Position numbers and translations under genes: made by a program. Of a stretch of 40,884 nt of DNA, positions 1 to 40,884 are shown one piece after another (position 1 is the stretch's first letter; every line of letters begins with the position of its first letter). The notes beneath the pieces were generated by a model. The model was given only the letters and a program-made list of their open reading frames with translations. It made no database searches and was not told the origin of the DNA. Source of the stretch: Rhodospirillales bacterium (lineage in GTDB: Bacteria; Pseudomonadota; Alphaproteobacteria; Rhodospirillales; Casp-alpha2); contig JAPKAX010000005.1 of the NCBI GenBank assembly GCA_028825025.1, positions 1 to 40,884 on the forward strand, read 5' to 3'.

Positions 1-65
1 TTTGACCTACTGGCTCTAAATCGAGATAATACTTATTGTAATATAATCCACCTGGAGATTCCAAC

Positions 66-746
66 ATGCCTGCCCTTACAAATATAGATGCTTGCGTATT
101 CGATGCTTATGGAACCCTGTTTGATGTCAATGCCGCCGCAAAAAATTGCCAAGGTGACTTGGGTGATCAGTGGGCACCGTTAGCTCAAATCTGGCGTGAA
201 AAACAACTTCAATACACGTGGTTGCGTAGTTTGATGGATGAATACGTACCATTTTGGCAAGTCACCCAAGATGCTTTGGATTACGCATTGGCAACGCTAA
301 AAATAGGTGATGCTGATTTGCGCAAGCGATTGCTTGATATTTATTTACAATTGGGTGCTTATCCTGAAGTCTCAGGAATGCTGAAAACTCTTAAAGAGGC
401 TGGGCTGAAAACCGCAATTCTTTCAAATGGATCACCAGAAATGCTCGCGTCGGCCGTCTCAAATGCGGGTTTGGATGGTGTTTTAGACAACGTATTCTCG
501 GTTGAAAAATTAGGCATTTTTAAGCCCGCTTCTCGGGTTTATCAAATGGCTGTTGATGATTTAGGTGTTCCTAAGGAACGTATTTGTTTTATGTCGTCAA
601 ATGCTTGGGATGCATGTGGTGGCGCAAACTTTGGTTTCCGCGTAGTTTGGGTAAACCGGTTTGGTCAGGCTGAAGAAGGTCTTCCGGGGCAGCAAGAACA
701 TGAAATCACAAATTTATCAGAATTACCTCCTTTGTTTGGACTTTAA
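66..746 (+). CDS. Haloacid dehalogenase, type II (L-2-haloacid dehalogenase family)
   Basis: The 226-residue protein has all four motifs of the HAD superfamily. Motif I is DAYGTLFD with the predicted nucleophile Asp13, motif II is LSNGSPEM near residue 121, motif III is the Lys of KPASRVYQMA, and motif IV is the SSNAWDACGGANFGF stretch typical of type II haloacid dehalogenases. Family members hydrolyse L-2-haloalkanoates to D-2-hydroxyacids in the cytoplasm, and length is normal for the family. A CTGGAG stretch about 8 bases upstream supports this ATG. The next gene begins 3 bases after the stop, so the two are probably co-transcribed. The exact substrate is inferred from family only; some homologues act on other small organic acids. 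Confidence 0.9.
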   Translation: MPALTNIDACVFDAYGTLFDVNAAAKNCQGDLGDQWAPLAQIWREKQLQYTWLRSLMDEYVPFWQVTQDALDYALATLKIGDADLRKRLLDIYLQLGAYPEVSGMLKTLKEAGLKTAILSNGSPEMLASAVSNAGLDGVLDNVFSVEKLGIFKPASRVYQMAVDDLGVPKERICFMSSNAWDACGGANFGFRVVWVNRFGQAEEGLPGQQEHEITNLSELPPLFGL

Positions 747-749
747 GTA

Positions 750-1739
750 ATGACGACTTCGCTTCCCAAAACGCCGAACATAGATTGTGTTCGCTCAGCA
801 GCGGTGCGTATTCAATCTCATGTTGTACGTACGCCATTACTCGAATCCCCGCATTTAAACGCCATTGTTGGCGGGCGATTGTTGGTTAAGGCTGAACCCC
901 TACAGCGTACGGGTTCATTCAAATTTCGGGGCGCATTCAATACTCTTTTGCAATTAAGTGAAGCAGAGCGGGCAAAGGGCGTATTGGCTTATTCATCGGG
1001 TAACCATGCACAAGGTGTAGCTGCAGCAGCTGAAATTTTAGGCATTAAAGCAACAATATTAATGCCTCAAGACGCGCCAAAAGTTAAAGTTGAAAACACA
1101 ATGTCATATGGGGCGACGGTTGTTCATTTTAACCGCTATACAGAAAGCCGCGAAGAAATTGGAAAACAATTGGCTTTTGAAAGTGGTGCGGCTTTGGTCA
1201 AACCTTATGATGATGTGCGGGTTATTGCGGGCCAAGGCACTATGGGATTGGAAATTGCAGAGCAGTTGCATGAATTAGAAGTATCACCGGATGCTGTGCT
1301 TGCACCTTGTGGTGGTGGTGGCCTTATTTCAGGGCTGTCGTTGGCTATTAAAGCTGAATTTCCGGACGCTCAAATTTATAGCGCCGAGCCAGAGCATTAT
1401 GATGACACAGCCCAGTCCTTGGCAGCTCAGCGCATCATAGCTGTAGAGCCGAAACACAAAACCATTTGTGATTCGATTATGACGCCTGAACCCGGGGAAT
1501 TAACGTTCTCTATCATTCGGAATTTATTGAGCGGCGGCCTTGTTGTCTCAGAAGAAGAGACCCGAAACGCCATGTGTCATGCGTTCAATCGTTTGAAATT
1601 GGTAGTTGAGCCGGGTGGCTGTGTTGCGTTGGCGGCATTGCTAAGTCATAAAATCGACGTTAAAGGCAAAACGGTTGTCGCCGTGTGCTCAGGCGGTAAT
1701 GTTGATGCCGCGCTCTATGCTGAAATCTTGGCTGGTTAA
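750..1739 (+). CDS. Threonine dehydratase-like PLP enzyme (threonine / 3-hydroxyaspartate ammonia-lyase family)
   Basis: This 329-residue protein is a fold-type II PLP enzyme. The PLP lysine lies in GSFKFRGAFN near residue 58, followed by SSGNHAQGVA, the glycine-rich phosphate loop CGGGGLISG and a C-terminal SGGNVD. It lacks the C-terminal ACT-like regulatory domain of biosynthetic IlvA, so it resembles catabolic TdcB, serine racemase or threo-3-hydroxyaspartate dehydratase; sequence alone does not separate these. It starts 3 bases after the dehalogenase stop, suggesting one operon. Its stop overlaps by 4 bases the end of the convergent bactofilin gene. Reaction expected: dehydration and deamination of a hydroxy-amino acid to a 2-oxoacid plus ammonia. 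Confidence 0.85.
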   Translation: MTTSLPKTPNIDCVRSAAVRIQSHVVRTPLLESPHLNAIVGGRLLVKAEPLQRTGSFKFRGAFNTLLQLSEAERAKGVLAYSSGNHAQGVAAAAEILGIKATILMPQDAPKVKVENTMSYGATVVHFNRYTESREEIGKQLAFESGAALVKPYDDVRVIAGQGTMGLEIAEQLHELEVSPDAVLAPCGGGGLISGLSLAIKAEFPDAQIYSAEPEHYDDTAQSLAAQRIIAVEPKHKTICDSIMTPEPGELTFSIIRNLLSGGLVVSEEETRNAMCHAFNRLKLVVEPGGCVALAALLSHKIDVKGKTVVAVCSGGNVDAALYAEILAG

Positions 1740-2191
1740 GCGATCATAGTTTTTGGCTGTTCTTTAAGAGCGACAGGTTTTGCTATACCTTGAGGGTCAA
1801 CTTGATCTTTCTTTTGCACCATGCGCTTACAGTGACCTTCTAAAAAGGCCCCCGTCTCAATGGCTAGGTCTTCATGCAATATATCGCCAATAACGTGGGC
1901 TGATTTTGCCAATTCAACAGAGCGGGCTTTTATTTGCCCAGTTACATTACCATGCACAATAACCAAATCTGCAACAATATTACCGATTATATGAGCCCCT
2001 TCGCCAACTAGCAAAGAATGTGCTCGAATGTCCCCATCGATAGCACCATCAACCTGAATTTCACCCTGACTTTGAATGTCACCAACAATATGTAAGTCAG
2101 CACTTATAAGCGAGGGTGCTGCTGGCTTTGCTGGAACGGCTGGTGTTTGTGAAATTAAGTTGCTTGAATCTTTACTACTTCTGGAAAACAT
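1736..2191 (-). CDS. Bactofilin (polymer-forming cytoskeletal protein)
   Basis: Short glycine- and hydrophobic-spaced repeats (DLHIVGDIQSQGEIQVDG, DGDIRAHSLLVGEGA, NIVADLVIVHGNVTGQI) form the right-handed beta-helix of the DUF583/bactofilin family, flanked by disordered tails. The ORF track opens at 2236, but I choose the inner ATG at 2191: it gives the usual alphaproteobacterial N-terminus MFSRSSKD and is preceded by AGGG. Length is then 151 residues, normal for the family. Bactofilins self-assemble into nucleotide-free filaments at the inner membrane and position peptidoglycan enzymes. The gene overlaps the 3' end of the upstream M23 peptidase gene by 17 bases, so the two are translationally linked. 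Confidence 0.92.
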   Translation of the reverse strand: MFSRSSKDSSNLISQTPAVPAKPAAPSLISADLHIVGDIQSQGEIQVDGAIDGDIRAHSLLVGEGAHIIGNIVADLVIVHGNVTGQIKARSVELAKSAHVIGDILHEDLAIETGAFLEGHCKRMVQKKDQVDPQGIAKPVALKEQPKTMIA

Positions 2192-3563
2192 TTTGCCCTG
2201 CCTTAATAAATTTTGATGGATTCTTCGATTTTCCATTGAAGACTACTTCGTAGTGTAAATGCGCCCCTGTAGTTCGGCCTGAATTGCCCAAAAGTCCAAT
2301 TTTGTCGCGAAATTTCACTTTTTGTCCTTTTTTGACCAAAAAGCTATCCAAATGCCCATAACGGGTTTTAAGCCCTGCGCCATGATTAATGACGATCAAG
2401 CGGCCGTAATTACCTTTCCAGCCGGCAAATGTTACTACGCCGCTGGCTGGAGCATAAATTTTAGATTTACGTGCGCTTGCCATATCAAGGCCGTAATGCG
2501 CGGACCATTTTTTGTTTTTTGGGTCCCGGCGCTTACCAAACCGCGAGGTGACTCTGTAGTTACTGAGGGGAGCTGTTAAAGGAATACGGGTCATTACGGT
2601 TTGCAACGATTCTAATCGATCAATATAGCTATCCAGATTATCAAGATTTGCCCTAAGTTGACCGCCCGGCTTTGAATCCGAAGACGTTGGAATAAACGGA
2701 CCACCTTGGCCTTTTGGCAGGCTGGTGTCGAGTTTGAGAACTTTATCTACCGATAACCCCGCCATTTTGATAATTTTTTCGTGGCTTTCAATCGATTGAA
2801 CCGCGCGTGCTGTCAGGCGCTGTACGGATGTTTCTTGATCATCCTGTAATTGGGCCAGGCGTGTTTCCAATCGTTCGATTTCGCTGCGCCGTTGAGCTTC
2901 TAGGTCCTTCAGTTCACGGCGTACACGAGTACTTTCGAATAAGGCCATGTTGCGTTCTGCCATTACAGAATTCAAGTCATCTTCAACATTTGATAGGTTG
3001 TCTTTAAGTGAAAAATTTCTTGATGCGGTATCGCGAAGCTGGTTTTCGATTCCAACCAATTCCAATTTTAATTTTTCGCGTGCGCCTTCAATTTTTCCAC
3101 GCTCAGTCTGTGTTACAACTAATTGCTGAGATACGCTGTTTAAGCTTTGGCGTAGAGATGAGTTCTTTTCAACCAAACCCAACATCAAAAAGTGGTTGCT
3201 TTCTAAATCTTCTGTAATACCGCTGAATTTTTTTTGATACTCGGCGACTTCTCCCAAAAGGCTATGATATGCAAGGCGGGCGTTTGATATTTTGTTGTCT
3301 TTAATATCTACAATTTTAACGTGCTGTGAATAGCTCCAACTGGAAAATCCTATCCACATGAGCGCAGCAGCCATCAAACAGGCAAAAGTAGCTTGAAATG
3401 GAGTTGATATTTTTAAAAATTTAACGTGACCGTTCGTCCGAATATGAACTTGTCGTTCAGGAAACCAAAGTAGCACGCGCCCAATGATCGATTTTGGGAG
3501 TTTCTTGTTTATCATTCCGTATCCCTCAGCATCGGTCCCTGCCGTAAACATGTTGTATTGCAT
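2175..3563 (-). CDS. M23 family peptidoglycan endopeptidase with N-terminal membrane anchor
   Basis: The 462-residue protein has a short cytoplasmic N-terminus, one transmembrane segment around residues 55-75, a long coiled coil (about 90-260, rich in Glu/Arg/Leu) and a C-terminal LytM/M23 domain. Zinc ligands are visible as HYGLDMAS and HLHYEV, and GHLDSF adds the third conserved histidine region, so the enzyme looks active rather than an EnvC-like degenerate activator. It would cut peptide cross-links in the periplasm. Pairing an M23 peptidase with a bactofilin is known in alphaproteobacteria and Helicobacter, where the filament localises or controls the enzyme in cell shape. Start is uncertain: the in-frame Met at residue 17 (position 3515) is an alternative. 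Confidence 0.9.
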   Translation of the reverse strand: MQYNMFTAGTDAEGYGMINKKLPKSIIGRVLLWFPERQVHIRTNGHVKFLKISTPFQATFACLMAAALMWIGFSSWSYSQHVKIVDIKDNKISNARLAYHSLLGEVAEYQKKFSGITEDLESNHFLMLGLVEKNSSLRQSLNSVSQQLVVTQTERGKIEGAREKLKLELVGIENQLRDTASRNFSLKDNLSNVEDDLNSVMAERNMALFESTRVRRELKDLEAQRRSEIERLETRLAQLQDDQETSVQRLTARAVQSIESHEKIIKMAGLSVDKVLKLDTSLPKGQGGPFIPTSSDSKPGGQLRANLDNLDSYIDRLESLQTVMTRIPLTAPLSNYRVTSRFGKRRDPKNKKWSAHYGLDMASARKSKIYAPASGVVTFAGWKGNYGRLIVINHGAGLKTRYGHLDSFLVKKGQKVKFRDKIGLLGNSGRTTGAHLHYEVVFNGKSKNPSKFIKAGQNVFQK

Positions 3564-3769
3564 TTTTGCGTTTGCAAAAAGCCATAATCATTGGATTTAT
3601 ATAGTTTCAAATTTTTGAGCTAACACACCTAATTATATAGGATACAAATCTATATTTTAAGGCATTTCCATGCAAGGAAATTATCGTAAATGTGAAGATA
3701 AATTGAACGAATACATATGCTGACTGTAGGTAACTGGACAATTGTTATTTAAAGATTTAGACATCAATT

Positions 3770-4276
3770 ATGGATGAATTATCAGTCTCAGCAAGTAAAA
3801 CGAGCGCGAATCCGAGTTTGCGATCCCCTGGTGTTTTATTAGCAACGTGGTTTGGGTTTGGGTATTTACCTAAAGCCCCCGGAACATGGGGCTCGCTTGC
3901 CGCCCTTCCTTGCGCGTGGGTTATTTCGGTGTATTGGGGTGGATGGGCCCTTTTTGCTGCCAGTATAGTGGTTTTTGTCATCGGAATTTGGGCATCAAAT
4001 GTTTATATGGCCCAATCCTGCGCCCATGACCCCGGCCCCGTTGTTATTGATGAAGTGGCTGGGCAATGGCTAACCTTAGCTTTCGTACCAACAGACCTGA
4101 TAATTTATGCCGTTGGATTCGTTTTATTTCGTTTAGCCGATATTTTTAAGCCGTGGCCTGCGCGCTGGGCAGATCAAAAAGTCGACGGTGGCTTAGGGGT
4201 CATGCTTGATGACATTTTAGCAGCTATTTATTCTGGCGGCGCTGTTTACGTTCTTCACCAAATGAAAGTCATTTAA
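3770..4276 (+). CDS. pgpA: Phosphatidylglycerophosphatase A
   Basis: The 168-residue hydrophobic protein has the PgpA signatures GFGYLPKAPGTWGSL near residue 30, DEVAGQW near residue 92 and FRLADIFKPWP near residue 125, with several membrane segments. It dephosphorylates phosphatidylglycerophosphate to phosphatidylglycerol at the inner membrane, and length matches the family. The start follows a 206-base divergent region shared with the M23 peptidase gene; no strong Shine-Dalgarno is visible. The cinA gene starts one base after its stop, a pairing common in alphaproteobacteria. Confidence 0.93.
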   Translation: MDELSVSASKTSANPSLRSPGVLLATWFGFGYLPKAPGTWGSLAALPCAWVISVYWGGWALFAASIVVFVIGIWASNVYMAQSCAHDPGPVVIDEVAGQWLTLAFVPTDLIIYAVGFVLFRLADIFKPWPARWADQKVDGGLGVMLDDILAAIYSGGAVYVLHQMKVI

Positions 4277-4277
4277 G

Positions 4278-4769
4278 ATGTTCCCAGATGAAATTTTACA
4301 GGCAGCCGAACAGCTTTTAAAGCGCTGCCGGGACGCTGAGCTACAAATTGTGACAGCAGAATCGTGCACAGGTGGGTTAATTGCCGGGTGTTTAACAGCG
4401 ATTGCTGGATCATCTGATGTGGTTGATCGTGGGTTTATTACGTATACCAACCAAGCCAAACACCAAATGTTGGGTGTCCCAAATTCACACTTCGATACCG
4501 TTGGCGCTGTTAGTGAAGACGTTGCTCGCGCAATGGCTGAAGGGGCAATAATTCATTCAGATGGCGACGTTAGCCTATCTGTGACCGGGGTTGCAGGGCC
4601 TGGCGGCGGCTCTGACGAAAAACCTGTTGGGCTTGTTCATATGGCTGTTGGGCGCAAAAATGGTGCCACTTTGCATGAACGTCATGTTTTTACAGGAGAT
4701 AGAACTGCTGTTCGAATGGCAACGATAAAATTTGGATTATTACTTATAAACAAATCATTAGATAAATAA
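4278..4769 (+). CDS. cinA: CinA C-terminal-type nicotinamide-nucleotide amidohydrolase (PncC)
   Basis: This 163-residue protein is the stand-alone CinA C-terminal domain. It has AESCTGGLIAG near residue 27 (family serine), SSDVVDRGFITYTN, KHQMLGV and VTGVAGPGGGS. The family hydrolyses nicotinamide mononucleotide to nicotinate mononucleotide in pyridine nucleotide salvage. The MoaB-like N-terminal half of full-length CinA is absent, as is usual for this short form. It follows pgpA with a one-base gap and is the next member of the conserved lipA/ratA/cinA/pgpA neighbourhood. Confidence 0.93.
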   Translation: MFPDEILQAAEQLLKRCRDAELQIVTAESCTGGLIAGCLTAIAGSSDVVDRGFITYTNQAKHQMLGVPNSHFDTVGAVSEDVARAMAEGAIIHSDGDVSLSVTGVAGPGGGSDEKPVGLVHMAVGRKNGATLHERHVFTGDRTAVRMATIKFGLLLINKSLDK

Positions 4770-4796
4770 CTTCACTTAATACAGGAACTTAATTTA

Positions 4797-6002
4797 ATGA
4801 AAGTAAGAGAAATTGAAACCATCTACGTGGATGAATTACCAAATGTGCTTTGGGTGCAAGTTCATACCGATGAAGGCTTGATTGGATTAGGCGAAACCTT
4901 TTTTGGAGCTGATGCCGTTGGATCTCATATTCATGAATTTATTGCACCTTATTTAATCGGCAAAAACCCGTTAGAGATCGAAAAACATTCAAGCCGGATG
5001 ACTGGATATGCCGGGCGCGGTGGTTCTGGGGCTGAAATGCGCGCAACATCTGCTGTCGATATAGCCTTGTGGGATATTTGGGGGCAATCGGCCAATCAGC
5101 CGATTTACCAAATGTTGGGCGGTGCATCGCGCGATAAGGTGCGGGTTTACAATACGTGTGCCGGATACACCTATGTGCGGAAGGCATCGGCTCAAGTAAC
5201 GGCCAATTTTGGCTTGAACGCGAAAAAAAACGTCGGTCCTTATGAAGATTTGGAAGGCTTTTTAAACACATCCGATGAATTGGCCAAAAGCTTGTTAGAA
5301 ATGGGCATTCGAGGCATGAAAATCTGGCCGTTTGACTTTGCAGCCGAAGCATCCGGCGGCACTTACATCTCGAACGCAGATTTAAAAAAAGCCATCGAGC
5401 CGTTCGAGAAAATTCGCAATGCGGTTGGCGATAAAATGGAAGTCATGTGTGAATTACATTCTTTGTGGAATGTGCCCACGGCCAAACGCATTTGCCATGC
5501 CCTTAAAGACTTTGATCTGACATGGATTGAAGATCCTGTTCATATGGAGCATATGCGAAATATTGGGAAAGTTGCTGATTCCACTGATACCCCCATTGCC
5601 GTGGGTGAATTGTTGGGTGGTAAAGCGCAGTTCAGAAGTTTACTTGAACAGGCGGATATCGGCTTGGCAATTATGGACATTGTTTGGGGCGGTGGATTAA
5701 CCGAAGCCCGCAAAGTTGCTGCCATGTGTGATGCCCATGGGGTGCCGTTCACTGGTCACGATTGCACCGGCCCTGTAGCACTGACTGCTGCCACCCACAT
5801 GTCGCTTCATGCCCCTAATACTTTCATTCAAGAATTAGTTCGAGCGTTTTATTATGGCTGGTATCAAGATTTCGTCACCGCCCTTCCACCTGTCAAAGAC
5901 GGCTTTATCAGCGCACCAGATGGCGCTGGACTAGGGATAGCGTTAAACCCAGATGTGTTTAAGCGTGCTGACGTTCGGACACGGAAATCTAAAGCTAAAT
6001 AA
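4797..6002 (+). CDS. Mandelate racemase / enolase-superfamily dehydratase
   Basis: The 401-residue protein has the enolase-superfamily N-terminal capping domain (about 1-120) and TIM barrel. Metal-ligand strands are visible at VMCELHS, WIEDP and VGELLGG, with a candidate general-base histidine in FTGHDCTGP. The overall style (LGGASRDKVRVYNTCAGY, GMKIWPFDFA) resembles the galactonate dehydratase/RspA-like branch, so dehydration of a sugar acid to a 2-keto-3-deoxy acid is the best guess; substrate unknown. An AGGA lies about 11 bases before the ATG. It sits between cinA and the convergent alpha/beta hydrolase and ends only 5 bases from it, so it interrupts the conserved cinA to ratA neighbourhood. 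Confidence 0.85.
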   Translation: MKVREIETIYVDELPNVLWVQVHTDEGLIGLGETFFGADAVGSHIHEFIAPYLIGKNPLEIEKHSSRMTGYAGRGGSGAEMRATSAVDIALWDIWGQSANQPIYQMLGGASRDKVRVYNTCAGYTYVRKASAQVTANFGLNAKKNVGPYEDLEGFLNTSDELAKSLLEMGIRGMKIWPFDFAAEASGGTYISNADLKKAIEPFEKIRNAVGDKMEVMCELHSLWNVPTAKRICHALKDFDLTWIEDPVHMEHMRNIGKVADSTDTPIAVGELLGGKAQFRSLLEQADIGLAIMDIVWGGGLTEARKVAAMCDAHGVPFTGHDCTGPVALTAATHMSLHAPNTFIQELVRAFYYGWYQDFVTALPPVKDGFISAPDGAGLGIALNPDVFKRADVRTRKSKAK

Positions 6003-6007
6003 TGGTG

Positions 6008-8062
6008 TTATTCTGAAATACGGCTTCTTTTGCGGTCCCAGTTTTCGGCGTATTCACAACAGCGCTCAACATCTTCTTCAAGCATCAAAGCGTCTGCGAC
6101 CAAAGCGTCGCAGGCAGTTTTGATTGCATTTGCGTACCCTGCTTTATCTAAATAGCGTTCTAAAACGGAAAGCCTAGGGTCGCCTGATCTTTGTTGTTCG
6201 GCGCGCTTGAAGGGAAACGGGATCATGCTGCCTGAAAACCAATGCTGTGCGCCTTCACCAAAGCCGGTGCTGCGCACATTCCATCCTGTGTATGTTGCCA
6301 AAGGTGCGCTCACCATGGGCGCACGGACACCGGCTAAGTCGTTACCATCAGCATCAACTACCGGGACTAAGACGGTATAGGCATTAAGGGTTATCAATTT
6401 AGGTGGAAATTTGGGTAAAATTCCGGTTTCTATGTCAGCCCCAAAATCGAAATGAGATAATTCATTTAAGCCGTCTGGAAGTGATGCACACTGAATATTT
6501 GGGAAACTCGATTTCCACGTCTTGAAATCAACAAGGGTGCCATCGCTCTTATTTGGGATGCGGCTATCGGGTGGCGGGGTGCCGTTTGTGGCCCAGGCGT
6601 CCATGGCATCCAGCATCGCCCTAAATAACATTGAAGTACGGACGATATTAATATCATTTTTACAGATACCGCGTTTTGGGCGGTCGGCGTTTGGGTCGGC
6701 ATAATGTTGCGATGAAGACCATAAATAAATCCGCACGTTTTCAGGAATATCTAAATCATTACCTTGGCTGTCGGTGTGAACAAGTGACCCGCGCCTTTGC
6801 CAATATTCGGTTGCTGTTTGGGTGTGCAGAACTAATGGGTCGGTATCTGGATGCTTTAAAATGCCGTCTGTTTTTCCGGTTACGTGATCGGTAGTCATCG
6901 AATAAGCAAAAGGGAAACGATCCGCCGGGTTGTCATGTGTTTCATACATTTGGCCTGCCGGGCTGGTGCCAGAGGCAAAGCGGTGGTTCAACCCCATGCG
7001 ACCCGCACCTGCCACATGGGGCATTACGCCATCAAAGACTTGGCGGCCTTTGGCATCTGCATTAAAGCCTAAATATAAACCATCGCGGATGGCCCGCCCG
7101 GTTTGTGAACGGCCCCAGCTGTAAGCTTTTTCAATTGCGTGCGTACCGCCTAGGGGGTTGGGAGCACCCGAACTATCCACATCGTCGTATTTGAAAAAGC
7201 TTATTAAATCGCGAACAACAACGTGCCCAAGCCCCATAACAAGTGGGTCTTGGCCTTCGTAAACTAGCTCGTATATCCAACCCGCATCAAACCCAGATGG
7301 CATATGAATGTGTAGTGTAGATGGGACCAGCGCGGTTTCTGTACCCTGCCCGTCTAAGCCATGGCCGGATTCTTTGCGGGCAAACATCCAATCACTTGGG
7401 TCAATCAATTGACGCTTATCGTTGGCATATTGGCGTTTGGTGAGCTTAGCCTGAGTGGTATCCATAGACACCGTAGGGTGGCCGCGAGTTGAGGTGAAGC
7501 CGCTGACAGGTAATGTATCATTACACGCACCATCCATAACATATTCGGTGCGGACCCGACCCGTTACGGGCGAACCATCGGGTTGAATAGCTGTTGGTAA
7601 ATCAAGAGTATAGCGCCCGCCGCCGCGGTAAATATCGCCCTGCCATGCGGCCAAAAGGAACGAATAACCACGGCGGAACAAAAATCCATTCCCTGCGTGC
7701 TCAGGCGTCGTTGGATCGTTCGAGCCTGCTGCATCATTGAAAAATTGTAAAGCCCGAGCATTGCCCCGGTTGCCATAATCATAAAATAGACGGCGGTTTC
7801 CCTTCGCCATATCAATAGGTTTTAATAGACAAAAGTCAGATGAACACTCTATAAGGCCCTGCGCATTTACAGATGCCAGCTCGATATCCGTGATCCCTGC
7901 TTGCCCAGGCGCCTTGGGATCTATGGCAAAGTGAATGCGGCCTTTTATCTTTTCATATGCCCCCACATCGTCAAATTCCATGCCGTATGCGAACTGTGAT
8001 GTTTCTGTAATATCTATGGTGATCAAGGTTGAGTTGTCCTTATTAATTGCGTTGGGGGCCAT
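6008..8062 (-). CDS. Large alpha/beta hydrolase domain protein (Abhydrolase_10-like)
   Basis: A protein of about 684 residues that I place in the alpha/beta hydrolase domain-containing family typified by a central SWGRSQTGRAIRDGLYLGFN block, where the Ser of GRSQTG is the likely nucleophile. The family's N-terminal FDDVGAYEKIKGR is also present. Function is unassigned; esterase activity on a small lactone or ester is plausible. The ORF track opens at 8092, but that start would overlap ratA by 50 bases. I prefer the Met at 8062 (overlap 20 bases), though neither has a clear Shine-Dalgarno. No signal peptide is seen. It is downstream of lipA and ratA on the same strand and convergent with the racemase-family gene. 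Confidence 0.8.
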   Translation of the reverse strand: MAPNAINKDNSTLITIDITETSQFAYGMEFDDVGAYEKIKGRIHFAIDPKAPGQAGITDIELASVNAQGLIECSSDFCLLKPIDMAKGNRRLFYDYGNRGNARALQFFNDAAGSNDPTTPEHAGNGFLFRRGYSFLLAAWQGDIYRGGGRYTLDLPTAIQPDGSPVTGRVRTEYVMDGACNDTLPVSGFTSTRGHPTVSMDTTQAKLTKRQYANDKRQLIDPSDWMFARKESGHGLDGQGTETALVPSTLHIHMPSGFDAGWIYELVYEGQDPLVMGLGHVVVRDLISFFKYDDVDSSGAPNPLGGTHAIEKAYSWGRSQTGRAIRDGLYLGFNADAKGRQVFDGVMPHVAGAGRMGLNHRFASGTSPAGQMYETHDNPADRFPFAYSMTTDHVTGKTDGILKHPDTDPLVLHTQTATEYWQRRGSLVHTDSQGNDLDIPENVRIYLWSSSQHYADPNADRPKRGICKNDINIVRTSMLFRAMLDAMDAWATNGTPPPDSRIPNKSDGTLVDFKTWKSSFPNIQCASLPDGLNELSHFDFGADIETGILPKFPPKLITLNAYTVLVPVVDADGNDLAGVRAPMVSAPLATYTGWNVRSTGFGEGAQHWFSGSMIPFPFKRAEQQRSGDPRLSVLERYLDKAGYANAIKTACDALVADALMLEEDVERCCEYAENWDRKRSRISE

Positions 8063-8486
8063 AAATTTTGTGAGCACGGGCTTCAAATGCATTGATCATT
8101 TTTTGCACGGCTTCGTTAAACACAACGCCAATGGCTTTTTGTAAAATCATTGATTTAAACTCGAAATCCACATAAAACTCAATTTCGCAGCCCCCCTCAC
8201 CCATGGGGTTAAATATCCAGTGATTGTTTAAATATTTAAACGGGCCATCCAAGTATTCAACATCTAAGCGATATGGCGGATCAAGGCTGATGCGTGTTGT
8301 GAATTTTTCACGAAAAACTTTGAAGCCGATAATCATATCGGCATTGATTTGGGCTGGATCGCATTTGTGGATACGCAAAGCGATACACCAAGGCAGAAAC
8401 TCAGGATATTTTTCAACGTCAGAAACCAATGCGTACAACTGTTCCGGTGTGTATGGAAGTTGGCATTTTTCGGCATGTGTTGGCAT
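8043..8486 (-). CDS. RatA/Coq10-like START-domain protein (SRPBCC)
   Basis: The 147-residue protein fits the aromatic-rich association/Coq10 family: YALVSDVEKYPEFLPWC near residue 18, then FKVFREKFTTRISLDPP and an FEFKSMILQKAIGVVFNEA C-terminal helix. Coq10-type proteins bind ubiquinone or its precursors and are needed for efficient respiration; the same fold in E. coli is called RatA. In alphaproteobacteria this gene commonly follows lipA, as here with a 5-base gap. Its 3' end overlaps the start of the following hydrolase gene. Confidence 0.9.
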   Translation of the reverse strand: MPTHAEKCQLPYTPEQLYALVSDVEKYPEFLPWCIALRIHKCDPAQINADMIIGFKVFREKFTTRISLDPPYRLDVEYLDGPFKYLNNHWIFNPMGEGGCEIEFYVDFEFKSMILQKAIGVVFNEAVQKMINAFEARAHKIYGPQRN

Positions 8487-8491
8487 TGGGT

Positions 8492-9442
8492 TTAAGCGTT
8501 CGCCAATTTAGTCAAACGAGCTTTGCGTAGTTGGGTGAAGTCATCATCGGCATGATAGGATGAACGGGTCAGCGGTGTTGAGGCGACGTGTAAAAAACCT
8601 TTAGCCAGTCCAAGGCGTTTAAGCTCTGCAAACTCATCGGGCGTCACGAAGCGATCAATCGGTGCATGGCGGGGTGTTGGTGCCAAATATTGGCCGATAG
8701 TCAAAAAATCAACATCAGCAGAGCGCAAATCGTCCATCACTTGCAACACTTCTTCGCGGGTTTCACCCAATCCAACCATAATTCCAGATTTTGTAAAAAT
8801 GCTCGGATCAAGCGTTTTTGCATCACTTAACAGCTTTAAGGAATTAAAATAACGCGCGCCGGGGCGGATTGATGGGTAAAGCCGTGGGACGGTTTCAAGA
8901 TTGTGATTAAAAACATCTGGTTTTGCTTCTATAATTGGTGCCAGTGATCCTTTTTTATCCCGGAAATCGGGGGTTAAGATTTCAATCGTGGTATTGGGGG
9001 AACTTTCCCGTACCAATTCAATGCATCGGACAAACTGGTTCGCGCCACCGTCCTCTAGATCATCACGGTCGACGGAGGTAATGACAATGTGCCGCATTCC
9101 CATTTTGGCTACAGAAATCGCTAAGTTTTCAGGCTCCATTGGGTCTACAGCATTGGGTTTTCCTGTTTCGACATTGCAAAACGCACAAGCGCGGGTGCAA
9201 ATGCTGCCCAAAATCATCACCGTTGCATGTTTGGCAGACCAGCATTCGCCAATATTTGGGCATGCTGCTTCTTCGCATACGGTATTCAGATTATGTTCAC
9301 GCATCAGTTTACGGGTCTCGCCATAAATCTTTGACGTTGGCGCTTTTACGCGGATCCAATCCGGTTTTCGCAGATGTGGATTTTCAGGTTTGTTGACCTT
9401 TTCCGGATGGCGATGCTTCGTGATGTTTTCAACGTTACTCAT
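8492..9442 (-). CDS. lipA: Lipoyl synthase
   Basis: A radical SAM enzyme that inserts two sulfurs into protein-bound octanoyl groups. The auxiliary cluster motif [13 protein letters not shown], the radical SAM motif CTRACAFC and the family's C-terminal RSSYHAD are all present. I choose the ATG at 9442 (MSNVENITK) rather than the track start at 9466, because GAGAGG lies about 9 bases before it; the product is 316 residues, a normal length. Its substrates are encoded close by: the lipoyl domains of PdhB and PdhC. It is followed by ratA and is divergent from the hemerythrin-like gene. Confidence 0.96.
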
Positions 9443-9620
9443 GCTTAGGACCCTCTCGTTTGCCACATTAATAATATAAGCGTCAATCTCTAAACTTCAC
9501 GTACTTAGTTTGTGTTCTTTGAATGTCATTTAACAAAAATCAAAGATACTTGATGATTTGGCCATTATTATTTTTGAAATCGTAAAATATTGATCTGCCC
9601 TAAAGATTAAGGGAATTCTT

Positions 9621-10088
9621 ATGAAAATTACCGACGCGCTTCTAGGTGAACACGGAATTAATTATATCTTATTTTCCCATACCCGCGATACGGTTGATAA
9701 CAGCCATGTCCTTCAAGGTATTTCAAATTCAGTATCTGTGTTAGGGCACGTCCTTATGGATCATGTGCAGGTTGAGGATGACCTGTTATTTCCCAAATTA
9801 GAACCGTACTTAGGTCAAATAGGTCCGCTTGCGGTTATGCGAATGGAACATCATGGTCCTGAGGACCTACTTGAGAAGTCAAAAAATGAAACGGATGTCC
9901 GTACATTAAAGTTTATTCTTACTGAGTTTTTAGATCTGAGGTATTCACATTTCCGTAAAGAGGAAATGTTGTTGTTTTGCATGGCGCAGCAAATTCTGGA
10001 CAAACAGAAACTGATTGAGTTAGGCCAACAATGGGCAGATAGCCGAGATGTTACAATTGATGGGCATGGCTGCCTAGGGGCTGCTTAA
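9621..10088 (+). CDS. Hemerythrin-like HHE domain protein
   Basis: A 155-residue four-helix protein with the expected metal-ligand spacing: LLGEHG near residue 8, HVLMDHVQVEDDLLFP near residue 43-55, MEHHGPEDLL near residue 78 and SHFRKEEMLLF near residue 112. Such domains carry a di-iron site and bind oxygen or nitric oxide, or protect iron proteins. AAGGGA lies about 8 bases before the ATG. It stands alone between lipA and the OsmC remnant and breaks the usual lpd to lipA adjacency. Precise role unknown. Confidence 0.82.
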   Translation: MKITDALLGEHGINYILFSHTRDTVDNSHVLQGISNSVSVLGHVLMDHVQVEDDLLFPKLEPYLGQIGPLAVMRMEHHGPEDLLEKSKNETDVRTLKFILTEFLDLRYSHFRKEEMLLFCMAQQILDKQKLIELGQQWADSRDVTIDGHGCLGAA

Positions 10089-10117
10089 CTAACGAGTCCT
10101 GAATACTACCCCTTTAA

Positions 10118-10434
10118 TTAAGCATTTATTTGAATCTCGCTGGTGATTGTTTTGTGAGCCGGACAGCGTTCTGCGATTTCAAATATTTATTAGCGTTCTT
10201 CTGGGGTTAAGTCACCGTAATAGAAATTTCGGCCTGAATTTGATCTATCATGCCGGTTTCTGCCTCGTACTGTTCACAATCTCCTGCGTGTATTTTATCA
10301 TGACTTAAACGAACTTTAGTGTGTTCTAATTTGTAGCCTTTGCGTTCTGCGTATATGTGCATGGTCATCGATTTACATGCCCTAAGAGCGGCCAACAGCA
10401 AATAATGCGTAGTTGGTCCGCCATCATCGCCGCC
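10118..10434 (-). pseudogene. OsmC family protein remnant A (5' truncated, frameshifted)
   Basis: The minus strand reads GGDDGGPTTHYLLLAALRACKSMTMHIYAERKG and onward, a clear OsmC/Ohr-family core including the redox Cys of ALRACKSM. An in-frame TAA immediately precedes GGDDGG, and the first third of the gene is missing. The ORF-track protein stops at AEISITVT. In the next frame the sequence continues as GDLTPEER, then two adjacent stops (TAATAA), then IFEIAERCPAHKTITSEIQINA, which is the normal OsmC C-terminus. So there are at least three lesions: a lost 5' end, one frameshift and stops. OsmC proteins reduce organic hydroperoxides; this copy cannot. Confidence 0.88.
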
Positions 10435-10446
10435 TTATTTAGGAGT

Positions 10447-11850
10447 TTACATGTGAATGACACGGCCATAGGCGTCGAGCACTGATTCGTGCATCATTTC
10501 TGACAAGGTTGGATGTGGGAATACCGTGTGCATTAACTCTTCTTCTGTGGTTTCAAGGCCCATGGCGACTATAAAACCTTGGATTAGTTCAGTAACTTCA
10601 TGCCCAACCATATGCGCGCCTAACAATTGGCCAGTTTTTGCGTCAAATATGGTTTTGACCATGCCGTCGGCTTCACCCAAAGCAATGGCTTTGCCATTAC
10701 CAATGAACGGGAAGCGACCAATATTGACTATTATCCCCTGCTCTTTCGCTTTGGCTTCGGTCAAACCAACGCTGGCAACTTGTGGATGGCAAAAGGTGCA
10801 ACCAGGAATTTGGCTTTTATCTATAGGGTGCACATTTGGCAACCCAGCAATCTTCTCGATACAAATAACGCCTTCATGTTCAGCTTTATGGGCCAACATG
10901 GGCGGGCCAGCCACGTCCCCAATCGCATAAACGCCGGGCTCATCGGTGCGCGAATATTCGTCTGCTATAATGCAGCCTCGGTCCGTTTTGACTTTAGTTG
11001 ATTCTAACCCAATGCCCTCAATGTTACCAACAACGCCTACGGCTGAAATAACCCGATCTACGGTAATTTTGTGAATTTCACCGTTTTCATCTTCAACGGT
11101 GCAAGTGACAGAGTCCGCGGCTTTATCAAGCTTAGTCACTTTGGCTGAGGTCATTATTTTCATGCCATGCTTTTCAAGCTGCTTGCGCGCCAGTTCCGAT
11201 ATCTCTTCATCTTCAACCGGCATCACTTGTTTCATCACTTCAACAACCGTCACATCAGAACCTAAGGTATTGAAAAAGCTTGCAAATTCAATCCCAATTG
11301 CACCCGATCCAATGACCAACAAAGATTTTGGCATGGTGTTAGGGACCAACGCATCAAAGTAGCTCCAAACCAATTTACCATCAGCTTCAAGGCCCGGAAG
11401 GGCGCGCGGACGGGCACCGGTGGCGACAATGATGTGTTTGCCTGTAAGTGCAGGCAACGCTTTGCCGTCTTTTCTAACACTGACTTTGCCCGGGCCGTTA
11501 AGTTTGGCTTCACCGTCAATCACGGTAACTTTATTTTTCTTTAACAAATGCGCCACGCCGCCGGTTAGTTGTTTGGAAACACCGCGCGAACGATCAACGA
11601 CTTTTTGCAAATCAAATTCGATACCGGATGCAGATAACCCATAATCACTGGCGTGCTTCATGTAGTTATAAATTTCAGCGGATCGGAGCAACGCCTTTGT
11701 AGGAATACAGCCCCAATTCAAACAAATGCCACCGATGTGCTTTTTTTCTATAACGCAAGTTTTCATGCCCAACTGAGCAGCCCGAATAGCGGTTACGTAC
11801 CCGCCGGGGCCTGCACCAATGATTACAACGTCAAAATTTGTATCTGCCAT
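10447..11850 (-). CDS. lpd: Dihydrolipoyl dehydrogenase (E3)
   Basis: The 467-residue flavoprotein has the FAD motif GAGPGGYVTAIRAAQLG near residue 12, the redox disulfide CLNWGCIPTK, the NAD-binding GSGAIGIEFASFF and the C-terminal catalytic FPHPTLSEMMHE. It reoxidises dihydrolipoyl groups of the pyruvate dehydrogenase complex encoded upstream. The ORF track gives a 516-residue protein from 11997, but the extra 49 residues are the decayed tail of a cupin gene reading into lpd in frame. The genuine start is the ATG of MADTNFDVVIIGAG at 11850, which gives family length. Order pdhA-pdhB-pdhC-lpd is kept, with the cupin remnant between pdhC and lpd. Confidence 0.96.
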   Translation of the reverse strand: MADTNFDVVIIGAGPGGYVTAIRAAQLGMKTCVIEKKHIGGICLNWGCIPTKALLRSAEIYNYMKHASDYGLSASGIEFDLQKVVDRSRGVSKQLTGGVAHLLKKNKVTVIDGEAKLNGPGKVSVRKDGKALPALTGKHIIVATGARPRALPGLEADGKLVWSYFDALVPNTMPKSLLVIGSGAIGIEFASFFNTLGSDVTVVEVMKQVMPVEDEEISELARKQLEKHGMKIMTSAKVTKLDKAADSVTCTVEDENGEIHKITVDRVISAVGVVGNIEGIGLESTKVKTDRGCIIADEYSRTDEPGVYAIGDVAGPPMLAHKAEHEGVICIEKIAGLPNVHPIDKSQIPGCTFCHPQVASVGLTEAKAKEQGIIVNIGRFPFIGNGKAIALGEADGMVKTIFDAKTGQLLGAHMVGHEVTELIQGFIVAMGLETTEEELMHTVFPHPTLSEMMHESVLDAYGRVIHM

Positions 11851-12215
11851 TTTTTGTATCCGTAAAAGTGTTGCGCGGGTGAGTTTATTTGCTTCGGTAT
11901 CGTCTGTATAGGTCATGCCCTGTTTTTCAAATAAAATAGCCTGACATTCAGTTGGTGCGACGGGTTTATGCTCGACGACATAGGGAACAACGATCATTCC
12001 GCCTTTACCTATATGGATAATTTTGTCTCAAAAATGCATTTAGAAAGCTCCATCAATAACGAAAACATCTCGTCTTCATCGTCGTGTTTGTACCAAACAA
12101 ATTTGCCTTCAAGCTTTAGGACTTTTATATCATAATTATCAACGGTGCTAACCAATGCCGTAAATCAGAGCTGTTCTTCGGCGCTTTGTTTTTCAGCAAT
12201 GTTAATCTTGTCCAT
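11851..12215 (-). pseudogene. Cupin-domain protein remnant between pdhC and lpd
   Basis: From the ATG at 12215 the minus strand reads MDKINIAEKQSAEEQL, then TGA, and in the same frame FTALVSTVDNYDIKVLKLEGKFVWYKHDDEDEMFSLLMEL. KHDDEDEMF is the metal-binding cupin motif 1 of small mannose-6-phosphate-isomerase-like cupins. After a further stop and frame change it continues as MIVVPYVVEHKPVAPTECQAILFE, the cupin motif 2 region, and then runs without a stop into the lpd start. At least one nonsense change and one or more frameshifts are present. Family members are about 110-120 residues, matching the 365-base span. Function of the parent is unknown. Confidence 0.85.
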
Positions 12216-12230
12216 ATTGGTATACCTGAC

Positions 12231-13535
12231 TTAAAGCATCAACTGCATGGGATCTTCCAAAATCGTCTTTAAGTCTTTCATCATAGCCGCTGCTGGTGCG
12301 CCATCGATGCACCGGTGATCAACAGCCAACGTCAGCGACATTACGGTTGCGATGGCTAATGCTCCGTCTTTAACAACCGGGCGCTGTTCACCCGCACCAA
12401 CGGATAAAATCCCACCTTGCGGTGGGTTGATGATCGAATTGAACGACTTTACGCCAAACATGCCTAAGTTTGAGATCGTAAATGTGCCGCCTTGGTATTC
12501 TTCTGGCTTCAATTTACCGTCTCGCGCTTTTCTGGCTAACTCTTTGACTTCGCTTGATATTGCCGCCAAACCTTTACCGCCTGCATCCTTAACAACAGGC
12601 GTAATTAATCCGCCTTCAATGGCAACGGCAATGGAAACATCAACGCGGCTGAATTTCAAAATAGCTTCGTCCGTATAAGCCACATTGCAATCTGGATTAC
12701 GTTTCAGGCTTATGGCTACGGCTTTAACAATGAAGTCGTTGACGGATAATTTATAATCCGCACCGTCGCGCTCATTAAGCTGTTTACGAAATACCATTAA
12801 TTCATCCATTTCAACATCGGTTGCGATATTGAAATGTGGGATGTCGCGAGCTGATTCAGTTAGACGTTTTCCAATCATTTTACGCATGTTTGAATGGTTT
12901 GTTGCCTCAAATTCTGGCATTAAACCAAAGATCGGATCATTTGTTGATACCGATGCGGCCGCGGGAGCTGAACTTTGCGCAGCGGCAGGTGCAACCGGTT
13001 GAGCTGTAACTGGAGCTGGAGCAGCAGCAGTGCCTGTTCCAGACGCAATTGCCACTTCAACATCGCTTTTAACAATGCGGCCGTGGGGTCCAGAGCCTGA
13101 AATTTGGCTTAAATCGAGACCATTTTGTTGGGCGATACGTTTTGCCAGTGGGCTTGCGAACAGTCGTTCGCCTGATGCTTGTGCTGAGACAGGTGCGGGT
13201 GCAGCGGCTGCGGGTTGAGCTATAGCAGCAACTTCAACTGGAGCAGCAACGGCAGCCAGGGCTGCTTCAGCTGTTATATCACCAGCGCTTTCGCCTTCTT
13301 CGAGCAATACGGCTATGGGCGTGTTGACCAACACGCCTTCAGTGCCTTCAGCAACTAGAATTCTACCCAATACGCCTTCATCAACGGCTTCAACTTCCAT
13401 TGTTGCTTTATCGGTCTCAATTTCGCATAGGATATCGCCACTTTCCACAACGTCGCCTTCTGATTTCATCCATTTAGCCAAACCGCCTTCGGTCATCGTT
13501 GGCGACAGGGCGGGCATTAAAATTTGTATTGGCAT
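12231..13535 (-). CDS. pdhC: Pyruvate dehydrogenase E2, dihydrolipoamide acetyltransferase
   Basis: The 434-residue protein has one lipoyl domain (about 1-80; lipoyl Lys in [12 protein letters not shown]), an Ala/Pro-rich linker, a peripheral subunit-binding domain (FASPLAKRIAQQNGLDL, about 128-165), a second Ala/Pro linker and the catalytic acyltransferase domain ending in VDHRCIDGAPAA with the active-site His. It transfers acetyl groups from lipoamide to CoA and is the structural core of the complex. Its AAGGGG Shine-Dalgarno lies in the 15-base gap after pdhB. Confidence 0.97.
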   Translation of the reverse strand: MPIQILMPALSPTMTEGGLAKWMKSEGDVVESGDILCEIETDKATMEVEAVDEGVLGRILVAEGTEGVLVNTPIAVLLEEGESAGDITAEAALAAVAAPVEVAAIAQPAAAAPAPVSAQASGERLFASPLAKRIAQQNGLDLSQISGSGPHGRIVKSDVEVAIASGTGTAAAPAPVTAQPVAPAAAQSSAPAAASVSTNDPIFGLMPEFEATNHSNMRKMIGKRLTESARDIPHFNIATDVEMDELMVFRKQLNERDGADYKLSVNDFIVKAVAISLKRNPDCNVAYTDEAILKFSRVDVSIAVAIEGGLITPVVKDAGGKGLAAISSEVKELARKARDGKLKPEEYQGGTFTISNLGMFGVKSFNSIINPPQGGILSVGAGEQRPVVKDGALAIATVMSLTLAVDHRCIDGAPAAAMMKDLKTILEDPMQLML

Positions 13536-13550
13536 TATATATCCCCTTCC

Positions 13551-14927
13551 CTAACGGTAGCAGACGGTTTTTACCGCCTCTACTATTTGTGGCGGCTTTG
13601 GTAAGGCCAATTGTTCTAAATTGGCGGCATATGGCATCGGCACATCTTCGCATGATACGCGGCCAACCGGTGCATCTAAATAATCAAACGCATGTTCCAT
13701 AATTTGCGCCGCTATTTCAGCACCAATTCCACAGGTTGGCCAACTTTCTTCAACGTTGACCAAGCGGTTGGTTTTTTTAACAGAAGTAATCACCGTTTCC
13801 ATATCTAGAGGGCGTAAGGAACGCAGGTTAATAACTTCAGCCTCAATGCCTTCTTTAGATAAGAGCTCTGCCGCTTGCATCGCTAAACCTACCGATATAG
13901 CATAGGCCGTAATGGTGACATCAGATCCAACGCGCTCGATTTTGGCTTTTCCAATAGGGACAACAAAATCGGGATCATCAGGAACATCAAAGGTTTGTCC
14001 GTACATAATCTCGTTTTCGAGGACAATAACCGGGTTGTTGTCACGAATGGCAGCTTTCAACAAACCCTTAGCATCTTCACCCGACCAAGGGGCCACAACT
14101 TTTAAGCCCGGAACATGGGCATACAATGCCGCATAACACTGTGAATGCTGAGCTCCAACGCGGGCTGCTGCACCATTAGCACCACGGAAAACCATCGGAG
14201 CGCTCATTTGCCCACCCGACATATAGCGGGTTTTTGCAGCTGAATTGATGATTTGATCTAGCGCTTGGACGGCAAAATTAAAAGTCATAAACTCAACAAT
14301 CGGGCGCAAACCACCAAAAGCAGCGCCAACGCCAAGTCCAGTAAAACCATGCTCAGTGATTGGCGTATCAATCACACGTTTTTCACCAAATTCGTCTAAT
14401 AAACCTTGTGAAACTTTATAAGCGCCCTGGTATTGTGCAACTTCTTCACCCATCAAAAAAACGCGGTCATCGGTGCGCATTTCTTCGGCCATGGCATCGC
14501 GCAAAGCTTCGCGAACGGTCATATTGGTCCGTGATCCTGTGTATTCAGGTTCAGGCGCGATAGCTGGCTGGCTTGGTGCTGATGCGACTTCTGCAGGAGC
14601 CGGTGTATCGACAACAGGTGCTGATACGGGTTCAACTTTAAGTGCTGGTGCTCCACCAACATTATCGGCAGCGCTGGCGTCTTCACCCTCTTCCAAAATA
14701 ACAGCGATCAAAGCATTCACCAAAACGCCCTCTGTGCCCTCTGGGACCAGAATTTTGCCCATAGTGCCTTCATCAATGGCTTCAACTTCCATGGTCGCTT
14801 TATCGGTTTCGATCTCGCACAAAACGTCACCGCTTTCGATTGCGTCGCCCACTTGTTTGAGCCACTTGGCGATGGTGCCTTCGGTCATGGTCGGCGATAG
14901 CGCCGGCATCAGGACTTGAATGGCCAT
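13551..14927 (-). CDS. pdhB: Pyruvate dehydrogenase E1 beta subunit with N-terminal lipoyl domain
   Basis: The 458-residue protein starts with a full lipoyl domain (about 1-80, [14 protein letters not shown]) and an Ala/Pro linker, followed by the E1-beta transketolase pyrimidine and C-terminal domains ([52 protein letters not shown]). A lipoyl domain fused to E1 beta is characteristic of many alphaproteobacteria and gives the complex lipoyl groups on both E1 and E2. GAAGAGG lies 7 bases before the ATG. It is the middle gene of pdhA-pdhB-pdhC, 45 bases after pdhA. Confidence 0.97.
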
Positions 14928-14972
14928 ATTATACCTCTTCCCGTTTGGGTCTAAATATTAATCAATTGTAAG

Positions 14973-16013
14973 TTAAGATTCTGCGTAAATATCAGTATAC
15001 AGTTCCAATGGATCCGGCTCTTGGCTTTCCTGTGCAAATTCAGCGGCTGCCGTCACAATGCCTTTGAGCTGTTTATCTAGGTCTTTCAATGAAGCTTCAT
15101 CGGAAATATTTTGAGCAAAAATCCGGTCACGTAACATATCGATAGGGTCTGTTTCTTGACGAACCTTGGCGACTTCCTCTTTCGACCGGTATTTGGCTGG
15201 GTCTGACATCGAATGGCCCCGGTACCTGTAGGTTTTCATTTCCAGAATAAACGGCCCTTTTCCGGAACGGCACCACTCATTGGCTTCTTCACCCGCTGCC
15301 CTAACAGCTACAACATCCATACCGTCGACTTGTTTGCCTGGGATGTTAAACGAGTCGCCACGTTTATATAAATCAATTACAGCTGATGCCCGCTCGATCG
15401 ATGTGCCCATGCCGTACCTGTTGTTTTCAATAACATAAACAATAGGTAGTTTCCAAAGCGATGCCATGTTGAACGCTTCATAAATTTGACCTTGGTTGAT
15501 TGCTCCATCACCGCAGTAAGCGTGGTTTACGCCGCCATCTTCTTTGTATTTATGGGCGAAGGCTAAGCCTGTACCCAATGGCATTTGTGCACCAACAATA
15601 CCGTGCCCACCAAAAAAGTTCTTTTCGCGGCTGAACATATGCATCGAGCCGCCCTTGCCTTTTGAATAACCACCCCGACGACCCGTCAATTCAGCCATTA
15701 CGCCTTTGGGGTCCATATCATAAGCAATCATGTGGCCGTGGTCGCGGTAACTGGTGATGACCGTATCTTGTTTTTTCGATGCGGCCTTCATACCAACAAC
15801 AACGGCTTCCTGGCCAATGTAAAGGTGGCAAAAACCACCAATCAGGCCCATTCCATAAAGTTGCCCGGCTTTTTCTTCGAAGCGGCGAATGAGCAGCATT
15901 TGACGATAGAACTCTAATAGTTCTTCAGGAGATGCATCATTACTTTTTTTAGGTTTTGACGTGGCAGATTTTGAGGTGGTTTTTTTTGTTTCAGATTTTG
16001 GTGCGCGTGCCAT
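14973..16013 (-). CDS. pdhA: Pyruvate dehydrogenase E1 alpha subunit
   Basis: The 346-residue protein has a Lys/Ser-rich basic N-terminus (about 1-28), then the E1-alpha fold. The thiamine diphosphate motif is GDGAINQGQIYEAFNMA through IENNRYGMGT, and the phosphorylation-loop-like YRGHSMSDPAKYRSKEE follows. With PdhB it decarboxylates pyruvate and acetylates lipoyl groups. AAGGGATGATCC before the ATG is a good ribosome site. It is the first gene of the pdh group; a roughly 200-base AT-rich leader with an inverted repeat lies upstream. Confidence 0.97.
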   Translation of the reverse strand: MARAPKSETKKTTSKSATSKPKKSNDASPEELLEFYRQMLLIRRFEEKAGQLYGMGLIGGFCHLYIGQEAVVVGMKAASKKQDTVITSYRDHGHMIAYDMDPKGVMAELTGRRGGYSKGKGGSMHMFSREKNFFGGHGIVGAQMPLGTGLAFAHKYKEDGGVNHAYCGDGAINQGQIYEAFNMASLWKLPIVYVIENNRYGMGTSIERASAVIDLYKRGDSFNIPGKQVDGMDVVAVRAAGEEANEWCRSGKGPFILEMKTYRYRGHSMSDPAKYRSKEEVAKVRQETDPIDMLRDRIFAQNISDEASLKDLDKQLKGIVTAAAEFAQESQEPDPLELYTDIYAES

Positions 16014-16134
16014 GGATCATCCCTTGATCGGTTGCAAACTGTGTTGCTTGTTTTATCAATTTAATCGACAAGGATAATCAATTCAACAATTTATCGGCCT
16101 ATTAAATGGTTAAAAGTGCATGTTTATGAAATAA

Positions 16135-16158
16135 TTAACATTTTTTTGGTTAATTAAC
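16135..16158. promoter_or_regulatory. Inverted repeat in the pdhA upstream region
   Basis: TTAAC and GTTAA face each other across 9 bases, and the right half is part of the 10-base palindrome GTTAATTAAC. The site lies about 120 bases upstream of the pdhA ATG in AT-rich DNA, so it could be an operator or part of the promoter. This is inference only; AT-rich palindromes are common. Confidence 0.25.
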
Positions 16159-16214
16159 GCTTATTTTATAAAAAACTAAATTATGCGACCTTAATTACCT
16201 GTTCTATATCAGAT

Positions 16215-16490
16215 TCATCGAGATAGTTTATCCAAGGCCATAAACACCCAGATTGGACCTAAGTAATCTTTTAGATTTATCCGGTTAGGTAATAAATCTT
16301 TTGTTGATTGTTGCCATGCATCTTTGGCTTCGATGGCCGACCAGTAAGATATTTTTACATGGTTTTCATCTGCATCAATATCAGATGTGAAACCTAAAAA
16401 GGATGCGCGCAGAATTGCTGCTGAAACCAAAGTAGCTATGGCTTTTGAATACAGCCCAGCGTCCCCGCCTTCCTCAATAGGATGGCGAAG
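16215..16490 (-). pseudogene. Antibiotic biosynthesis monooxygenase (ABM)-like remnant
   Basis: The minus strand carries EEGGDAGLYSKAIATLVSAAILRASFLGFTSD and HVKISYWSAIEAKDAWQQSTKDLL, which resembles the ferredoxin-like ABM domain (compare PGFLGLETTW and VTVSYWADMDSEKAW in the neighbouring ORF). There is no good start codon: the ORF-track version begins at a TTG inside the domain, and recognisable sequence extends upstream of it. I read it as a decayed second copy of the adjacent gene, but lesions cannot be pinned exactly. Family function is unspecific: small monooxygenase or heme-degrading-like folds. Confidence 0.5.
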
Positions 16491-16507
16491 AACGCGGCGT
16501 TTTTAAA

Positions 16508-16957
16508 TTACTGAACGGCTTCATGGCCCAGCAACTCGGCAATCATTGGAAATGCACTGAAAACAAGCGCTCCAATGGACGCTGACATTGAGCTTTCGGG
16601 GGTCGCCCTGATACCTGAGCATAATTTTTTGAGTGATCCAATTTTACAATTAACTAAGGAAACACGAATAGCGCAAGTTTCTTTCAAAGCTTGCCCACTA
16701 AATTTTTCACGAATCTGATTATCGCCTTTGTGTTCCCAAGCTTTCTCTGAATCCATATCAGCCCAATAAGAAACAGTTACCCACTTCCCTTGTTTGTTCC
16801 ACGTCGTCTCGAGTCCTAAAAAACCCGGTTGATGTGGTGCAATAGAGACCATTTCATCGGTCGGTGATATTTCATCGTCAAACGTTTTGATGTTTTCTCC
16901 GTCATTTATCATTGCTGCATAAAACGGTGGTATTAATTTTTCTACTAAACTAGCCAT
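16508..16957 (-). CDS. ABM-domain-like protein downstream of ftsB
   Basis: A 149-residue ORF with an ABM-like segment around residues 38-101 (MVSIAPHQPGFLGLETTW, WVTVSYWADMDSEKAWEHKGDN, IRVSLVN). The remaining C-terminus, about 45 residues ending FPMIAELLGHEAVQ, does not fit the domain, so a late frameshift is possible. Its ATG overlaps the ftsB stop as TAATG on the minus strand, implying translational coupling. The function is unknown; family members often act as small oxygenases or stand-alone dimeric folds. Confidence 0.6.
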   Translation of the reverse strand: MASLVEKLIPPFYAAMINDGENIKTFDDEISPTDEMVSIAPHQPGFLGLETTWNKQGKWVTVSYWADMDSEKAWEHKGDNQIREKFSGQALKETCAIRVSLVNCKIGSLKKLCSGIRATPESSMSASIGALVFSAFPMIAELLGHEAVQ

Positions 16958-17280
16958 TATTTTTTCCTTTTTTGATCAAGAGCAACTATGTCGTCAACAT
17001 GACCGTAATTGAGCATGATCCGAGCTCGCTCTTCGAGCATATCCGGATCTAGACTTTCTGGATGAAGTAAACGTACCTGCTGCTCTAATTTTTGCCGTTC
17101 TTTGGTAATTTTATTTAAACGGACACTTGCGACCTCAATATGTTGGCGTAATTTCCACCATGCCATCAATCCTCGGTCCCCCTGAACGGCGTGGAAACCA
17201 AAGTAGGCTAACGCCGAAATCCCAAGAACTGGGCCAATTACGTGACGCGCCCGCTTGCGCATTTCTTTAAAAATACTCAT
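16957..17280 (-). CDS. ftsB: FtsB/DivIC-like septum formation protein
   Basis: A 107-residue bitopic protein with a basic N-terminus (FKEMRKRARHVIG), a transmembrane helix about residues 15-30, and a coiled coil (LRQHIEVASVRLNKITKERQKLEQQVRLL) ending in the family-typical SLDPDMLEERARIMLNYGHVDDIV. FtsB links early and late divisome proteins with FtsL and FtsQ. In alphaproteobacteria this gene usually sits between eno and pdhA, as it does here. Confidence 0.9.
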   Translation of the reverse strand: MSIFKEMRKRARHVIGPVLGISALAYFGFHAVQGDRGLMAWWKLRQHIEVASVRLNKITKERQKLEQQVRLLHPESLDPDMLEERARIMLNYGHVDDIVALDQKRKK

Positions 17281-17395
17281 TTAAACCGCGAACCTTCGTT
17301 TCCCAACTCATTTCACAGTCCCAACCCATTTTAAATGATGGACTGAAACTATTAACAAGCAGTTAGAGAACGTATTTATGGCATAAAAAAGAGAA

Positions 17396-18694
<1,299 letters not shown>

Positions 18695-18791
18695 TTAAGT
18701 GAAAAGTCCGGAATTCATAGCGTTTTGCTTATCACCAAGCAAGTTAATGTCTTTTTGTTTTGTCGTATGTAATCTTTAATTAAAAGGCCAC

Positions 18792-19766
18792 TCACTCAAA
18801 CAATAATTCTGAACGATCCGTTGCTGGTGCAGGTGTTGGGCTTAATGCTGAAATTTCTGCGCGTAATTCAGGCGTCATATCGATGTTTACAGAAGCTAAA
18901 GAAGGAGCTAGTTGTTCGACGCTTCGGGCACCAATTATAGGGCTGGTTACGCCCGGGTGAGCACCAACCCACGATACGGCTAAACTTACAGGATGGAGGC
19001 CTTTTGTCGCTGCAAGTGCTGTAAAAGCTTCCGCCGTATCAAATAACCAGTCATCATGATAACGCTGCGCATACTTAGAATTACTGACTATACGTCCGCC
19101 ATTAGGGCGTTTGTCAGGGCCGTACTTCCCACTCAACAAGCCACCACCGACTGGGCTATAAGTGATGACGCCAATTTCTTCTGATTGGGCCAAAGAAAGT
19201 ATTTCTATTTCGGCTTGGCGTTTAACCAAAGAGTACATGGGTTGTAAAACATCAAACCGGGCCCAGCCCTGGCGTTCTGAAATCCCTAAGGCTTTAGCAA
19301 TTTGCCAAGCGGCATAATTACTTGCACCTAAATACAAAACTTTACCGCTTTGCACCAAAGTCTCTAAGGCGCGTAATGTTTCCTCAAGGGGGGTGTTGTC
19401 ATCCCAATGGTGCATGAACTGGATATCAATGCGGTCTGTGCCAAGGCGTTTTAGGCTATCTTCAACCGATTTTATAATATTGCGACGATTGCCGCCGCCC
19501 GAATTGCGGTCTTTGCTCATGCTGGTGAAGCATTTGCTCGTCAATATAATATTATCGCGCTCACTTTTGATGAGCCCGCCCAAAATTTCTTCGGCTTTTC
19601 CACCACTGTAACCATTTGCGCAATCGAAAAAATTGATCCCGCTGTCGCGGCAAGCTTTGTACATTTTGGCAGATTCTGCTGCGTCAGAATCGCCACCAAA
19701 AGACATGGTTCCAAAACATAGTTCAGAGACTTCAATGCCTGTACGTCCCAAATAATTATACTTCAT
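18792..19766 (-). CDS. Aldo/keto reductase
   Basis: The 324-residue protein is an NADPH-dependent aldo/keto reductase. The catalytic tetrad is visible: Asp in FFDCANGYS, Tyr in the same segment, Lys in ILTSKCF and His in IQFMHHWDD. The cofactor-binding end is PVGGGLLSGKYG and SPIIGARSVEQL. It belongs to the YajO/Tas-like branch acting on small carbonyls; substrate unknown. CGGAG lies about 7 bases before the ATG. It is inserted between kdsA and eno. Confidence 0.9.
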   Translation of the reverse strand: MKYNYLGRTGIEVSELCFGTMSFGGDSDAAESAKMYKACRDSGINFFDCANGYSGGKAEEILGGLIKSERDNIILTSKCFTSMSKDRNSGGGNRRNIIKSVEDSLKRLGTDRIDIQFMHHWDDNTPLEETLRALETLVQSGKVLYLGASNYAAWQIAKALGISERQGWARFDVLQPMYSLVKRQAEIEILSLAQSEEIGVITYSPVGGGLLSGKYGPDKRPNGGRIVSNSKYAQRYHDDWLFDTAEAFTALAATKGLHPVSLAVSWVGAHPGVTSPIIGARSVEQLAPSLASVNIDMTPELRAEISALSPTPAPATDRSELLFE

Positions 19767-19817
19767 AGATCACTCCGATTTGTAAATATGGGATTGTTTT
19801 ATAATGTACTTTTAAAG

Positions 19818-20663
19818 TTACGATATATCTACGGGTCGTGATTTAGCAACAGCATCGAATGCCATCAAGGTTTCAATAACCGATCGGATTTGATCAAGGG
19901 GAATCATGTTTGGACCATCGGAAGGGGCTGTATCTGGGTCTTGATGGGTTTCCATAAATACCGCTGCAACGCCTACCGATACGGCGGCGCGGGCTAATAC
20001 GGGTGCAAATTCACGTTGTCCACCGCTTGTTGACCCCTGCCCGCCTGGTTGTTGGACGGAATGGGTTGCATCAAAGACAACGGGACATCCGGTTTTTGCC
20101 AAAATCGGCAAAGAGCGCATATCAGATACGAGTGTATTGTAGCCAAAGCTGGCTCCACGTTCACAAACCATAACCCGCTTGTTTCCGGTCTCTTCTATTT
20201 TGGTGACCACGTTAGCCATGTCCCAAGGAGCCAAAAATTGGCCTTTTTTGACATTAATTGCAGCCCCAGACTCACCCGCAGCAACCAATAAATCTGTTTG
20301 GCGGCACAAGAATGCTGGTATCTGAAGCACGTCGACTACCGTTGCGACTTCAGAGCATTGCCCGGCTTCATGGATATCAGTTAAGACCGGGCAGCCAAGT
20401 TCAGATTTAATGTCAGAAAAAATTTTAAGCGCTTTATTAATTCCAATGCCGCGCTGGCTGGATGAACTGGTTCTGTTGGCTTTATCAAATGATGATTTAT
20501 AGACCAAACCAAAACCCAACTCGTCCGATATTTCTTTTAATGCACCAGCCATGTCCATGGCGTGTCCAGGGCTTTCCATAGCGCAAGGACCTGCGAAAAT
20601 GGTGATGGGCTTGTCGTTGCCGATAGTTATGTCACCAACTTGCACATGTTTGATCGTTGTCAT
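19818..20663 (-). CDS. kdsA: 3-deoxy-D-manno-octulosonate 8-phosphate synthase
   Basis: The 281-residue protein condenses phosphoenolpyruvate and arabinose 5-phosphate to Kdo-8-phosphate for lipopolysaccharide. Family stretches are FAGPCAMESPGHAMDMA, YKSSFDKANRTSSSSQRGIG, PVLTDIHEAGQ, FLCRQTDLLVAA, DATHSVQQPGGQG and METHQDPDTAPSDGPNM. Presence implies an outer membrane with Kdo-containing lipopolysaccharide. It begins 2 bases after the pyrG stop, so it is translated from the same message. Confidence 0.97.
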   Translation of the reverse strand: MTTIKHVQVGDITIGNDKPITIFAGPCAMESPGHAMDMAGALKEISDELGFGLVYKSSFDKANRTSSSSQRGIGINKALKIFSDIKSELGCPVLTDIHEAGQCSEVATVVDVLQIPAFLCRQTDLLVAAGESGAAINVKKGQFLAPWDMANVVTKIEETGNKRVMVCERGASFGYNTLVSDMRSLPILAKTGCPVVFDATHSVQQPGGQGSTSGGQREFAPVLARAAVSVGVAAVFMETHQDPDTAPSDGPNMIPLDQIRSVIETLMAFDAVAKSRPVDIS

Positions 20664-20665
20664 TA

Positions 20666-22393
<1,728 letters not shown>

Positions 22394-22396
22394 TTA

Positions 22397-22723
22397 CTAG
22401 TTGGCTACGGGGGCCGCTGGTTCAGATGGAACGGCGAGCTTTTCAATTGCGGGTAAAGGAGCATCGAGAATTGATTTCGATTCGCGTCCTTGCCCGGCCA
22501 TAATAGCCATAGTCAAGCTGGTGCACATAAAACCTGCTGCCAAAATAGCCGTTGTCCGGGTCAATAAATTAGAAGCTGCACGGCCCGTCATAAGGCCGCC
22601 CATTCCGCCACCCTGACCGCCGCCGCCCATTCCTAGTCCGCCGCCTTCGTTCTTTTGTAAAAGAACTGCGCAAACCAACGAGATTGCGAGCAATAAATGA
22701 ATAACCAAAACAACTTGTTGCAT
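22397..22723 (-). CDS. secG: Preprotein translocase subunit SecG
   Basis: The protein is about 108 residues when started at the ATG of MQQVVLVIHLLLAI (22723); the track start 57 bases upstream adds a non-conserved leader. It has two hydrophobic helices (about 3-20 and 50-75), the conserved VLLQKNEGGGLGMGGG loop and a variable C-terminal tail. SecG is the small membrane subunit of the SecYEG channel. Position beside pyrG and tpiA matches alphaproteobacteria. Confidence 0.93.
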   Translation of the reverse strand: MQQVVLVIHLLLAISLVCAVLLQKNEGGGLGMGGGGQGGGMGGLMTGRAASNLLTRTTAILAAGFMCTSLTMAIMAGQGRESKSILDAPLPAIEKLAVPSEPAAPVAN

Positions 22724-22878
22724 AATAAGGTTCCGATATCGTCTTCGTCTAACGGGGTTAAAAAAACTATAACAACCCAATGAATTTCAATTTTCAAATG
22801 ATGTAATCGGTCTGGACCTAAAACACCAGTGAAAAGGCACTCTTTATCCCACTTTTGATTACCGATTGCAGAGTTTTA

Positions 22879-22898
22879 TGTATTCTGAGCAGAATACA
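22879..22898. promoter_or_regulatory. Operator-like perfect dyad upstream of the dead tauD-like gene
   Basis: TGTATTCTGAGCAGAATACA has 9-base perfectly matching arms and a 2-base centre. It ends 28 bases before the presumed GTG start of the TauD remnant, a typical position for a repressor or activator site. The binding protein is unknown and none is encoded in the window. Confidence 0.45.
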
Positions 22899-22925
22899 GC
22901 TTATTTTCAATTTATGGAGGTGGTT

Positions 22926-23774
22926 GTGGCGTTTAAAATTGAACCGTTAACTGGCCCAATGGGGGCGTTGGTTTGGGGCCTTGATACTTCACGTGCAACC
23001 CAATTCAGAAGAATTTCAAATTATCGAAAGAGCAATGCTCAACCATATCGCCATTGTCATACCTGATTTAGATCAAAATGTGACTTGGTTACGGGACTTA
23101 TGCCGACAGTTTGGACCGTTGGTGCCACATGTTCTTGATCAATTTAATTACCCAGAATCGTTTGAAATTTCAATCATCGCACGTCAAAATGGAACGGCTA
23201 ATTCGAGGAAAACAGCCATTCCAACCATAGCCTTTTGGTGTCCAGACTTAAACTATGAATGAAACCCATCAGATACAATTTTTTGTATTCAACGCAACTT
23301 TCAAGACAAGGCGATACGATGATTACGAATATGTATATAGCGAATGACAGCTTACCCAATGAGACAAAGGCCCGCATCGAAAGATCAACAACAACACATC
23401 TATGGGGCTGGAATACGGGAGGCGGCACCTCAACGCTCAATACAGGGCACAATCGACGCACCGTGATGTTATTCACACTGTAGTGCGGGTATAGCACAGA
23501 AAGGGGCGCAATGTACTTTATGTTGACCAAATGTATACGGTGAAAATAAATGGTATGAGCAAAAATGAAAGCGATATGTTAATAGAACATTTATGTAAAC
23601 ACGCGCTTAGACCAGAATTCCATTAACGTCATAAATGGGGCGCTATAGAGACTGGTTGGTGATGATAATCGGATATCAAAGCATTGCGCTGTTAATGATT
23701 TTACGGAACCGCGCAAGATGTTTCGGGTTATTGTTGGTTGCACTGAAAAGTTACAAAATAATATTTCAATTTAA
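22926..23774 (+). pseudogene. TauD/TfdA-type 2-oxoglutarate dioxygenase, multiply broken
   Basis: A GTG start at 22926 has GGAGG five bases upstream. The translated pieces line up as one dioxygenase across three frames: VAFKIEPLTGPMGALVWGLD; NSEEFQIIERAMLNHIAIVIPDLDQN; AIPTIAFWCPDLNYE (normally HxD; here Cys replaces His); MKPIRYNFLYSTQLSRQGDTMITNMY; KARIERSTTTHLWGWNTGGG; DVIHTVVRV-stop; NVLYVDQMYTVKINGMSKNESDMLIEHL; LRPEFH-stop; and DDNRISKHCAVNDFTEPRKMFRVIVGCTE. I count at least four frame changes plus TAG at 23492 and TAA at 23624. The 849-base span equals a normal family member of about 280 residues. It is not expressed as a working enzyme. Confidence 0.92.
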
Positions 23775-23784
23775 GGATACTAAC

Positions 23785-24270
23785 ATGCGCTTAAAAACAT
23801 CCCTACCCCTTGATAAGGCCTCCGTTATTGTCGATGAAGCTTTACGCCTAGCCCGACAAGAAAAGATGTTGCCACAAACGGTTGTTGTGCTTGATACGGG
23901 TGGCAAAATAATTGCTGTCAAAAGCGAAGATGGATCTGGGCTCATTCGCTTAGGTATTGCATTGGGTAAGGCTTGGGGGGCGCTTGGGATGGGAATTTCT
24001 AGCCGCTTGATCATGGAACGCTTAGGCGGCCGTCCTTCATTCTTGGGAGCCTTAGCAAACACTGCCGAAGGTAAATTGATACCTGTTCCTGGCGGCGTTC
24101 TTGTCGATGACAGTGATGGGTTTACAATTGGTGCTGTAGGCATTAGCGGCGATACATCCGAAAAAGATGAATATTGCGCTGTTGGCGGCATTAAATTAGC
24201 AGGGTATGCCTCGGAACCGGCAGAGGTTGATCCCAACTGGGAAAGCTCTAATTTATCTGGCACAAAATAA
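23785..24270 (+). CDS. GlcG/HbpS-like heme-degrading-domain protein (DUF336)
   Basis: A 161-residue protein starting MRLKTSLPLDKASVIVDEAL. It shows the family pattern VVVLDTGGKIIAVKSEDGSG, IALGKAWGALGMG and the end IPVPGGVLVDDSDGFTIGAVGISGDTSEKDEYCA. The ORF track begins at 23635, but those 50 residues come from the tail of the TauD pseudogene in another frame. AAGGA lies 7 bases before the ATG at 23785, which settles the start. The role is unclear: homologues sit beside glycolate oxidase, propanediol or aromatic-degradation genes and some bind heme. It follows the dioxygenase remnant by 10 bases and probably shared its operon. Confidence 0.85.
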   Translation: MRLKTSLPLDKASVIVDEALRLARQEKMLPQTVVVLDTGGKIIAVKSEDGSGLIRLGIALGKAWGALGMGISSRLIMERLGGRPSFLGALANTAEGKLIPVPGGVLVDDSDGFTIGAVGISGDTSEKDEYCAVGGIKLAGYASEPAEVDPNWESSNLSGTK

Positions 24271-24332
24271 ATCATTGGCGGCTTACAACCCGTGAGCTTT
24301 GAAATCCATACCTCCTGTTTAATATAAGGCAT

Positions 24333-24351
24333 CGTGTCGGACACGTATAAT
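24333..24351 (+). promoter_or_regulatory. Palindrome next to a TATAAT box
   Basis: CGTGTC, a single G, then GACACG forms a perfect 13-base dyad directly followed by TATAAT, a consensus -10 element. No good -35 is seen at standard spacing. It is about 45 bases before the GTG start of the broken membrane protein, so it may be its regulated promoter. Confidence 0.35.
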
Positions 24352-24394
24352 CAACGTGAAAAACACTGAGCCTTTTTAAAGGACGATTGCACGA

Positions 24395-25514
24395 GTGTCG
24401 ACGACAGAATTTAAAATCCCAAACCGTTGGAATAATGCTGCTATTGTTTGTTCATTAACCGTTCTTGCGGTTTCTGAACTCACGTATTTGTTATTTGGCT
24501 TATAAATGGCCGCTGTTTTTGGTGCAATTTTATATTTTGGCGCTGTCAGTTTGTTAGCCCCATTAATTCAGCGTGCTGCCCGCAGAAATCCGATCATCAC
24601 GGAACAAGATGAGCGCCGGGCTAAAATTCGCGAACAACGACATATTTTTGGGCTTTTATGTGGATTTTCGTGGATAATTACGTGGAGACTAGTAACGATT
24701 ACACAAGCAGTTCTGTTATCCGCGGTTCCCGGTGTTGATCATTTGACTGTGCTTGTATTAGGCATATAAAATGCAGTGAGTATAATACTGATTGGGCGTG
24801 CTGAAGAATGGTTTTGGTTGCTACACATTATGTCTTCACGGCCCGCTAGAGTTTTGCCTTTTTGGAAATGACCGGTGTTAAATTTGGCTTGTTTCTGCTG
24901 TACTTTGATCTGTTCTACTTATGTAGTTGTTTATTTATCAAACGTTTCGATAGTGTTCACATTAATGCTCGTTGCACCTATTTTGATCGTTGGTTGGGTT
25001 TTTGTTCAAAGCTTCAAAGGGCATATACTTGAGGGAATGACAACAACTTGATCCGTTCTCATTGACGTATTTACAGTGTCGGCTCGACCCTTGGCGCATA
25101 TTTCATATGCATTGGGAATTGCTGAGTTTATCGGGCAAGCGGCCGCTGATTTAGCGCCTGTTGAATGGATCGATGAAAATCTAAATTTAAAACAAATTAA
25201 GGCGTGGATATTCCTAGCCAGTATTCCGTTAATTATTAACATATGCCGACAAATAGCCTTGTCGCTGCTTGTTTTTTTAAGTGCTGTTATGAATGAACTC
25301 CTAACCTTGCCTGCTGAACCAAGCCACATTGCCTTTGCATTGGGTGCTGTGTGGGTATTAAGCATAATAGTATCACCGAATGCTTCGGCTGCATTGCGAA
25401 TTGCAGGTGTGTCGGGTTTCCGCCTACAACACTAACTTGGCTTTGGAACGGCATTTATGTTTTGTCTTATTTTGTCGTATTCTGTGGGGTTTTCTATGTT
25501 ATATCACTTTGATT
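24395..25514 (+). pseudogene. Multi-spanning membrane protein of unknown family, with in-frame stops
   Basis: One forward frame from GTG at 24395 (AAGGA upstream) encodes a hydrophobic protein interrupted by TAA at 24503, TAA at 24767, TGA at 24869 and TGA at 25049. Sequence on both sides is protein-like: IVCSLTVLAVSELTYLLFGL before the first stop, then the cytosolic loop ITEQDERRAKIREQRHIFGLLCGFSWI, then VVVYLSNVSIVFTLMLVAPIL and AWIFLASIPLIINICR. Near 25420 the frame shifts by one and continues LTWLWNGIYVLSYFVVFCGVF. The ORFs at 24506 and 25076 are fragments of it. It would be about 370 residues with several membrane helices. I do not recognise the family; EQRHIFGLL could help a search. Confidence 0.75.
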
Positions 25515-25517
25515 TGG

Positions 25518-26825
25518 TTACCCTAAAACTGTAAAACTACTTTCAGTATTTATCATTCTTTTTCTAGAAAAGAATGATAAATCAATATCTTGTACGATAT
25601 TTTTAAGGTGGTGGGTGATTGGGTTTAAGTCGTGATCTTGCCCGCCTTCACATCCCTCAATCAAGCTTGCCATGCAAGCCCCTGCTACGGGCGCGTTTTT
25701 AAATTGATTGCCGCTGGTTCCCACTGCCATGTAGTAACCATCAAGGCACGTTTTGTCGTATATGGGGATCCAGTCTGGCGTTTGGTCGTAACACGCAACA
25801 GCACCGCTTACATGCCCCGGAATACCCAACGTCGGCATGCGTTGTGCCAATCTGTATATTTGATGTTGGGCTTGGTCGGTTAAGTTGTCATCAAAATCAT
25901 CGTAATCGACATAATCATCGGGGTCGCATTCTGGGTTGTGACTGCCAACCGCCATTTTGTTGCCAACTTCAGGCTTGGCGTAGCACCCGATATCTTCATC
26001 TGTATAAATAACGCCGTTGGCTTCGAAATCAAAATTCGGAACGGTTGGAATATAGGCTACTTCTTGGCGTAAAGCGCGGGATGATAAGTTCATATCTTCT
26101 AAAACTCCGGCCATGGCATTAATTTTGGGTGAATGAGGCCCTCCTACATTAACAACAACCTTGGCGTCAATGTCGTTTCCATCGCGCAATGTTATCCCCG
26201 ATACGCGATCCCCTTTGGACCGAATTGCAACGATTTCTGTATTGAATTGAAAAGTTGCCCCCTGGGCTTCGGCGGCGCGTTGGACATTATGGGCAGCTAA
26301 TTGCGGGTCATTAATGTATCCGGCTTTTGGAAAATAAACGGCTCCGGCTAAATCACCGCCCGTTGGTTCACCAAAATTGGGGTGATCGGATAATTTTGCC
26401 GGACCATACTTAGTTAAATCCAAAAACGGCAAACGCTCAAGGATTTGGGTTTTTGTCCAATCTTCCATTGGGATTTTTAAGGATTCGGAATGTTGGCGCA
26501 CCGATGCCATGTTGTTATTACCATCGGTTTTAAGGGCCAAACATCCAGTTTCGCGGTATTGGGCCCATCCACTTTCATCTTTAACGCCTAGGTAATCGCC
26601 CCATTCGCGCCAAATATGGTACCCTTCATAAGCCATTGCCGTTCCGGTGAAGGTTGAGTAATGGGTGCGAATTATGGCGCAGGAATAACTGGTCGAGCCG
26701 TAACCTGCGGCGGGAAGCCGATCAATATTAAGTGTTTTCCAACCGCGCTTTGATAACTCGAACGCAACACAGCAGCCAATAACGCCAGCGCCGATAATGA
26801 TAGCGTCATAGGATTTCTGCGTCAT
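25518..26825 (-). CDS. FAD-dependent oxidoreductase (DAO family, sarcosine/D-amino acid oxidase-like)
   Basis: The protein is about 435 residues from the ATG of MTQKSYDAIIIGAGVIG (26825). It has the N-terminal dinucleotide fold (GAGVIGCCVAFELSKRGWKTLNID), an internal segment VVVNVGGPHS, and a C-terminal substrate-side region GSHNPECDPDDYVDYDDFDD and YYMAVGTSGNQFKNAPVAG. DAO family members oxidise amines such as sarcosine, dimethylglycine or D-amino acids; the substrate is unknown here. The track start at 26861 would overlap tpiA; the chosen one begins 8 bases after the tpiA stop, without a clear Shine-Dalgarno. It is complete, unlike the genes next to it. Confidence 0.88.
   Translation of the reverse strand: MTQKSYDAIIIGAGVIGCCVAFELSKRGWKTLNIDRLPAAGYGSTSYSCAIIRTHYSTFTGTAMAYEGYHIWREWGDYLGVKDESGWAQYRETGCLALKTDGNNNMASVRQHSESLKIPMEDWTKTQILERLPFLDLTKYGPAKLSDHPNFGEPTGGDLAGAVYFPKAGYINDPQLAAHNVQRAAEAQGATFQFNTEIVAIRSKGDRVSGITLRDGNDIDAKVVVNVGGPHSPKINAMAGVLEDMNLSSRALRQEVAYIPTVPNFDFEANGVIYTDEDIGCYAKPEVGNKMAVGSHNPECDPDDYVDYDDFDDNLTDQAQHQIYRLAQRMPTLGIPGHVSGAVACYDQTPDWIPIYDKTCLDGYYMAVGTSGNQFKNAPVAGACMASLIEGCEGGQDHDLNPITHHLKNIVQDIDLSFFSRKRMINTESSFTVLG
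25548..25582. repeat. Perfect 15-base inverted repeat in the 3' end of the DAO gene
   Basis: ATTTATCATTCTTTT and AAAAGAATGATAAAT flank a 5-base loop TCTAG. The arms pair perfectly. The repeat lies within the last 25 codons of the oxidoreductase (LSFFSRKRMIN). No T-tract follows it on the minus strand, so it is not a classic terminator, but it could stabilise the mRNA 3' end. Confidence 0.6.
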
Positions 26826-26833
26826 TATATCTG

Positions 26834-27598
26834 CTAACTTGCTGCTTCTGCGATAGCCCAAAAATCGGGGGCCTTGAGGCTTGCTCCTCCAATAAGTCCA
26901 CCGTCCACATCAGGGAGTGCTATTAGTTCTTTCGCATTACTCGGTTTCATTGAACCCCCGTACAGAATGCGCATTTTTGACGCTTCTTTGGCACCAATGG
27001 CTTTTACCAATTCAGCGCGAATGGCGGCATGGATTTCTTGGGCTTGCGCTGGTGTTGCGACTTCGCCCGTGCCAATGGCCCATACAGGCTCGTAGGCAAT
27101 TACCGTGTTTTTAGCCGAAGCGCCTTCTGGTAAAGACCCCAGCAACTGTTTGCGGTTGGTTGATATGGCGCGGCCTGATTTCCTTTGTTTAAGGGTTTCG
27201 CCAATGCAAATAATCGCAACCATCCCGGCTTCAATGGCCGATTCCGCTTTGGCTTTAACGCATTTGTCGTCTTCGCCATGGTCTGTTCGGCGCTCAGAGT
27301 GCCCAACAATCGCATAAGCGCAGCCAATGTTTTTAAGCAGCTGTGGGCTTGAATCTCCGGTGTGTGCACCAGAAGTCGCCTGATGGCTATCTTGTGATCC
27401 CATTTTAACGCCAGAACCTTTTAAGGTTTCTACGACCAACCCAAGTAACGGTGTTGGCGGGCATACAACCATGTCAAATGCCAGTTTTTTATTATTTATC
27501 ATGCGCTTAGCAAGTTGAGATGCCAATTGCTTCGCGTCTTTTTTAAGACCGTTCATTTTCCAATTGCCAGCAATCAGGGGGCGTCGAGAAGTGCTCAT
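26834..27598 (-). CDS. tpiA: Triose-phosphate isomerase
   Basis: The 254-residue TIM-barrel enzyme interconverts dihydroxyacetone phosphate and glyceraldehyde 3-phosphate. Catalytic segments are GNWKMNG (Lys), VGHSERR (His), IAYEPVWAIGTGEVATP (Glu and the flexible loop) and LYGGSMKPSNA, with GLIGGASL at the end. AGGAATCCCCC precedes the ATG. It is divergent from ppiD across about 220 bases, an arrangement usual in alphaproteobacteria. Confidence 0.97.
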   Translation of the reverse strand: MSTSRRPLIAGNWKMNGLKKDAKQLASQLAKRMINNKKLAFDMVVCPPTPLLGLVVETLKGSGVKMGSQDSHQATSGAHTGDSSPQLLKNIGCAYAIVGHSERRTDHGEDDKCVKAKAESAIEAGMVAIICIGETLKQRKSGRAISTNRKQLLGSLPEGASAKNTVIAYEPVWAIGTGEVATPAQAQEIHAAIRAELVKAIGAKEASKMRILYGGSMKPSNAKELIALPDVDGGLIGGASLKAPDFWAIAEAAS

Positions 27599-27820
27599 GG
27601 GGGATTCCTAAATCAAATAAATAACAATAAAGCTTTATTTTAACACGAAACATCAGACACGTCCAAAGTGATAGAGTTGAAAGTATTACTTTTTTAACAA
27701 ACAACAAGCGCACTCCGTGTTTGCTTGACCCTGAAGATTTACTTATGGTGAGTTAAAAATAGGCGTGTTCATATGTCACGCTTCAAGGTTCATTTCTAGA
27801 ATACAGGTTCAATATTAAAA

Positions 27821-29716
27821 ATGCTTTCTGCACTTCGTAAACGATCCGGCGGTATCGTCGTAAAGTCTTTGCTGATCCTTCTGATTATCAGTTTTGGTGC
27901 TTGGGGCATTCAAGATTGGCTAAGCCCTGCAATTTCAGGTAATGCCGTAGCCACTGTTGGCGATGATGAAATTGGAACTGTTGAGGTTGATCGACGCGTT
28001 AGGCAAGAAGTTGCCCGTTTGCGACAAATGTTTGGCAATCAATTCTCGCAAGAGCAAGCGCTTAAATTTGGCATCATTGATGGCATCATCAACGAACAAG
28101 TTAACCAATCATTGATCCGCCAAGGGGCATCAGCGCTGGGCGTGACCATTAGTGATAAATTGATTAGCGACGATATTCGCTCGCAATCTGATTTCAAGGG
28201 CATTGCAGGCAATTTTGATCGGGAACGCTTTAATCAGGTTCTTACATCGAATGGATTAACAGAGCAGCGCTATGTAGATATTGTTCGCAGTAGCTTAACA
28301 AACCAGCAATATACAGACAGCTTTCAGTCTGGAGCGCGCGCGCCTAAAATCATGGTTGATGCTATTTACCGCCACCGAAATGAAAAACGAGTTGTTGAAA
28401 TTGCATTAATTAAAGATAAAACTTTTGTTGATGTGGGTGAGCCAGATACATCCAAGATCGAAGCTTTTCATAAAACCAATGCTAAGCAATTTACGGCCCC
28501 TGAATACCGAAAATTCACATTCTTACAACTAGAAGCCATCGATTTGGTTGATGAAATCGAGGTTTCTGAAGAAGACATTCAAGATTCTTATGAAGCGCGC
28601 CTTGATGAATTTGTAACGGTCGAAAAACGCCATGTTTTACAAATGGTGCTTTCAGATGAAGAACAAGCCAAAAAAGCGCAAACTGAACTTCTAACGGGGC
28701 GTGAGTTTGCAATTGTTGCTAAAGAAGTTGCTGACTTGGATGAAGCAACTCTTGATTTGGGCGTTGTTACTAAAAATGATTTGTTACCCGCACTCGCAGA
28801 TCCTGCATTTGCACTTATGCAAGGGGTGGCATCGACACCTATTAAAAGTGCGCTGGGTTGGCATTTGCTGAAAGTTACTAAAATTGAAGCGGGTGGCACT
28901 AAAAAGATTACTGAAGTTCGTGATGTATTGAAAAATGATATCGCCAAGGAAAGGGCTGTTGATAGCCTTTATAATCTTTCCCGAACTTTGGAAGATGAAT
29001 TGGGCGGAGGCGCTTCGATTGAAGAAGCCGCGTCGAATATGAATTTTAAAATTGCTTCCGTTGTTGCTATGGATCAAGCGGGCAAAGATTTGGCTGGTAA
29101 AGCGGTTACTGGAATTCCGGCTGGCCGTGCCTTCATTCAAACAACGTTTACTACGGAAGAAGGTGAAGATAGTCAATTAACCGAATCCGGTCCGGAAGGT
29201 TTTTTTGTGGTACGTATCGATGGAGTAACAGCCCCAGCGCTTCGCCCTATTAATACCGTTCGTGCACAAGTCATTGACGCTTGGAAAGCCAAGCAACGGA
29301 GTGAAAAGTCGAAACAACAAGCTGCTAAAATGGCTGCAGACTTAAATAACGGAAAAGCTTTATCCGATATTGTTGGCTCCTATTCCCTGACGTCAACTGT
29401 AAGCAAACCATTTAAGCGCAATGATAATGGAACGGATTCTGGATTATCGCCAGAATTAGTAAAGAAGGTTTTTGATTTAGAAAAAACCAAAGCAACCGAA
29501 GGCAAGGCAGCAGCAGGACATCAAGTTGTTGTTCTTGCGTCTGTAACGAAGGCAAACCCTAGCGCCGACAAAGTCGGTGTTGATGCTGTGCGTGATGCCT
29601 TGTCGCAATCGCTAAAAGATGATGTGACGGCTCAGCTAACAACTGCTTTGCGTCAAGAAATCGGTGTTGATATCAATCGTCCTTTGCTCAATAAAATGTA
29701 TAACGGTGAGCAATAA
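27821..29716 (+). CDS. ppiD: Peptidyl-prolyl isomerase PpiD-like periplasmic chaperone (SurA_N)
   Basis: The 631-residue protein has one N-terminal transmembrane segment (VVKSLLILLIISFGAWGIQDW, about 12-35), a SurA_N chaperone region (about 40-190, AVATVGDDEIGTVEVDRRVRQEVARL), and a parvulin domain near residues 265-360 (EKRHVLQMVLSDEE; FALMQGVASTPIKSALGWHLLKV). The C-terminal half is charged and helical. It is anchored in the inner membrane facing the periplasm and helps fold outer membrane and secreted proteins. Length is normal. trpE follows 39 bases downstream. Confidence 0.95.
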   Translation: MLSALRKRSGGIVVKSLLILLIISFGAWGIQDWLSPAISGNAVATVGDDEIGTVEVDRRVRQEVARLRQMFGNQFSQEQALKFGIIDGIINEQVNQSLIRQGASALGVTISDKLISDDIRSQSDFKGIAGNFDRERFNQVLTSNGLTEQRYVDIVRSSLTNQQYTDSFQSGARAPKIMVDAIYRHRNEKRVVEIALIKDKTFVDVGEPDTSKIEAFHKTNAKQFTAPEYRKFTFLQLEAIDLVDEIEVSEEDIQDSYEARLDEFVTVEKRHVLQMVLSDEEQAKKAQTELLTGREFAIVAKEVADLDEATLDLGVVTKNDLLPALADPAFALMQGVASTPIKSALGWHLLKVTKIEAGGTKKITEVRDVLKNDIAKERAVDSLYNLSRTLEDELGGGASIEEAASNMNFKIASVVAMDQAGKDLAGKAVTGIPAGRAFIQTTFTTEEGEDSQLTESGPEGFFVVRIDGVTAPALRPINTVRAQVIDAWKAKQRSEKSKQQAAKMAADLNNGKALSDIVGSYSLTSTVSKPFKRNDNGTDSGLSPELVKKVFDLEKTKATEGKAAAGHQVVVLASVTKANPSADKVGVDAVRDALSQSLKDDVTAQLTTALRQEIGVDINRPLLNKMYNGEQ

Positions 29717-29755
29717 GGCCGTTAAGTAGGCCGTAGATTGGAAGTTTGATCGGTT

Positions 29756-31279
29756 ATGAAGTCTTTACCTGATTTAGGCGATTTTATACGCGCGTATGAG
29801 CAAAGTGAGCCACAGATCGTTTGGACGACCTTGGTTGCTGATTTAGAAACACCTGTTTCTGTAATGCTTAAAATTGCCCGTTCGCGGCCCAATAGTTTTT
29901 TGTTGGAATCTGTTGAAGGGGGCGAAATTCGTGGACGCTACTCGTTTGTAGGGCTTAATCCTGATGTGATTTGGCGTTGCTTTGGCAACCGGGTTGAAAT
30001 TAATCGCAATATTGCAGAGGGCAGTAAAACATTTGTCCCCTGCCCGGTTGGTGATGCATCAGGTGCCCTAGACTCGTTGCGCAGTTTGGTTGCGGAAAGC
30101 CGGATCGAACTTCCAGACGGAATGCCCCCTATGGCGGCTGGGCTGGTTGGTTACATGGCATACGACATGGTGCGCTTGGCGGAAAACCTACCTGATAACA
30201 ACCCTAATACGCTGAACGTTCCAGATAGTATTTTTTTACGCCCAACTGTTATTGCAACGTTTGATTCACTTGAAGACACAGTGACCATTGTGACCCCTGT
30301 ATGGCCTGACCAGCAAACATGCGCCAATGCTGCCTACAAAGCTGCTGAAGAACGGCTTCAGGCTGTAGTCACTGATTTTGACCGCGCCTTGCCACCGCGC
30401 GCTGCTGCTGAAGATGTGCAAACCGAAATGGTTGAGCCACAATCAAACTGTAGCCGTGAAGAATTTCATGCCATGGTCAAAAAGGCTGTGGAATATATTA
30501 AAGCGGGTGACGCGTTCCAGATTGTTCCCTCTCAACGCTTTCGCGTTCCGTTTAAATTACCACCCTTTGCGCTGTATCGCTCGCTTCGTCGTTTAAACCC
30601 ATCGCCGTTTTTGTTCTTCCTCGATTTTGATGAATTCTCAGTTGTTGGCTCAAGCCCTGAAATTTTGGTCCGTGTTCGCGATGGTGAAATCACATTACGG
30701 CCCTTAGCTGGGACCCGTAAACGCGGTGCCAATGTGGAAGAAGATAAAGCGTTAGCAGAAGATTTGTTGTCGGACCCCAAAGAACGCGCTGAACATTTGA
30801 TGTTGTTGGATTTAGGCCGCAATGATGTCGGCCGGGTTGCCAAAATCGGAACCGTAAAACCGACTGTACAATTCATGATCGAATATTATTCTCATGTTAT
30901 GCACATTGCCTCGAACGTGGTTGGTGAATTAGATGATGAAAAGTATGACGCCATTGACGCACTTTTGGCTGGGTTCCCAGCCGGCACGGTTTCGGGTGCC
31001 CCCAAAGTAAGGGCCATGGAAATTATTGATGAGCTAGAGCCTGAACGCCGGGGCGTTTATGGCGGATGTATTGGCTACTTTGGTGCTGATGGCGATATGG
31101 ATACGTGTATTGCGTTGCGGACAGCTGTTGTAAAAGATGAAGTGGTTTATATCCAAGCGGGCGGTGGTGTGGTTGCCGATAGCGATCCTGAGTTTGAATA
31201 TCAAGAATCGATCAATAAAGCCAAAGCCCTTGTTCGCGCAGCCCATGAAGCAGAGCGCTTTGTAATCGACGGCAAATAA
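29756..31279 (+). CDS. trpE: Anthranilate synthase component I
   Basis: The 507-residue enzyme makes anthranilate from chorismate, the first step of tryptophan synthesis. The N-terminal region has the feedback motif FLLESVEGGEIRGRYSF that binds tryptophan. The catalytic domain shows IVPSQRF, GSSPEILVRVRDGEITLRPLAGTRKRG, LLMLLDLGRNDVGRV-like sequence, FPAGTVSGAPKVRAMEIID and GGCIGYFG. No amidotransferase domain is fused, so a separate TrpG is needed and is outside the window. Location just after ppiD is typical for the class. Confidence 0.97.
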   Translation: MKSLPDLGDFIRAYEQSEPQIVWTTLVADLETPVSVMLKIARSRPNSFLLESVEGGEIRGRYSFVGLNPDVIWRCFGNRVEINRNIAEGSKTFVPCPVGDASGALDSLRSLVAESRIELPDGMPPMAAGLVGYMAYDMVRLAENLPDNNPNTLNVPDSIFLRPTVIATFDSLEDTVTIVTPVWPDQQTCANAAYKAAEERLQAVVTDFDRALPPRAAAEDVQTEMVEPQSNCSREEFHAMVKKAVEYIKAGDAFQIVPSQRFRVPFKLPPFALYRSLRRLNPSPFLFFLDFDEFSVVGSSPEILVRVRDGEITLRPLAGTRKRGANVEEDKALAEDLLSDPKERAEHLMLLDLGRNDVGRVAKIGTVKPTVQFMIEYYSHVMHIASNVVGELDDEKYDAIDALLAGFPAGTVSGAPKVRAMEIIDELEPERRGVYGGCIGYFGADGDMDTCIALRTAVVKDEVVYIQAGGGVVADSDPEFEYQESINKAKALVRAAHEAERFVIDGK

Positions 31280-31300
31280 GTTTTCTTAATCGCCGTCGAT
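31265..31300. terminator. Hairpin between convergent trpE and ridA-like genes
   Basis: ATCGACGGC and GCCGTCGAT pair perfectly across an 18-base loop that contains the trpE stop and a further short inner stem (TAAG/CTTA). It is the only strong structure in the gap between two convergent genes, so it may terminate both. Runs of T are short, and the left arm is trpE coding sequence, which lowers confidence. Confidence 0.45.
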
Positions 31301-31309
31301 ATAAAGAAA

Positions 31310-31660
31310 TCAGTCGATAGCAGCGGTTACTAAAATCTCAACAAAAATACCAGGGTTTGCCATCCGAGATTCTACACAGGCGCGAGTTGGCGCATTTCCC
31401 GGTGATAACCATGCATCCCAAGCGACGTTCATTTCATCAAATTTACGTATATCATCCAACCAAATTTGAGCTGTTAATAGCTTTGATTTATCGGTTCCTG
31501 CTTGAGCCAAATAATCATCAATGTGGACTAAGATTTGGTTCGTTTGATCCGTAGTCGATGCATATAAATCATCACCGACAAGGCCTGATAGATGCGCAAC
31601 ATTACCATGGATGACAACTTTGGACATGCGGTGATTGGTATCAATTCTTTTTATAGTCAT
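31310..31660 (-). CDS. RidA/YjgF family protein
   Basis: The 116-residue protein fits the Rid family: HRMSKVVIHGNVAHLSGLVG, the central HIDDYLAQAGTDKSKLL and the C-terminal PTRACVESRMANPGIFVEILVTAA, where the Arg of TRACVE corresponds to the imine-binding arginine. RidA proteins hydrolyse reactive enamine/imine intermediates made by PLP enzymes such as threonine dehydratase; one such enzyme is encoded at 750-1739. No clear Shine-Dalgarno is visible. It is convergent with trpE. Confidence 0.9.
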   Translation of the reverse strand: MTIKRIDTNHRMSKVVIHGNVAHLSGLVGDDLYASTTDQTNQILVHIDDYLAQAGTDKSKLLTAQIWLDDIRKFDEMNVAWDAWLSPGNAPTRACVESRMANPGIFVEILVTAAID

Positions 31661-31695
31661 TGTTACTTAGCCTTTGTTTGTTAAAGGAATAGCTG

Positions 31696-32895
31696 CTATT
31701 TTGGCATAGAAACCAATTTGATCAAAGCTGAAACCGGCACCAACTGGAAATTATCCATGTCATTTTCTTCAAGCCAAAACTTTAACGCCTTGAGTGTCGC
31801 ATCACGCGGGTGGCCAATAGCGACCGCATAGCCTTGCTTTTTTGCCAATCGTTTAACGGCGCTCAAACGTTTTTTTATCTCATTGATATCGTCAATGTGA
31901 TCTAAAAATATGTTACGTGCAATAAAAGGAACGCCAATTTGATTGGCTGCAATTTGGCCTTTGGTTGATCCTGATGTGACGGAATCTAAAAAGATAAGTT
32001 CCCGTTTTTTAAGCTCCCGCATTACCGTCCGCATGCCCTCTAAATGTGAAGTGAACCGAGACCCCATGTGATTGTTAATGCCGACAAAACCAGAAAACTG
32101 CTCTAACCCCCATTTTAAGGCCGAAATTGTTTCGCTGGATGGCACACCACTGAGCAATACATTTGGCCCCGGATCAACATCAGAGCTCGAGGGCTCCATT
32201 GGAACGTGAAGCATTAATTCATGCCCTGCTTCGCGCGCTTTTTGGGTTTGATGAGCTAAATCACGGGCATATGTAAGATACGATAACGTCAATGGGCCTT
32301 TAAGCTGGGTTGCAATGCGCGAGCGCCTTTGATCAACCCCCATATCATCGAGAACAATCGCTATTTTCGGCTTATTGCTCAAATTAACAGGAAGCGCATT
32401 CTTTAACCAATGGGGCTTTTCCGTATCAGGTTCAATCCGTGCCAATTGCACTACAGCTGAACCTAGTTGTTTAGGCAATGGGGATGTTGGTTCTTCAGCT
32501 TTTAATTGAGGTGTCTGCTGAATAGGGGCAACAATTGGGGCTGGTTTTGTTTCAATGATAGGGGGAATTGTTATTGCAGGATATTCAACAATCCCTTGAG
32601 GCAATGCTTCTTCGTAGGCGCGGGGTTTGTCTTCGCTTTCATGGGGTTCTGGATGTACTATTTTTGCTTTGGGCGCAGGCTGAGGTTCAACGATTTTTGG
32701 CTGTATGTTTTGAGCTGTTGCAGGTGCAGGTGTTTCATGGTTCAGAATTTTTTGTGATGTAGTTGGGGTGTCCTTTTTTAAGACGTAGCCCATGCCATAA
32801 CCAATACCAATCCCAAACAGAGCTAAACCAACCAGTATCGCTTGTCGGGCGGGGTTCGGTTTAAAATTAAGCAGTGCGGATGTTTTTTTGAGCAT
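31696..32895 (-). CDS. Divergent polysaccharide deacetylase family protein (YibQ-like)
   Basis: About 399 residues when started at the ATG of MLKKTSALLNF (32895); the track's GTG start adds seven residues. It has a short N-terminal tail, a transmembrane helix (PARQAILVGLALFGIGIGYGMGYVL), a Pro/Gln/Glu-rich periplasmic linker (about 40-170) and a C-terminal polysaccharide deacetylase fold (IAIVLDDMGVDQRRS; LMLHVPMEP; GINNHMGSRFT; LIFLDSVTSGST; GHPRDATLKAL). The Asp-Asp and His residues suggest a metal site. The family is secreted or anchored and lies near envC/ctpA genes in other alphaproteobacteria; those are absent here. Substrate unknown. Confidence 0.9.
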   Translation of the reverse strand: MLKKTSALLNFKPNPARQAILVGLALFGIGIGYGMGYVLKKDTPTTSQKILNHETPAPATAQNIQPKIVEPQPAPKAKIVHPEPHESEDKPRAYEEALPQGIVEYPAITIPPIIETKPAPIVAPIQQTPQLKAEEPTSPLPKQLGSAVVQLARIEPDTEKPHWLKNALPVNLSNKPKIAIVLDDMGVDQRRSRIATQLKGPLTLSYLTYARDLAHQTQKAREAGHELMLHVPMEPSSSDVDPGPNVLLSGVPSSETISALKWGLEQFSGFVGINNHMGSRFTSHLEGMRTVMRELKKRELIFLDSVTSGSTKGQIAANQIGVPFIARNIFLDHIDDINEIKKRLSAVKRLAKKQGYAVAIGHPRDATLKALKFWLEENDMDNFQLVPVSALIKLVSMPK

Positions 32896-32942
32896 GTGTT
32901 CTTTTGCCTTCGTCACACATAAAAGGAAAGCTCAATTTCTAA

Positions 32943-34181
32943 TTATGCGCTGCGGCGTCTTGATTTAAGTTGACCCATTAAAAGCCATACAGCGATCGAC
33001 ATGTTAAGTAAGTTCCATGCAATACCATTTAAGAATGCTGCTTGATAAGAGCCGGTGAGGTCAAATATTAATCCTGACAACCAACCGCCTAAGGCCATAC
33101 CACCAACCGTCGCCATCAGAACTAAGCTCACCCGCGCCCCTGCTTCTTTAGCTGGCATGTATTCGCGTACAATCAACGCATAACTGGGCACAATGCCACC
33201 TTGTGCGAGGCCAAAAAAGGCAGAGACAACGTAAAGCGAGGCCAATCCATCGAAAGGAATATAAAACAACAGGGCCATGCATTGCAGTACTGAGCCAATA
33301 ATCAGGGTCCATACGCCACCGATTTTGTCACCAATCATGCCTGAAACCAATCGGCTAACAATACCAAAGCCGAGCATTAACGATAGCATTTCAGCGCCCC
33401 GGGTAACGCCATAACCCAAATCACCACAATAAGCGACGATATGAACTTGTGGCATCGACATGGCAACGCAGCAGGCAATACCCGCAATAACTAAAATGGT
33501 TTGCAAGGCACGCGGGGAAATGTTTAAGCGGAACCTATTACTGTGGCCATCACTTTGGCCTGCAACAAAATTCAAATTAGGCCGCCTGCGCAATAAAAAA
33601 GCCAATGGGACCATGGTACAAATACAAAACACACCAACAGCTATGTATGAGGTGCGCCATCCATAGTATTCGATACCATAGGTTAAAAGTGGTGGCCAAA
33701 TGGTGCCAGATACGTAATTTCCGCTAGCGACAATAGCAATTGCAATGCCGCGCCGTTTTACGAACCAGTGGGTGATATCGGCAACCAAAGGCGCAAAGGA
33801 TGCTGAACTGCCTAACATTCCAATACAAACCGCTTGAACAGCAATGAATTGCCATAGGCTTGTTGTATATGCAGCAAGAATATAGCCAGAACCCATAATA
33901 AGTGCGCTGAAGAATAAGGGGACAAACACGCCTCTTTTATCGGCCAATCGCCCCATAAAGACACCGCCTGTCGCAAATCCGATCATGGTCGCCATATAGG
34001 GCAATGAAGCATCGGCGCGACTGATATTAAATTCTGCCTCGATGGTTGGTAGAATAACAACAACAGACCACATACCAACGCCACCAATCGTGCTCATAGC
34101 CAATGAAACGACTAAGCGCCACCAAGAATAGGCGCTGTCGGGTTGATCGGGTATTAGATGAGATTGTGTTTGATCTGGCAT
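32943..34181 (-). CDS. Major facilitator superfamily transporter
   Basis: The 412-residue integral membrane protein has twelve predicted helices. The MFS loop signature is GRLADKRGVFVP between helices 2 and 3, with SGMIGDKIGGVW as the matching loop in the second half. It looks like the monocarboxylate/oxalate-formate-like branch (helix 1 region MSTIGGVGMWSVVVILPTIEAEFNISRADASLPYMATMIG). It is transcribed away from the SMP-30/TauD genes; with the EamA gene upstream it may import or export the substrate of that cluster, which is inference. Confidence 0.88.
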   Translation of the reverse strand: MPDQTQSHLIPDQPDSAYSWWRLVVSLAMSTIGGVGMWSVVVILPTIEAEFNISRADASLPYMATMIGFATGGVFMGRLADKRGVFVPLFFSALIMGSGYILAAYTTSLWQFIAVQAVCIGMLGSSASFAPLVADITHWFVKRRGIAIAIVASGNYVSGTIWPPLLTYGIEYYGWRTSYIAVGVFCICTMVPLAFLLRRRPNLNFVAGQSDGHSNRFRLNISPRALQTILVIAGIACCVAMSMPQVHIVAYCGDLGYGVTRGAEMLSLMLGFGIVSRLVSGMIGDKIGGVWTLIIGSVLQCMALLFYIPFDGLASLYVVSAFFGLAQGGIVPSYALIVREYMPAKEAGARVSLVLMATVGGMALGGWLSGLIFDLTGSYQAAFLNGIAWNLLNMSIAVWLLMGQLKSRRRSA

Positions 34182-34262
34182 GTATTGAAATTCAATGCGT
34201 TAGAGTTAATGTGACGTGTACTCCCGTTTAAGGAGTGGGTCAAAGTTTACTCGGCTTAGAAG

Positions 34263-35177
34263 TTAAGTTTTCGTTTTGCCGCGCTCTGAAAGTAAAATGC
34301 CACCAAGGACCAATACCAGTGCCATACCGTGGAATAATTTGAACGGCTCGTTCAAAATTAAAACGGATAACCCAGAAGCAAAGATGGGGGCCAAGTTGAT
34401 CATCACCCCTGCCCTGCCCGGCCCAATCAGCTTAACCGCATGAATGAACGACAACTGAGCTAAAAAGGATGGGAATAATGTTATTAACCCGGCATAAATC
34501 CAGCCTTTTGGGCTTGGAGCCAAAAATTGACCTGAATAGACTTCAATCGCAACCATTGGCAAGGATGCTAAAAATGCAGCTCCAGCCATGACTGTAAACA
34601 TCCCCATTGCTGAAACTTGCGGTCGGTTGCGCAATCCAACCGTATATGCGGCATAAAAAGAACAGGCGACGATCATTATCAGATCACCGATATTGAATGT
34701 AAGGTTTCTTAAATTTGCTATGTCACCACCTGAAGCGACGATCACAACGCCCACAAATGCTACAGAAACCCCAGCCGCTTGCATCAACGTAACGGGAGTG
34801 CGGAAAGCAACAAAGGCACCAAAAAATACAAATATTGGGATGGAGCCTTGTAAAATCCCAATGTTTACGCCGCTTGTTGAATGCGATGCGACATAAAACA
34901 AAGCGTTAAAACTGGCGTATCCAACTATACCCATTATCGAGAAAAATAATAAATGTTTGCGTAATTGCGGCCAATCGCGCCGTACGGGTTTATTGAAAAA
35001 AACCAAAAGGAGAACTGCAACACCAAACCAGCGAATAGATACAATTGCCATTGGCGAAATTTCGCCAACTATTAATTTCCCAAATACAGCGTTGAAGCCC
35101 CAACAAAGTGTTGTGAAGACAAGCATAACGTAAGCCAACCATGTTTTTTCTAAAATCGATACAGAAGGTGACGTCAC
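34263..35177 (-). CDS. EamA/DMT-family transporter
   Basis: A 304-residue protein with ten predicted membrane helices and two EamA repeats (LVFTTLCWGFNAVFGKLIVGEISPMAIVSIRWFGVAVLLL in the first, YAGLITLFPSFLAQLSFIHAVKLIGPGRAGVMINLAPIFASGL in the second). Such proteins export or import small metabolites. The start is GTG, with AAGGA about 9 bases upstream. It is divergent from the SMP-30 gene, with about 150 bases between. Confidence 0.9.
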   Translation of the reverse strand: MTSPSVSILEKTWLAYVMLVFTTLCWGFNAVFGKLIVGEISPMAIVSIRWFGVAVLLLVFFNKPVRRDWPQLRKHLLFFSIMGIVGYASFNALFYVASHSTSGVNIGILQGSIPIFVFFGAFVAFRTPVTLMQAAGVSVAFVGVVIVASGGDIANLRNLTFNIGDLIMIVACSFYAAYTVGLRNRPQVSAMGMFTVMAGAAFLASLPMVAIEVYSGQFLAPSPKGWIYAGLITLFPSFLAQLSFIHAVKLIGPGRAGVMINLAPIFASGLSVLILNEPFKLFHGMALVLVLGGILLSERGKTKT

Positions 35178-35325
35178 AACCGGTAATCCTTGTTAAGCGC
35201 AACACAGCCAAGTGTTGAAAGTTAATAAGGTGCTTCTTCTATACCTGTAAAGAACAAAGCCTTTCTTGCCCCAACGAATTCTGTCGAATAGGATATTTGT
35301 TAACATAAATTCCATTGGGAAATTG

Positions 35326-36297
35326 ATGATGACAACTGATACCCCTAAAAGCGCTGGATGGCGAGATTACCCCCGCTACCCAGACACTGCTATTGAAGCC
35401 TTGGACGATCGGTTCAATAAATATATGATTTTTAGTGCTGCTGTTGAGCGCTTGTATACAGGTGCTCGGTGGTCAGAAGGCCCTGTGTGGTTTGGTGATG
35501 GGCGTTATTTGCTGTGGAGCGACATTCCGAACAATCGAATTCTTAAATGGGAAGAAGAAACCGAAAACGTAAGCGTATATCGCAAGCCAACTAATTTTGG
35601 AAATGGCCATACCAGAGACCGCGTTGGACGCTTGATTACGTGCGAGCATGGCGGGCGTGTCACGCGCACAGAATATGATGGAATGATTACTGTCATAATG
35701 GACAGCTGGCAAGGAAAACCGCTCAATTCACCCAATGACGTTGTTGTTAAGTCCGATGGATCTATTTGGTTCACGGACCCACCCTTTGGTCTTTTAGGGA
35801 ATTACGAAGGTAATAAACGCGAGCAAGAATTACCGGCGGCAACGTACCGGGTCGATGGAGAAACGCTTAAAGCAACGATGGTTGCTGACAATGTGTTGGG
35901 GCCAAATGGATTGGCGTTTTCACCCGATGAAAGCATACTTTATATCGTCGAATCGCGGGGTGAGCCGTTCCGTAAAATTGTTGTCTTTGATGTCTCAGAA
36001 AATGGTCGTCAAATCGCGAACAAGCGGGTTTTTATTGATGCGGGTTCGGGCGGTACACCGGATGGGTTTCGGGTCGATATTGACGGTAATTTGTGGTGTG
36101 GTTGGGGTATGGGCAGCGATGATTTAGATGGGGTTTTGGTTTTTGCATCTGATGGAGCTAAAATTGGCCGTATTCGTTTGCCAGAACGATGTGCGAATGT
36201 ATGTTTTGGCGGGTTGAAGCGCAATCGTTTGTTTATGGCGGCCAGCCAATCCATGTATTCTTTATATGTGAACACCCAAGGCGTCGCAGGAGGTTGA
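35326..36297 (+). CDS. SMP-30/gluconolactonase family protein
   Basis: About 323 residues from the ATG at 35326 (MMTTDTPKSAGWRDYPRYPD), with GGGA five bases before it; the track start at 35266 adds a non-conserved leader. It is a six-bladed beta-propeller lactonase with the metal ligands of the family: Glu in RWSEGPVWF, Asn in LNSPNDVVV, NGLAFSPDES and Asp in GTPDGFRVD. It should open a sugar-acid or other lactone ring. The start of the tauD-like gene follows one base after its stop, with AGGAGGT inside its own last codons, so the two are an operon. Confidence 0.9.
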   Translation: MMTTDTPKSAGWRDYPRYPDTAIEALDDRFNKYMIFSAAVERLYTGARWSEGPVWFGDGRYLLWSDIPNNRILKWEEETENVSVYRKPTNFGNGHTRDRVGRLITCEHGGRVTRTEYDGMITVIMDSWQGKPLNSPNDVVVKSDGSIWFTDPPFGLLGNYEGNKREQELPAATYRVDGETLKATMVADNVLGPNGLAFSPDESILYIVESRGEPFRKIVVFDVSENGRQIANKRVFIDAGSGGTPDGFRVDIDGNLWCGWGMGSDDLDGVLVFASDGAKIGRIRLPERCANVCFGGLKRNRLFMAASQSMYSLYVNTQGVAGG

Positions 36298-36298
36298 T

Positions 36299-37141
36299 AT
36301 GACCGTAGAGATGCATCCACTAAATCCTTATTTCGGTGCAGATATCACAGGAATAGATGTCTCCAAGGGTGTTGATGACGCTGAGTTTTCTCAGATTTGG
36401 GACAATTTTAACGAATACGGTCTGATCTCTCTTCGTGGACAACATTTATCAGTCGACGATCAAGTTAAATTAGGCCGCCGGTTTGGAGATGTGCAAATCC
36501 ATGTCATGAACCAATATCACATCAGTGGTCACCCGGAAGTGTATTATTTATCGAATTTAGATGAAGACGGAAACCCCAACGGTAAACACCCGGATAAAGG
36601 AACAATGTTTTGGCACACTGATGGCTCGTGGCGTGATCGGCCTGGGTTGGCGACGATTATGGTCGCAGAAATTATCCCGGATGAAGGGGGTGAAACTCAC
36701 TTTTATTGCACTGAAGCCGGATATGCAGCGTTAGATGACGATACAAAAACCAAGGTTCAGGGGTTGCGGGTTACCCATAATTTGGATTTCTCGCGCAATC
36801 GCCGCCATGGTGAAGAGCCGATGACTGAGGCGCAAAAGAAAGCGGCACCCCCTGTGACCCACCCCATGGTCCGAACCCACCCTGTAACAGGACGTAAAAG
36901 CCTTTTTCTTGGTGATCATGCCGAATGCATTGAGGGTATGGATTACGAAGAAGGCCGGAAATTAATTGAAGAGTTAAACGCCCAAATGGTCCGTCCTGAA
37001 TTTGTTTATGCGCACAAATACCGTCCGGGTGACATTATTGCTTGGGATAACCGGCGTACATTGCATAAATCGACCCCCTACGATGTGGCAACGGAACGCA
37101 GGGTCATGCGCAGAACAACCATTTTAGGTGATCCACCCTAA
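36299..37141 (+). CDS. TauD/TfdA family Fe(II)/2-oxoglutarate dioxygenase
   Basis: The intact 280-residue protein has the iron-binding facial triad: His and Asp in MFWHTDGSWRDRP and the distal His in TLHKSTPYD, followed by the 2-oxoglutarate-binding Arg region RRVMRRTTILG. The family hydroxylates substrates such as taurine, 2,4-D, sulfate esters or other organic acids; the substrate is unknown. AGGAGGT gives a strong ribosome site. It is a distant relative, not a recent duplicate, of the broken dioxygenase at 22926. Its stop overlaps the next gene as TAATG. Confidence 0.9.
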   Translation: MTVEMHPLNPYFGADITGIDVSKGVDDAEFSQIWDNFNEYGLISLRGQHLSVDDQVKLGRRFGDVQIHVMNQYHISGHPEVYYLSNLDEDGNPNGKHPDKGTMFWHTDGSWRDRPGLATIMVAEIIPDEGGETHFYCTEAGYAALDDDTKTKVQGLRVTHNLDFSRNRRHGEEPMTEAQKKAAPPVTHPMVRTHPVTGRKSLFLGDHAECIEGMDYEEGRKLIEELNAQMVRPEFVYAHKYRPGDIIAWDNRRTLHKSTPYDVATERRVMRRTTILGDPP

Positions 37142-37601
37142 TGAGCACCGATTACATAACTGTTACTGATGCCCCAGATGCGGCACCGTGGCTGATTATG
37201 GTTCATGGTATAATCCAAGACCACCGGGTGTTTTCGTCTCAGGTTGTGGCCTTTAAGGAACAATACCGTATTTTGTTGATCGATTTACCCGGGCATGGGT
37301 TATCAACGTATGTTCCCGGTCCATATGGGCATGTGGAAATGATGGAACACGTACGCCGTATTTGGGATCAAGCCGCAATTGGGCCTGCGCATTTTGGGCA
37401 ACGCATACGGGTACGGCTGTTGGGTTGTTACTGGCTGTCCAAGAGCCAAAGCGCTTTAGGTCATTTATTTTAGAAGGTGCCGTGATCTCTGGCTACGATA
37501 TGCCATATGTTAACGGAACATTAGGGCAAGCATGCGTCGTCGCGCGCTCCAAAGGACCGAAAACAGCTAAGGGCCATGGGTCCCTAATTTATCCCACATA
37601 A
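37141..37601 (+). pseudogene. Alpha/beta hydrolase, frameshifted and C-terminally truncated
   Basis: The ATG overlaps the dioxygenase stop. The first frame encodes the hydrolase N-terminus (WLIMVHGIIQDHRVF, YRILLIDLPGHGLS), then slips at about position 37390 near a TTTT run. The next frame carries on as ATHTGTAVGLLLAVQEPKRFRSFILEGAVI and ends at a TAA at 37599. The rest of the roughly 250-residue fold is missing. The nucleophile elbow reads ATHTG, with His where Ser is usual, so the parent may have been an unusual member or already altered. In life it would have been the third gene of the SMP-30/TauD operon. Confidence 0.85.
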
Positions 37602-37648
37602 ATTTAAGGGCGTGTGACATTCCAAATCGTGGTAGTATCTGTTCCTGA

Positions 37649-38022
37649 TTACTGGATAACTTTCAATACGACGCAGAATTTTGGTAAGTCCTCTTTAACT
37701 TTTGCAAAGTCGTCATCGCTGGCATCTGTTTTCAAATCAATAATCAGATTTATCGCCGGAAGAGGAACTTCGATTTCTTTTCAAGCATAACGCCCTGGCG
37801 ATCATAGGTTTCGTCGATTGCAACGTGCATATCACTAATTTCGTTTCCATGCTTGTGGGCAATCACATTGGTGCAACCGATTAATGCAGTCATTAAGGTT
37901 TCTGTTGGTGATGGACCTTTGTTGGTTCCGCCACACTCTTCTGGCTCATCAATGATGACTGGTAGTCCATGAACATCTATATCTGTCCGCGAATGAGACG
38001 TTCCCGTCCCTTCCATCTTCAT
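37649..38022 (-). pseudogene. OsmC family protein remnant B (frameshifted)
   Basis: The ORF track gives a 90-residue protein (TSHSRTDIDVHG, EECGGTNKGPSPTETLMTALIGCTNVIAHK, MHVAIDETYDRQGVMLEK), which is the OsmC core with its Cys in ALIGCTN. It ends in an off-frame tail KSKFLFRR. One base missing in GAAAAGAAATC would restore EIEVPLPAINLIIDLKTDASDDDFAKVKEDLPKFCVVLKVIQ, the normal C-terminal region. Upstream of its first Met the frame continues ELKARIVM with no start, so the 5' end is also damaged. It is a different subfamily from remnant A. Confidence 0.88.
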
Positions 38023-38073
38023 TACAATGCGTGCTTTCAGTTCAAAATTACCATTTCTAATCCTTATTAATTA

Positions 38074-38480
38074 TCAAACTTCACAAACTTCATCAAACCT
38101 AAACTTCGGTAGATGTTGGAACAGTGCTGTTGCAAAGCTACAGCCTGAATTGCATAAGACGTTTGAGCGTAAATGCGTTCCTGCAAAAAAGGCTTCGTCC
38201 ATTTTGGCTACATTGCCTGAATTTAGCGCTGGCATAAGGTCCTTTTTGGCCTCGGCTGAGTTTAAAAAGAGGATCCGTACCGGACTGCCTTGGTGCCGGT
38301 TGGGCCCGATTTCATTATAAAGTACAGTTCATTTAACTTCTTAATTGGAACTGGTACTTCTTTGAAAAAATGATAAAAATGTGCTTTTCAAAACAACAAA
38401 TCCGTTAAGTCACCGTCTAAGCATTGAAGGCGTTTTTTTGCTTTGAGCACTTCGGCTTGAGATTGTTCCACAATATCCAT
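38074..38480 (-). pseudogene. Unrecognised broken gene between FAH gene and OsmC remnant B
   Basis: Starting at the ATG at 38480, one minus frame reads MDIVEQSQAEVLKAKKRLQC and DGDLTDLLF, then TGA, then KAHFYHFFKEVPVPIKKLNEL and YFIMKSGPTGTKAVRYGSSF before a stop. Another frame continues NSAEAKKDLMPALNSGNVAKMDEAFFAGTHLRS to a stop at 38074. Total length suggests a former protein of about 135 residues. The reading is protein-like, but I do not recognise the family. It lies downstream of the fumarylacetoacetate-hydrolase gene on the same strand and was probably in its operon. Confidence 0.45.
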
Positions 38481-38486
38481 ATTGAT

Positions 38487-39353
38487 CTACTTTTCGTCTT
38501 CAATTGTGTTAGTAAGAATGCCAAGGCCATCGACTTCGACCTCAATGACATCGCCCGGTTTCATGAAGACGGGCGGCGTACGCGCATAACCAACACCAGC
38601 TGGCGTTCCAGAAATAATGATATCGCCCGGCTCTAGCGTCATGCACTCAGTTAAGCGATAAATCAGGTTGTGGATTGTAAATACCAAATCATCTGTATTG
38701 GCATCTTGCATGATTTGACCGTTCAAGCGGCTTTGAATACGCAACCCTTTGGCACCTTCAGGTACTTCATCGGATGTTACGATTTCAGGGCCAAACGGGC
38801 CTGTATTGTCGAAGTTCTTACCGATTGTCCATTGTGATGACTTGCGCTGGTAATCGCGTAATGTACCCTCATTAAAGAGCGAGTATCCGGCAATCATTGA
38901 ACCAGCATCGGCTTCTGCAATGTGTTTTGCTTTCTTGCCAATAACAACAACCAGTTCAGCTTCAAAGTCCAAACTATCTGAGCATTTTGGCCTAACAATT
39001 GGCTCGCCTTGAGCAACCAGTGTATTGGGCCCACGGTAAAAGATTTCTGGGTACGTTGGTGTTGCTGCGCCGCCTTCTGCTGCGTGTGCCGCATAGTTGC
39101 GGCCAATGCAGATGATTTTACCGGGGCGCGGGATTGGTGGCATTAGCTTAACCGAACTCATATCGACCTTGGAATCATCGCCAGCGCTATCTCCACACGC
39201 TTTGATTTTTGCCAACATACTGTCGCCGCCTTCAAGTATTCCAATCATATCACTTGGAAGCTCGGGTGCTGCTTTGCTGAGATCGACAACTTGGTTACCT
39301 AAGCGCACGCCAACAGCGGGGCCTGATTGTCCTTGAAATGTAATTAACCGCAT
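38487..39353 (-). CDS. Fumarylacetoacetate hydrolase (FAH) family protein
   Basis: The 288-residue protein has an N-terminal FAH_N-like part (MRLITFQGQSGPAVGVRLGNQVVDLS) and the catalytic fold: GKIICIGRNYAAHAAEGG, the metal ligands in LDFEAELVVVIGKKAKHI, the loop GYSLFNEGTLRDYQ, GKNFDNTGPFGPEIV and IISGTPAGVGYARTPPVFMKPGD. The family hydrolyses or decarboxylates acylpyruvates and related dicarbonyl compounds, often the last step of aromatic or sugar-lactone catabolism. AGGA lies about 11 bases before the ATG. Substrate unknown. Confidence 0.9.
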   Translation of the reverse strand: MRLITFQGQSGPAVGVRLGNQVVDLSKAAPELPSDMIGILEGGDSMLAKIKACGDSAGDDSKVDMSSVKLMPPIPRPGKIICIGRNYAAHAAEGGAATPTYPEIFYRGPNTLVAQGEPIVRPKCSDSLDFEAELVVVIGKKAKHIAEADAGSMIAGYSLFNEGTLRDYQRKSSQWTIGKNFDNTGPFGPEIVTSDEVPEGAKGLRIQSRLNGQIMQDANTDDLVFTIHNLIYRLTECMTLEPGDIIISGTPAGVGYARTPPVFMKPGDVIEVEVDGLGILTNTIEDEK

Positions 39354-39590
39354 ATAATTTTTTCCTATGCTAATTTAGTCTGCAAATATGATGTAAAAAT
39401 TATCCATAAAATCCAACTTTTTGCAAAAATTTCGAAATTATTATCGATTAGTCTGTAAATTCATTACAATATCTACACGGATATTTATTTGAAACAATGG
39501 TTTCATAATTAAGGGTGTAAAAAATGGTAGGCGAATGGATTGTCTTGGTAAGAAAAAGTTGCAGATGAGTGGTCTTAGGGCGTGTTGGGG

Positions 39591-39923
39591 ATGCAGTTGT
39601 ATGTAGTGACAACAACGCCTGCAGGAGACATGGATGCCATTTTGGCATTAATGGGCCTGCATTTAGCATTTCAAAAGAAGCTTCAATAACAAGGTGTGCT
39701 ATTTGCCACAGGGCCTTTTGTAGATTATGACAAAAAAGTATAGTCAGGAGCAGTAATGGTTATACTGCGCGCAGATTCTGTTGAGCATGCCCGTGAAATT
39801 GTAGCCGAAGACCCAATGCACGTTGCCGGTGACCAAACATTCCACGTGCGCCCATGGCTTATGAACGAAGGATCAATGACTTTTCGGGTGACGTATTCTG
39901 ATGGTGGGCGAGAGATAAGCTAA
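39591..39923 (+). pseudogene. YCII-domain protein with two in-frame stops
   Basis: A single frame from ATG at 39591 translates as MQLYVVTTTPAGDMDAILALM, LHLAFQKKLQ-stop (TAA at 39687), GVLFATGPFVDYDKKV-stop (TAG at 39741), then VMVILRADSVEHAREIVAEDPMHVAG, QTFHVRPWLMNEG and MTFRVTYSDGGREIS, ending at TAA 39921. This is a complete 110-residue YCII-like protein with no frameshift. The stops are of two different kinds, so readthrough of one recoded codon is unlikely. It precedes the DehI-like gene by about 130 bases on the same strand. Confidence 0.92.
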
Positions 39924-40056
39924 CACCTTTAGGCATGATTATAGATATGCGGCCTCGGGTCAGGACCCTAGACGTCTAAGTATAATGCTGACAAAATCAC
40001 AGGGGAGATGACGGTCACTGATTTCATTGATTATCTATACTTACTTAGGATGCAAT

Positions 40057-40884
40057 ATGAAGCCCCTTGACGAAATTCCAGTTGCGACTGCTGATCCGCA
40101 CACTTTGGCCATTTACCACCGATTAATGACCGCTGCCGGATCGGGATCGCCAGCGCTCATTTTTCGTCATATGGCAGTTACTCCGGGGTTATTGGATTGG
40201 GTTTGGCAGGCCGTGGGTGAAGATGTGGAAGCCGGTTGGGTGCGTGACGCCGTTTGGGACATTGTCGCTGCCACCCCATCCGAACACATTGACCCGATCA
40301 CACCTTCAGTCCTGACCGAAACCGGTATTGACGCTGACGCTCGCAGTGTGATTGGTGACATGCTGATCAGCTATAACCGCATGAACCCGCTGAATTTGAT
40401 CCTGACTGGTGCCGCCCGGATGTTGATCTCGGGTGCGAGCCTGCCGAAAACTGCTCAGGGAGCTCCAAAACAGATTTCCCCACCGCCGCCTGCACCAACG
40501 CAATTACCTCCGCCACCTAAGGTTTCAGAACTTGAACCCGCGTTGCAGGACGCCATTAGAAGGCTATGTAAAACCCTTCCTGATGTCGGTGGCGAGGTCA
40601 CTCCAACACTGTACCGCCATTTTGCAATATGGCCCCAGTTCATGATGGACGTTGCCCATCGATTGATAGTCAAACTGGATGAACTTGACCGGGCAACCCA
40701 TGCCATGAACGAAGCTTGTGAACCTTTGATCCTTGAATTGGCTCAAAGGGCCAAGGCACGCTTGGTCGATCCACCGCCGACAACCGATCTTTCGGGGTTG
40801 ATCACGGTATTGGACGGCTTCGGATATATCATCCCGCATCTTGTTGTCGTTGGCAGTGCCGTCGACGCTGCTTTGCCAAAATAG
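40057..40884 (+). CDS. DehI-type (group I) 2-haloacid dehalogenase family protein
   Basis: About 275 residues. I place it in the halocarboxylic acid dehalogenase DehI family because of its two internal repeats, IFRHMAVTPGLLDWVWQAV (about residue 34) and LYRHFAIWPQFMMDVAHRL (about residue 178), joined by a Pro-rich linker ISPPPPAPTQLPPPPK. DehI acts on D- and L-2-haloacids, but many relatives are untested and the catalytic Asp was not confirmed here. I choose the ATG at 40057, with TAGGA about 7 bases upstream, over the TTG at 40027. The stop is the last codon of the window. Confidence 0.75.
   Translation: MKPLDEIPVATADPHTLAIYHRLMTAAGSGSPALIFRHMAVTPGLLDWVWQAVGEDVEAGWVRDAVWDIVAATPSEHIDPITPSVLTETGIDADARSVIGDMLISYNRMNPLNLILTGAARMLISGASLPKTAQGAPKQISPPPPAPTQLPPPPKVSELEPALQDAIRRLCKTLPDVGGEVTPTLYRHFAIWPQFMMDVAHRLIVKLDELDRATHAMNEACEPLILELAQRAKARLVDPPPTTDLSGLITVLDGFGYIIPHLVVVGSAVDAALPK

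Follow-up and report, generated by a model that had tools for sequence, protein, structure and literature searches.

Gene-by-gene pseudogenisation of accessory genes in two sister alphaproteobacterial species

Introduction

Does the mixture of broken and full-length genes in this stretch of DNA record real gene loss, and, if it does, on what was selection relaxed: single genes, a catabolic repertoire, or a genome in the course of reduction? An earlier note made from the sequence of this stretch had counted eight or nine broken genes among core genes of full length, had argued that the lesions were not simple sequencing errors, and had proposed that selection is relaxed on a catabolic repertoire, as in early genome reduction. 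The reading that we favor, at a probability of roughly 0.88, is ordinary pseudogenisation, proceeding gene by gene as purifying selection relaxes within a single clade of an uncultured Rhodospirillales-type genus; the clade consists of the species that carries this stretch and a close sister.

Genomes and comparative methods

The window is the whole stretch of DNA analysed, contig C269 with its 40,884 bases. It belongs to G000, a fragmented metagenome assembly (3.45-Mb genome, 402 contigs, 96% complete). Three genomes of the same genus were compared with it: G001 (4.6 Mb), G002 (2.8 Mb, 89% complete), and G003 (5.9 Mb). The window's species has its near sister in G002, which shows 92–93% DNA identity to the window in most matched stretches; G001 and G003, with approximately 64–80% DNA identity where matched, were used as outgroups. 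The window was searched with the reading frames of G003 and G001, and remnants were aligned to a reference so that frameshifts and stops could be counted; the references were intact same-genus homologues, with a genome of the same family supplying that for the cupin. Decay across the genomes was sampled by family searches in which stops within matches were counted. ORF coverage based on codon usage was dropped as a measure of coding density, being crude and GC-biased, and GC figures alone were kept.

Nine remnants among intact housekeeping genes

For all nine remnants a related genome supplied a matching gene, and every remnant carried frameshifts, in-frame stops, or large deletions (Table 1). 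For six references, the real HSPs scored 59–295 bits against 23 bits for the best shuffle (200 shuffles per segment); since the shuffled segments never came near the real score, these matches lie far above chance. Alignment to intact homologues confirmed the lesions and settled the count at nine, and, as far as sequence can tell, all nine are genuine pseudogenes. We discounted the idea that the stops are recoded codons, since each of the three stop codons is represented and is accompanied by frameshifts and deletions.

The gene identities were assigned with differing precision. What the earlier note had listed as an unknown gene is a malonic semialdehyde reductase. The G003 homologue of the malonic semialdehyde reductase-like gene scored 257 bits against NF003768 (cut-off 152), that of the PcaD-like hydrolase scored under the PcaD cut-off, and the intact G003 copy of the membrane protein had no Pfam or NCBIfam match. 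A Pfam search with the cupin fragment alone gave no match, and its identity was established through intact relatives from other genera.

Table 1. Positions and condition of the features discussed, in window coordinates
Feature	Positions	Strand	Condition or evidence
Hemerythrin	9621–10088		open, full length in G000
Hydrolase-OsmC fusion, OsmC end only	10112–10443	-	dead; 1 frameshift, 4 stops, aa 1–298 of 410 gone
Cupin gene	11857–12215	-	dead; 1 frameshift, 3 stops
Second ABM-like copy	16311–16509	-	decayed; 2 inferred frameshifts; 24/63 identical to G003 ABM protein
ABM-like gene, 149 aa	16508–16957	-	intact; full-length match to G003 and G002
TauD-family dioxygenase	22926–23744	+	dead; 4 frameshifts, 4 stops
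HbpS	23635–24270		open, full length in G000
Membrane protein, family without a name	24521–25509	+	dead; 1 frameshift, 3 stops, aa 1–154 of 487 gone
Segment of raised divergence from G002	35250–39500	.	about 4.3 kb; identity and dS
SMP-30/gluconolactonase-like gene (SGL)	35266–36297	+	intact; PF08450; dN/dS 0.07
Second TauD (TauD2)	36299–37141	+	intact; PF02668; dN/dS 0.05
PcaD-like alpha/beta hydrolase	37141–37556	+	dead; 1 frameshift, aa 140–272 gone
OsmC-family gene	37616–38049	-	dead; 1 frameshift, 1 stop
Malonic semialdehyde reductase-like gene	38077–38480	-	dead; 1 frameshift, 1 stop, 76-aa deletion
Fumarylacetoacetate hydrolase-family gene (FAAH)	38487–39353	-	intact; PF01557; dN/dS 0.08
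YCII-domain gene	39540–39920	+	dead; 4 stops

Housekeeping genes were full length wherever a G003 or G001 orthologue was compared, as had been claimed for the core genes. When genes of the window were divided into accessory and housekeeping classes, which are our own and were assigned post hoc, 9 of 23 accessory genes were dead compared with 0 of 17 housekeeping genes (Fisher p = 0.005).

Among the nine remnants, the case is weakest for the second ABM-like copy. The earlier note had listed a single ABM-like remnant; this holds for the second copy, but the main ABM-like gene is intact: it shares 57% identity with a G003 protein of 149 aa and has a dN/dS of 0.38 between G000 and G002.

Independent lesions in the sister species

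The lesions could be metagenome artefacts in genes that are intact in the organism, a concern raised by the 402 contigs of the fragmented assembly. Against sequencing or assembly error, several remnants carry at least three lesions together with large deletions, lesions are absent from housekeeping genes of equal length, and in the sister, whose genome was assembled independently, other lesions have killed the same genes; we therefore regard this explanation as highly improbable. Most of the genes were intact in G001 and G003 and were broken or gone in G002, mostly by mutations different from those in the window, which argues for real gene loss, in agreement with the earlier view that the lesions are not simple errors.

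In G002, the hydrolase-OsmC fusion carried five frameshifts, two stops, and a 29-residue deletion; the PcaD-like hydrolase had four frameshifts and three stops, none of them in common with the window copy; the malonic semialdehyde reductase had one frameshift and three stops and had lost one end; YCII had lost its 5' half and contained one stop different from those in the window; and the cupin had one stop within the covered part. The second OsmC gene (window positions 37616–38049) was not found at the matching position. Hemerythrin, the end of Abhydrolase_10, and a TPR gene were also dead in G002. G002 kept longer dead copies of the hydrolase-OsmC fusion and the TPR gene, of which most or all is deleted in the window. 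The region at 22.9–25.5 kb of the window had no match in G002, so the TauD and membrane-protein remnants are documented by the window copy.

Lesions were compared over the overlapping parts of the hydrolase-OsmC fusion, the PcaD-like hydrolase, the reductase, YCII, and the cupin, plus an enoyl-CoA hydratase outside the window (G000:C339 and G002:C326). These six genes contained 16 lesions in G000 and 15 in G002, of which one was common to both: a TGA at residue 131 of the enoyl-CoA hydratase. Because both species share this stop, the enoyl-CoA hydratase was probably dead before they split. The other compared genes were inactivated after the split, or their first lesion lay in a part since deleted in one species. 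TauD remnants on C65 and C203 and an OsmC remnant on C124 gave no meaningful alignment to same-genus references; the two TauD remnants were scored as broken from stops in the family search.

The outgroups also bear on whether the remnants reflect turnover or redundancy of single genes in the absence of genome reduction, with acquired accessory genes being gained, going unused, and being lost, as in any bacterium. Hemerythrin and Abhydrolase_10 would fit such a course, as neither was found at the matching locus in G003 or G001 and both are dead in G002, and intact TauD and OsmC genes persist elsewhere in G000. Since those intact family members remain, redundancy alone could explain the three remnants that belong to these two families. 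However, the hydrolase-OsmC fusion, TauD, the membrane protein, and the PcaD-like gene were intact at matching places in both outgroups and thus were not recent arrivals. Genes present in G001 and G003 yet absent here could be gains in those genomes.

Selection on decayed and intact genes

In functional bacterial genes dN/dS lies at 0.04–0.2, and in dead genes near 1 (PMC3914690). Pairwise comparison of G000 with G002 put the median of intact genes at 0.11, with very short overlaps left out. The four remnants that were estimated reached 0.47 (hydrolase-OsmC), 0.21 (PcaD-like), 0.43 (reductase), and 0.98 (YCII), on 67–134 codons each and, for two of the four, within a replaced segment where dS is near saturation. 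The remnants, for which the earlier note had proposed estimating dN/dS, did stand above the intact median. Values lying between the range of live genes and 1 fit selection that acted during part of the divergence.

Intact accessory genes of the window were strongly constrained: in addition to SGL, TauD2, and FAAH (Table 1), values were 0.05 for MFS, 0.10 for AKR, and 0.13 for DMT. Given this constraint in the same window as the remnants, relaxation over the catabolic repertoire is unsupported; selection has been relaxed gene by gene. The earlier proposal thus survives at the level of single genes and is not supported at that of the repertoire, in which SGL, TauD2, FAAH, MFS, and AKR remain intact.

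A divergent segment between 35.25 and 39.5 kb

Identity to G002, mostly 92–96%, fell to approximately 76–86% in a segment near the end of the window, was lower in its decayed middle, and then recovered. dS between G000 and G002 was about 0.2 outside the segment, whereas within it values ranged from 0.5 to 2.0 (0.9–2.0 for SGL, TauD2, and FAAH; 0.5–1.3 for two remnants). A second copy (paralogue) of the segment was sought in G000 and G002 and was not found. The simplest reading is homologous replacement by the allele of a divergent relative in one of the two lineages. Both alleles carry dead copies of the PcaD-like gene and the reductase and live copies of SGL, TauD2, and FAAH.

Decay, genome size, and GC content across the clade

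Family searches identified broken TauD loci in G000 (2) and G002 (2), broken CoA-transferase III (CoA_transf_3) loci in G000 (2) and G002 (1), and broken enoyl-CoA hydratase (ECH_1) loci in G000 (1) and G002 (1), and there were none in any of these families in G001 or G003. Pooled over the three families, 9 of 84 loci were broken in G000 and G002 compared with 0 of 72 in G001 and G003 (Fisher p = 0.004, which is only a guide because the loci were hand-counted and the sisters' orthologous loci lack independence; the pool excludes the SDR family and CoA-transferase fragments at contig ends). In three accessory families, dead genes are thus in excess throughout the clade. The GTP_EFTU matches in the family search were all free of internal stops. 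The absence of broken copies from the outgroups in all three families weighs against simple turnover.

The ECH family was nevertheless more numerous in the clade (16 and 15 matches compared with 10 and 8 in the outgroups), which favors turnover, and CoA-transferases showed no clear shortage; for both reasons, catabolism as a whole is not shrinking in G000 and G002. The greater number of ECH loci also stands against the repertoire-wide relaxation proposed earlier. With the outgroup evidence included, we consider gene-specific turnover without genome reduction an unlikely account of the whole pattern.

Completeness-corrected genome sizes were about 3.6 Mb for G000 and about 3.1 Mb for G002 compared with 4.6 and 6.0 Mb for the outgroups, and the GC content of sampled contigs was 46 and 45% compared with 56 and 52%, a difference whose direction is not polarised. 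Smaller size, lower GC content, and more dead genes than in the two congeners all suit early genome reduction following a change of lifestyle, such as host association or a stable nutrient-poor niche. On the other side, a search for ankyrin genes in G000 and G002 gave no match and no host is known, the CoA-pathway families show no reduction, and, with other genera of the family spanning 1.6–5.5 Mb, a size of 3.6 Mb cannot clearly be called small. Early genome reduction, which the earlier note had suggested, therefore fits the trend in size and GC content and is unproven, and we see the evidence for and against such a lifestyle-driven reduction as evenly balanced.

Under gene-by-gene pseudogenisation, dispensable accessory genes would gain small indels and stops and would then be eroded by deletion. 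The genes losing value would be those of the OsmC type, one TauD, the PcaD-like hydrolase, the malonic semialdehyde reductase, the cupin, YCII, and the membrane protein, with housekeeping genes and still-used catabolic genes remaining under purifying selection. Loss probably started before the split at one or more loci and continued independently in each species. The common ancestor may have changed its habitat or lifestyle in a way that made the lost functions dispensable, and the smaller, lower-GC genomes may be an outcome of this gene loss. A bolder version, which we advance tentatively and rate at somewhat below even odds, is that the two sisters are early in parallel genome reduction, with independent mutations removing the same specific genes from each, even where their alleles are divergent and recombined, the doomed set having been fixed by the ancestor's change of niche and not by chance.

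Relation to known systems

Parallel pseudogenisation is known in relatives that enter a similar niche, such as Salmonella Typhi and Paratyphi A, where the same functions are lost by different mutations. Compared with that pair, the organisms here are uncultured alphaproteobacterial sisters at approximately 93% DNA identity. The recent Sodalis-allied symbiont SOPE, compared with strain HS, is similar in having a genome that is still large but contains deletions, frameshifts, and stops (PMC3914690). In SOPE, however, almost half of the genes are dead, insertion sequences have expanded massively, and the insect host is known (PMC3914690), whereas in the G000/G002 clade about a tenth of the loci are broken in three accessory families, and no host is known.

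The process itself is well known, and the clade is useful as a replicated natural system with outgroups. Two close species, together with outgroups in which the genes are intact, form a natural replicate for identifying which genes are doomed under relaxed selection, and they do so in a lineage from the environment, away from the insect symbionts and pathogens in which this is usually studied. With this clade it can be asked how repeatable the set and order of losses are and how fast dead genes are deleted.

Decay also affects annotation at this locus. The dead cupin sits between pdhC and lpd, and its tail is in frame with lpd; therefore, the first 48 residues of the lpd reading frame are dead cupin, and the start that matches G003 lies at about position 11853. 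Gene calls here can mislead, since lpd is easily extended by these 48 residues.

Decayed and divergent loci

The dead enoyl-CoA hydratase gene, which lies outside the window beside a CoA-transferase gene, shared one TGA between the copies of the two sister species, and this was the only common lesion found. Hemerythrin and the Abhydrolase_10 gene were open in the window and carried stops in the sister species (G002); both were looked for at the corresponding locus in the same-genus outgroups G003 and G001 and found in neither.

Residues 1–48 of the lpd open frame corresponded to the tail of the dead cupin gene upstream, whose stop codon was lost in the window; G002 retained the cupin stop codon, and its frame differed from that of the window.

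Coordinates of the features (L-numbers denote regions beyond the window)
Feature	Location	Remark
Dead enoyl-CoA hydratase	L159 3713-4241; L160 2267-3061	disabled in both sisters
Abhydrolase_10	window 6008-8092	
Hemerythrin	window 9621-10088	
Cupin tail in lpd frame	window 11854-11997	
Inverted repeat	window 22330-22361	pyrG-secG interval
Divergent segment	window 35250-39500	
EAL-cNMP	L077 12522-13757	
DUF3095	L077 15354-16553	
Histidine kinase	L078 7421-9640	
Second FAA hydrolase	L022 14413-15288	

Sequence comparison with G002 revealed a sharp fall in identity and a several-fold rise in dS across the divergent segment, which together indicate allelic replacement in one of the two lineages.

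EAL-cNMP, DUF3095, histidine kinase, and the second FAA hydrolase had matches in regions of both outgroups and none within the window, reflecting either loss in the window's lineage or gain in the outgroups. The inverted-repeat match (about 32 bases), probably a transcription terminator, also had a counterpart in G001.
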